A stretch of 64,000 nt of DNA from Syncephalis plumigaleata. Lineage: Eukaryota; Zoopagomycota; Zoopagomycetes; Zoopagales; Piptocephalidaceae. The DNA lies in NCBI GenBank assembly GCA_025201365.1, contig JAIXMF010000005.1, forward strand, positions 1,349,402 to 1,413,401. Reading direction: 5' to 3'. The notes under the pieces are model-generated. The model ran no database searches and was not told where the DNA came from. It saw only the letters and a program-made list of their open reading frames with translations. Positions 1-64,000 of the stretch are shown in pieces (within the stretch, counting starts at the first letter, position 1; each line of letters starts with the position of its first letter). A program made the position numbers and the translations under genes.

Positions 1-1334
1 ACCATTGGAACCGATCATGTCGAATGTTTTCAATGGTACGCCATTGATGCTCACTTGATCCGCATTTCTGGCCAGTTGAACCGATTCACCCTGGAGTGTT
101 TCAACTACACCGATATGAGTACACACTAGCTAGACTAATCTTTTACTAGTGATGCTCACCTTTATGATCACCGGATTCCTTGTTTATCTCACTTGCGTAC
201 ACTTGACCTTTATGTACGTGGTAACTTAGTAACGTGGATAGATCGTTTACACCTCGCTCATGAGCAAGGTAGCGTTTCTCGACCCAGTGCATGTCGTGGA
301 ATGGTTGGTTCTCCGGTAGGAATACGGTCCAAGGACCAGGACCACTAAATTGTTGCTCCAAATTAATCTTTTCTAATGCTTGTCGCGCTTGTTCCGTATC
401 AACCATACGTGACAATAATGTAGCTAGACACATCTAGTTAATATATATATATATATATATAGATACGTTTATTTGCTAATATTTGATGCAATCACACTTA
501 CCGATATCCGGTGGAGGTATGAGGAAATTGTCCATTTCATGTACAACACCTAATAATATATAAATAACAAATAATAATCAATCAAGCAATTAGCTCACCT
601 TTTGTGGCCAATAAATCCGGACGTAATATGTTGGCAGAATCAGCAACACGAATTTGCATCGATGGCAGTGTCTCATTACGCTTATCACCTCCATTGTCAT
701 CGCCTTCTAGTAGAGTGGTAACAAGATTCTCGCTATCCTTCTTCTGAATCGATAATTCCACTCGCATAGCTAGACCCGTGCCGTTCATCCAGGTACCATT
801 GAGATAGGCCGATCCCAATACACGCACTCTTAAATCGGTATCAAGATTGACATTCGACTGGTCGATGCCTGCAATGTTCGTCATGTATGATACGGGCGTT
901 TGATCCGAGATCGATTGATGTAACAAATGTTGTCGATCCCAACGATCTCCCGGCACTAGATGATAGAGTAGTTTATCGCGCAACTCTCGACGTGCCTCTT
1001 CTCGACCCTTATGGGCGTGCACCATCAACAGGCGTAGGTCGTGACGTAGCGAGAACACATTGTCACTCGGAGCGAAGAAGGTGCAATTGGATAATGAATT
1101 GATATACGGAATTAAACGAGCTAGCTGAAGGGCAGTCACAACTTGGGAGAAGTTCGCGGACTGTGATAGCACATCGACTACAGTGGTGCTGGCCTCGACA
1201 TTGGTAAAGAGATCGTGACTAACGAGTGCAACGAATAGCGCAATATTAACTAGGACCGTCGTTATACCTTGCCAGCCGGATATCCTGACCGGATAATAAG
1301 ACGTCGGCGAGAACAAGAATCGCAGCCACGTCAT
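1..1334 (-). CDS. FAS1 (fasciclin) domain cell-surface protein, 3' end cut by window
   Basis: This gene encodes a membrane-anchored or secreted FAS1 protein, a family usually involved in adhesion or cell-surface organisation. The start at 1334 is followed by a hydrophobic segment at about residues 24-43 that fits a signal or anchor. Two FAS1 repeats are visible. Each has the first conserved strand (FFAPSDNVF; TVFLPENQPF) and the YH element (LLYHLVPG; LLSYHVHKG). Exons fit at 599-1334, 502-549, 160-423 and from about 107 to beyond the left edge, with in-frame GT-AG junctions; the last acceptor is ambiguous between two in-frame TAG sites. The sequence still matches a FAS1 end (VETLQGESV, INGVPLKTF) where the window stops. 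The domain family is secure; the substrate or partner is unknown. Confidence 0.85.
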
Positions 1335-2490
1335 ATGGATGAATAATATACAATGGTTTCACTTCTTATGCTTGTATAGTTATACCAATAAACCGTTGTA
1401 TTGAATCAAACGAGTGAAAGATGAACGAGATACACTTGGAATCACAGCAATACTGTAATATAGATAAAGTCAGCAGATTATAGGTGTCAAATGGCGAGAG
1501 AGCGAGAGAAATGAGAGAAATGACAGATGAAGAGGAAAATATTCTATTGAGTAAAAGAGAGAGGAGAGATAGTGTGGTTATCCAGAATATATGACATTGG
1601 ATGCTTCATGCTGAAAAAGTCAAGTGATTTCAGGGTGAGTGTTCTCCAAGATTATGCATTATTAGTAAACATCCATAGATATTGCTGTCAAGTTCCATTA
1701 ACCTATGTCAATCTATCGATCACTTGACTAGCTTCCACTATATGTTTACGTTTCGTTATCTAACATTTATATGAGATTGAGGAATCAACATTACACATGG
1801 TATTATAAAAAAAGGACATATCTTTCTATTTTATCAAATCCATGGTAATTATAGGATTAAACTCCAAAAGTCATGTCAATTAAATAGTATGTCATCGACT
1901 AAGGGAATCAATAGAAAAGCGTAGAAAGTTGTCAAAGAACTACTAATAACCATAATAACAGAGAAGAAGGCCGTCTTTAAAGGTGATGTTGATGTTGATG
2001 TTAAAGTACGCACGCACGCACACATACACACATGCACATATACGCCATAAATATATATATGTAGAGAGAAAGAGAGAAGAGAAAGAGAGGAGAGAAATAG
2101 TGAAAGGGACATACTAATAGAAGCAATTAAATGCCAATTAAATTAATAGTAACTATCAGCGTTATAACTATTGCTTCAAAGTAATAGAGATAAATGAGAG
2201 AATTGAAGTAAATCATCAATGGTTGTGATAACAATAGTAATAATAGTAATAATAATAATAGTTAATGAGCATGGTGACGATAATAGTTAGAATCACAGAG
2301 AACAACTGTTCATCATCAATATCGATCTCTCGCGTATAGGTAACAATCGCGATCAAGCCAAATTCGCACTGTAACGTTCGAGAAGGTAGAGAAATGGTAA
2401 AAGTAAGCATCATGACATAATGAATTATATATGCTAATCAATATACGTGTATATAGATTAACAATCCGTAGACCTCAGTGGATAGAATGC
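1335..2490. other. AT-rich intergenic stretch
   Basis: I see no gene here. The stretch holds GA-rich and TAA/ATA-type simple sequence, which produces short low-complexity reading frames. It presumably contains the promoter of the FAS1 gene and the 3' flank of the next minus-strand gene. Confidence 0.5.
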
Positions 2491-3175
2491 TTAATCGCGT
2501 AGGTTACGTAAAAATACGGTATCTGATTCATGGGTACGAGGACGGAATTGATCGTTGAAAGTTTCACCCAATTCTGGTTTATGGAAACGACGGTTACTCG
2601 ACTAATTACAATCAAGACATATGAGTAATCTAGTACAATCTGCTTTTTGTTTCTTTCTATGCTTACCTTAAGCTTGATCTTACGGAAGATACATAAACCA
2701 ATAATGGATATCACAATAATACCACCGATAACACTGCAAGTAATAATAGTCGTCATATCATCGCCCTTTTTAGCACTGCCACCGCCGCCGCTGTTGTTAT
2801 TGCCACTATTGCCATTGGGAGCATTGGTGGGTGTGTCCACATGGTCCATGTACCATCTGCACCGAGAGTGGCACCAAGGACACTAGTGGAGAAGACTGTC
2901 GATCCACCACCAGGCTTGTTGCCACCATTGCCAGGAGCTGGACTAGGACCTGGATCTAAATGATACACGATGAGCATGAGTGATAGCTCGATCAATTGCT
3001 TTGATTCAGCTCTTACTTGGACTGGGAGCAGGATTAGGAGCAGGACTGGGACTAGGACTTGGACTAGGGCTCGGACTGGGACTCGGACTAGGACTTGGGC
3101 TCGGACTAGGTCTAGGTCTAGGCGCGGATGAATTATCATTGTCCTGCGCCATCGTCCAGGCTATGAGCACTGCCA
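2491..3175 (-). CDS. Single-pass membrane protein with Ser-Pro repeat ectodomain and FLRNLRD tail
   Basis: No known domain is recognised. In order the protein shows a hydrophobic N-terminus (CLVLLMAVLIAW around the first Met), a long (Ser-Pro)n and Gly/Asn-rich linker, a transmembrane helix (TTIITCSVIGGIIVISII) with a basic stop (FRKIKLK), and a short cytosolic tail ending VFLRNLRD. The tail is a separate exon (2491-2601) behind a 65-nt intron with GTAAGC...TTAG signals. The tail and the juxtamembrane RKxKxK match the gene at 5280-6181, so the two are paralogs. The junctions between the SP-rich part and the Asn/Gly-rich part near 2850-2960 do not splice cleanly by eye, and the true start could lie in an upstream exon. 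An architecture like this suggests a cell-wall stress sensor or adhesin-like surface protein; this is inference. Confidence 0.65.
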
Positions 3176-5279
3176 TTAATAGGACGAGACATGCTCGACT
3201 CCAGCTTAACCGAACATATTGGCAAATAGGATAAAAGTGGAAGAAAAGAAAAGCCTAGTAAACCTGCATTCGTCAATAACCGAATATTACAAATAAACCA
3301 ATGGACACAACAGACAAATGCACATATGTCAGTCTACAGTGTTGCTACAACGAAAATGACAATAGATGATATGTTGCATCTACTTACCCGATAGATTAGT
3401 GCGTAATGCGTTATCAATCAATAAAGAAAAAAGAAAGAAAAGAGAAAAAGCCTAGTAACTGGCCAGTGGTTGTTCACGCTCTGTTCGTCTTCTCCTACCT
3501 GTGAAACACACGATACGATAAAAGACAACGAGAAGCGGGAACAGAGAGACGTGCCAAGTCTGGTTGCGAGACGCTGAATAGAATTAGATGCAAGATGGGA
3601 TGCACTAGAAGATGGAACAAAAGCCGTAGCGTACACGAATGGTGGAGATAACGCACTTCAAAGGATAAGCAAGCGGGATGAAGAAGAGAGAGAGAGAAAG
3701 CAAGGCCAGCAGAGTAACCACCAAAGTTAGCCAAGTAAAAGTAACAAGTATGTTTTGTGTGTGAATGAATGAGAGAATATGAATGTGAGTGTATGTGTGC
3801 CTCTAGAGGAGAATCCTGTAGCACACACCTATACAGTAGAGATGGATAGACAGATCAATAAATATACTTGTAATGATACTAATAATTGCTGCAGCAATAG
3901 TAATAGTAGTAACGATACCAGTAGTTGCCAACACTAGAACAAAGGAGAGAAGGCAGGATAATTAAATATGGATAAATAGCCACACCATGAAATAACGAGA
4001 GAAATACTGAACCAATACTAGTAGTCTTTTATGTTATTAATAATAATATGAGATTGTATAGACAATATTGATATTGACATTGATGTTGATGTTGTTGATG
4101 TTGGTAATAAGACGGTTTGTATCAAACAACGATCATGGAAAAAAACCAGTAAAATCGGACTAGATTACAGAGTGAGCGGTGGTGTAAATGACTCCGCTTG
4201 AATAGAACAATGTAAAAAAAAGTATGGACATTGAAAGCGGGACTACAAAACAGACACACTCTTCCATTCAATCAATCAATGTAAGGAGTAGTGTGTGTGT
4301 GTATAGGATGGATGGCGGCATGTCAATAGAGTTTAAATGGCCGAATTCAGTTATAATAATAATAGCACATCACTATTTATGTCACAGGTCGCATGGATGT
4401 GAAATAGACATGCTCTATATGACACTATGTTGTAAAGCAATGCTTATAGAAAGAGAAGAGAGAGAAAGAAAGAAAGCAAGGGTACATACTATCCTCGTAA
4501 CCACACGTGTACAGATAGATTATAGTAATTGATGGCACATGTCACTATTGAATACATATATGTATATAGTAGAAATAATCAAATTTATAGTAATAATATT
4601 CCAAGGAAAATAATAATAAAAAAGCGAGCCTACACAAATAACTGCCATGTTGCTATACGCCAAGGATGACTGATGATGCACAGGTGTCATTCTAATATAC
4701 GATAACTGTAATACGCCGGCATATTACAAAGTTACGCATATTAGAATGATGTGTACATCACAAGTAGATGCCGTATAAAGAAAAGGATATAATACCATGG
4801 AAATAGTCAGCATCATTTATAGAGAGAGAGAGAGAGAGGAATAAGAGAGAAAGAGAGAAAGTCCATGTAATGGAACAAATAAACTAGACTAATGATGATA
4901 ATAATGGTCATAGAAATGTATGTATATCCAATCTATATCGTAATATGATCTATACACACATTTCTACTAAATAATAGTAATAATAATAGTAATAGCATTA
5001 CAAGTACTAGTTGTTAGGCTGGCGACACCAAACTAACTAGAGAATGATGGTTGCTGTTGCGATAATGAGTATAGTAATGCCTCTTCCTCTTCCTCCTCTT
5101 CCTCTTTGTGATCCGTTGACTCATGATAGTATAGGCATTATTCGTTTGGCTTAAAGGGACATATTACAATGGCAGTCATGTGTTATTACATTGATCTTCT
5201 TAACGTATACGTGCGCGTATGTATATGTATATTCATTCATCATCATCATCATCATTAATGACATTTCGATATTATGTAG
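3176..5279. other. Long AT-rich intergenic region with simple repeats and one large palindrome
   Basis: No convincing gene was found. The region contains GA/GAGA tracts, ATT/ATA microsatellites and a pyrimidine tract near 5080-5107. Minus-strand donor-like sites (for example the complement of acttac at 3384) could belong to a 5' UTR of the gene ending at 2491. A foldback sequence at 4674-4760 is listed separately. Confidence 0.45.
4674..4760. repeat. 87-bp imperfect palindrome (foldback element)
   Basis: The two halves pair closely. CATTCTAATATACG on the left pairs with CGCATATTAGAATG on the right, the outer ends TGATG.../...ACATCA also pair, and the centre is TGTAATA-CGCCGGCA-TATTACA. It sits in intergenic DNA with no reading frame. 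It could be a tiny MITE or a structured RNA or cruciform site. Confidence 0.65.
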
Positions 5280-6181
5280 TTAGTTACGAAGATGACGTAA
5301 GAATGCCGCATCAGACGAGTTTGATCGTTCTCGCATGTTATAGTCTGGTGCTTCTAGACGAGTACGGCGCGATGTATTCTATAATAATAGTAATAAATGA
5401 TTAACATGTTGATTATTAGATGTTATACTACAAGAGTATCATTATAATGACTTACTGTGAACTTCAATTTACGCAATACAAAGATACCAACCACACTGGC
5501 TAGGATGACACCACCAACAGCAATGCAAGTGATGGTCATCGTGGATAGACCACCCTCGGATCGCTTGGATGGATTGGCATTGGCAGCGGATGCACTCTCT
5601 GAGGTAGATGCCGACTTTTTATCACCACTCACTACATTGTCACCGGCAGTTCCTGCGTTAATAGCATTTCCACCATTGGGGGCTGCATTAGAAGCACTAG
5701 TTGTATCGGTTGATGGCGATGGTGTGTTTGAGGTGGCATCAGTGGGTACTTTGGATGATCCGCCATTTGATGAAGTATTGGTATCGGTAGACTTGTCTTT
5801 TTCATTGTTTGTCGTGTCTTTACTCGTCGTATCCTTGCTTGTCGTATCCTTGCTCGTTGTATCTTTTTTGTCTTTGCTCGTTGTGTCTTTACTCGTCGTA
5901 TCTTTATCCTTGGCGGGAGTAGTACTAGTATCTTTACTCTTATTAGGGCTTAAGATGGGTATATCGATCAAGTTGTCACTTGTACCGGAAGAACCAGTAC
6001 TAGTTACACTTGATTCTTTATCAGCAGGAGATCGACGTATTACTGCTGCCTGGGTATTGACCGCCAATAGAGCAATCAAAAATACAGCTGCGCTAATACG
6101 CACTACACGGTTCATACGACCACTTTGGCTGGAGAGACGCATGGTAGAGAGAGTACTTTTACAGTGTGCTACTGACAACAA
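5280..6181 (-). CDS. Single-pass membrane protein with KDTTS repeats and FLRHLRN tail (paralog of 2491-3175)
   Basis: No known domain is recognised. A signal peptide (RISAAVFLIALLAVNTQA) is followed by a Ser/Thr/Lys/Asp-rich ectodomain with about five tandem KDTTS units, a transmembrane helix (TMTITCIAVGGVILASVVGI) and a basic juxtamembrane RKLKF. Exon 1 is 5456-6181. A 77-nt intron (donor GTAAGT, acceptor ATAG) leads to exon 2 at 5280-5378, which encodes a tail ending AAFLRHLRN. Helix, stop-transfer and tail match the neighbour at 2491-3175. Start choice is open: ATG codons at 6181, 6142 and 6115 are all in frame, and 6115 puts the signal peptide at the N-terminus. A heavily O-glycosylatable stalk suggests a wall-spanning surface protein, as inference. 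Confidence 0.75.
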
Positions 6182-7819
6182 ACAAACAAAGGAACAAATA
6201 GATAGATAGGTAGGTAGTGTATCACTAATAGCAAATAGTAACGAATACTATGAGAGAAAGTAATACTACGATAGCTAGCTAACTGGTCGTTTTGAATAAA
6301 AAGCACTAGATAAGCAGTGGAATGACGAGAGGAAGGTCAATAAAGGTAGTAATTGGGTATAGCAGCGGCACAGCCGACACTAGACGACAATGGGATGAAG
6401 AAGATGTGGAAAGTAAAGGAAATGAGTTGTATATATCAACTGCGTGGAATGATGTGCGTGAATGAGTGAGTATGAGAGTGTGTGGATTGGCTGTGGTGTG
6501 TGTGCCCTCAAACTGAAGCTTGTCTATCAGACAGGTGTGGTAATGTTCTCCCCTAGAAATAATAGCATAATGTTTGGTAACACAATAATGAGAGGCGGTA
6601 AGTTTACGCACATTGATGAAATAGATGCAGCAATACGCATGGTAGACGACAAACGGTGGTATGAGGACGGAATGATGATATGGCTCGTTGGCATGGCACA
6701 CAGCATTCGAATGGAACGCTACAGCCACACTCACGCATCTCATGCATCCACAAGTGTGTACACACAAATTACCTTTTACCGCATCATCCAGTTATTCTTG
6801 TATACATGCGTACACTTACCTGGAAATAAAGCTTGGTTATTTAAGCGTTGCTGTGATCGTCGTTGTCGTCGTTGTCGTTTTCGTTTCCGTCTTTGTTGTT
6901 GTTATCGTCGGTGTCGTTCGATGATATCAGAATCAGTTGCGTTAAAATGAGCTGTAAGGAGAAAAAAAGGAGAAAAAAGATGTAGCTGCTTTTTTTAGTG
7001 TTATTCAATGGTTCTACTAATGATGATAGTAGCTCGTAAAGGTCGTTTATCGTGCCCACTTAATAGTGGTTCGAAAGAGCAAGTGACGTGCGGTTTGTAG
7101 AAGAAGAAAAAGAGGAAGAAAGAAGGAGGAAGGAAGAAACAAGGCGATGCGGGTACACATATCACCAATATAAGTAGAAATGCCGAATATAAACGAGGCT
7201 GCGGGTTTCTAAAAGGATAGGACAAAAAAAGTAACTGCCATCAAACGCTGTGACAATTGCGGCAGATGAGGAATTCCGTAAACAGTACACGCCTCCTATA
7301 CTGAAACAGGAGAGTGTAGTTTACCCTTTAGTTGAGCCCTCACTTCTATCAATGAACTGAAAAGTGCGTAGTTATTATTAGTGCAAAAGTAATACTACAA
7401 CTTACACTGCTATTATTCAATGGTCTATGCTATTATGCTTGTTATTATTAGATACACAATTATTTGAATAGATAAAGCGATGTTATAGTATGTTACTATA
7501 TGGAAATAACATTTAGAGCCCTTAGGAGTCCTAAACTAAATAGGAAGATGATTGTAAAAAAAAGTCAGACAATGAACAACTGGATGGATCAAACTGGTAC
7601 ACCCAACTATTGAATGGTCAAGTTCACCTATTACTTTGTATTCTCATATTCATACTGGTTTATTTATTACAGAGAAGCAGTATTAATAGAACTGATTAGT
7701 AACAATAAATAATGAATATTCATACGATAAACATCAATATTGAATTACCAGTCATATTACTAATGTATACAGATAGATATAGATATATCAAGAAATCACC
7801 TTTAACATTCGTAGAAATC
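6182..7819. other. Intergenic region, no gene recognised
   Basis: Only low-complexity or short frames are present. A good minus-strand splice donor (CAG|GTAAGTGTACG, around 6815) hints at a 5' UTR exon for the gene ending at 5280, but no protein-coding support exists. The part from 7240 to 7800 is AT-rich and featureless. Confidence 0.4.
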
Positions 7820-8407
7820 CTACATCTTAGTGTTGGACTCAGCCCATGGATCAAGATCACGCGTAAGAAATGCTTCTATATCACACAAGGTATTTGCTAT
7901 AGTAGTTGAATGGCTGACTGTTTCAGCGGTGTGTTTGGTTTCATTCATGTTGAACGTTGAATTCGGCGGCTGTTCAAGGGGCATCGCTAAGCAATTCGTT
8001 TGATCTGCCGCCTCGATAATCTCAATCAACGAACGTGATTGCTTATATATCGCTTCTAAAGAGGGACCAATTGGACACGCGTCGTTTGCCGTTGTTACAA
8101 TACCTAGTATATCCCAGCCTAGTTTGTAGTAGGCCTGACTTCTGTAAACAGACTTATTCCGTGTTTGTATCGCCTGCTGACAATGTTGATGCAGACAGTG
8201 TGGTTTCGAGCTAGTAGCAGTAGCAGTAACAGTAGTAGCAGTATGGCGTTGGTTTGTGATTAAATTAGTCTGATTCTCGGAAAATACTGTTCTACGAGCA
8301 CGCGTACAATTCAAGTATACTGGTGTATATCGTCGAAAGGCCCTCGCCAATTGGTGTATTTTTGTTGTTCTAACGGGCTGTCGTGTAGTCGATGACTCGT
8401 GGAACAT
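7820..8407 (-). CDS. Hypothetical protein, 195 aa
   Basis: I do not recognise this gene. An open frame runs from ATG at 8407 to TAG at 7820. The same frame extends upstream to 8548, but that would overlap the divergent NSE4 start, so 8407 is preferred. The N-terminus is basic (ARAFRRYTP), the middle is Thr/His-rich, and the C-terminal half has a helical-looking stretch (SLEAIYKQSRSLIEIIEAA). No signal peptide or membrane segment follows the chosen start. It shares a bidirectional promoter of about 125 bp with NSE4. Confidence 0.5.
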   Translation of the reverse strand: MFHESSTTRQPVRTTKIHQLARAFRRYTPVYLNCTRARRTVFSENQTNLITNQRHTATTVTATATSSKPHCLHQHCQQAIQTRNKSVYRSQAYYKLGWDILGIVTTANDACPIGPSLEAIYKQSRSLIEIIEAADQTNCLAMPLEQPPNSTFNMNETKHTAETVSHSTTIANTLCDIEAFLTRDLDPWAESNTKM

Positions 8408-8532
8408 GGTAAACGTACAATTACGAAGAAAAATAAGAAACAACGCGATAGTGTAATGGATAAATGAGCAATAGATTTTACATTTGTTTTTCCCCTTACT
8501 ATTGAAATTATACGTGCTTTTCAACTGCTTTA
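8408..8532. promoter_or_regulatory. Short bidirectional promoter between hypothetical gene and NSE4
   Basis: Two divergent start codons lie 125 bp apart. No canonical TATA box was seen. Confidence 0.35.
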
Positions 8533-9872
8533 ATGGATTTACACGCAAAGGACGCTTTTTCGCAGCAATTAGACAGGATCACTAATCGTAATGTATACGA
8601 TCCTGACCAATCAGAAGCGGAGAAACGCTTTCTACGTCAAGAGTATCGCCAGCTTATTGAATCCACTGAAAGTAAGACGTTAGTTAATCGATAAAAGTAA
8701 GATGTATGTTAACAGAGCAATATCGCTCTAGAACAACGTGTCAACTTACAAGATCTCGAGTCCAATGGCATTGTTGAAACGCTAGAACGTGCCGAAGACC
8801 TAATTAATCAAGGTGAACTAATATGAGCAAGCTCGAATCTCTACATAACTAATACTCTCGATATATATATATATAATATAGTTAAACAGCCGTACGAAGC
8901 AACTCTCGACTCGAGATTATTAGTACTATCCGCAGATATTAATCATGAGAAAGCACGTCGAATGCGAGTAGAGCATGGACTATTCGATGTGGATGAGTAT
9001 ATCTCGCGTTTAATCACCGTCATGGGTGGCCGACATGATCTGGATACAGCGACGACAACAACGACGACGTCATCCACTATGTCAATGGAGCAGTTGCGTC
9101 GTATGGACTGGACGCGTATTGGACGCGTGACAACAGGCTACATGACCCGTGCTCCTGCTTGTGATTTTATGTAAGTGAATACGACGTTCTTGTTAACATT
9201 AAGCTAACATGAAGGTATTCAACCTATAGTTTAGGTCCACTATCATTAACACCAAAGGAACAGACGCGACAGCGTAATACAAACAGATCAGTGGATAAGA
9301 CTGCCGTGGCAGCACGTCCAGTAGAGGTAGATATTTATTGAATGAATTGAATTGCATCAAACTAATACCTACATGATAGTTGCAAGGCAATGAGATAGTA
9401 CGCGATGAAAATGAGACGACAAAGAACGTCATCGCCATTGCCAATTTACTGGAAAGAAACGGACCGATTAATCTGTTCAAATTCGTCATTAATCCAGATT
9501 CTTTTGGTCAAACCGTTGAGAATCTATTCCATTTATCGTTCCTTATTCGCGATGGCAAGGCAAGCATTGATGATGAGACGGGCGAACCCATTCTAGGTAA
9601 TTATGACAATACGAAATGGAGCATAAACTACATAGTAGAATTAATACGTTTTTATAGAGCTTTGTTTACCTCCTACGAATGAAAACTATCAACAAGGATT
9701 GACAAAGAAGCAGCTGATCATGGAACTGGATCCAGGTACTTGGGAGGTAACGTCTAATCTATCGGCAAATGTATAAGGTGATCTAACAAGAGCTGTTTAT
9801 TTAGGATTGATTCAGCTGTACAATATAAAACGCGCCATTATTCCATCTAGATCTGTGTCCGATACATCATGA
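8533..9872 (+). CDS. NSE4: NSE4, kleisin subunit of the SMC5/6 complex
   Basis: NSE4 bridges the SMC5 and SMC6 heads with NSE1/NSE3 and acts in nuclear DNA repair and replication. The N-terminal kleisin helix region (RQEYRQLIESTEK, NGIVETLERAEDLI, LDSRLLVLSADINHEKARR) and the C-terminal winged-helix region (NVIAIANLLERNGPINLFKFV, ENLFHLSFLIRDG) match the family. Exons fit at 8533-8681, 8732-8812, 8882-9170, 9230-9326, 9380-9596, 9658-about 9748 and about 9805-9872. All junctions keep frame except the last: the final exon (YNIKRAIIPSR) reads one base out after TWE|GTAACG. That may be a base error or an unusual junction. The family assignment is strong; the last junction is unresolved. Confidence 0.9.
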
Positions 9873-10180
9873 ATGACTACAGTATTTTCCAAGACAATTA
9901 GGATATTGTAATAATAAATGAGATATATATATAGCTTATAAAAGAATTGATACAAATAAATAATGATTGCGAGTTATCCTATAATAATATGTGTACATTG
10001 TAAAATAGCGCCTATAAGACCATGTTGTTGATGACAATACATTAATACTAACGTGTACATGTAGCATACGAGTGACTACTGGATTGTATGTAATCTGTAG
10101 TATTATTAGCAAAACGCTTAATAGTCAATAAGTTGGTAAGAATACGAGTAACGAGCATACCATAATAAATATCCGTGTTT
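9873..10180. other. 3' flank of NSE4, AT-rich
   Basis: AATAAA-like signals lie near 9910-9960. No gene is seen before the repeat remnant begins at about 10181. Confidence 0.4.
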
Positions 10181-11440
10181 ACGCCGTAATAACATGAAGA
10201 TTACTGCCACTATTCAAATCCATTCATTGCTGCTATGGCCACCGGGACTACTTATCCGATTCGAAATCGATAAATTAGTGCAATTTATTAAATGGATTTA
10301 TATACATGTCTTCTGCTATCATCTTACCGTAAGTCTTGTGCTGTCTTGTAGTCCTATTCGGCTAATGTTATTAACAATTTAATGGCTAGCAAACTAGTGA
10401 ATGGAACGACCACGTATGCATATATGCTTACAACAAGAATGCAATACTCGATTTTACCAAATGCTTCAATGATAGTCTACAGTGTCAACTATACCATACT
10501 AAATAAATCGGATTCACATTACAGATACTCGCATACTCCATAATCATATGCTGTATTCGATGAGCATTTTAAGTCGTGTATTTATTGAATAAGTTATGAT
10601 GATAATGCTTACAGTTAATTGCATAGAGAGCAACGTGTGAACAAAGTGAATACACGATAAACAATGTAATAAACAAGCAGTAACTGGTAGAATGACTGAC
10701 TTGTCACGAACGAGCGAGGAATGAGCAAGGAAGAGTGCATGAACACGTATGCCAGTTTATTTGAAGAAACAGCGTATGCTTGTATGTGGTAAATAGAGTA
10801 TGTAGATGGCAGTAAACAAATAAAATACAAATAAAGCATGACGTATGGCATACAAACAGATGACGGAAAAGAGTGGTAAAAGTAAAGGTGCATATTACAA
10901 CGAGAGCAGTAACGCTTAAACATTGATAAATAAGCAGGACAGTGATAGAAACAAAGGACTAGAACGAACAATAAACAATGCTTATTGGTATAGTAATAAT
11001 AACGATAAGTGAGCATGTAGATAGGTTAGAGCAAGAGGAAACAAAGAGATAAATAAAGTCATAGAGAGGTATGACAGAATAGTTGTTATAGAGAATGTAT
11101 ATGTTAAAGTGAAAGAGAAAGTAAGTGGAATGTGAATGATACGAAGAAGACGCGTGCTGTGTAAAGAAGTAAATAACAAGGGAAATGAGCAATAGGTGGA
11201 ATAGTGAATACATGCAGTGTAAAATGGGAATAGTGACAAGCATGTATATGTAGTGGGATGAAGTAGCATTTGTGAACATAGTGAATTGTATGAAGCAATG
11301 GACAGCTTGTCTTTATTGTTATGTGTATAATGGTAGTAGAGAGGAATAAATGGCTTGCATTGCTGATAGAAATGTCGGAATAGTAGAATGAGTAATGTAG
11401 CGTGGAATGTAGTCAATATCGTTGACATTTGAGTATTCTA
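10181..11440 (-). repeat. Decayed partial copy of the A/B junction (PUF60 tail remnant plus start of B)
   Basis: The sequence aligns by eye with 19290-20720 in the left arm. It starts at gccgtaataacatgaag, continues through the PUF60 exon remnant (AIAAMNGFE, then a stop), ctagcaaactagtgaatg, and on into B. It lacks about 290 bp corresponding to 20250-20540. Homology fades after about 11300-11440. Reading frames inside are broken, so it is a relic. It lies outside the currently visible inverted duplication. Confidence 0.8.
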
Positions 11441-11526
11441 ATTGTAATATTGTTAGTATATTGTAATAAATGAACTTACCTGTAATTAATACTTATGAAT
11501 GAATGGATTGTAATAAAGTAATAAAA

Positions 11527-11979
11527 TATGTTATGTCCCCATCATATCCACATCCATTTATACTCGGCCAAAAGGGCCAAGCAGATGCTACGTTGAAACA
11601 GCTGGATAGCCTTGCGACAATATATTGCTATATTGTTGAGTACTAATGTAATGCCATTTGCTAGTCTTTTTCAGACAGCCACTGAATACTATCAATCCAT
11701 TGCTGGAGACCGTATTATAAACCATGGATCTATGGCAGATCAATAATTGACCGTCAATGCCATAGAACCATGGCGCAGCTAGCATTATAATGCTTCACAA
11801 ATGAGCATTACAATAGCATCAAGCAATAGGCACTATGGAGGGCAGGTATATAATTATTTATTACCAATGGCCATACACACATAGTGTTTTCACAATATAT
11901 ACCAGCTAAGACACATACAAAGGGATCAGTGTATTAGCACATTTATACAAATGTATCTGTGCTAATGGGACATAACATA
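11527..11979. mobile_element. 453-bp non-autonomous TIR element (MITE-like)
   Basis: The ends are a perfect 13-bp inverted repeat, TATGTTATGTCCC and GGGACATAACATA, with weaker similarity continuing inward. There is no coding capacity. Internal foldbacks occur: CCATGGATCTATGGCA pairs with TGCCATAGAACCATGG (11722-11773), and ACAATATA pairs with TATATTGT (about 11627-11646). A target-site duplication is not clear; flanks are ATAAA-like on both sides. The superfamily was not recognised. Confidence 0.65.
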
Positions 11980-12810
11980 ATAAATGAGGGGATTGGGAAG
12001 TGGAGATATGAACAAAAGATACAATTAAAATGTAATAGGATAGCGCAAATAAAGAGTGATTAAACATACACAAAAACATACCATTAAATAACGTCAGTCA
12101 CCATAATAGCAAGTAAACTAAGCCCTTCTCCTTGAAGTAGCAACATGATGGTCAAATATCATGGCAAAGCATAGCTAAATGATATTATGATGGCAAATAT
12201 CTCAAACACATATCAATATAGAATAAAGATACATGTTCAAGCATTTGCAAACCGATACATCTCATAATACTCATATAATAGAGAGGCTATCGCGCTACAT
12301 TAACAACTTAATGACCTGTAGAAACAATAGCTCAGTAGATTATTCCCTAGGAACCAGGAAAACTTTTGAAACCTATCGTTAAACCTCCATACACCATTGT
12401 TTTGCAGCACCTTCATATTATACATGAATGCCCGCAAGCAAGTAGCTTCATATTATACAAGTATATGAATGTCCGCAAGCAAGTAGCGTAGAAGACCGAC
12501 ACCCGTTACGGGTACCGACATCACACTGAGTTGAAAATGTCAACTACGCTCATTACCACACTCAGCGCTACGCTATACGCAAACAGTTTACAGAGCACTG
12601 ACCTATTCTACTATGTGTATGTTTAAACAAAGAAAAGTGAAGGCGAAAGTAAAAAATAAAGAGGAAGAGTAATGAGAGGAAAAGAGAACAAGAAGGAGTA
12701 ATGAGGAGAAAGAAGAGTAAAGAAGCAAGGAAGAAGCAAGAAGAAAGCGAGGAAGCGAAATGAAGTAATGAGAGAAGAAGAACGAAGAGACGAAGAAGAA
12801 AGAAGTAGCA
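11980..12810. other. Non-coding stretch before the left arm; purine-rich end
   Basis: No gene is seen. It holds the tandem pair at 12411-12486, a short ACCCGT-T-ACGGGT palindrome near 12500, and a GA-rich tract from about 12620 that continues into the arm. Confidence 0.4.
12411..12486. repeat. Two-copy tandem repeat (35 and 41 bp)
   Basis: Both copies begin CTTCATATTATACA and end CGCAAGCAAGTAG. The second copy contains a 6-bp expansion. Confidence 0.7.
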
Positions 12811-13542
12811 AAGAGAAGTGGATAGGAAGAAGAAAGAAGAAGCGAGGAAGAAGCGAAGCTAAGCAAGCTGTAGAATCGAGCGCTATTTATTTGTTAAAAT
12901 GACGTCGTTAATCGTCATTTGGTGATTCAAGTAAGTACTGATGATGCCTCATTGTAATTCATTTTGAAATTTAGTATGTCGATAAACACCCACTTCAATA
13001 ATCCAACTTGATCATATCCTTGTATTTCATTTCATTTTATTTCTTACATATGATTTTTTTACTTGAACGCTGCATAATAGTGTTTATTATAATAAAATCA
13101 GGTATGACAACGTTTCAAAAGAGAGAGAAAGGATATATCTAGTATGTGCAAAGGGCGCCGTCATTATTACCATTTAGATTGCACGCTATTCTGTATTTGG
13201 CAATAAATGCTTTATTGATAGTGATAGTGCTACATTCTACTTCATTTCCTAGTTTAGCATCGACGATTATTTTATTACGAATGATCTGTCAAGGAGATTA
13301 GTCGAGACAGCAGAGTCTTATAATGTGTGCGCTGATATACCGTTTATCAAAGGTGAAACGATAAGTAACGCTAAAGTGGCACGTACCTGAATGAGTGGGA
13401 CCAGCTCAAACCAGGTGGAATCCTTATTGGTAGAGATGTAACGACGAATCGATCATCAGTAGAAGTATCGAAAGCCATTACTACTGAGTGTCGTTTCTCG
13501 AGTTCATGTCATTAACATCTAGTATGTACATTCCTATGTTGA

Positions 13543-14364
13543 TCAATCTACTTCTAAATTGCTATTTTGCGGACGATTGCTATTGTTATTGTTATTGTAT
13601 TGCCGACGACGATTATTGCTGTAGGTATTGTTGCGATTCCTCTGGAAGCAATTTCTCGCAATGTGGCCTAGTTCGTTACACGCATAGCAACGTCGTGCAT
13701 TACTACTATTGTTATTACACCTGTGGTTGTTATTGTTTCGATTATTCTGGAATTCTAAACTGTTCAGTGCTTGAACCAACGCATCAATATCCATAGGTGT
13801 GACATTGCCATTATCTTTCTTTCTTGGTTTGTTTGGAGTCGTTTCACTTCTGCAATGTTGCCGAGAATAATAAAGGGCGCGTGTGTTGAGGAATGTATCA
13901 TCAAGACTACAAGGATTTGCTCGAAGGGACTCAGTCAAATCATATACCGGAAGTGTTTGTCGGAATGCCGCAATGAGTTCTTCGTCTGCTGCGTTGGGGA
14001 TACGACTACGAATGACCATGAACCTGGTAATATGTTCTTCTAGGCCGAGATTATCCGTCCATCGCAAGCTAGATAACTGCAACCGAGCAATGGAAGCTGA
14101 CCGATTGCCTCCATAACGTACGAGGATATCCTTTTTAAACTGCTTCCAGGTCTTAGGTGCCTTGGGACTAGCACGCATGGATTGATGCCACATTGCCGCT
14201 GACCTTCCTAATCACTGAACAGCCCAAACTATTCTCTGTGCTTCATTGTAATCGCTAATTTTCCATACTTGTTCGACAAGATTGCACCAACGGTCCACAG
14301 GAAACCCATTTTCTCCTGTGAACTTCGAGACTGATGATAAAGGTGATCGATCAGTCTGCACCAT
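13543..14364 (-). pseudogene. Gag-like protein with CCHC zinc knuckle, left copy (one in-frame stop)
   Basis: This is a retrotransposon Gag-type frame. The N-terminal capsid-like part contains WHQS and KTWEQF/KTWKQF (capsid helices). It is followed by ALYYSRQH, an Asn-rich linker and one zinc knuckle, CYACNELGHIARNC (CX2CX4HX4C), that would bind nucleic acid. The ATG is at 14364 and the stop at 13543. The left copy carries a TGA at 14212-14214 where the right copy has an Arg codon. No protease, reverse transcriptase, RNase H or integrase frame and no convincing LTR was found nearby. It is therefore either a gag-only fragment of a Ty3-like element or a formerly domesticated gag now decaying. 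Confidence 0.8.
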
Positions 14365-14889
14365 TGATTATAACAATAAAGCAATATCTTACTGAAGTGA
14401 CCGACGCTTGAAAATGAAGACGATATGTAAACAATAATACTGATAGACTTGCTGAAACCTTTTGACGAAAGCGGTGTCAATAATACGGTGACAGTAAAAG
14501 AGAGAACGGTTGCCACTAGTGTACCAACTACAATTGACATGAGATGTTGACTAATGAATCCTTCTCTTTAATAGAACATAAGAATATTTGTATAGGTGTC
14601 ATTCGTATATGGTGTGAATAAATTATGCTCCTCACGCCATGTGCAAAGTGCTGATCGACGAATTCTCATCAACTTGCATGGACGCGCATTTTAATGCATA
14701 CATGCTAAATTGAATTGCTCTAGCTTTAATTACGACCTATATGCCTACTTGTCTCGTTTATCTTATAGAATTGAATATAGTAGTTATCGCTATTAATGAA
14801 GCATGCATGACTAACACTGATTTATCATTATTATTACGCTTGACATTGTTGCGTTCCGTCATTTGGCATTTTTACGGTGATAATGGATA

Positions 14890-16122
14890 TTGATCACGTC
14901 AACCGTTTTGCATTCTCATCGTTACTTGATAGACCAGTACACTTTACATGAACTGCATTGTTCTGCCACATTAATTAGCAATGCCTACGAGGTATTCTCG
15001 TTCAATAAAGGTATGTCGATAAGAAGTGTGAGTAGCATACGCAACGGTAGAACTAATATCTGTCTTGTTTATTGTAGTTATCCAAGAACTGAATCGCTCT
15101 ACCAACGCACAACTATCGGCGTTCTACTTTCAATCTATCAAGGAGCGGCTTTATGCTGACGACAAATTATCATTGGCACGAAGGTCGGCACAGACTGCCG
15201 TATACCACGTAAGAAGCCATTGATACTTGATATGCAATTGTAGCTAAGCAAAGAATGCCGCATAGATAACTGAGGTGTACACACGCGCACTCGCACCAAT
15301 TACTTGTCATTTAGCCGAGAAGATTCAGCTTTTTTCCTGGTCGAGTTGGTCAACACCATTTGATAGCGTATTCCAGTCGGGATGGATATCTCTGGTAAAC
15401 ACTTGCAATTACTGAGCTATGTGTGGTCTAATACTCGAGCATTGATATGAATAGGATGGTCGTTGGCATAATGTTGCTTTGAAATAAGACTGGATAGTGC
15501 TACGATACCTTCGTAATCAGTACTATCAGCTAGTCGGGAAGATGCGACAGGTCAAGTAAGTGCTATCTGCAGTATACCAAATGATTTATTTACAAATCTC
15601 ACTGACTGACAGGCGAATCAAGACAAGCGAGCAAATCGATCTGACACTAGAACTAGAAGACAGAGCAATGTCTCCACTAGGTCAATTACTACATAAATAC
15701 GGTAAGACGGTAATAATAATAATAGCGATAGTGATATCGGTTGTATATAGTTTACTAAGCAATACGCATTAGCATCACAACTACCTGAACTGTTCTTATG
15801 TGTATCAGTTAATGTTGCTGCACAGTCGACATTAACCACGAGAAATGACACTGTTCTTATTAGTGAGACGATATCATTACCAAGTAAGTATGAAGTATGC
15901 AGTATGAATGTGCCGTGATAATGACTATTGATCGACAATGTAATAGACAGTATGAGTGGTGCATCTGGTCAAATGATTCTACGTTTATCGGCACGACATA
16001 AATGTCCTAGATGTTGGAACTATCGATCTGATCAACCGGAATGTCTATGCAATCGATGCCGACTTGTTGTGAACAATAACAAGGGACACGTCATTGACAC
16101 TGCTATGCATTCATGTAACTAA
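14890..16122 (+). pseudogene. IARS2: 5'-truncated isoleucyl-tRNA synthetase (mitochondrial/bacterial type), A1
   Basis: This fragment is the C-terminal third of an IleRS, which charges tRNA-Ile. Spliced pieces match the anticodon-binding region: YTLHEL...AYEVFSFNK (ends at a GTATGT donor), LSAFYFQSIKERLYAD...RRSAQTAVYH, LAPITCHLAEKIQ, and SVFQSGW. They end in the IleRS zinc finger CPRCWNYRSDQPECLCNRC near the stop at 16122. The catalytic domain (HIGH, KMSKS) is absent, so it cannot aminoacylate. A1 has an additional in-frame stop after WHNVALK (about 15486), where A2 stays open. Family identity is secure; the parent gene is presumably elsewhere in the genome. Confidence 0.85.
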
Positions 16123-16831
16123 TAGCAACATCCCATCGATGATGTCCTAGCAAGCCTATTGAATAACAACCTGATTCATTCGATCATCCTGAACACATAG
16201 AACCAAGTTGTTAGACACATACCAATTATAAACCGTTACTTTATCATATAGTACTCGTGTACGATATTCACTATTAGTTGAATGGATTAGAATGATCAGC
16301 TAGCAATTACTACTACTAATGATACCATCATCATCATCAGTTTATAAACATCCATATGGTATGATCAATGATAGGTATTGATACACGCGATACTGCTATT
16401 ATGCGATCTATGCTACATTAATTACTGCCAGCATAGCGAACACTTGATTATTACCATTGATGGTATTTCTATATGAGTATGGACAGTCGTCGTCTCAATC
16501 GGTAAATTAAACTGGGCATATCACATGGCTGACATACCGCAGCAAGTATTCGGCAATTAGAATGGAGTCGGATGTTATTCTCGGTCAGTGGGTGGACTAA
16601 CCGTTTCAGTCGTCGTCAAAGCCGAGCAAGACTATTCATCTAGTATAGATTCATCTATGATATACACCATTTGCATCAATGTAGAACAGCAGTTGCTCGA
16701 AGAATCAACATATAGTTATTGTAAAGATGGATGTTTATTGCGTAAAAGCGTTGGCAAGAATATCATAGCGAGTACATTATAATAAAATCTATGTCTACGC
16801 TGTAGTATAATGTGCAAGCAATTTTGTCTGC

Positions 16832-16871
16832 TTATTTAGTGTGTGGTATAAAAAGGACGCGCACTAAATAA
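16832..16871 (+). promoter_or_regulatory. TATA promoter of gene X inside a 10-bp inverted repeat, A1
   Basis: TATAAAAAGG at 16847-16856 sits in the 20-nt gap between TTATTTAGTG (16832-16841) and its exact complement CACTAAATAA (16862-16871). The equivalents are TATA at 27261-27270 (A2), 49285-49294 (A3, minus) and 59953-59962 (A4, minus). Confidence 0.7.
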
Positions 16872-17268
16872 TGTCACATCATCAACTCATTCATTTCTTT
16901 CTTTTTTCCCACACTAAAAGCACTCACTAAAAGCTATTCACTTGAACTTTAAACGCTGTTCGTCTTCTTGTAGCTTACTAAAACCATAACTGGTAAGTAT
17001 ATTGTTGACCGTGTTGCTGCTGTATCTCTCTTGTATGTTGTTTGTACGTATTCGTCTCTGTTCTACCCGTTGTATGTTCTCTCGTGTGTAGTAGTCTCGC
17101 ATGCATGACTATGCTATTTGCACTGCAAGCGCTCTTCTCGAATACTTTCTATTGTACGTGCTCCATATGTGCTCCTCCCCACTGCATACTTGTTCTATGT
17201 TACTCACGCTGTTCTAATTAATTGATAGTACAAGCATCCATCTGCATCTACCTGTGTTCATCTGCAGT

Positions 17269-18042
17269 ATGTTTTCAGCTTACCAATCCATCTTTATGCC
17301 ATCTGTGCATGGTGCACAGGGCAATAACATTGTGCCACCACACGTCACGGTAAGTGATTATGGCACTAGCAGTTGAAACGCGTTACTAATACGTCACACT
17401 TAGTGTGGTATGATGGGCCTCCGCCCATTCTATAATTCAGAAGCCACGTCCGCTTCCATGATCGTGCGTAAACGATCACACTCCGAAACTGAGTTAAAAC
17501 TAAAAAGCACTTCGGTGCCTAAAAAAGCTCGTCATTTCGAGCGTAAGCGCAAGGATAGCATCCTAGAGCGCATCAAACAACGCGCTATCGAGCGCAAGAA
17601 GCTCTGGCGCCAGTGGAACCGCGAGCGGCTAAGCCGCATTGGCGCTACGCCTCCACTCCCTCTCCCCGCTCCCTCTCTCCCTCCTCTCGATCCGTTCTAC
17701 ATCCTAAATCCCTCTCCCATTCCCGACTTTTGCTTTCTTCGCAACTACCACTACCACTCCTCCACCTCCTCCAATAACACACCAACGCCAATGGAAGACG
17801 TCCGGTATCAACCGGAAGTCGCTCCATTGACAATCATATTCAAACCCAATACCACGGCTCGACCCAGCCGTCCTCTCCGCTCTCGCCGCACCTCCCGCAC
17901 CTCCCGCCCTCATCTTCCTTCCCCTCCCATTTCCCCTACCACTCCCTCTCTCTCCAAGTCTGTGTCGGCAGGGTCGACCGACACGGACGAACCACAGCGC
18001 AAGCGTGTTCGTCGCGTGCGTTGTGTGATACGCGATGAATAA
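17269..18042 (+). CDS. Gene X: basic/proline-rich repeat-borne protein, A1 copy
   Basis: Function unknown. A TATA box, a 5' UTR intron (16993-17267, GTAAGT...GCAG), coding exon 17269-17349 (begins MFSAYQSIF), a 54-nt intron (17350-17403) and exon 17404-18042 give about 239 residues. A second donor just after the stop suggests a 3' UTR intron, and AATAAA follows near 18240. The protein has a strongly basic helix-like block (KKARHFERKRKDSILERIKQRAIERKK... region, about residues 65-105), a Pro/Ser-rich middle and a basic C-terminus (QRKRVRRVRC) that resembles a nuclear localisation signal. It is GC-richer than its surroundings. Near-identity with A2 and A4 and an unbroken frame argue that it is a real gene. 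It lies between the convergent IleRS and PUF60 tails. Confidence 0.75.
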
Positions 18043-18618
18043 TAATAAGGTAAGTCAACACTAATATACACTACTAATACAATAACTAACATTACTACTA
18101 GGTTTTTATTATTACTACTACTACTACTACTATCGGGTTATACCAACAATCTGGCCGTTGCCACACTTTTCCTATTTCCATTCAATATGCGCCATGTATG
18201 GCCAACTGTATCAAATATGTTTGTTTTGCTTTTTCTGTCAATAAATATTCATAATCTCCTGTATACACTTGTCTAAGCGTGTTTACATTTGGTCATATCT
18301 AAAAAGCAAACAACTCAAGTAAGTACAATGCAGCCATATCACACTACTAATACTTTTTATTAGGCATTAGTTTATCATCAAATCCATCATCATTCAATAG
18401 GTTAGTGCATATCGATCAGCTACTACGACATCTAGCACATCATACACTAGTAGTGTATCACCAGCTGTAAACGTATACTGCATTATAATTGACACTCCAT
18501 TGTAGGTAATGTTTAGTGATGCATCATTCTATGGACTACTTGGTCGACTACACATCGTGGCAACATATGTCGTATGAATGTACCAAGTTGAGATATTCAC
18601 TTTATTATTCCTTGGTGT

Positions 18619-19450
18619 CTACATAGCTAATCGATAATTGCCTTGAATAAACGCATTCTGGTTGTAAAAGTAGGCCGTCAACTGTCGCCCACTGAACCAG
18701 CGGCCATGGAGCATCTTCACCGCTTGTTATGCATCAGACACATTATCAAACTGCACGAATATATAGGCGGCACCAGCGGTATCGTCGTCTACTTCAATGT
18801 GAATACGAGTTACGACATCAAAGCGACGACACTCCTCCTCGAAATCTTCGCTTAGTGTATCATCCGCTTCACCGGCAGTGACTGCATTAGCAATACGCAC
18901 CACAGTAGTCGTCGTGTTGTCGCTCTTTTGTGTACGATCATGTACAACACGAGCTGCCTACACCAACAATGTTACTCGATATATCAGTACATACGCGTTG
19001 CCTACCTCTTCACTCTGTGCGAGTTTCTGCATTACCGCATAGCGCTGACTTCCTTTAATGCTGATATGTTCTTCACCCAATACGCTATTCAATGGTTCCA
19101 CCGGTGGTATTGTCATGGATTGTCCTGTCAAGGTATTGCTATGTATGTATGCATGTATGTACATGTATACTACCTTTGACCATAGTACTCGTAGTAGCAG
19201 TATCAGCTATCATGGCAGGTGATGCTTGATGTGGTGCCAATCCTTTTAATGCCTTCATACCTTCAATCAATGTGCTAGGTATCATCGCCGTAATAACATG
19301 AAGATTATTGCCGTCTAGTTCAAATCCATTCATTGCTGCTATGGCCACCGGTACTACTTTATTCGATTCCCAATCAATAAATCTAGTGCAATTTATTAAA
19401 TGTATTTATATACATGCCTTCTACTATCATCTTATCCGTAAGTCTTGTGC
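18619..19450 (-). pseudogene. PUF60: 5'-truncated PUF60-like splicing factor, A1
   Basis: PUF60/Half-pint binds poly(U) tracts with U2AF in the spliceosome. The visible parts are the end of RRM2 (AIAAMNGFELDGNNLHV), a linker exon (ISIKGSQRYAVMQKLAQ), and the C-terminal UHM-type RRM3 ending GRWFSGRQL with the RXF motif. RRM1 and most of RRM2 are missing. The UHM exon carries an in-frame TAA (SDA-stop-QAV), shared with A2 and A4, so this copy is dead. It is convergent with gene X. Confidence 0.85.
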
Positions 19451-20249
19451 TGTCTTGTAGTCCTATTCGGCTAATGCTATTAACGATTTAATGACTAGCA
19501 AACTAGTGAATGGAATGATCACATATGCATATATGCTTACGACGAGGATGCAATACTCGATTTTACCAAATGCTTCAATGATAGTTTACAGTGTCAACTA
19601 TATCATACTAAATAAATCGGATTCACATTACAAATACTCGCATACTCCATAATCATATGCTGTATTCGATGAGCACTTTAAACCGTGTATTTATTGAATA
19701 AACTATGATGACAATGCTTACGGTTAATTGCATAGAGAGCAACGAGTGAATAAATAGAATACACGATAAACAATGTAATAAACAAGCAGTAACTGGTAGA
19801 ATGACTGACTTGTCATGAACGAGCAAGGAATGAGTAAAGAAGGGTGCATGAACACGTATGCCAGTTTATTTGAAGAAGCAGTGTATGCTTGTAGGTGAAT
19901 AGAGTATGTAGATGGCAGTAAACAAATGAAATACAAATAAAAGCATGACGTAAGGGTGGCATACAAACAGATGACGGAAAAGAGTGGTAAAAGTAAAAGG
20001 TACTTATTACAACGAGAACAGTGAACGCTTAAGCATTGATAAATAAGCAGGACAGTGATGGAAAACAAAGGACTAGAACGAACAATAAACAATGCTTATT
20101 GGTATAGTAATAATAACGACAAGTGAGCATGTAGATAGGTTAGAGCAAGAGGAAAACAAAGAAATAAATAAAAGTCATAGAGATAGTATGACAGGATAGC
20201 TGCTATTGGGAATGTGTATGCTAAAGTGAAAGATGAAGTAAGTGGAATG

Positions 20250-20560
20250 CGAATGACACGAAGAAGACGCGTATCATTGAGAAAGTAAATAGGTAAATAG
20301 AAGGAAAAGAAATAGCTAGCATAGAGTTAAGAGGAAGTAAATGTGTGTTGTTTACTGACAAGTGGGATGCAATTGACACAAAGAAGGCACTTACTGTTTA
20401 GTGGTAAGAGAAATGACAGGGAAATGCAGTTGGCATGAAGAAGACGCGTGTTGTTGAATGACAGGGGAAATGAAGTTAGCAGAAAGAAGACAATAGTGGT
20501 AAAGAAGGGAAAGGGAAACATGGAAAACAGTTAGAATGCAGCTGACACAAAGAAGACGCG
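20250..20560 (-). repeat. Degenerate array of an ACGCGTCTTCTTNRTGTCA motif, B1
   Basis: Five to six spaced copies of TGACACRAAGAAGACGCGT (or its complement) occur at about 50-110-bp intervals just beyond the kinase gene's 3' end. They alternate with GGAARTGNAGT-like spacers. Some copies have lost the ACGCGT core. The same array occurs in B2. No protein was recognised. Confidence 0.55.
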
Positions 20561-20822
20561 TGCTGTTTAAGGAAGTAAATAACAGGGAGAATGAGCAATA
20601 GATGGAATAGTGGATACATGCAGCGTGAAATGGCAGTAGTGACAAGCATGTGTATGTAGTGGGATAAGGTAGAATGAATGAATAAATTGTAATGAATAGA
20701 GAAAGCAACAGTGAAATGAATTTAGTAGCAAGTATAGAAATGTTTGTATTGGTAATTTAATTGTTAATGACAATAGTAGTACATTTATTGAACAGAATTG
20801 CATGATACACCAGTGATGACAT

Positions 20823-23365
20823 TTAAGGAGCGTACCGTGGTCGCTTTGGTGATTGATCGGCCTGGTCGGATTGTGAGTGGCTAGCAAGCTCGCGCTTGTT
20901 CGTTTCTTCCAACGATTTAAGCCATGGATGCTGCAGGGCATCCTTGACCGTCATTCGTTGGATAGGATTCAATTGAAGAAGGCGGTTAATAAAATCAATA
21001 CCTAAACAGTATTCGTTATAGTTAGCTGATTTTATTGGTGTACTCGTAACCTACCTTCATGCACAGGTGCATTGAAATTTATAGTTTTAAATGGTGTTTG
21101 TTCATTTAAAATCTCCTCTAGGCACTCTTTATAAGTGCGCTTACCCATGCATCCCGGGAATGGATGCTCATCTATAGTATATCGCGTTAGCTATCATTAA
21201 TTTTAAGCAGAGATTAACTTACAGGATAGCAGCAAATATGTAAGCACGCCTACGCTCCACATATCGCTACTTATACTATATCCAAGGTACGAATTTAAAA
21301 TATAGGCAACTTTCTGCATACCGATATCACCTTGATTTATGAAGGATTGCACAATTGTAGTCGCATCTTCCTGGCACAAGAGGATTTCCGGTGCCGTATA
21401 CATTGGGGTGCCAGTAAGCGACTGGATAGGCGTATATGGATATACGAATTCGTGCGACAATCCAAAATCTGCCAGGAGGATGCGTGTACAATCCTTGTTC
21501 TTGAAAAGAACATTTTCCAGCTATGTTTGTGTTAATATTTGTAATAAAGCAAATAAATAAATGACTTACCTTTATGTCTAATTGTAATTGAATTACATTA
21601 AATAAATCACCATGAGTACACATTATTAGTTAATCCTAAGCACAGCTGATTACTTACCAAGGTGAGCGATATTGGCGTTGTGCAAATCCTAATAGTATAT
21701 GGTTAATATAGCTTTAATAGTAGTCATAGTTGTATTACTTACCTGAAGCGCCAACAGGATTTGGCGGACAATTGCCTTGACCTTGTCTTCAGGGAGAAGT
21801 ATTGGGGTTTTCTTAATGTAGTCTAAAAGACTACCTCCCTTAGCGAGTTCCGCGACAACAAACGTGCCATAATCATTTTGATTGAAGTTAATGACACGTA
21901 AAATATTTCGTTGTTTGCGAAATTTTCGCATTATGCCCCATTCGTTTTCCAGTGCCGTATTGCCGCTATGGGCTTGCTTGATCGCCACTTCTTCCCCGGT
22001 AGTGCGCGATATTCCTTTGTAGACGGCACCGAAACCGCCACTAGATGCGCACGTTAGCTATTCATTATAGAATTTCCCTGTATTTAGCTATTTGGTCGCT
22101 TACCTGCCGAGACACTTTGTAGTATGATAGTACTCTCCGAGCATCTGTACCGTGTTAGTAGTAATATTGTATACATTTGTCTCCATTTACCTGTGTATAA
22201 TAAACAGGCGACACTTGCTCTGATTCTGCGTGTTCTAACGCGGTATAGAAAAATTTGTCTATATATATTGTTAGCTTAAGTTTATCAATGAAGTTGCTGT
22301 AACTTACTATCACAAGCGTTTATATTGATGGTGCCGACGTTTATAAATGTTCTGTGTTCATTTTCTTGTATATTGTTTACTACAGAGTTGATTAGCATGA
22401 GTATTTGATCGTACATACCAATAACTTACTAGTTAAAACACCAGAACCTCCATTCTAATAAACGATTAGTTAAACGTTCAATACATTTGAGCATAGTACT
22501 TACTATGATATGGATCTTGCCATTCTTCTGATGAGTTGCAGGTTAGATTATATCCATCGTTTAATAAGATTATGATCTTACCTCTGATATGTCGAAAGCG
22601 CAGATCGTATCGAGAGGAAGCATATAATCACTAATATGTTGCAATTAGCAAGTAGATCAAGGTGACATAGTAGTGACTTACCAGCTAGCTTCATTACCAA
22701 ATGATAGCTTGCCACCACGGTAAAGTAACAATTCTATAGATAGGTTAGTTATTGTAGTCAATATCATTTAAACACAGCTTACCTTGCTTATCATCATCCA
22801 CCGTTATCCACCCTACTAGCTTCGCGCGTTTCTCCTGCTTCAGCTTGAGCCACTCAAAAGGCACATGAATAAATTTATTGTGCTTTTTCCCTACACCTGA
22901 GCCACCGTCGCCAGCAGATGATAGTTGTGCTGGCTTTGGCGATAACACCACTGTTTGAGCAAGCACCGACTCCGAGGCAGCAGCAGCGACAGTGGTAGTA
23001 GTAGTATCAGGAGCAGTGGCAGTAGCAGTAGTAGTAGGAGAGGTGGTAGCGGTAGTAGCAGGAGCAGTGGCAGCAGTAGTAGTAGTAGGAGAGGTGGTAG
23101 CGGTAGTAGCAGGAGCAGTGGCAGCAGCAGTAGTAGTAGGAGAGGTGGTAGCGGTAGTAGCAGGAGCAGTGGCAGCAGCAGTAGTAGTAGGAGAGGTGGT
23201 AGCGGTAGTAGCAGGAGCAGTGGCGGTAGCGGGAATAGGAGCTGAAGTAAAAGCGGCAATACGTACTCTTCCATCGTTAATACCAGCGGTAGTAGCTGGT
23301 ATTAGAATAGGTGCAGACTTTGACGCTAGCACTCGTATTGGTGCTGGACCGGCACGTCGTTCCAT
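20823..23365 (-). CDS. FHA-CAMK protein kinase (Chk2/Rad53-like architecture), B1 copy
   Basis: The spliced product is about 600 residues from roughly 14 exons. Order: an Ala/Thr/Pro low-complexity N-terminus with 17-residue repeats; an FHA-like domain (ELLLYRGGKLSFGNEASCDYML ... GGSGVLT ... FINVGTININ) that lacks an obvious SxxH phosphothreonine-binding pair; then a kinase domain. Kinase motifs: GSGGFGAVYKG loop, VAIK lysine, catalytic loop AHLDIKLENVLF (HLD instead of HRD), ADFGLS, YTAPEIL and DMWSVGV. The catalytic D-I-K is encoded by an 8-nt microexon at 21570-21577. The C-terminus is SPKRPRYAP, NLS-like. FHA plus CAMK order suggests a checkpoint-type nuclear kinase; the pathway is inferred. 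All catalytic residues are present, so it may be active. Confidence 0.82.
22990..23230 (-). repeat. 51-bp coding minisatellite in kinase N-terminus, four units (B1)
   Basis: Tandem units encode ATAPATTATTSPTTTA-like 17-residue repeats. B1 has one unit more than B2 (53640-53830). Confidence 0.8.
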
Positions 23366-23828
23366 CTTGGGAGCGCAATCGTTAAGTATATAACTGTAAG
23401 GGTATAGAAAGCAGGAGTGGAGCTGTATGGGATAAGAAAAGCTTGCGCGTAAACCAAGATTGAACTAGATAGTGGATAGAACTGGAAGAGTAGTGGAATA
23501 AGAGGTTGTGCATAGCCCAGTACCTACTGTCGCCATCACTAGTGGCTTTATATAATGCAGCACATAGGTCATAAAACTGTAGCTTCAGCTTATACCGCTA
23601 CACTTCGTCCAGTACGCTTTGTACCTGGGAATATTTCAAACTCATACTGAATAGAGCTGAGCAGAACAGAGCAGAATAGACCAGCTCCAACACTATAATA
23701 ATCACATGTTTTTTACGATCTTTGCCGATACTTGACCGATTTCGACGCGGCAAGTTTGCTTACATTGCTTGACACTTGAATAAATACGCTGTGCACATTT
23801 AATGTATATATCTTTATTCATGATAAAT

Positions 23829-24038
23829 TTACAGAGTGTAGAAGATATTGGTCGTCAAGATAAACAAGCAAAGTGACTGCGCTCTTGCATCGTCTTTATT
23901 TGGAAGGTGGTTTTGCTCTATGTAAGCAGCCACAATCCGTCTGATTATTGACAAAGGACCCGCACTGATATCGTTTACCAGGATTCCCTTCCTTCCTTTC
24001 TTTCCTCTTTTACTAGCGGTATGAAGTTGGCAGTTCAT
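23829..24038 (-). pseudogene. Gene-tail ORF ending ...AAYIEQNHLPNKDDARAQS... (B1)
   Basis: I do not recognise this protein. A conserved C-terminal segment (IIRRIVAAYIEQNHLPNKDD, then LCLFILTTNIFYTL and a stop) is followed by an AATAAA signal. It is present once here and twice in tandem in B2 with the same stop position. It has no visible 5' exons, so it is best seen as a truncated gene 3' end carried in the repeat. Confidence 0.4.
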
Positions 24039-24657
24039 CCCATTATTTCGACGCTGTTAGTTCATCCCAATTCAGATATCGCAAGCTATCGTTTTCCTCA
24101 TTTCTTTGTTCACTTATCCAACACAACGCTTTCAAAAACGATTATCAAACAGCTATTCCATCTAGGTTACACAATCCTTGCCAAAAAATTCACACGCCGT
24201 TATTCCACTTATGCACTGCAGCCACGTCCTTATAACATCGCGCTGCAACCTAGCTTAACCCTGTGCACGTTGTCACCGTCAACTACTATTTAATCCTAGC
24301 CCATCAGAACTAACCGACCGCACACTGCATCCGTTATCTTTCTCAACTGTCTACGTCTTTTGCGCTTTTGTTTTTCTTTCGTTTTCCACCATCATTCTGC
24401 TACTCTTTTCTTGTAATGACACTTCCTACATAATACTGTCGTTTATATACATAGAATGAGTTATTCTTTATTATATTTGTTCGTATGGCGGTAACAATAA
24501 GTATGCTAATAGGTACTATATATTTGCGCTTTATTTGCTTGAATGTACACATGCATGGGACATTGGTTGTTGGAGCTACAGTCGAAAGTAGCAGCGAGCT
24601 TAAGTGACTGGAGGTAGTACCGAGTAGTGGAACGGGGCACGCATTGCGATACAGTTT

Positions 24658-24879
24658 TCATCGAGTGCTGTTAAACCAGCTCTCCTTAAGTAAGCTGCTA
24701 TGGTTGTAGTAATCCGCAATCAATGTAAGCGGTACTTGAGTGTCCTGGATAGTTGGAAGGCTAACGCCGTGGCAGAGTTCTGCTATTACAAGACACTCAT
24801 TTATCGCGGTAGGTAGATGTTGTGTATGTCCGCTATTACGCAGATCGAAAGATTGCTCAATAGTATTCCGTGGGGAATT
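24658..24879 (-). pseudogene. Unrecognised gene-tail exon (B1)
   Basis: A 222-nt frame follows a CTAG acceptor and reads through QSFDLRNSGHTQHLPTAINE and CLVIAELCHGVSLP to a TGA. It is the same length and has no indel in B2 (51699-51920). The composition looks protein-like but no family was identified and no upstream exon is evident. Confidence 0.35.
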
Positions 24880-24941
24880 CTAGGACATACAACGGCATCT
24901 GCCTCGCTACCCTTTTGCTACTAACCATTTTGCTTAATTAG

Positions 24942-25280
24942 ATAGCCGTTTATTCATATTACGAGGATACACGCAACGCACAACAATAGTTAGAAGGTAA
25001 GTAAATATGGCCACTCGTGCATACATTCAATACTAATAGCTGCCGTTTACTAATTATCCTCTTTATTATTTATTTATAACGCTATCAACCATTTAATTAC
25101 TGCCATTATAGTCTAGACATTGTAACCATAGGAAGCATATTTGGGTTGCCTAAGCCAGCATTGTTTGGCTTAGGAGGGATAGGGGTAGCTTACTGGTCTA
25201 TGGCCAGTATTGCTTTGGGTGTACACAAATATGCTTCCTATGCGGGTTTTCCTTCACTCAATAAACATATTATAACATAA
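24942..25280 (+). pseudogene. Unrecognised membrane-protein-like gene tail (B1)
   Basis: Two exons (24942-24996 and 25112-25280) joined by a GTAAGT...TATAG intron of 115 nt keep frame. They give LRGYTQRTTIVRS followed by a Gly-rich hydrophobic segment (IFGLPKPALFGLGGIGVAYW) and end near SLNKHIIT. B2 preserves the frame with a few changes. No start or upstream exon was found; it is probably another 3' gene fragment. Confidence 0.45.
25128..25241. repeat. 114-bp hairpin with perfect 16-bp terminal inverted repeats (B1)
   Basis: ATAGGAAGCATATTTG at 25128-25143 is exactly complementary to CAAATATGCTTCCTAT at 25226-25241. An inner stem CCTAAGCC/GGCTTAGG lies within. The whole hairpin lies in the open exon 25112-25280. 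The copy in B2 is at 51337-51450. Confidence 0.75.
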
Positions 25281-25306
25281 TACAATTAACTTAATAATAG
25301 TGGGTA

Positions 25307-26537
25307 TTGATTACGTCAACCGTTTTGCATTCTCATTGTTACTTGATAGACCAGTACACTTTACATAAACTACATTGTTCTGCCACGTTAATTAGCAATA
25401 CTTACCAAGTATTCTCGTTCAATAAAGGTATGTCGATAAGAAGTGTGAATAGCATACGCAACGGTAGAACTAATATCTTTCTTGTTTATTGTGGTTATTC
25501 AAGAATTGAATCGCTTTACCAACTCACAACTATCGGCGTTCTACTTTCAATCTATCAAGGAGCGGCTTTACGTTGACGACAAATTATCGTTGGCACGAAG
25601 ATCAGCACAGACTGCCGTATACCACGTAAGTCATTGATACTTGGTATGCAATTGTGGCTAAGCAAGGAATGCCGCATAGATAATTGAGGTGTATACACGC
25701 GCACTCGCACCAATTACTTGTCATTTAGCCGAGGAGATTCAGCTTTTCTCCTCGTCAACTTGGTCGACACCACTTGATAGCGTATTCCAGTCGGGATGGA
25801 TATCTCTGGTAAACACTTGCAATTACTGAGCTATGTGTGGTCTAACACTCGAGCATTGGCAATGAATAGGACGGTCGTTGGCATAATACTGCTTTGGAGC
25901 AAGACTGGACAGTGCTACGACACCTTCGTAGTCAGTACTACCAGCTAGTCGAGAAGGTGCGACAGGCCAAGTAAGTGCTATCTGCAGTATACCAAATGAT
26001 TTCTTGACAAATCTCATTGACTGACAGGGGAGTCAAGACAAGCGCGCAAATCGATCTGACACTAGAACTAGAAAACAGTGCAATGTCTCCACTAGGCCAA
26101 TTACTATATAAATACGGTAAGACGACAATAATAATAATAGCGATGGTAATATTAATTGTATATATTTTATTAAGCAATACGCATTAGCGCCACAACTACC
26201 TGAACTGTTCTTATATGCATCGGTTAATGTTGCTGCACAGTCGACATTAACCACGAGAAATGACACTGTCATTATTAGTGAGACGATATCATTACCAAGT
26301 AAGTATGAAGTATGCAGTATGAGTGTGCCATGATAATGACTATTGATCGACAATGTAATAGACAGTATGAGTGGTGCATCTGGTCAAATGATTCTACGTT
26401 TATCGGCACGACATAAATGTCCTAGATGTTGGAACTATCGATCTGATCAACCGGAATGTCTATGCAATCGATGCCGACTTGTTGTGAACAATAACAAGGG
26501 ACACGTCATTGACACTGCTATGCATTCATGTAACTAA
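25307..26537 (+). pseudogene. IARS2: 5'-truncated isoleucyl-tRNA synthetase, A2
   Basis: It has the same exons as A1, ending in CPRCWNYRSDQPECLCNRC. The exon DGRWHNTALEQDWTVLRHLR is open here but stopped in A1, so A2 better preserves the ancestral frame. The catalytic core is absent. Confidence 0.85.
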
Positions 26538-27683
26538 TAGCAACATCCCATCGATGATGTCCTAGCAAGCCTATTGAATAACAACCTGATTCATTCGATC
26601 ATCCTGAACACATAGAACCAAGTTGTTAGACACATACCAATTATAAACCGTTACTTTGTCATATAGTACTCGTGTACGATATTTACTATTAGTTGAATGG
26701 ATTAGAATGATCAGCTAGCAATTACTACTACTAATGATACCATCATCATCATCTGTCTATTAACATCCATATGATATGACCAATTATAGATATTGATACA
26801 CGCGATACTGCTATTATGCAATCTACGCTACATTAATTACTGCCAACATAGCGAACACTCGATTATTACCATTGACGGCATTTCTATATGAGTATGGACA
26901 GTCGTCGTCTCAATCGGTAAATTAAACTGGGCATATCACATGGCTGACATACCGCAGTAAGTATTCGGTAATTAGAATGGAATCGGATGTTATTCTCGGT
27001 CAGTGGGTGGACTAACCGTTTCAGTCGTCGTCAAACCCAGCAAGGCTAATCATCTAGTATAGATTCATCTATGACATACACCATTTGCATCAATGTAGAA
27101 CAGCAGTTGCTCGAAGAATCAACATATAGTTATTGTAAAGATGGATGTTTATTGCGTAAAAGCGTTGGCAAGAATATCATAGCGAGTACATTATAATAAA
27201 ATCTATGTCTACGCTGTAGTATAATGTGCAAGCAATTTTGTCTGCTTATTTAGTGTGTGGTATAAAAAGGACGCGCGCTAAATAATGTCACATCATCAAC
27301 TCATTCATTTCTTTCTTTTTTCCCACACTAAAAGCACTCACTAAAAGCTATTCACTTGAACTTTAAACGCTGTTCGTCTTCTTGTAGCTTACTAAAACCA
27401 TAACTAGTAAGTATATTGTTGACCGTGTTGCTGCTGTATCTCTCTTGTATGTTGTTTGTACGTATTCGTCTCTGTTCTACCCGTTGTATGTTCTCTCGTG
27501 TGTAGTAGTCTCGTGTGCATGACTATGCTATTTGCACTGCAAGCGCTCTTCTCGATTATGTTCCTATTGTACGTGCTCCATATGTGCTCCTCCCCACTGC
27601 ATACTTGTTCTATGTTACTCACGCTGTTCTAATTAATTGATAGTACAAGCATCCATCTGCATCTACCTGTGTTCATCTGCAGT

Positions 27684-28457
27684 ATGTTTTCAGCTTACCA
27701 ATCCATCTTTATGCCATCTGTGCATGGTGCACAGGGCAATAGCATTGTGCCACCGCACGTCACGGTAAGTGATTATGGCACTAGCAGTTGAAACGCGTTA
27801 CTAATACGTCACACTTAGTGTGGTATGATGGGCCTCCGCCCATTCTATAATTCAGAAGCCACGTCCGCTTCCATGATCGTGCGTAAACGATCACACTCCG
27901 AAACTGAGTTAAAACTAAAAAGCACTTCGGTGCCTAAAAAAGCTCGTCATTTCGAGCGTAAGCGCAAGGATAGCATCCTAGAGCGCATCAAACAACGCGC
28001 TATCGAGCGCAAGAAGCTCTGGCGCCAGTGGAACCGCGAGCGGCTAAGCCGCATTGGCGCTACGCCTCCACTCCCTCTCCCCGCTCCCTCTCTCCCTCCT
28101 CTCGATCCGTTCTACATCCTAAATCCCTCTCCCATTCCCGACTTTTGCTTTCTTCGCAACTACCACTACCACTCCTCCACCTCCTCTAATAACACACCAA
28201 CGCCAATGGAAGACGTCCGGTATCAACCGGAAGTCGCTCCATTGACAATCATATTCAAACCCAATACCACGGCTCGACCCAGCCGTCCTCTCCGCTCTCG
28301 CCGCACCTCCCGCACCTCCCGCCCTCATCTTCCTTCCCCTCCCATTTCCCCTACCACTCCCTCTCTCTCCAAGTCTGTGTCGGCAGGGTCGACCGACACG
28401 GACGAACCACAGCGCAAGCGTGTTCGTCGCGTGCGTTGTGTGATACCCGATGAATAA
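27684..28457 (+). CDS. Gene X, A2 copy
   Basis: It has the same two coding exons as A1 (27684 onward, then 27819-28457). The frame is intact with two clear residue changes relative to A1 (GNN to GNS near the N-terminus; the C-terminus is CVIPDE instead of CVIRDE). The TATA box is at 27261-27270. A slightly longer TAA repeat follows the stop. Confidence 0.75.
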
Positions 28458-29032
28458 TAATAATAATAAGGTAAGTCAACACTAACATACACTACTAATA
28501 CAATAACTAACATTACTAATAGGTTTTTATTATTACTACTACTACTATCGGGTTATACCAACAATGTGGCCGTTGCCACACTTTTCCTATTTCCATTCAA
28601 TATGTGCCATGTATGGCCAACTGTATCAATATGTTTGTTTTGCTTTTTCTGTCAATAAATATTCATAATCTCCTGTATACACTTGTCTAAGCGTGTTTAC
28701 ATTTGGTCATATCTAAAAAGCAAACAACTCAAGTAAGTACAATGCAGCCATATCACACTACTAATACTTTTTATTAGGCATTAGTTTATCATCAAATCCA
28801 TCATCATTCAATAGGTTAGTGCATATCGATCAGCTACTACGACATCTAGCACATCATACACTAGTAGTGTATCACCAGCTGTAAACGTATACTGCATTAT
28901 AATTGACACTCCATTGTAGGTAATGTTTAGTGATGCATCATTCTATGGACTACTTGGTCGACTACACATCGTGGCAACATATGTCGTATGAATGTACCAA
29001 GTTGAGATATTCACTTTATTATTCCTTGGTGT

Positions 29033-29870
29033 CTACATAGCTAATCGATAATTGCCTTGAATAAACGCATTCTGGTTGTAAAAGTAGGCCGTCAACTGTC
29101 GCCCACTGAACCAGCGGCCATGGAGCATCTTCACCGCTTGTTATGCATCAGACACATTATCAAACTGCACGAATATATAGGCGGCACCAGCGGTATCGTC
29201 GTCTACTTCAATGTGAATACGAGTTACGACATCAAAGCGACGACACTCCTCCTCGAAATCTTCGCTTAGTGTATCATCCGCTTCACCGGCAGTGACTGCA
29301 TTAGCAATACGCACCACAGTAGTCGTCGTGTTGTCGCTCTTTTGTGTACGATCATGTACAACACGAGCTGCCTACACCAACAATGTTACTCGATATATCA
29401 GTACATACGCGTTGCCTACCTCTTCACTCTGTGCGAGTTTCTGCATTACCGCATAGCGCTGACTTCCTTTAATGCTGATATGTTCTTCACCCAATACGCT
29501 ATTCAATGGTTCCACCGGTGGTATTGTCATGGATTGTCCTGTCAAGGTATTGCTATGTATGTATGCATGTATGTACATGTATACTACCTTTGACCATAGT
29601 ACTCGTAGTAGCAGTATCAGCTATCATGGCAGGTGATGCTTGATGTGGTGCCAATCCTTTTAATGCCTTCATACCTTCAATCAATGTACCAGGTATCATG
29701 GCCGTAATAACATGAAGATTATTGCCGCCTAGTTCAAATCCATTCATTGCTGCTGTGGCCATCGGAACTACATCATTCGATTTACAATCAATAAATCTAG
29801 TGCAACTTATTAAATGGATTTATATACATGTCTTTTGCTATCATCTTACCCGTAAGTATTGTGCTGTCTT
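29033..29870 (-). pseudogene. PUF60: 5'-truncated PUF60-like splicing factor, A2
   Basis: It covers RRM2 end, linker and UHM as in A1, and shares the in-frame TAA in the UHM exon. The RRM2 remnant reads ATAAMNGFELGG. Non-functional. Confidence 0.85.
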
Positions 29871-30080
29871 GTAGTCATATTCGGCTAATGTTATTAACAA
29901 TTTAATGGCTAGCAAACTAGTGAATGAAACTATCATTTATTCGTAAAACAAAAGGCCAACTGCATTAATCAAAGTGAGAAATCCTGTAAGAACGGGATAA
30001 TAAAATCGATGTAATTTCACGTGAGATTTCTCTATCCATTTCATTTCATTTCATTTTTTTGATGCTATTGTTGTTCGATA

Positions 30081-31295
<1,215 letters not shown>

Positions 31296-32582
31296 TGCGA
31301 CTGCCTCTGCCATAAGAGATGATTAATAAGTAAACTGCGTTTCTGTTTTGTATTATAATTTGACGTTAGTTGATTGATTGATTGATTGATTGATGAATCC
31401 AATGTTATAGTATATTCATACTTACTGGTATAATGTCGTATCGTGTCGTATCAATTACTACTACTGCCACTATTATGATTGCAAGATAGATCATAGCATC
31501 GTGTCATTATGGATACGTTCAGGTGAACATGCATGCATACGTGTGCGTGTGTGTGACGCCCTTATCACGAAGCATGCCCGGTATACGCATGTGACCATAA
31601 GCATTTCTCGGCCTTATTGACACCGAGGACTGGTCTCCATGAATTGGAATAGCAATCATCTTCATTTAAACCAGTAGAACTAATGATGACTAGTAAATGG
31701 GATTACATCATTCACTGTCTTTAATTTATCATGTATACGCGCATTACCACGTATATATTCATTAGTCACGACACTTGACTATTGTTTAAACTGCTTTTAT
31801 GTAAGTATGGAAGTTCATTTGAAAGATTCAAGGAGTAGATACTAGCGGTGTCATACGTGAACGTGATGACGGGAATATGCTGCCTTCTCGACAGCCTCAG
31901 ATTGACTAGTGTGCATCTACTACCATGGCAATAAACGATGTGTGTTTTTTTTATGCATGCATATGCCATGGATGTTTAGACACGACATGCTAGCCTTGCA
32001 TTCGTTATCAATTCGATACGTGAATGCAATGCCTACTTGTTCACTTGCCTTTAATCCCTCTACTATATTTTCATTGGTATTGATGATACTAATTGTACCT
32101 GCTATGTCATTGTAACTAAATATTAGCAACAATAATAATAACTTGTCAGTGATTTATATAGACAAACATTCTAATCATCGAGTTGGATCCAAGTTAGCAA
32201 GACAATGTCATTGGTTACACGTTGTACATAGTGCAGATGGGTGAGGTTCTCTTTCGTTACTCTACATTTCAATAATGTCCACTCTTTTCGTGTTGACCAT
32301 GTGGCGCTCAGGACAATCACTGCATGTTGCCTATTTTGATTAGGGATCCTGATTAAAAACAATGCTTTACGGATGATTAACGTGGTTTTCATAGTTTCTA
32401 CTTTCCTTTTTCTCCGTTACAACATTTATCCATTTAGCGGTGCCATATTACTATTACACACATACACATATCCATATATTTGCGATTAAATCAACTATCT
32501 TATCATTATCATACAATAATCAGATTCGACGGTTATCGGGATGAGCTTTCCATTGTAAAGACGTGACGACTTCCACTAGAGA
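31296..32582. other. Intergenic region
   Basis: No gene is recognised. It holds a (TGAT)n microsatellite at about 31371-31395 and short unsupported frames only. Confidence 0.5.
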
Positions 32583-33977
32583 ATGCTAGTACCAAACACA
32601 TCATCACCCGATGTGGTGTGCGATCCGTATATGAACATCTATAACTGCTACGGAAGCAAGGAATCATTCTACAGTATTTTCTTTTGCTTACTCGTCACTC
32701 TCGTCGCGACTGTCTACGGGCTTTGCGTGTCAACCACGCGTTGGCGTCATGGTATCGGGATGAAGCTGCTTCATTGCGTGGAGGGATACTGGCTCCCCAC
32801 CTATATCGATTCCGTCATTATGACATGCTATCTCTGCAACGCCTATCGTATGTTTCATTATATTTGCATGCTTGCCGACTGGCCTCGCCACTGGGTTTGG
32901 CGTGGTCTACTTACGGGTATTTTCATCTTTACAGTGCACATTCCTGTCATTATTATGATAGTTGGCATCATAAGTTATATTCCATCGATATTTATTCGAA
33001 GATCAATCTTCAAACAAAATGATAATGCAATAGGTCGATTGCAACGTAATACATTATACGTTCCTTCGGCAAAACAACTCTTTTGGATATCTATCCTCCT
33101 GGCATCCTCCTATTTACTCTGTTTACTGGCGAATAGCCTCAGTCTCGGATGGATACGCGCCCGTGGCATGGCCTCTATAGATGATCCGGTGCATCGGGTG
33201 CTAGGATCGTATGCCGCCATCTACAGTACTATCCTCTTTGTCATGGCTCTCTACTACGCGCACGGTTTCAATATTATCCTATGCAACCATATACATAGAA
33301 CGTCGTTAAACGGGTCACTAAAGTCGGAGGAGATTAACGCGGGATTTCGCTTTCGTCGTATATTCATCATCCTTATTGTTGCAACCGTGTCGTGCGTGTT
33401 CTTTAGCATTCTAACCACGGCATTCCTGCTCAGTTTATGGCCAACTATCGTGCTTTTCGTCGGTGGTCACGCGCTCACCTATCAAACTATACTGATAGGC
33501 GTGTTTTACACGCAATCACAGAATACGAAGGCGTACATACGACGTTTAACACTTTCCGAGGAGACTAACTATCGCCACCACGACAACAACGACAACAACA
33601 ACGCTTGGCACACCATCACTAACAATGCCTACCTGGAGTTTGATAAGAGTCATGAGGAGTACAGTCCACCATGTCATAGCTTTGTCATGTCATTCGTACC
33701 AAGTGCTAAAGGACCGCTAAGATTCTCCAAATCCAGTGGTAAAGCCTCGCCTTATTTGAATCACCTCAGCATCAGCAATAACGAGGATATCAACAGTTAT
33801 GGCCTGCAATCGACAAGAATCGGAATTGATAGATTTGACGGAGGTGGCGATGATTATATGGGCGTTAGTCGTCGGAAGGAACGCAGTCGATGGAACAATG
33901 AAGCGCATATAGATGCCGAACCACGTCGACCACCACCATCTGTACAATCTGTACAAACACGACCGAGTAGTATGTAG
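32583..33977 (+). CDS. Orphan seven-transmembrane protein
   Basis: The gene is a single exon of 464 residues. Seven hydrophobic segments are visible at about residues 28-49, 74-97, 108-137, 165-190, 205-232, 254-285 and 287-308. The N-terminus is short and probably outside. The C-terminal tail of about 150 residues is hydrophilic, Ser/Asn/Arg-rich (RHHDNNDNNN, RRPPPSVQSVQTRPSS) and suited to phosphorylation. The topology fits a G-protein-coupled receptor-like protein, but no family signature (DRY, NPxxY) was recognised, so ligand and coupling are unknown. Confidence 0.7.
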   Translation: MLVPNTSSPDVVCDPYMNIYNCYGSKESFYSIFFCLLVTLVATVYGLCVSTTRWRHGIGMKLLHCVEGYWLPTYIDSVIMTCYLCNAYRMFHYICMLADWPRHWVWRGLLTGIFIFTVHIPVIIMIVGIISYIPSIFIRRSIFKQNDNAIGRLQRNTLYVPSAKQLFWISILLASSYLLCLLANSLSLGWIRARGMASIDDPVHRVLGSYAAIYSTILFVMALYYAHGFNIILCNHIHRTSLNGSLKSEEINAGFRFRRIFIILIVATVSCVFFSILTTAFLLSLWPTIVLFVGGHALTYQTILIGVFYTQSQNTKAYIRRLTLSEETNYRHHDNNDNNNAWHTITNNAYLEFDKSHEEYSPPCHSFVMSFVPSAKGPLRFSKSSGKASPYLNHLSISNNEDINSYGLQSTRIGIDRFDGGGDDYMGVSRRKERSRWNNEAHIDAEPRRPPPSVQSVQTRPSSM

Positions 33978-34112
33978 TAGATATCACATAGGAATCTGTA
34001 TCATAGACACGCTTTAAAGCGACAACAGCTACAATAATGTATACACTTTATTATTTTACTCATTTCCTATTTCCAATGCCCTATAAAATGATTTATATCA
34101 TCATGTTCATCT

Positions 34113-35528
34113 TTATTCATTTAGAAAGACATTCTTTCCTATGTCATGTGTATTCATGTATTAGTCAAGGTATATTCAGTATTCCTGTTTACTTACTACT
34201 AGCCAGAGTGGCATGAATGATAAAACCCATGCAAGTGTAGCATATGCCCCGTAATAGATTTCACGCGGCGGTGTTGGCTTCAATAGTTGTGGCACCATTC
34301 TCTGGGCGTACTCCTCGGGAGATGTAGTATTTATTACTGCATTTGTAAACGAGTAATTTGCTAAGTAAAGATTAATTCGAATAATGCCAAACTACTTCTT
34401 ACCATCAAAACCTTTGCGCTGTCCATCTGCTTTAGCATTTATTTCGTCAAACAATCCTCCTAGCATGTTTTTTCTTGATTTTAGATGTTAAACGATCAAT
34501 TATTTAGTCATTGTATACCTTGAATTCGTACTCTATATTTCTCCGAATTAGTCATGATATTAGACCTGACCACTCTATGAAACCAAAAAGATCAATAGTT
34601 AGAAATAACAACAACAATAATAAGGAGCGCTATTGATTTACCCAGTAACAATATGAGTGACATTGATATTGAATGGCTTCACCTCCATACGAAGGGTATT
34701 CGACATGGTACGAACGGCAGCCTTGGAAGATGCGTAAACACCTAGGATGGTATCGACAATGTAAATTCTATAACATAATGCGATTGATGAACATTACTTA
34801 AGAAAGGCGTGGCATTTATTGGACTAATTGATCCTATATTGACAATGGTGCCGGCACGACGATTCATCATGTGTGGTAAAACCGTTTGTGTCATGGCATA
34901 TAATCCCCACACATTGATATCGTATGCTTCACGAGCGATACTAAGATCCTGTGTGGCAACAGGACCATCAACTACGATTCCCGCATTGTTAATTAGCATG
35001 TCTATCAATTAATTAGTTAGGATTAGCTAGTATACTTGCTTGTACTCCAAGTCAACATACCAATCCGGCCTTCCTTGTCAATAATACTCTGTAATAATAC
35101 ACATTAAACGTCAAATACACATACCAAGCCTTATAATACCTTGACTGCACTCTTGATTGTTTCCTCGCGAGTAACATCAAGCTGCAATGTGTGAATACCG
35201 TGTGCTATTCCCGTATATCAGTTTAACAACATCTCGGTAGGATCTAGTAATAAATGCTTACGTTCAAGTTCCAACATTGTTTCTGGTCGTCTAGCTGTAG
35301 CATATACAATACAGTTATACTACCAAATAGTCATGCCATAAGAGTCAGCAGTTAATATTGAACATATGCATTAGATTTACCCGTGCAAATTCCATAGCAA
35401 GGCTTGCACCTATAAAACAGCTATCGTATCAATCACTAGAATCATCGTAGTAGATGAAAAACTAGCCTACCAATACCACCGGCGCTACAACCAGTGATAA
35501 GTACAACTTTTGATTCTTTGATAGACAT
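34113..35528 (-). CDS. AYR1: AYR1-like short-chain dehydrogenase (1-acyl-DHAP reductase type)
   Basis: This family reduces 1-acyl-dihydroxyacetone phosphate with NADPH in phosphatidate synthesis, on ER or lipid droplets. The start MSIKESKVVLITGCSAGGIG carries the fungal AYR1-type nucleotide-binding variant TGCSxGGIG. NNAG is present (DMLINNAGIV). The catalytic Tyr/Lys lies in VYASSKAAVRTMS. The C-terminal block YAQRMVPQLLKPTPPREIYYGAYATLAWVLSFMPLWLV matches the family tail with its hydrophobic anchor. The gene is split into many small exons, most visible by GTAAGT-type donors. The C-terminus is either VSKQEY or, if the final GTAAGT intron is used, GKNVFLNE ending at 34113; the latter has better splice signals. 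Substrate is inferred from family. Confidence 0.82.
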
Positions 35529-36300
35529 GTTATTGTAAGCAAGTTAGTATTAACCGAGAAAGCGCTTAGAAGAGTAAGTAGAAGCTGAATAATTGCCGTG
35601 ATGAGATACGAGTTTTATATATTGTTAATGTCGCACGATGTTCATTTTAATACTGGTGTGACCTGGTGCATTACATGAGCAATAGCTTGCTGTCTAATGA
35701 TGAATCGCTTAGCAATGCAGTATAAAGCAAAGGACCGAGTTTCCCATTAATTTGCAACCAATCGTATTATTCCTCTCTATCTCGTGTATCCATGATGATT
35801 ACATACAGGACTTTTCCGGGTAGTTTTCATAATTTTATTGCTTATACATTTATGATTTGAAACGGATTACAGTTGCTTAGGACATTGCATGTATTAGCCT
35901 GATGAACATGGATTTTATTTAATCAGTGCAATAATTCCAGCAATACAAAAAGAGGGAGAGAGATGTCATTTCATTTCGATTCTACTGTACATTCATCCAT
36001 TATCAGTGCTATAGAATAGACAAAAGTCTAGCACGATCTAGTATATACCATAACAAGCATATGAGGAATACTCATTATGACGCGTTAAACGCGTTAAATA
36101 CACCGGTAACGGTTAAACTGTCCTGTCGATTTAATCGGGTGAACTCGGATTGACATTTGAGTGAGGAATCACACATATTAAGGGCAGGTTTTTAAGAAAA
36201 AGAAAAGAAAAATCTAATGATGTACTGACGTCGTGCACGATTACAGGCTTACTATTGCTATATTGCTGTTTTACGATCTATTCGTTTTTTCTTATTCATT
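35529..36300. other. Divergent intergenic/promoter region between AYR1-like and MGE1 genes
   Basis: No gene is seen. The region is AT-rich with a direct GCGTTAAA repeat near 36080-36095. Confidence 0.45.
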
Positions 36301-37089
36301 ATGACCAATTATATGCACTTGCTCTCTCGTGTTGCCACACGTACCGGTGCAGTATCGTCGCCTTTCCGTCTAGCGGTGGCCAGTCAACTACAACGTCGTG
36401 GCCAGCCTATGTTATGGCGAACCTATAGTACAGACGATGCTAAAGCTGTTGAACCGGAACCGGAAAAGCACGTTACCAGTAATAAGAATGAGAACGGTCC
36501 GATACACAAGATCAGACGAAGGGAACCGAATCTGTCGAGAAGCAGTTAGCGGCACAAGAGAAACAACTGGCCGAACTAAAGGTAAGCGAAAGCATATAGC
36601 TTGGTAATGACAAGTGTAGCGTTAGAATTGACGGTAAACCCTTCGTTGTAGAACAACTATCTACGCGCGTTGGCCGAAACGGAAAATGTACGTCAACAAA
36701 TGCGTCGTCAAGTGGAGGAAACGGCTCAGTTTGCCATTCGTAAGTTTGCCAAGGATATGCTCGACACTGTGGACATCCTCGGTATGGCGTTGCGTTCCGT
36801 GCCAAAAGAGAAGTTGGAGTCGTCCGATGTCGATGGTACACTCAAGAATCTGCACGTTGGTGTCTCCATGACGGAGAGCGAGTTGTTACGCGCATTAAAA
36901 CGACATGGCGTTGAGCCGTACGATCCAATCGATCAAGTATTCGATCCAAATCTACATCAAGCCGCATTCCAAGTGGCTATTCCAGGCAAGAAACCGGGCA
37001 CTGTATTCCAGGTGGAGAAACGCGGTTTCATGATTAAAGATCGAGTGCTACGACCAGCACAAGTAGGTGTAGTCAAGGATGAATCATAG
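36301..37089 (+). CDS. MGE1: Mitochondrial GrpE nucleotide-exchange factor
   Basis: GrpE/Mge1 releases ADP from mitochondrial Hsp70 during protein import and folding. An Arg/Ser-rich N-terminus suits a mitochondrial presequence. The long helix (EKQLAELKNNYLRALAETENVRQQMRR), AIRKFAKDMLDTVDILGMAL and the beta domain ending (FDPNLHQAAFQ, GFMIKDRVLRPAQVGV) match the family. The 70-nt intron is 36582-36651. In exon 1 the frame of the presequence (to about 36500) and that of the helix (KGTESVEKQ) differ by one. This is either a 1-nt indel or a very short 32-nt intron (about 36479-36510, GTAATA...CAAG). Confidence 0.88.
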
Positions 37090-37253
37090 ATATAATCGCC
37101 GTATGGTAAATAATTAATAAATCGATTTGTAAGAAGAGCAGTAATAAGAATATAGATTACTTTATTGTTGTGTTCACAATGTACATTACTTTGATTAATA
37201 AATAGCGATAGCAATAATAGTAGTAGTAGTATATAGAGATAGAAAGGAACAGT

Positions 37254-40200
37254 TTAACGACCACGCCAGAATGTGGCACGTACAAGATAGATCATACTGC
37301 CAATAAATCGGAACATGACGAGACCTGCTACACTCCATAGAATAAAGGAAAAGTACCAGTTGGCTAGGTAGAAACCTTTGGCGGGATTAGCAGGATCGAT
37401 ATCATCCTCATCGCCCGGATCAAGTAGTCCGTTAATCTCTGTACTAACGATAATCAGCGCGAGAATAGCATTAGACATGATCCAGAATAGGACTAGCCAG
37501 GTACGAATCATACGATAGTAGTCTTCCTGTTTCGTTTTAGCATCTCGTCGATGATGTTCATGAGTAACCGGTGTCTTTATGACTGCCAATGCATCTTCGT
37601 AGGCCGAATTACTAAATACAAGAATATAATAATAAACAATGATTAATGAGATTCGATATGCATGTGTACTACTTACAGATCATTGTCAATACCGGGAAGT
37701 ACTAGTTGTACAGTTTGCGATCCACCTTTGTTATGCGGCATTGGCACAGCCACACCTAGATCCATCTTTTGCGAACCTTGACTTTTAGTCCCCCAGCTGA
37801 CATCGTGTGTATTGCAGAAGGCGTAGACATTTAGCACGTTAATGTAGGTGGGCACCATTAACGTATACTGAACAAAACTGGTAATCATATGCCATGGTTG
37901 CAGGTAGAGTAGCGAGGCAAGGAAATAGACGCCGTACGTCGAGCCGACTGCTATAATCAAGTCGCGTAATGTGGCATTACCAAATAGCACGGATATTACG
38001 GTAACACTTTGTTCATCCTTGGCCATTTGCACTAGTGCTCTACGTACACCGCGAATACTTAGGAATACCGCGCCGCCAATCATGTAGGCCATGAATAGGG
38101 AGAAACATATCATGGCACCCATATACAATAATTTAGAACTAATTATGATGACAATAAAGTTAGTATATAAATATAAATATGTGTCTATTCCTTACCCTTG
38201 AGGTCGATTACCAAGCGAACAGATAAACATGGATACCATCAGTATGAGGTAGAGATAATCAAGAATGCGCACCACCAATTGACCATAATTGCCTGGAATA
38301 GGATCAATATGTGAATTGGCCATGGTACGTGCGATGAAATGATACGTTAAATAAAAGTTGGCCTAATACAATGATTAGTACAAAATGTAGATATAGGTCA
38401 TCTTATAACTTACCATGCCAAACCATGCAAATAGAATATTATACAGCGTGTAGATGAATTGCAATAGGAATACTATATTGCGTATGAATGAATGATTCGA
38501 TTGCCATATACGATACCAGTGAACGAGCGCGTAGACTGCCGCGAAGAAACTGCCATTAAGCCAGCGTCGTCGTTGCGCGATAAATTCGGCCAGTGATTGT
38601 GGTACATCCGTTTCGCCGTAAGCACTGCGTACGTAGCGTAGTAGCCAGCGTTCATTACGCTTGGCGACCACTTCAAAGCATAGAACACGATCTTCGGCCA
38701 GGTACATGTTCGCTTCGAATACACCCGCCGTTTGTTTCTGTCCCACCGATTTCTGACTCGGCTGTTGTCCCGCGGGCTGATAGCCGGGCTCGCCCTTGAA
38801 GTAGCTGGCTAATGGACCACGGCCATTAAGATCATCGCGAACTGCCGCGTAGCGATAAGCGCTAAATGCACCGGGTAACACCATGATATAGCCAAGCGTG
38901 GATTCCAACGGTTTATCCAGAATGTTGCTTAGTTTATACTCAAAGTGTTGCGATGCTACTAGCGGATTGAGTAGATGCCACCACGCCAGTCCTTTCATTA
39001 CGCCGACCTCGCCGCAGGCACCGCCCACCAATGGATCGAGATCGAACGCCTTCCATAAATGATAGATACTGGCATCGTCGGGTCGTGTGCCCACATCGAG
39101 TAATACGCATACATTCGGGTTGAGCACGGGAGCGAATGCATTGAAGAACCATCGATGCGAGTTAATCTTCTTGTTGTTCTTCTCCTTTAGGCAGAACAAC
39201 ATCTGACACGGGATAACTCCCTTGTCCGGACCTTGCACCTTCATGTTGCTAGATACCGAGAGCTGTGTCGTATACTCGAATAGATGCGCCTTGACCTCAC
39301 GTCCATTAACCTGATTCTTAGCAATACCATCCTGGTAGACGCCCATCGCTGCTAGCACGCTAAACACGCGAGGATGCACGTTTTGTCGACCATCGGCCAC
39401 AATGCATACGACTACCTTTTGCCAGCCTGATTCACCCCAAGTAGAGGAACGATTACGACTGCACAGATGCTGTATGTTACGCATTACCCCGTTGATAGTA
39501 CGGCAGAACAGTATGTCGTCCTCGTTATACATGGTTACAACGATAAATAGCTCGGTCTTTCGATTGTATAGCACGGGACGTAATGTATACTGATTACGCG
39601 CAAAGTCATCGGGATCGCATGTGACCGCGGAATAGCGCAGTCGTGTAAACTCCTCGCCCGATCGATAGACGCAACGATCGAGCATCTTACTAGGCACGGG
39701 ACATTCGACAACCAGATTACCGCAAGTAAGTTCGATACGCTTAACTGTACGTCGTCGCCGAATGGACGTGTTGACAGCGGCAGCCATAGGCATTGCCATG
39801 GTGCCTGGTATTGTACCCCGTGTGGCAATACTATTCGTACGGAATGTACCCGGTATAGCAAGACGACGATTTGCTTGTTCTGGCGGATGTTGTTGGCTAC
39901 GATCCAATACGGCGGAATTCCATCCAATATGTTGTACAGTACCTGCTGGTATATTATTATTATTATTATTATTGTTAGCTTGATTGACAGAGTTACGATT
40001 AGAAGCTGCTGCTGCTGCTACTGTTGCTACAGGTTGTGGTGCCGGTATCGCAAGTGTATTGTTATCAGTCATGGATGGTTGCACTGGCAATGGAGCAGTC
40101 GGACCGGGTGATATAAAGTCAGCATTGTGTAGCATTGATATCTGTGCTGCATCCGAGGCTGCTTGTGCTGCCGCCAATGCTTCCGGTGATGTTGTGCCAT

Positions 40201-40762
40201 AATAGACGGCCGCAGTGGCTGCTGCTTGTGCTGCCGCCGATGAGTAAGGATCATACCCGTTTGTTCCTGGCATTGGCATACCCGGGTAGTATCCCGTCCA
40301 TTCCACGTTGGCAGCCTGTGCTTCATAGCCATAGTATGGATAGTAAGACTGCCATGTTGCGCCGTATTGACTTTGCTCAGCCGGTGACAATTGAGCATAC
40401 CATTCAGAGACATCGGCGGGATAGCCTTCCGGTGGATGCATACTTTCCTCACGAATAGTAGCGTTCATTTCACGCATCTCGTCGGTGGTAACAATTCGTG
40501 ACTCGCTCACTGATCTACGTGTACCTGATCGATAGACGCCTCGTCGTGCGGTTTGTTGCGTGTCGACCATTTGACTATTCATCACTCGCGAATCACGTAT
40601 TGATGACGAGGTTTGCGATACTCGACGTTGTTCGGAGTTACCAGCGGAGACCATACTCGTCCTGGCATTGTCTCCACTACTGTTACCACTACCATTACTG
40701 CTCTGCCTATTAGTAGCAGCAGTAGTAGCAGTATTTGTTGACTTTGGATTAGGCTGTGTCAT
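37254..40762 (-). CDS. Chitin synthase
   Basis: This GT2 plasma-membrane enzyme polymerises UDP-GlcNAc into chitin. Four exons (38414-40762, 38196-38362, 37677-38138, 37254-37611) splice in frame to about 1,111 residues. The N-terminal 300 or so residues are Ser/Asn/Ala/Tyr-rich. The catalytic core shows [31 protein letters not shown] and the product-site [11 protein letters not shown]. Several transmembrane segments follow, including a C-terminal cluster ([30 protein letters not shown]). The start at 40762 (MTQPNPKS) is preferred over in-frame upstream codons. It looks like a division 1 enzyme; the class was not determined. Confidence 0.95.
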
Positions 40763-41795
40763 AATAATTACTGATAATACTGATAGAAATAAATAGTGAT
40801 TAGAAAATAACAAGATATATCCTAGTTATTATAACATATAAATAAACGTGAAGAATAAGCGTATCATAAGTTAAGCAGATAGTAATAAGATAGTAATAAG
40901 ATTAAAGGAAAGAAATAGTCGTAAAAGTAGAGCAGTTGTTATCAAAGAAAGCGTATGTCGTATTAAATAAATAAACAACGCCAAGACTAATAGCAACTTG
41001 ATACGACAACTGCTGATTACGTATCAATCAATATAAACAATAACTAATATATATATATATTGTTACGACAACGAATAGGAAAATAGGAACTTGTTCAAGT
41101 GTGTATACATTAGTGTGAACACGTTCAACGGGTAAAAGGTCAAGAATCCACAGATTAGTAGAATGTTAGTAGACGAGTGAGGAAAGAGAAGCAGCACTCC
41201 TGTTAGGAATAGTGTAGAAACTGATATATTTGCATAGAAGAAGCAAAGTGATAAAGAAGAAGAAGACGAGGACGAAGAGAAGAGTGAATAGAAAAGAGAG
41301 AATAGGCCATCGTCTATAGCGTGTATACATCATGTGTACACTTGTATGTATTCTATCAATGTTCAACTGTGTTCATGATCTATCACATGATATACCAGTA
41401 TAGTTCATATGTATTCCATAGATATTCTCTGCATAACTGCTACTACTATGGCTAGATTACAATAGCCTGTCGTAGTACATATGAGAGTATATTAATAGCG
41501 TAAATGTCGTAAGTATGCCATCAATTTGTTGAGTATATAAGCACGTGACTTCTCATTCAATATTCCCCTTTTACAGTCTCGTCTCAATCAATGCGCTTCT
41601 AATCTCCCAAGCCTGTATTCTAACAACACTTGTCTCTCTCTTTTCCCTTTCCATTGTTCATCGCTTATACCGCATCAACCGTCTCATTCCTTGTACCTCT
41701 TCACTTCCTCACCACACTTTATTCTATACTTCCCTTATTCTAGCTTATAGTAGCAGTTGGTTGCCGCATCATTATTGCTAGGTTACAGTTTCAAT
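40763..41795. other. Divergent intergenic region, chitin synthase / ML gene
   Basis: It holds presumed promoters of both genes. There is an AT-rich stretch with a (TA)n run near 41050-41060 and a GA/TC-rich region at about 41230-41300. No gene was recognised. Confidence 0.4.
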
Positions 41796-42419
41796 ATGAA
41801 ATCACTATTGTTTACTCTTGGAGGACTGGCAGTCGTGCTACTCCTTCAAACGTCGTCCTTGGACGCTTCCTCGTTTGGCCGTGTTATGTGGCAACTCGGC
41901 GACAATAATGACGAGGACGGCAACGGTCTATTTTCATCCATTACCACGAATCCCCCTCTCGGTAAACCACTAGGCAAATCACTCTATGATTGTAGTGAAT
42001 CCACCGATATTCTACAAATCAAGGAAGTGGAGCTAACTCCAGATCCACCTCATAAGGGCCAAACGCTGTACATCAAGGCTACCGGCACATTCTCCGAGGC
42101 AGTCACTCAAGGCAGTTATGCTAAGGTTATAGTCAAATATGGGCTTATTCAATTGATTAAGCAAACATACGATTTATGCGAGAATGTTAGTCAGGCTAAT
42201 ATCAGTTGTCCCATTGGACCTGGTGAGATAACACTCGAGCGTAGTGTTGATTTGCCTAAAGAAATCCCACCAGTAAGTTGTAATACCAATGATAGTAATA
42301 TAATAGTAACTAATAATAATCACAATCTACAGGGTAGTTACCGTGTCAATGCACAAATATTCACCGAAGATGATCGACCCATTACTTGTCTTAATGCAGC
42401 AATTAGATTTGGTTTTTAA
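41796..42419 (+). CDS. Secreted ML-domain (NPC2 / PG-PI transfer-like) lipid-binding protein
   Basis: ML proteins bind a lipid inside a beta-sandwich; fungal members transfer phosphatidylglycerol/inositol or sterol in vacuole or secretory compartments. A signal peptide (KSLLFTLGGLAVVLLLQTSS) precedes the domain: LYDCSESTDILQIKEVELTP, GQTLYIKATGTFSE, DLCENVSQANISCPI, and GSYRVNAQIFTEDDRPITC. Four cysteines suit the two conserved disulfides. A 60-nt intron (42273-42332) happens to be in frame. The start at 41796 puts the signal peptide at the N-terminus; the upstream part of the frame has no ATG. Length (about 187 aa after splicing) is typical. Confidence 0.88.
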   Translation: MKSLLFTLGGLAVVLLLQTSSLDASSFGRVMWQLGDNNDEDGNGLFSSITTNPPLGKPLGKSLYDCSESTDILQIKEVELTPDPPHKGQTLYIKATGTFSEAVTQGSYAKVIVKYGLIQLIKQTYDLCENVSQANISCPIGPGEITLERSVDLPKEIPPVSCNTNDSNIIVTNNNHNLQGSYRVNAQIFTEDDRPITCLNAAIRFGF

Positions 42420-42638
42420 GAGAGAGAGAAAGTCTTGTTTTCTTCTCCTTTTCTTATATCTACTCAATATCGATACCTTTATTTGCACATTATAAACAAT
42501 CGTTATTTTTCATAAATATTATAATGAACTTAATCGGTAATCTTATTTCACGTTCAAGTGACATACATTTACGTATTTTATTATTATTGCTGCTTCTACT
42601 GCTTGCATTTCATCATAATCACAGAACTCGTTAATAGA
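42420..42638. other. Convergent 3' flanks of ML and PPP4R2-like genes
   Basis: An AT-rich spacer with no gene. Confidence 0.4.
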
Positions 42639-44048
42639 TTATGCCGTATTATTTGTCTCTACTTCTGTTACTGATGGTGAAGAAGAGTCATTACTACTGC
42701 TATTACTACTATCATTATTCGTAATATCTTCATCATGTAATGTATGAATTGTCATATCTGGTGGTGAACCTGTTTCAGTATCCGATGAAGATGCTGATGA
42801 TATAGTTGTTAATCCTATAGATATACTATACTCATCAGATGTACTAATGCCATTCTCAGAGGATAAAGATGGGTAATCGGAAGGAGTCGATGTTACCGTG
42901 ACCAACTATTTGTATATATGTATATATATGTAATCAATAATGAGTCTACATATAACTAATGAAATACTTACACGTTGAATGGCTCGTAGATACTTGTCCG
43001 GTTCACTATAATGTTCCGTTGGTCTCAGTATCAGTTCGGCTAATCGTTGTATCGTGAATGGTGGACCACTATAGGGAAATATTAGATTCTATTCTACTAT
43101 AGATGTTATACATTTCAATATATACCTATCAAAATTGCTTTCTAAACTACTCATAACCACTTGCTTAATCGGTAGAATGCTGGCCTCTAGCTCATCTACC
43201 ACATCTTCTGAATAAATTGGAGAATCCACTTGGAATAATGCTGTAGTAGCTGGTGGTGTATTATCTTCATCATTATACGAATCAACTATCATGGAATGAC
43301 TACTGGCGTTGTCTACGCTCTGCTCCTGTTGATCCATCATATCAACATCAGCTGATGATGTAGACACTTGATCATTATTGCTCATGTTGTTGTTGTTGTT
43401 GTTGCTTGCTTCTTCTCTCGTTGCTCCTTGCTCCTCCTCTTCCGCTTCTTCTTCCTCTTCTTCATCGTCATCCTTATTACTATCATTATCATTATGCTTA
43501 CTGTATTTGTCATCTTCATTTACTTTATCAGTACTCCGTAGATTTCTTCGCGATCTAATGGCTTCCTGTTGTATGGCCATACTCGTTAACAGTTTGACAT
43601 TCTATAAAGTGTCGAGTATCATGAATCATTAGATCAATTGAATACATGTATAGTTCTACACTGCTCAACCTACAATATTAATGCCATTCCTTATTTCAGC
43701 TCGTAGTTCCATCCAAGAAAGGCTAGTGTCATCAATGAATCGTTTAGTCTATACACTGCTGCTATTCAATAATAACCCTGTAATAGCCTACCTTGCATCT
43801 TGTCTTTCCTCAGCATAGGAGCCTAGTGCCTGCACACCTGCCTCCGTAAGTGCTATATACCACGTAGGTGCAAGTGTATTAGTCAATAGCTATTGTACGA
43901 GTGTAATCATTCATCTATTCTAAATACCTATAGGCTCAGGAGACAGGTCTGAATTCAACAAGTGTCAACAAGTATATATGTTAGTAATTCGTTATAATAA
44001 GCGGTATAACTACTTACCACGTTCTTGGCTTCCATTTAAGCTTACCAT
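42639..44048 (-). CDS. PPP4R2: PPP4R2-like regulatory subunit of protein phosphatase 4
   Basis: PPP4R2 (yeast Psy4) recruits the PP4 catalytic subunit to targets such as phospho-H2A(X). Seven exons splice in frame from ATG at 44048 (MVSLNGSQER). Early blocks are PIALTEAGVQALGSYAEERQ and SLSWMELRAEIRNGINI. An acidic, Glu/Asp/Asn-rich insertion follows. The diagnostic segment GPPFTIQRLAELILRP then HYSEPDKYLRAIQRV matches the family's core helices. The C-terminus is Ser/Thr/Asp-rich. The N-terminal splicing uses an acceptor at GACACTAG that removes an otherwise out-of-frame stretch. Family assignment rests mainly on the PPFTIQRL block and on overall order. Confidence 0.75.
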
Positions 44049-44317
44049 AACTAGAGACGATTACGCAATGGCAAGACGCTAAGCAGAAACCAGTAAAGTA
44101 TGGAAAGAAAAATAAACTGAAAGAACCACACTCGCATGTAAAATAGCGTGATTTTTTTAGATGTTTGTATCCTGTCAAAAACAAATCAATCAATCAGATA
44201 TTCAATATTAAGGAATATTGCCCTGTTTGTTCTCAGTGAATCTTCCCTTCCTCTTATTACTTTCTCTCTCTCTTCTTGTCTCTTTCTATCACACTACTTG
44301 TTATAACGGGAATCACT
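44049..44317. promoter_or_regulatory. Divergent promoter region PPP4R2-like / NFU1
   Basis: 269 bp lie between divergent start codons, with a pyrimidine-rich stretch (about 44228-44287) just upstream of NFU1. No canonical TATA was seen. Confidence 0.35.
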
Positions 44318-45353
44318 ATGCGTTTGTTAATAAGCTCGATTACTAGACAGACTGGTGTAGCTAGCCGTCTAAGCCTAGTCAGATCAGTGGCACGTCGTTA
44401 TTATGGTCGACATGCTTCCATGACCACTACTACTACTACTACCACTCCCTTGGTAGCACGATCTATAACGCCGCTTAGGAAAGGTGTAGCCGCTAACCGA
44501 TGGCAATCAGCCTATCTTCTACGACCATTACAAGGTAACGACTATTGTTGACTCTCTACTATCCAAGCAACTAATACAGAATAATATATCTATTGTATGT
44601 GTGTGTTTTCAGTACGTACTATGTTTATACAGAATAGAGCCACGCCCAACGAGGATGCTATCAAGTTCTTTCCCGGTGAAGCAGTATTAAACGAAGGTAT
44701 GTCACCCATTGAATTTGTCAATGCGCGTGATAGTTTCGCCTCACCATTGGCCAAATCACTCTTTCAAATTGATGGCGTTAAACATGTATTCTTTGGTATG
44801 TAATACTCGGTCATAGATGATGATCCATGATAATGAATACTGACTAATAGATTAATGCCATAAAATAGGTTCGGACTACATTACAATTACGAAAGATCCA
44901 TTGGCCACTTGGCAACTTATGAAGCCGGACATCTACTCGGCCATTATGGATTTCTACGCCTCTGGCCAACCGATTGTCACGAATGAACAGGCACCCTCGG
45001 ATACGGCCATTCTAGATGATGATCCGGAATCAGTAAAGATGATTAAAGAACTATTAGATACGCGAATCCGTCCTGCCATTCAAGAGGATGGTGGTGATGT
45101 CGAATATCGTGGATTCACACCAGAAGGTATTGTCCGTTTGAAGCTCAAAGGTGCATGTCGCACGTGTGACTCGTCAGTGATCACATTAAAGAATGGCATT
45201 GAGAATATGCTAAGGCATTACGTGCCAGAAGTAGAGGGAGTCGAGCAAGAGTTGGATGAAGAGGATAAGATATCGCAGGAGGAATTCGACAAGTTAGAGA
45301 ATCGAATTAATGGTCATACCGCCACCACAGCAACAACAACATCATCCGCTTAG
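44318..45353 (+). CDS. NFU1: NFU1 mitochondrial iron-sulfur cluster carrier
   Basis: Nfu1 passes [4Fe-4S] clusters to late targets such as lipoyl synthase. Arg/Ser-rich residues 1-50 suit a presequence. The Nfu N-terminal domain ([35 protein letters not shown]) and C-terminal domain ([41 protein letters not shown]) are complete, including the cluster-binding CxxC (CRTC). Exons are 44318-44534, 44613-44795 and 44878-45353. It is convergent with COX11, with 88 bp between the stop codons. Confidence 0.95.
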
Positions 45354-45441
45354 AGGAGTGAGATATCATCATTGCTTGCACTACTTTTACTACTGCTATA
45401 ATGTGTATGGATTTATTAAATGCAAAAATCTACTGTTGTCA

Positions 45442-46458
45442 TTAACATTGTTTAGCATTGAAGAACGTGTAAGACAGTGTAATCGAATCAATGTCACGCA
45501 TTTGCGGTTGATCTAATAATAAAATGGTTATTCATACTACATCATAGTGTAAGAAATGGTACCACTTGGATAACTTACCACAAAAGTCAGGATCTAGAAA
45601 GAAGAAGATTGGCATATCAACTTGTTCTCCAGCACGTAGCAGTTGTTCCTCGAAGCAGAAACACTGGATCTTGTTGAAATACGCGCCTGCCTTACTTGGT
45701 GTTACATTATACGTGGAAATCCCGATAAGATCACGATCCGAGTTATTCTTCGCCGTGTAGAACACTAGTGCCGTCTCACCCGGATACACGTAGACCTCCT
45801 TTTGCTGCGGCTTAAACGACCAGTTAAGCGCTTGACTTACGTCCGAGTTGAAAGTGACACGTATACGACAAGCATCACGTCTTGGTACTAGATTTTCCGG
45901 TTCGAATTTGTCCGACACCGCTTCCGCTTTACCGCCTGCGCCCATAACACTGCAATAAAGACGGTAGAGAGGAACTGCTGCGTAGCTAAGTCCCAACAAG
46001 AGTACCGCAGCCGAGATAGCGTAAAAGAGCGAGGTACGTACACGTTCTTGTTGTTGTTGCTGTTGCGGTGTTTTCGGTCGTGTTCCACCAGATCGTGTTG
46101 GTGTCGTGTATTGACGCGATAAAAGTGCACGCTTAACGCTGTTCGTCCATAATGAATATGGCAATGAAGCGGGTTTAACGTTGCAGGCCGTGACACTCGC
46201 TAGACTGGCACGCGCTAATAAAGAACGAGAAGCGACGAATGGTGTCGAGGGTACAAAGGAATTCGTACGAAGAAACCGTTGTGTACCCCATAGAGGAGAA
46301 TACTGCCTTGTCGATAGTGGAGACAGCAGTGGCAATGAGCACCGCGTACCAGATCTCTTAAGTATAGTGTCTACAGGACGAACAAGACTTGTTCGTGACG
46401 TTATACTAGTTAGACCTGTAGACAACACGCTACGGGTCAAGTATCGATAGGTGAGCAT
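45442..46458 (-). CDS. COX11: COX11 copper chaperone for cytochrome c oxidase
   Basis: Cox11 is an inner-membrane protein that delivers copper to the CuB site of Cox1. A long basic presequence is followed by a transmembrane helix (FYAISAAVLLLGLSYAAVPLYRLYC). The CtaG/Cox11 domain has the copper ligands in FNKIQCFCFEEQ and the FFFLDPDF strand. A final exon begins after a GTAAGT...TTAG intron and restores the family C-terminus MRDIDSITLSYTFFNA, ending at 45442. ATG 46458 is the first true start. It is the last core gene before the right arm, about 135 bp away. Confidence 0.94.
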
Positions 46459-46699
46459 TATCAAATGGTAAAGAAGAGGAGGAAATCATGTTTTTAGTGA
46501 CTAATAAAGAAAATTAAACAAATTTTATCCATTAATCGATAATGGGTGTGGTAAAGAGAGTGGAATGCGTCTATGTGCGTGTACCGGCTTTTTCCAATCG
46601 ATTAACGCAGTTAGCCTTCTGTTTTATGACTAAATGATAGTTTCATTCACTAGTTTGCTAGCCATTAAATCGTTATTAGCATTAGCCGAATAGGACTAC

Positions 46700-47548
46700 A
46701 AGACAGCACAGGACTTACAGGTAAGATGATAGCAGAAGACATGTATGTAAATCCATTTAATAAATTGCACTAGATTTATTGATTTTGTATCGAATGAGGT
46801 AGTTCCGGTGGCCATAACAGCAATGAATGGATTTGAACTAGATGGCAATAATCTCCATGTTATTACAGCGATGATACCTGGCACATTGATCGAAGGCATG
46901 AAGGCATTAAAAGGATTGGCACCACATCAAGCATCATCTGCTACGATAGCCAGTACTGCTACTACGAGTACTATGGTCAAAAGTAGTATACATGTACATA
47001 CATACATACATGCATACATGCATACGTAGCAATGCCTTGACAGGACAATCCATGCCAATACCACCGGTGGAACCATTGAATAGCGTATTGGATGAAGAAC
47101 GCATCAGCATTAAAGGAAGTCAGCGTTGCGCGGTAATGCAGAAACTTGCACAGAGTGAAGAGGTAGGCAACGCGTATGTACTGGTATATCGAGTAACATT
47201 GCTGGTGTAGGCAGCTCGTGTTGCACATGATCGTGCACAAAAGACGACAACACGACAACTACTGTGGTGCGTATTGCTAATGCAGTCACTGCCGGTGAAG
47301 TGGACAATACACTAAAAGAAGAGTTCGAGGAGGAGTGTCGTCGCTTTGATGTCGTAACTCGTATTCATATTGAAGTAGACGACGACATCGCTGGTGCCGC
47401 CTATATATTCGTGCAGTTTGATGACGTGTCTGATGCACAACAAGCGATGAAGATGCTCCATGGCCGCTGGTTCAGTGGACGACAGTTGACGGCCGACTTT
47501 TACAACCAGAATGCGTTTATTCGATGCAATTACCGATTAGCTATGTAG
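46700..47548 (+). pseudogene. PUF60: 5'-truncated PUF60-like splicing factor, A3 (UHM exon open)
   Basis: The RRM2 end (AITAMNGFELDGNNLHV), the linker (ISIKGSQRCAVMQKLAQ) and a fully open UHM exon (47264-47548, ...GRWFSGRQLTADFYNQ, stop at 47546) are preserved. This is the only one of the four copies without the UHM stop codon (CAACAA here, TAACAA elsewhere). RRM1 is missing, so it is still a fragment. Confidence 0.85.
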
Positions 47549-48113
47549 ACATCAAGGAATAATAAAGTGAATATCTCAATCTGGACATTCATACGACATA
47601 TGTTGCCACGATGTGTAGTCGACCAAGTAGTCCATAAATGATGCATCATTAAACATTACCTACAATTAGTGTCAATTAAATGGGTATACCTTTACAGCTG
47701 GTAATACACTACTAGTGTATGATGTGCTAGATGTCGTAGTAGCTGATCGATATGCACTAACCTATTGAATGATGATGGATTTGATGATAACTAATGCTAA
47801 TAAAAAGTATTAGTAGTGTGATATGAGTGCATTGTACTTACTTGAATGTTTGATTTTTAGATATGACCAAATGTAAACACGCTTAGACAAGTGTATACAG
47901 GAGATTATGAATATTTATTGACAGAAAAAGCAAAACAAACATATTTGATACAGTTGGCCATACATGGCACATATTGAATGGAAATAGGAAAAGTGTGGCA
48001 ACGGCCACATTGTTGGTATAACCCGATAGTAGTAGTAGTAGTAGTAATAATAAAAACCTAGTAGTAATGTTAGTTATTGTATTAGTAGTGTATATTAGTG
48101 TTGACTTACCTTA

Positions 48114-48873
48114 TTATTGTTCTTCATCGCGTATCACACAACGCACGCGACGAACACGTTTGCGTTGTGGTTCGTCCGTGTCGGTCGACCCTGCCGACAC
48201 AGACTTGGAGGGAGAGGGAGTGGTAGGTGAAATGGGAGGAGAAGGAAGATGAGGGCGGGAGGTGCGGGAGTTGCGGCGAGAGCGGAGAGAGACGGCTGGG
48301 TCGAGCCGTGGTATTGGGTTTGAAGACGATCGCCAATGGAGCGACGTCCCGTTGGTATTGGACGTCTTCCATTGGCGTTGGTGTGTTATTGGAGGAGGAG
48401 GAGTGGTAGTGGCGGATGAAGCAAAGTCGGGCAGAGGAGAGGGATTTGATGTAGAAGGGATCGATAGGAGGGAGAGAGGGAGAGGAGAGGGGGGAGGCGT
48501 AGCGCCAATGCGGCTTAGCCGCTCGCGTTCCACTGGCGCCAGAGCTTCTTGCGCTCGATAGCCGTTGTTTGATGCGCTCTAGGATGCTATCCTTGCGCTT
48601 ACGCTCGAAATGACGAGCTTTTTAGGCACCGAAGTGCTTTTTAGTTTTAACTCAGTTTCGGAGTGTGATCGTTTACGCACGATCATGGAAGCGGACGTGG
48701 CTTCTGATTATAGAATGGGCGGAGCCCATCATACCACACTAAGTGTGACGTATTAGTAACGCGTTTCAACTGCTAGTGCCATAATCACTTACCGTGACGT
48801 GTGGTGGCACAATGCTATTGCCCTGTGCACCATGCACAGATGGCATAAAGATGGATTGGTAAGCTGAAAACAT
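48114..48873 (-). pseudogene. Gene X, A3 copy, disrupted
   Basis: The start exon and promoter (TATA at 49285-49294) are kept. At least four single-base deletions relative to A1 (near 48706, 48722, 48563 and 48530) break the frame. The Pro-rich part is diverged, and the C-terminus reads CVIRDEEQ. The open frame from 48533 to 48114 starts only after the lesions. Non-functional by appearance. Confidence 0.75.
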
Positions 48874-49797
48874 ACTGCAGATGAACACAGGTAGATGCAG
48901 ATGGATGCTTGTACTATCAATTAATTAGAGCAGCGTGAGTAACATAGAACAAGTATGCAGTGGGGAGGAGCACATATGGAGCACGTACAATAGGAAATAA
49001 TCGAGAAGAACGCTTGCAGTGCAAATAGCATAGTCATGCACACGAGACTACTACACACGAGATAACATACAACGGGTAGAACAGAGACGAATACGTGCAA
49101 ACAACATACAAGAGAGATACAGCAGCAACACGGTCAACAATATACTTACTAGTTATGGTTTAGTAAGCTACAAGAAAACGAACAGCGTTTAAAGTTCAAG
49201 TGAATAGCTTTTAGTGAGTGCTTTTAGTGTTGAAAGAAAGAAAGAAATGAATGAGTTGATGATGTGACATTATTTAGCGCGCGTCCTTTTTATACCACAC
49301 ACTAAATAAGCAGACAAAATTGCTTGCACATTCTACTACAGCGTAAACACAGATATTTATTATAATGTACTCGCTATAATATTTTTGCCAATGCTTCTAC
49401 GCAATAAACATCCATGTTTACAATAACTATATGTTGATTCTTCGAGCAACTGCTGTTCTACATTGATGCAAATGGTGTATGTCATAGATGAATCTATACT
49501 AGATGATTAGCCTTGCTGGGTTTGACGACGACTGAAACGGTTAGTCCACCCACTGACCGAGAATAACATCCGATTCCATTCTAATTACCGAATACTTACT
49601 GCGGTATGTCAGCCATGTGATATGCCCAGTTTAATTTACCGATTGAGACGACGACTGTCCATACTCATATAGAAATGCCGTCAATGGTAATAATCGAGTG
49701 TTCGCTATGTTGGCAGTAATTAATGTAGCGTAGATTGCATAATAGCAGTATCGCGTGTATCAATATCTATAATTGGTCATATCATATGGATGTTTAT

Positions 49798-49801
49798 AGA
49801 C

Positions 49802-49839
<38 letters not shown>

Positions 49840-49840
49840 G
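49798..49840. repeat. (ATG)n microsatellite, A3
   Basis: About 12 ATG units occur here and at 60470-60508 in A4. The matching site in A1 and A2 has about four (CATCATCATCATC). Confidence 0.8.
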
Positions 49841-50042
49841 TATCATTAGTAGCAATAATTGCTAGCTGATCAGTCTAATCCATTCAACTAATAGTGAATA
49901 TCGTACACGAGTACTATATGATAAAGTAACGGTTTATAATTGGTATGTGTCTAACAACTTGGTTCCATGTGTTCAGGATGATCGAATGAATCAGGTTGTT
50001 ATTCAATAGGCTTGCTAGGACATCATCGATGGGATGTTGCTA

Positions 50043-51271
50043 TTAGTTACATGAATGCATAGTAGTATCAATGACATGTCCCTTGTTATTGTTCACAACA
50101 AACTGGCATCGATTGCATAGACATTCCGGTTGATCAGATCGATAGCTCCAACATCTAGGACATTTATGTCGTGCCGATAAATGTAGAATCATTTGGCCAG
50201 ATGCACCATTCATAGTGTCTATTACATTGTCGATCAATAGTCATTATCATGGCACACTCATACTTCATACTCCATGCTTATTTGGTAATGATATCGTTTC
50301 ACTAATAAGGACAGTGTCATTTCTCGTGGTTAATGTCGACTGTGCAGCAACATTAACCGATGCACATAAGAACAGTTCAGGTAGCTGTGATGCTAATGCG
50401 TATTGCTTAGTAAATATGTACAAATAATATCACTATCGCTATTATTATTATTACCGTCTTACCGTATTTCTGTAGCAATTGACCTAGTGGAGACATTGCA
50501 CTGTCTTTTAGTTCTAGTGTCAGATCGATTTGCGCGCTTGTCTTGACTCCCCTGTCAGTCAATGAGATTTGTCAAGAAATCATTTGGTATACTGCAGATA
50601 GCACTTACTTGGCCTGTCGCACCTTCTCGACTAGCTGGTAGTACTGACTACGAAGGTGTCGTAGCACTGTCCAGTCTTGCTCCAAAGCAGTATTATGCCA
50701 ACGACCATCCTATTCATATCAATGCTCGAGTGTTAGACCACACATAGCTCAGTGATTGCAAGTGTTTACCAGAGATATCCATCCCGACTGGAATACGCTA
50801 TCAAATGGTGTCGACCAACTCGACGAGGAGAAAAGCTGAATCTTCTCGGCTAAATGACAAGTAATTGGTGCGAGTGCGCGTGTGTACACCTCAGTTATCT
50901 ATGCGGCATTCCTTGCTTAGCTACATTTGCATATCAAGTATCAATGGCTTACGTGGTATACGGCAGTCTGTGCTGATCTTCGTGCCAACGATAATTTGTC
51001 GTCAACGTAAAGCCGCTCCTTGATAGATTGAAAGTAGAACGCCGATAGTTGTGAGTTGGTAGAGCGATTCAATTCTTGAATAACCACAATAAATAAGAAA
51101 GATATTAGTTCTACCGTTGCGTATGCTATTCACACTTCTTATCGACATACCTTTATTGAACGAGAATACTTGGTAAGTATTGCTAATTAACGTGGCAGAA
51201 CAATGTAGCCCATGTAAGATATAATGATCTATCAAGTAACGATGAGAATGCAAAAAGGTTAACGTAATCAA
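50043..51271 (-). pseudogene. IARS2: 5'-truncated isoleucyl-tRNA synthetase, A3
   Basis: C-terminal IleRS region ending in the zinc finger CPRCWSYRSDQPECLCNRC. It shares its replacements (W-S-Y, H-L-S-A) with A4 and not with A1/A2. The catalytic core is absent. Confidence 0.85.
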
Positions 51272-51297
51272 TATTCATTATTATTAAGTTGATTGTA

Positions 51298-51636
51298 CTA
51301 TGTTATAACACGTTTATTAAGTGAAGGAAAACCCGCATAGGAAGCATATTTGTGTACACCCAAAGCAATACCGGCCATAGACCAGTAAGCTACCCCTATC
51401 CCTCCTAAGCCAAACAATGCTGGCTTAGGCAACCCAAATATGCTTCCTATGATTACAATGTTTATACTATAATGGCAGTAATTAAATGGTTGATAGCGTT
51501 GTAAATGAATAATAAAGAGTATAATTAGTAAACGGCAGCTATTAGTATTGAATGTATGCACGAGTGGCCATATTTACTTACCTTCTAATTATTGTTGTGC
51601 GTTGCGTGTATCCTCGTAATATGAATAAACGGCTAT
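51298..51636 (-). pseudogene. Membrane-protein-like gene tail (B2)
   Basis: Counterpart of 24942-25280. It has the same two-exon structure and hydrophobic Gly-rich segment, ending SLNKRVIT. The frame is conserved despite several base changes, and it contains the 114-bp hairpin (51337-51450). Confidence 0.45.
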
Positions 51637-51698
51637 CTAATTAAGCAAAATGGTTAGTAGCAAAAGGGTAGCGAGGCAGATGCCGTTGTATGTCCTAG

Positions 51699-51920
51699 AA
51701 TTCCCCACGGAATACTATTGAGCAATCTTTCGATCTGCGTAATAGCGGACATACACAACATCTACCTACCGCGATAAATGAGTGTCTTGTAATAGCAGAA
51801 CTCTGCCACGGCGTTAGCCTTCCAACTATCCAGGACACTCAAGTACCGCTTACATTGATTGCGGATTACTACAACCATAGCAGCTTACTTAAGGAGAGCT
51901 GGTTTAACAGCACTCGATGA
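51699..51920 (+). pseudogene. Unrecognised gene-tail exon (B2)
   Basis: Counterpart of 24658-24879: 222 nt, same stop, no indel. No family was identified. Confidence 0.35.
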
Positions 51921-52559
51921 AAACTGTATCGCAATGCGTGCCCCGTTCCACTACTCGGTACTACCTCCAGTCACTTAAGCTCGCTGCTACTTTCGACTGT
52001 AGCTCCAACAACCAATGTCCCATGCATGTGTACATTCAAGCAAATAAAGCGCAAATATATAGTACCTATTAGCATACTTATTGTTACCGCCATACGAACA
52101 AATATAATAAAGAATAACTCATTCTATGTATATAAACGACAGTATTATGTAGGAAGTGTCATTACAAGAAAAGAGTAGCAGAATGATGGTGGAAAACGAA
52201 AGAAAAACAAAAGCGCAAAAGACGTAGACAGTTGAGAAAGATAACGGATGCAGTGTGCGGTCGGTTAGTTCTGATGGGCTAGGATTAAATAGTAGTTGAC
52301 GGTGACAACGTGCACAGGGTTAAGCTAGGTTGCAGCGCGATGTTATAAGGACGTGGCTGCAGTGCATAAGTGGAATAACGGCGTGTGAATTTTTTGGCAA
52401 GGATTGTGTAACCTAGATGGAATAGCTGTTTGATAATCGTTTTTGAAAGCGTTGTGTTGGATAAGTGAACAAAGAAATGAGGAAAACGATAGCTTGCGAT
52501 ATCTGAATTGGGATTAAGTAATAGCGTCGAAATAATGGGATGAACTGCCAACCTCATAA

Positions 52560-53165
52560 GCACTAGTAAAAGATGAATGGATGGAAGGAAATCTTGGTAA
52601 ACGGTATCAGTGCGGAAGTGCTTTGTCAATAATCAGGCAAATCGTGGCTGCTTACATAGAGCAAAACCACCTTCCAAATAAAGACGATGCAAGAGCGCAG
52701 TCACTTTGCTTGTTTATCTTGACGACCAATATCTTCTACACTCTGTAAATTTATCATGAATAAAGATATATACATTAAATGTGCACAGCGTATTTATTCA
52801 AGTGTCAAGCAATGTAAGCAAACTTGCCGCGTCGAAATCGGCCAAGTATTGGCAAAGATCGTAAAAAATGGATGGATGGATGGATGGAAATCCCAGTAAA
52901 CGATATCGGTGCGGGTCTTTTGCCAATAATCAGACGGATTATGGCTGCTTACATAGAGCAAAACCACCTTCCAAATAAAGACGATGCAAGAGCGCAGTCA
53001 CTTTGCTTGTTTATCTTGACGACCAATATCTTATATGCCCTGTAAATTTATCATGAATAAAGATATATACATTAAATGTGTACAGCGTATTTAGTCAAGT
53101 GTCAAGCTATCCAAGCGAACTTGCCGCGTTGAAATCGGTCAAGTATTGGCAAAGATCGTAAAAAA
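52560..53165 (+). repeat. About 300-bp tandem duplication carrying the ...AAYIEQNHLPNKDD... gene tail (B2)
   Basis: Two head-to-tail copies (about 52560-52866 and 52867-53165) each encode the tail ending at the same stop (NIFYTL in the first, NILYAL in the second). Each is followed by AATAAAGATATATACATT. B1 has a single copy at 23700-24038. A (GGAT)n run marks the junction. Confidence 0.8.
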
Positions 53166-53508
53166 CATGTGATTATTATAGTGTTGGAGCTGTTCAGTTC
53201 TGCTCAGCTCAGCTCAGCTCTACGCAGTATGAGTTTGAAATATTCCCAGGTACAAAGCGTACTGGACGAAGTGTAGCGGTATAAGCTGAAGCTACAGTTT
53301 TATGACCTATGTGTTGCGTTATATAAAGCCACTAGTGATGGCGACAGTAGGTACTGGGCTATGCACAACCTCTTATTCCACTACTCTTCCAGTTCTATCC
53401 ACTATCTAGTTCAATCTTGGTTTACGCGCAAGCTTTTCTTATCCCATACAGCTCCACTCCTGCTTTCTATACCCTTACAGTTATATACTTAACGATTGCG
53501 CTCCCAAG

Positions 53509-56000
53509 ATGGAACGACGTGCCGGTCCAGCACCAATACGAGTGCTAGCGTCAAAGTCTGCACCTATTCTAATACCAGCTACTACCGCTGGTATTAACGA
53601 TGGAAGAGTACGTATTGCCGCTTTTACTTCAGCTCCTATTCCCGCTACCGCCACTGCTCCTGCTACTACCGCTACCACCTCTCCTACTACTACTGCTGCT
53701 GCCACTGCTCCTGCTACTACCGCTACCACCTCTCCTACTACTACTGCTGCTGCCACTGCTCCTGCTACTACCGCTACCACCTCTCCTACTACTACTGCTA
53801 CTGCCACTGCTCCTGATACTACTACTACCACTGTCGCTGCTGCTGCCTCGGAGTCGGTGCTTGCTCAAACAGTGGTGTTATCGCCAAAGCCAGCACAACT
53901 ATCATCTGCTGGCGACGGTGGCTCAGGTGTAGGGAAAAAGCACAGTAAATTTATTCGTGTGCCTTTTGAGTGGCTCAAGCTGAAGCAGGAGAAACGCGCG
54001 AAGCTAGTAGGGTGGATAACGGTGGATGATGATAAGCAAGGTAAGCTGTGTTTAAATGATATTGACTACAATAACTAACCTATCTATAGAATTGTTACTT
54101 TACCGTGGTGGCAAGCTATCATTTGGTAATGAAGCTAGCTGGTAAGTCACTACTATGTCACCTTGATCTACTTGCTAATTGCAACATATTAGTGATTATA
54201 TGCTTCCTCTCGATACGATCTGCGCTTTCGACATATCAGAGGTAAGATCATAATCTTATTAAACGATGGATATAATCTAACCTGCAACTCATCAGAAGAA
54301 TGGCAAGATCCATATCATAGTAAGTACTATGCTCAAATGTATTGAACGTTTAACTAATCGTTTATTAGAATGGAGGTTCTGGTGTTTTAACTAGTAAGTT
54401 ATTGGTATGTACGGTCAAATACTCATGCTAATCAACTCTGTAGTAAACAATATACAAGAAAATGAACACAGAACATTTATAAACGTCGGCACCATCAATA
54501 TAAACGCTTGTGATAGTAAGTTACAGCAGCTTCATTGATAAACTTGAGCTAACAACATATATAGACAATTTTTTATATACCGCGTTAGAACACGCAGAAT
54601 CAGAGCAAGTGTCGCCTGTTTATTATACACAGGTAAATGGAGACAAATGTATACAATATTACTACTAACACGGTACAGATGCTCGGAGAGTACTATCATA
54701 CTACAAAGTGTCTCGGCAGGTAAGCGACCAAATAGCTAAATACAGGGAAATTCTATAATGAATAGCTAACGTGCGCATCTAGTGGCGGTTTCGGTGCCGT
54801 CTACAAAGGAATATCGCGCACTACCGGGGAAGAAGTGGCGATCAAGCAAGCCCATAGCGGCAATACGGCACTGGAAAACGAATGGGGCATAATGCGAAAA
54901 TTTCGCAAACAACAAAATATTTTACGTGTCATTAACTTCAATCAAAATGACTATGGCACGTTTGTTGTCGCGGAACTCGCTAAGGGAGGTAGTCTTTTAG
55001 ACTACATTAAGAAAACCCCAATACTTCTCCCTGAAGACAAGGTCAAGGCAATTGTCCGCCAAATCCTGTTGGCGCTTCAGGTAAGTAATACAACTATGAC
55101 TACTATTAAAGCTATATTAACCATATACTATTAGGATTTGCACAACGCCAATATCGCTCACCTTGGTAAGTAATCAGCTGTGCTTAGGATTAACTAATAA
55201 TGTGTACTCATGGTGATTTATTTAATGTAATCCAATTACAATTAGACATAAAGGTAAGTCATTTGATTATTTGCTTTATTACAAATATTAACACAAACAT
55301 AGCTGGAAAATGTTCTTTTCAAGGACAAGGATTGTACACGCATCCTCCTGGCAGATTTTGGATTGTCGCACGAATTCGTATATCCATATACGCCTATCCA
55401 GTCGCTTACTGGCACCCCAATGTATACGGCACCGGAAATCCTCTTGTGCCAGGAAGATGCGACTACAATTGTGCAATCCTTCATAAATCAAGGTGATATC
55501 GGTATGCAGAAAGTTGCCTATATTTTAAATTCGTACCTTGGATATAGTATAAGTAGCGATATGTGGAGCGTAGGCGTGCTTACATATTTGCTGCTATCCT
55601 GTAAGTTAATCTCTGCTTAAAATTAATGATAGCTAACGCGATATACTATAGATGAGCATCCATTCCCGGGATGCATGGGTAAGCGCACTTATAAAGAGTG
55701 CCTAGAGGAGATTTTAAATGAACAAACACCATTTAAAACTATAAATTTCAATGAACCTGTGCACGAAGGTAAGTTACGAGTACACTAATAAAATCAGCTA
55801 ACTATAACGAATACTGTTTAGGGATTGATTTTATTAATGGGCTTCTTCAATTGAATCCTATCCAACGAATGACGGTCAAGGATGCCCTGCAGCATCCATG
55901 GCTTAAATCGTTGGAAGAAACGAACAAGCGCGAGCTTGCTAGCCACTCACAATCCGACCAGGCCGATCAATCACCAAAGCGACCACGGTACGCTCCTTAA
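53509..56000 (+). CDS. FHA-CAMK protein kinase, B2 copy
   Basis: Same gene as 20823-23365, with the same exons, motifs and 8-nt microexon (55246-55253). The first exon is 53509-54040. The FHA-like domain runs from about 54088 to 54514. The glycine loop is formed across the junction to the exon starting near 54781 (LGSGGFGAVYKG). The stop is at 56000. Differences from B1 are few: three minisatellite units instead of four, RKQQ for RKQR, NEPVHE for NAPVHE. All kinase landmarks (VAIK, HLDIKLEN, DFG, APE) are intact, so both copies could be expressed. Confidence 0.82.
53640..53830 (+). repeat. 51-bp coding minisatellite, three units (B2)
   Basis: Units encode the Ala/Pro/Thr 17-residue repeat seen in B1, one unit fewer. 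Confidence 0.8.
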
Positions 56001-56239
56001 ATGTCATCACTGGTGTATCATGCAATTCTGTTCAATAAATGTACTACTATTGTCATTAACAATTAAATTACCAATACAAACATTTCTATACTTGCTACTA
56101 AATTCATTTCACTGTTGCTTTCTCTATTCATTACAATTTATTCATTCATTCTACCTTATCCCACTACATACACATGCTTGTCACTACTGCCATTTCACTC
56201 TGCGTGTATCCACGATTCCATCTATTGCTCATTCTCCCT

Positions 56240-56560
56240 GTTATTTATTTCTTTAAACAGCACGCGTCTTCTTTGTGTCAACTGCATTCTAACTGTTTTC
56301 CATGTTTCCCTTTCCCTTCTTTACCACTATTGTCTTCTTTCTGCTAACTTCATTTCCCCTGTCATTCAACAACGCGCGTCTTCTTCATGCCAACTGCATT
56401 TCCCCGTCATTTCCCTTACCACTAAACAGTAAGTGCCTTCTTTGTGTCAACTACATTCCACTTGTCAGTAAACAACACGCGTCTACTTCCTCTTAACTAT
56501 ATGCTAGCTAGTTCTTTTACTTTCTCAGTAATACACGTCTTCTTCGTGTCATTCACATTC
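56240..56560 (+). repeat. Array of ACGCGTCTTCTT-type motifs (B2)
   Basis: Copies such as CACGCGTCTTCTTTGTGTCA recur with about 50-bp spacing between pyrimidine-rich spacers, directly downstream of the kinase. It mirrors 20250-20560. Confidence 0.55.
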
Positions 56561-57339
56561 CACTTACTCCCTCTTTCACTTTAGCATACACATTCCCAAT
56601 AGCAACTATCCTGCCATACTATCTCTATGACTTTTATTTATCTCTTTGTTCTCTTCCTCTTGCTCTAAACTATCTACATGCTCACTTGTCGTTATTATTA
56701 CTATACCAATAAGTGTTGTTTATTGTTCGTTCTAGTCCTTTGCTTTCTATCACTGTCCTGCTTATTTATCAATGTTTAAGCGTTTACTGCTCTCGTTGTA
56801 ATATGTACCTTTTACTTTTACCACTCTTTTCCGTCCTCTGTTTGTATGCCACCCTTACGTCATGCTTTTATTTGTATTTTTATTTGTTTACTGCCATCTA
56901 CATACTCTATCTACCTACAAGCATACACTGCTTCTTCAAATAAACTGGCATACGTGTTCATGCACCCTTCCTTGTTCATTTCTTGCTCAATCGTGACAAG
57001 TCAGTCATTCTACCAGTTACTGCTTGTTTATTACATTGTTTATCGTGTATTCTATTTGTTCACTCGTTGCTCTCTATGCAATTAACCGTAAGCATTGTCA
57101 TCATAGTTTATTCAATAAATACACGAGTCACAATACTCATCGAATATAGCATATGATTATGGAGTATGCGAGTATTTGTAATGTGAATCCGATTTATTTA
57201 GTATGATATAGTTGACACTGTAAACTATCATTGAAGCATTTGGTAAAATCGAGTATTGCATCCTCGTCGTAAGCATATATGCATATGTGATCATTCCATT
57301 CACTAGTTTGCTAGTCATTAAATCGTTAATAGCATTAGC

Positions 57340-58190
57340 CGAATAGGACTACAAGACAGCACAAGACTTGCAGGTAAGATGGTAGCAGAAGACATGTATA
57401 TAAATCCATTTAATAAACTGCACTAGATTTATTGATTGGGAATCGAATAAAGTAGTACCGGTGGCCATAGCAGCAATGAATGGATTTGAACTAGGCGGCA
57501 ATAATCTTCATGTTATTACAGCGATGATACCTGGCACATTGATCGAAGGCATGAATGCATTAAAAGGATTGGCACCACATCAAGCATCATCTGCTACGAT
57601 AGCCAGTACTGCTACTACGAGTACTATGGTCAAAGGTAGTATACATGTACATACATGCATACATACATAGCAATACCTTGACAGGACAATCCATGACAAT
57701 ACCACCGGTGGAACCATTGAATAGCGTATTGGGTGAAGAACATATCAGCATTAAAGGAAGTCAGCGCTATGCGGTAATGCAGAAACTCGCACAGAGTGAA
57801 GAGGTAGGCAACACGTATGTACTGGTATATCGAGTAACATTGCTGGTGTAGGCAGCCCGTGTTGCACATGATCGTGCACAAAAGAGCGACAACACGACGA
57901 CTACTGTGGTGCGTATTGCTAATGCAGTCACTGCCGGTGAAGCGGATGATACACTAAGCGAAGATTTCGAGGAGGAGTGTCGTCGCTTTGATGTCGTAAC
58001 TCGTATTCACATTGAAGTAGACGACGATACCGCTGGTGCCGCCTATATATTCGTGCAGTTTGATAATGTGTCTGATGCATAACAAGCGGTGAAGATGCTC
58101 CATGGCCGCTGGTTCAGTGGGCGACAGTTGACGGCCTACTTTTACAACCAGAATGCGTTTATTCAAGGCAATTATCGATTAGCTATGTAG
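57340..58190 (+). pseudogene. PUF60: 5'-truncated PUF60-like splicing factor, A4
   Basis: It has the RRM2 end (AIAAMNGFELGG), the SSATIAS variant shared with A3, the linker and the UHM exon. The in-frame TAA is at 58079-58081, shared with A1 and A2. Non-functional fragment. Confidence 0.85.
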
Positions 58191-58765
58191 ACACCAAGGA
58201 ATAATAAAGTGAATATCTCAACTTGGTACATTCATACGACATATGTTGCTATAATGTGTAGTCGAGCAAGTAGTCCGTAGAATGATGCATCATTAAACAT
58301 TACCTACAATGGAGTGTCAATTACAATGTGGTATACCTTTACAGCTGGTGATACACTACTAGTGTATGATGTGCTAGATGTCGTAGTAGCTGATCGATAC
58401 GTACTAACCTATTGAATGATGATGGATTTGATGGTAATCTTGTGTCTAATAAAAAGTATTAGTAGTATGATATGGCTGCATTGTACTTACTTGAACTGTT
58501 TGCTTTTTAGATATGACCAAGTGTAAACACGCTTAGACAAGTGTATACAGGAGATTATGAATATTTATTGACAGAAAAAGCAAAACAAACATATTGATAC
58601 AGTTGGCCATACATGGCACATATTGAATGGAAATAGGAAAAGTGTGGCAACGGCCACATTGTTGGTATAACCCGATAGTAGTAGTAGTAATAATAAAAAC
58701 CTATTAGTAATGTTAGTTATTGTATTAGTAGTGTATGTTAGTGTTGACTTACCTTATTATTATTA

Positions 58766-59539
58766 TTATTCATCGGGTATCACACAACGCACGCGACGAA
58801 CACGCTTGCGCTGTGGTTCGTCCGTGTCGGTCGACCCTGCCGACACAGACTTGGAGAGAGAGGGAGTGGTAGGGGAAATGGGAGGGGAAGGAAGATGAGG
58901 GCGGGAGGTGCGGGAGGTGCGGCGAGAGCGGAGAGGACGGCTGGGTCGAGCCGTGGTATTGGGTTTGAATATGATTGTCAATGGAGCGACTTCCGGTTGA
59001 TACCGGACGTCTTCCATTGGCGTTGGTGTGTTATTAGAGGAGGTGGAGGAGTGGTAGTGGTAGTTGCGAAGAAAGCAAAAGTCGGGAATGGGAGAGGGAT
59101 TTAGGATGTAGAACGGATCAAGAGGAGGGAGAGAGGGAGCGGGGAGAGGGAGTGGAGGCGTAGCGCCAATGCGGCTTAGCCGCTCGCGGTTCCACTGGCG
59201 CCAGAGCTTCTTGCGCTCGATAGCGCGTTGTTTGATGCGCTCTAGGATGCTATCCTTGCGCTTACGCTCGAAATGACGAGCTTTTTTAGGCACCGAAGTG
59301 CTTTTTAGTTTTAACTCAGTTTCGGAGTGTGATCGTTTACGCACGATCATGGAAGCGGACGTGGCTTCTGAATTATAGAATGGGCGGAGGCCCATCATAC
59401 CACACTAAGTGTGACGTATTAGTAACGCGTTTCAACTGCTAGTGCCATAATCACTTACCGTGACGTGTGGTGGCACAATGCTATTGCCCTGTGCACCATG
59501 CACAGATGGCATAAAGATGGATTGGTAAGCTGAAAACAT
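58766..59539 (-). CDS. Gene X, A4 copy
   Basis: Intact. The main coding exon (58766-59404) translates identically to that of A2 (C-terminus CVIPDE). The first coding exon is 59459-59539, and the TATA box is at 59953-59962 on the minus strand. Confidence 0.75.
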
Positions 59540-60469
59540 ACTGCAGATGAACACAGGTAGATGCAGATGGATGCTTGTACTATCAATTAATTAGAGCAGC
59601 GTGAGTAACATAGAACAAGTATGCAGTGGGGAGGAGCACATATGGAGCACGTACAATAGGAACATAATCGAGAAGAACGCTTGCAGTGCAAATAGCATAG
59701 TCATGCACACGAGACTACTACACACGAGATAACATACAACGGGTAGAACAGAGACGAATACGTGCAAACAACATACAAGAGAGATACAGCAGCAACACGG
59801 TCAACAATATACTTACTAGTTATGGTTTTAGTAAGCTACAAGAAAACGAACAGCGTTTAAAGTTCAAGTGAATAGCTTTTAGTGAGTGCTTTTAGTGTTG
59901 AAAGAAAGAAAGAAATGAATGAGTTGATGATGTGACATTATTTAGCGCGCGTCCTTTTTATACCACACACTAAATAAGCAGACAAAATTGCTTGCACATT
60001 CTACTACAGCGTAAACACAGATATTTATTATAATGTACTCGCTATAATATTTTTGCCAATGCTTCTACGCAATAAACATCCATGTTTACAATAACTATAT
60101 GTTGATTCTTCGAGCAACTGCTGTTCTACATTGATGCAAATGGTGTATGTCATAGATGAATCTATACTAGATGATTAGCCTTGCTGGGTTTGACGACGAC
60201 TGAAACGGTTAGTCCACCCACTGACCGAGAATAACATCCGATTCCATTCTAATTACCGAATACTTACTGCGGTATGTCAGCCATGTGATATGCCCAGTTT
60301 AATTTACCGATTGAGACGACGACTGTCCATACTCATATAGAAATGCCGTCAATGGTAATAATCGAGTGTTCGCTATGTTGGCAGTAATTAATGTAGCGTA
60401 GATTGCATAATAGCAGTATCGCGTGTATCAATATCTATAATTGGTCATATCATATGGATGTTTATAGAC

Positions 60470-60507
<38 letters not shown>

Positions 60508-60710
60508 GTATCATTAGTAGCAATAATTGCTAGCTGATCAGTCTAATCCATTCAACTAATAGTGAATATCGTACACGAGTACTATATGATAAAGTAACGG
60601 TTTATAATTGGTATGTGTCTAACAACTTGGTTCCATGTGTTCAGGATGATCGAATGAATCAGGTTGTTATTCAATAGGCTTGCTAGGACATCATCGATGG
60701 GATGTTGCTA

Positions 60711-61939
60711 TTAGTTACATGAATGCATAGTAGTATCAATGACATGTCCCTTGTTATTGTTCACAACAAACTGGCATCGATTGCATAGACATTCCGGTTG
60801 ATCAGATCGATAGCTCCAACATCTAGGACATTTATGTCGTGCCGATAAATGTAGAATCATTTGGCCAGATGCACCATTCATAGTGTCTATTACATTGTCG
60901 ATCAATAGTCATTATCATGGCACACTCATACTTCATACTCCATGCTTATTTGGTAATGATATCGTTTCACTAATAAGGACAGTGTCATTTCTCGTGGTTA
61001 ATGTCGACTGTGCAGCAACATTAACCGATGCACATAAGAACAGTTCAGGTAGCTGTGATGCTAATGCGTATTGCTTAGTAAATATGTACAAATAATATCA
61101 CTATCGCTATTATTATTATTACCGTCTTACCGTATTTCTGTAGCAATTGACCTAGTGGAGACATTGCACTGTCTTTTAGTTCTAGTGTCAGATCGATTTG
61201 CGCGCTTGTCTTGACTCCCCTGTCAGTCAATGAGATTTGTCAAGAAATCATTTGGTATACTGCAGATAGCACTTACTTGGCCTGTCGCACCTTCTCGACT
61301 AGCTGGTAGTACTGACTACGAAGGTGTCGTAGCACTGTCCAGTCTTGCTCCAAAGCAGTATTATGCCAACGACCATCCTATTCATATCAATGCTCGAGTG
61401 TTAGACCACACATAGCTCAGTGATTGCAAGTATTTACCAGTGATATCCATCCCGAGTGGAATACGCTATCAAATGGTGTCGACCAACTCGACGAGGAGAA
61501 AAGCTGAATCTTCTCGGCTAAATGACAAGTAATTGGTGCGAGTGCGCGTGTGTACACCTCAGTTATCTATGCGGCATTCCTTGCTTAGCTACATTTGCAT
61601 ATCAAGTATCAATGGCTTACGTGGTATACGGCAGTCTGTGCTGATCTTCGTGCCAACGATAATTTGTCGTCAACGTAAAGCCGCTCCTTGATAGATTGAA
61701 AGTAGAACGCCGATAGTTGTGAGTTGGTAAAGCGATTCAATTCTTGAATAACCACAATAAATAAGAAAGATATTAGTTCTACCGTTGCGTATGCTATTCA
61801 CACTTCTTATCGACATACCTTTATTGAACGAGAATACTTGGTAAGTATTGCTAATTAACGTGGCAGAACAATGTAGTTTATGTAAAGTGTACTGGTCTAT
61901 CAAGTAACAATGAGAATGCAAAACGGTTGACGTAATCAA
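60711..61939 (-). pseudogene. IARS2: 5'-truncated isoleucyl-tRNA synthetase, A4
   Basis: C-terminal IleRS fragment. Its last exon, with the zinc finger CPRCWSYRSDQPECLCNRC, translates identically to A3 and differs from A1/A2. The catalytic core is missing. Confidence 0.85.
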
Positions 61940-62465
61940 TATTCATTATCACTGTAGAAATGCCAACTGGCACGGCGCAACAATGTCAAGCGTAATAATA
62001 ATGATAAATCAGTGTTAGTCATGCATGCTTCATTGATAGCGATAACTATTATCATCAATTCTATAAGATAAACGATACGAGTACGCATATAGGTCGTGAT
62101 TAAAGCTAGAGTAATTTAATTTAGCATATATGCATTAATATGCGCGTCCATGCAAGTTGATGAGAATTCGTCAATCAGCAATTTGCACATGGCGTAAGGA
62201 GCATAATTTATTCACACCATATACGAATGACACCTATATAAATATTCTTATGTTCTATTAAAAAGGAGGATTCATTAGTCAACATCTCATGTCAATTGCA
62301 GTTGGTACACTAGTGGCAACCGTTCTCTCTTTTACTGTCACCGTGTTATTGACACCGCTTTCGTCGAAAAGGTTTCAGCAAGTCTATCAATATTATTGTT
62401 TACATATCGTCTTCATTTTCAAGCGTCAGTCACTTCAGTAAGGTATTGCTTTATTGTTATAATCA

Positions 62466-63284
62466 ATGGTGCAGGCTGATCGATCACCTTTATCATCAGT
62501 CCCGAAGTTCACAGAAGAAAATGGGTTTCCTGTGGACCGTTGGTGCAACCTTGGCGAACATGTATGGAAAATTAACGATTACAATGAAGCACAGAAAATA
62601 GTTTGGGCTGTTCAGCGATTAGGAGGATCAGCGGCAGCTTGGCATCAATCCATAAACGCTAGTCCCAAGGCACCTAAGACCTGGGAACAATTTAGAAAGG
62701 ATATCCTCGTACGTTATGGAGGCAATCGATCAGCTTCCATCGCTCGGTTGCAGTCACCTAGCTTGCGGTGGACGGAGAATCCCACTTAGAAGAACATATT
62801 ACCAGGTTCATGGTCATTCGTAGTCGTATCCCCAACGCAGCAGACGAAGAACTCATTGCGGCATTCCGACAAACACTTCCGGTATATTATTTGACTGAGT
62901 CCCTTCGAGCAAACCCTTGCAGTCTTGGTGATACATTCCTCAACACACGCGCCCTTTATTATTCTCGGCAACATTGCAGAAGTGAAACGACTCCAAACAA
63001 ACCAAGAAAGAAAGATAATGGCAATGTCACACCTATGGATATTGATGCGTTGGTTCAAGCACTGAACAGTTTAGAATTCCAGAATAATCGAAACAATAAC
63101 AACCACAGGCGTAATAACAATAGTAGTAATGCGCGACGTTGCTATGCGTGTAACGAACTAGGCCACATTGCGAGAAATTGCTTCCAGAGGAATCGCAACA
63201 ATACCTACAGCATAATCGTCGTAGCAATACAATAACAATAACAATAGCAATCGTCCGCAAAATAGCAATTTAGAAGTAGATTGA
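62466..63284 (+). pseudogene. Gag-like protein with CCHC zinc knuckle, right copy (frameshifted)
   Basis: Counterpart of 13543-14364. The N-terminal half reads from ATG 62466 (MVQADRSPL) and includes the Arg codon that is a stop in the left copy. A 1-nt deletion near 62785 (after RWTEN) shifts the frame; the second frame (LEEHITRF onward) carries the Asn-rich linker and CYACNELGHIARNC. A further indel near 63210 changes the C-terminus. No pol genes or LTRs were recognised around it. Confidence 0.8.
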
Positions 63285-64000
63285 TCAACATAGGAAATGT
63301 ACATACTAGATGTAATGACGTGAACTCGAGAAACGACACTCATTAGTAATGGCTTGCGATACTTCTACTGATGACTGGTTCGTCGTTACATCTCTACCAA
63401 TAAGGATTCCACCTGGTTTGAGCTGGCCCACTCATTCAGGTACGTGCCACTTTAGCGTTACTTACCGTTTCACCTTGATAAACGTATATCAGCGCACACA
63501 TTAATACACTCTGCTGTCTCGACTAATCTCTGACAAATCATTCGTAATAAAATAATCGTAGATGCTAAACTAAAATGAAGTAGAATGTAGCACTATCACT
63601 ATCAATAAAGCATTTATTGCCAATACAGAATAGCGTGCAATCTAAATGGTAATAATGGCGGCGCCCTTTGCACATACTAGATATATCTTTCTCTCTCTTT
63701 TAAACGTTGTCATACCTTATTTTATTATAATACACTATTATGAAACGTTCAAGTAACAAGATCATATATAAGAATAAAATGAAATGAAATACAAGGATAT
63801 GATCAAGTTGGATTATCGAAGTGGTGTTTATCGACATACTAAATTTCAAAATGAATTACAATGAGCATCATCAGTACTTACTTGAATCACCAAATGACGA
63901 TTAACGACGTCATTTTAACAAATAAATAGCGCTCGATTCTACAGCTTGCTTAGCTTCGCTTCTTCCTCGCTTCTTCTTTCTTCTTCTTATCCACTTCTCT
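63285..64000. other. Outer non-coding part of the right C segment
   Basis: Matches 12811-13542 in reverse, ending in the pyrimidine-rich complement of the left GA-rich tract. No gene was recognised; the repeat continues beyond the window. Confidence 0.6.

Follow-up and report, generated by a model that had tools for sequence, protein, structure and literature searches.

A probable mosaic inverted segmental duplication around nine genes in Syncephalis plumigaleata

In mammalian sex chromosomes, palindromes have been described that consist of gene-bearing inverted arms around a spacer, the similarity of the arms being maintained by gene conversion (PMC8981503; PMC3723533). Such arms are more than 99% identical, with median values of 99.953% and 37 kb for the X-chromosome set (PMC8981503). 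In humans, cores located between inverted segmental duplications undergo recurrent inversion, both orientations having been genotyped (PMC3961182). Within the fungi, budding yeasts switch mating type by a flip/flop mechanism, in which a region enclosed by inverted repeats is inverted through recombination, e.g. 138 kb in Komagataella phaffii (PMC6692504). For a duplicated region on Aspergillus chromosome 1, ectopic gene conversion was reported in which neighbouring duplicates overwrite each other and stop codons spread (PMC12844118), and in Folsomia candida and Adineta vaga palindromes in which gene blocks recur collinear but inverted on a single scaffold were discussed in connection with gene conversion (PMC5490193).

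Here, we describe a locus from the zoopagomycete Syncephalis plumigaleata that probably belongs to this kind, already known from other genomes, of inverted arms around a spacer with gene conversion. The window, i.e. the whole stretch of DNA that was analysed, comprises 64,000 bases with 40.3% G+C and zero N. Self-BLAST of the window returned two colinear inverted matches, one of positions 12812-24013 with 64000-52861 (95.4% over 11,242 columns) and one of positions 23709-29988 with 52868-46582 (94.8% over 6,328 columns). Aligned with MAFFT as inverted copies, 12812-29976 and 64000-46600 are 96.5% identical over 17,024 ungapped columns, a similarity that is far beyond chance; the 601 differences comprise 457 transitions and 144 transversions. 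Self-BLAST further revealed a direct repeat of approximately 4.65 kb, called A, with two copies per arm, separated by a segment called B. The parts of the locus are as follows.

12812..29976, plus strand: left arm (self-BLAST, MAFFT), its outer limit dictated by the window end of its partner
46600..64000, minus strand: right arm (self-BLAST, MAFFT), the inverted copy, cut at the window end
29977..46599: core comprising nine gene models, free of repeats of at least 200 bp within the window (self-BLAST)
14880..19521, plus strand: A1 of the left arm, A1L (self-BLAST)
25297..29935, plus strand: A2 of the left arm, A2L (self-BLAST)
57288..61949, minus strand: A1 of the right arm, A1R (self-BLAST)
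46635..51281, minus strand: A2 of the right arm, A2R (self-BLAST)
19522..25296: B of the left arm (self-BLAST, MAFFT)
51282..57287: B of the right arm (self-BLAST, MAFFT)
29936..29976, plus strand: inner tail beyond A2 of the left arm, adjoining an NKAP-like gene, 32 of 41 columns alike between the arms
46600..46634, minus strand: inner tail of the right arm, adjoining COX11

The initial annotation had proposed inverted arms of more than 17 kb around a 16.6-kb core, which self-BLAST and MAFFT bear out over the aligned columns given above, and it had read both arms as gag-A-B-A pointing inward at nine ordinary genes, an order and orientation that hold. Its outer limit at 12811 is to be read differently, as the homology starts at 12812 because the partner base of that position is the last one of the window (64000), where no end of homology is observed. 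Since the right arm is cut there, the arm length of 17.2 kb is a minimum. The outer arm ends themselves lie beyond view, which leaves a bounded duplication unproven. The statement that the core is single-copy holds for matches of at least 200 bp elsewhere in the window and covers the window, not the genome. Besides substitutions, the indels between the arms include a single 51-bp minisatellite unit, a tandem duplication of 297 bp present in the right arm, (TGA)n differences of 24 bp and some smaller gaps; together with the 601 differences these rule out simple duplicate placement, in line with the earlier argument that the arms are not one sequence placed twice. Taken together, long and similar opposed arms of chromosomal, gene-bearing DNA enclose a different sequence, as in an inverted segmental duplication or palindrome with a spacer. 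Its identity of 96.5%, its fungal host and its direct repeats within each arm, whose matching tracts are longer than those between the arms, set it apart from the mammalian palindromes. In addition, one assembled orientation is present here, unlike the two genotyped for the human inversions. Inverted arms around a core are not part of the abstract's description of the Aspergillus case, nor is an A-B-A arm structure part of what is described for the animals F. candida and A. vaga.

The arms are built from pieces of cellular genes and a remnant of a retroelement frame, listed below.

15266..16119, plus strand: isoleucyl-tRNA synthetase-like 3' end in A1L (zinc-finger piece 15925-16119, preceding pieces by manual reading)
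18730..19405, minus strand: PUF60-type splicing factor 3' end in A1L, with a premature stop inside
46751..47548, plus strand: PUF60-type gene end in A2R, last exon open (RRM_1 2e-07, PUF60 5.6e-13)
20826..23464, minus strand: protein kinase gene with introns in B of the left arm (right counterpart at approximately 53410-55997)
13546..14211, minus strand: gag frame of the left arm, open (Retrotrans_gag 2.5e-08, zinc knuckle 4.8e-06)
62463..63235, plus strand: gag counterpart of the right arm, divided between two frames, the second piece with a zinc knuckle (3e-06)

Two convergent cellular genes, one for isoleucyl-tRNA synthetase and one for a PUF60-type splicing factor, appear to be represented in repeat A by truncated 3' ends. 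The first assignment rests mainly on a PDB match to isoleucine-tRNA ligase (7e-4), the zinc finger scoring 0.023 against Pfam zf-FPG_IleRS, below the cut-off. The PUF60-type exon, on the minus strand of A, corresponds to the C-terminal U2AF-homology motif (UHM). An early stop in this exon is common to all copies of A other than A2R; two of these stop-bearing copies were scanned and gave only 0.054 for RRM_1, and one of them matched splicing factor 45 with 8.4e-4 and PUF60 with 0.011. The penultimate exon covers the second half of the RRM only (profile positions 43-70, E 0.13, below the cut-off), and manual reading of the frames found no further upstream exon in A, which is why both genes appear to be cut at the ends of A. 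In B, two pieces of the kinase gene match Pkinase with 9.1e-15 and 1.2e-11 and a third with 6.7e-4, below the cut-off. Compared between the arms, five of six kinase pieces are stop-free in both; the sixth has a stop in the right arm that by eye lies within an intron past the exon end. The gag frame is situated in the outer segment of the arm, outside A-B-A, and had no confirmed relative in a scan against viral contigs. The Pfam searches covered seven runs of ten pieces, set against 100 stop-to-stop frames of at least 90 aa plus shorter ones in the window.

In the core, eight gene models have a Pfam match above the cut-off and the ninth, an open frame of 465 aa, has no match.

NKAP-like protein (Nkap_C 3.4e-19)
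short-chain dehydrogenase (2.7e-15)
GrpE (6.8e-42)
chitin synthase (2.8e-80)
ML-domain protein (8.3e-29)
PPP4R2-like protein (6.4e-10)
NFU/NifU (2.4e-27)
COX11 (1.8e-48)

The chitin synthase families and relatives point to fungal DNA, the type with a Chitin_synth_1N domain being one that we take to be fungal, and a scan of the chitin synthase against bacterial and archaeal genome contigs yielded no confirmed relative. No tRNA gene was found in a scan with bacterial settings. Unlike in the flip/flop yeasts, no mating-type domain occurs among the core gene models and frames scanned, which were part of the open frames, and the locus is in this respect no flip/flop mating-type locus.

The divergence between the arms is distributed in patches. 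Differences range from 0 to 14 per 100 bp, with an index of dispersion of 3.23 compared to a maximum of 1.32 across 1,000 shuffles, and 44 of the 170 windows of 100 bp are free of differences where 5.1 were expected. Eleven identical runs of at least 250 bp are shared between the arms, the longest (925 bp) in B. Identity between the arms amounts to 95.6% in the outer segment, 96.1% in A1, 97.9% in B, 95.6% in A2 and 78% in the 41-column tail, and it drops over the last 800 columns next to the core, the final eight 100-bp windows holding 5, 8, 4, 8, 9, 8, 11 and 9 differences. Within the arms the runs are longer still: 2,273 bp are identical between A1R and A2R and 1,082 bp between A1L and A2L, tracts that could also represent one consensus written twice by the assembler. 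In all six pairs of A copies the longest identical run exceeds the maximum of 1,000 shuffles. When the 311 polymorphic columns were shuffled, five of the six pairs had a run that was reached by 0 of 10,000 shuffles, the exception being A1L/A2R (54 of 10,000); these shuffle tests disregard selection, shared ancestry and uneven mutation rates. Grouping by arm is seen in 62 of the columns that split the four A copies two against two, whereas 19 such columns group the copies by position and 8 crosswise, and 16 of the 19 position-grouping columns are edge columns, where the flanks cease aligning. The (TGA)n array follows the same arm-wise pattern, being long in both right-arm copies of A and 24 bp shorter in both left-arm copies. 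Identical tracts thus adjoin divergent ones beyond chance, the between-arm part of this pattern being equally expected from two haplotypes. As judged from the alignments, the tracts and the arm-wise grouping fit concerted evolution by gene conversion, acting within and between the arms and fading at the edge.

As A and B appear to consist of cellular gene pieces and the A copies appear to be homogenised per arm, the reading shifts from the compound of transposons to a mosaic segmental duplication. In our view, the locus is most probably an inverted segmental duplication of mosaic make-up, situated in a nuclear chromosome of the fungus and kept similar by gene conversion. The ancestral block would already have been a patchwork of a gag relic, a fragment A cut inside two convergent genes, the kinase gene of B and a second A, and an inverted copy of this block would then have arisen across the core of nine genes. 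Parts of the arms may subsequently have been overwritten repeatedly by gene conversion, above all between A1 and A2 of the same arm but also from one arm to the other, so that long tracts of identity would stand next to older, more divergent patches and identity would fade toward the core. Arms of such length and likeness could moreover pair and thereby invert the core; breakage-fusion events, which the initial annotation had raised as well, are hypothetical here. The homology stops 104 bp upstream of the NKAP-like start codon and approximately 140 bp upstream of that of COX11 (start codons by eye). If real, the locus would offer a compact fungal case for the origin of inverted segmental duplications and for conversion fading toward arm ends, as well as a test case for housekeeping genes inside an invertible segment. 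It is also of a type for which short-read or diploid assemblies need checking; general ideas would stay unchanged. Among open-licence papers none tied to this locus was found, which is no proof of absence.

The main rival, unlikely as we consider it, is a join of two haplotypes by the assembler. It supposes a shorter true inverted repeat (e.g. only A2 flanking the core) with the core inverted in one haplotype or nucleus; the assembler would have linked one haplotype's flank to the core and the core in turn to the corresponding flank of the other haplotype, making the outer parts of the arms alleles. Patchy divergence is typical of two haplotypes, and the homology reaches the window end with no outer limit in view. 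A related artefact is described in yeast assemblies, where very large inverted repeats at contig ends were attributed by the authors to the assembler, the copies differing by one nucleotide according to that description (PMC6692504). Set against that single nucleotide, the 601 differences in 17,024 columns mean that a join would need considerable heterozygosity, and a true inverted repeat plus an inversion would be required regardless. With such divergence a plain copy error is ruled out, though diverged haplotypes joined around an inversion-heterozygous core would still fit.

An extension of the mosaic duplication seems rather doubtful to us, namely that the core with its nine housekeeping genes is repeatedly inverted by the two mosaic arms within the population, with the tRNA synthetase and splicing-factor fragments as conversion templates. 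As the arms end within approximately 150 bp of the NKAP-like and COX11 start codons, each inversion would swap the upstream context of both genes while the core itself is spared.

Beyond the visible left arm, self-BLAST detected one further related stretch.

10182..11270, plus strand: partial older copy of the junction between the A end and the B start

This third copy is approximately 9% diverged from both arms. In a three-way comparison over 1,071 columns, 952 are alike in all copies, 71 unite the arms, 25 join the third copy with the left arm and 22 join it with the right arm, while in 1 all three differ; the A/B junction therefore seems to predate the separation of the arms, and the arm block is possibly part of a larger family of duplicons. 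It could then be argued that gag-A-B-A is one of a genome-wide family, two opposed members of which flank the core by coincidence and exchange with partners elsewhere too. Stretches of A2R in its UHM half, 6-10% off all three other A copies as though from another copy, would suit such a dispersed family along with the third junction, but the arms agree in their long compound order and also in their inner end, located within approximately 41 bp of A2, and we regard a coincidence of this sort as quite improbable.

If one large compound mobile element had inserted twice, A forming its long terminal repeats and B its interior, this would account for the A-B-A layout and the adjacent gag frame. Such a history is highly improbable, given that A appears to hold the ends of cellular genes and B an intron-containing kinase gene, that the sequences flanking A-B-A share no word longer than 5 bp (a length attained in 313 of 500 shuffles on the left and 322 on the right) and that the frames tested against Pfam contain no pol domain, those of B giving the kinase. 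As for target-site duplications around A-B-A, none beyond shuffle frequency was seen, as would be looked for with an LTR retrotransposon; nor did the B frames tested reveal a gag-pol between the repeats, as they gave the kinase and gag lies outside A-B-A. Terminal inverted words of A-B-A measure 5-6 bp (a value without shuffle control), and both the LTR and the terminal-inverted-repeat readings were found wanting on the flank-word tests.

The C/T differences between the arms were also compared for a RIP-like bias, which is not apparent as CpA and CpG show no excess (without a formal test). On one strand, these differences number 67, 57, 52 and 40 before A, T, C and G, respectively, corresponding to 5.4, 5.5, 8.4 and 5.7% when divided by the C counts of the left arm.

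Within the A repeat, the direct repeat of about 4.65 kb that is present twice in each inverted arm, an open frame of 212 amino acids lies between the two truncated genes (window 17404-18042 and 27819-28457), for which a Pfam scan of one copy returned no match. This frame is altered and partly out of frame in the right-arm A copy adjoining the core, and it is in this copy only, one of the four, that the last exon of the PUF60-type splicing factor gene is open (46751-47548). Both right-arm A copies carry a (TGA)n array of 12.7 units (49802-49839 and 60470-60507), which is 24 bp shorter in both left-arm copies.

Segment B, which separates the A copies of an arm and contains the protein kinase gene, harbors a 51-bp minisatellite (22992-23224 in the left arm, 53650-53831 in the right) located within an open frame on the N-terminal side of the kinase gene; the left arm has one unit more than the right and the reading frame is preserved. 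The right arm additionally shows a 297-bp tandem duplication (52572-53165), the units of which are 90% alike and which is represented by a single unit in the left arm. Just before the left-arm A copy nearest the core, inspection by eye picked out a 17-base sequence that recurs as an exact reverse complement after a gap of about 80 bp (25127-25242); the pair could possibly constitute a foldback element.

A partial third copy of the junction between the end of A and the start of B was found at 10182-11270, just downstream of an NSE4-like gene (8827-9682), and diverges by approximately 9% from either arm. The left flank also contains a Fasciclin-domain frame (582-1334; 2.8e-07).
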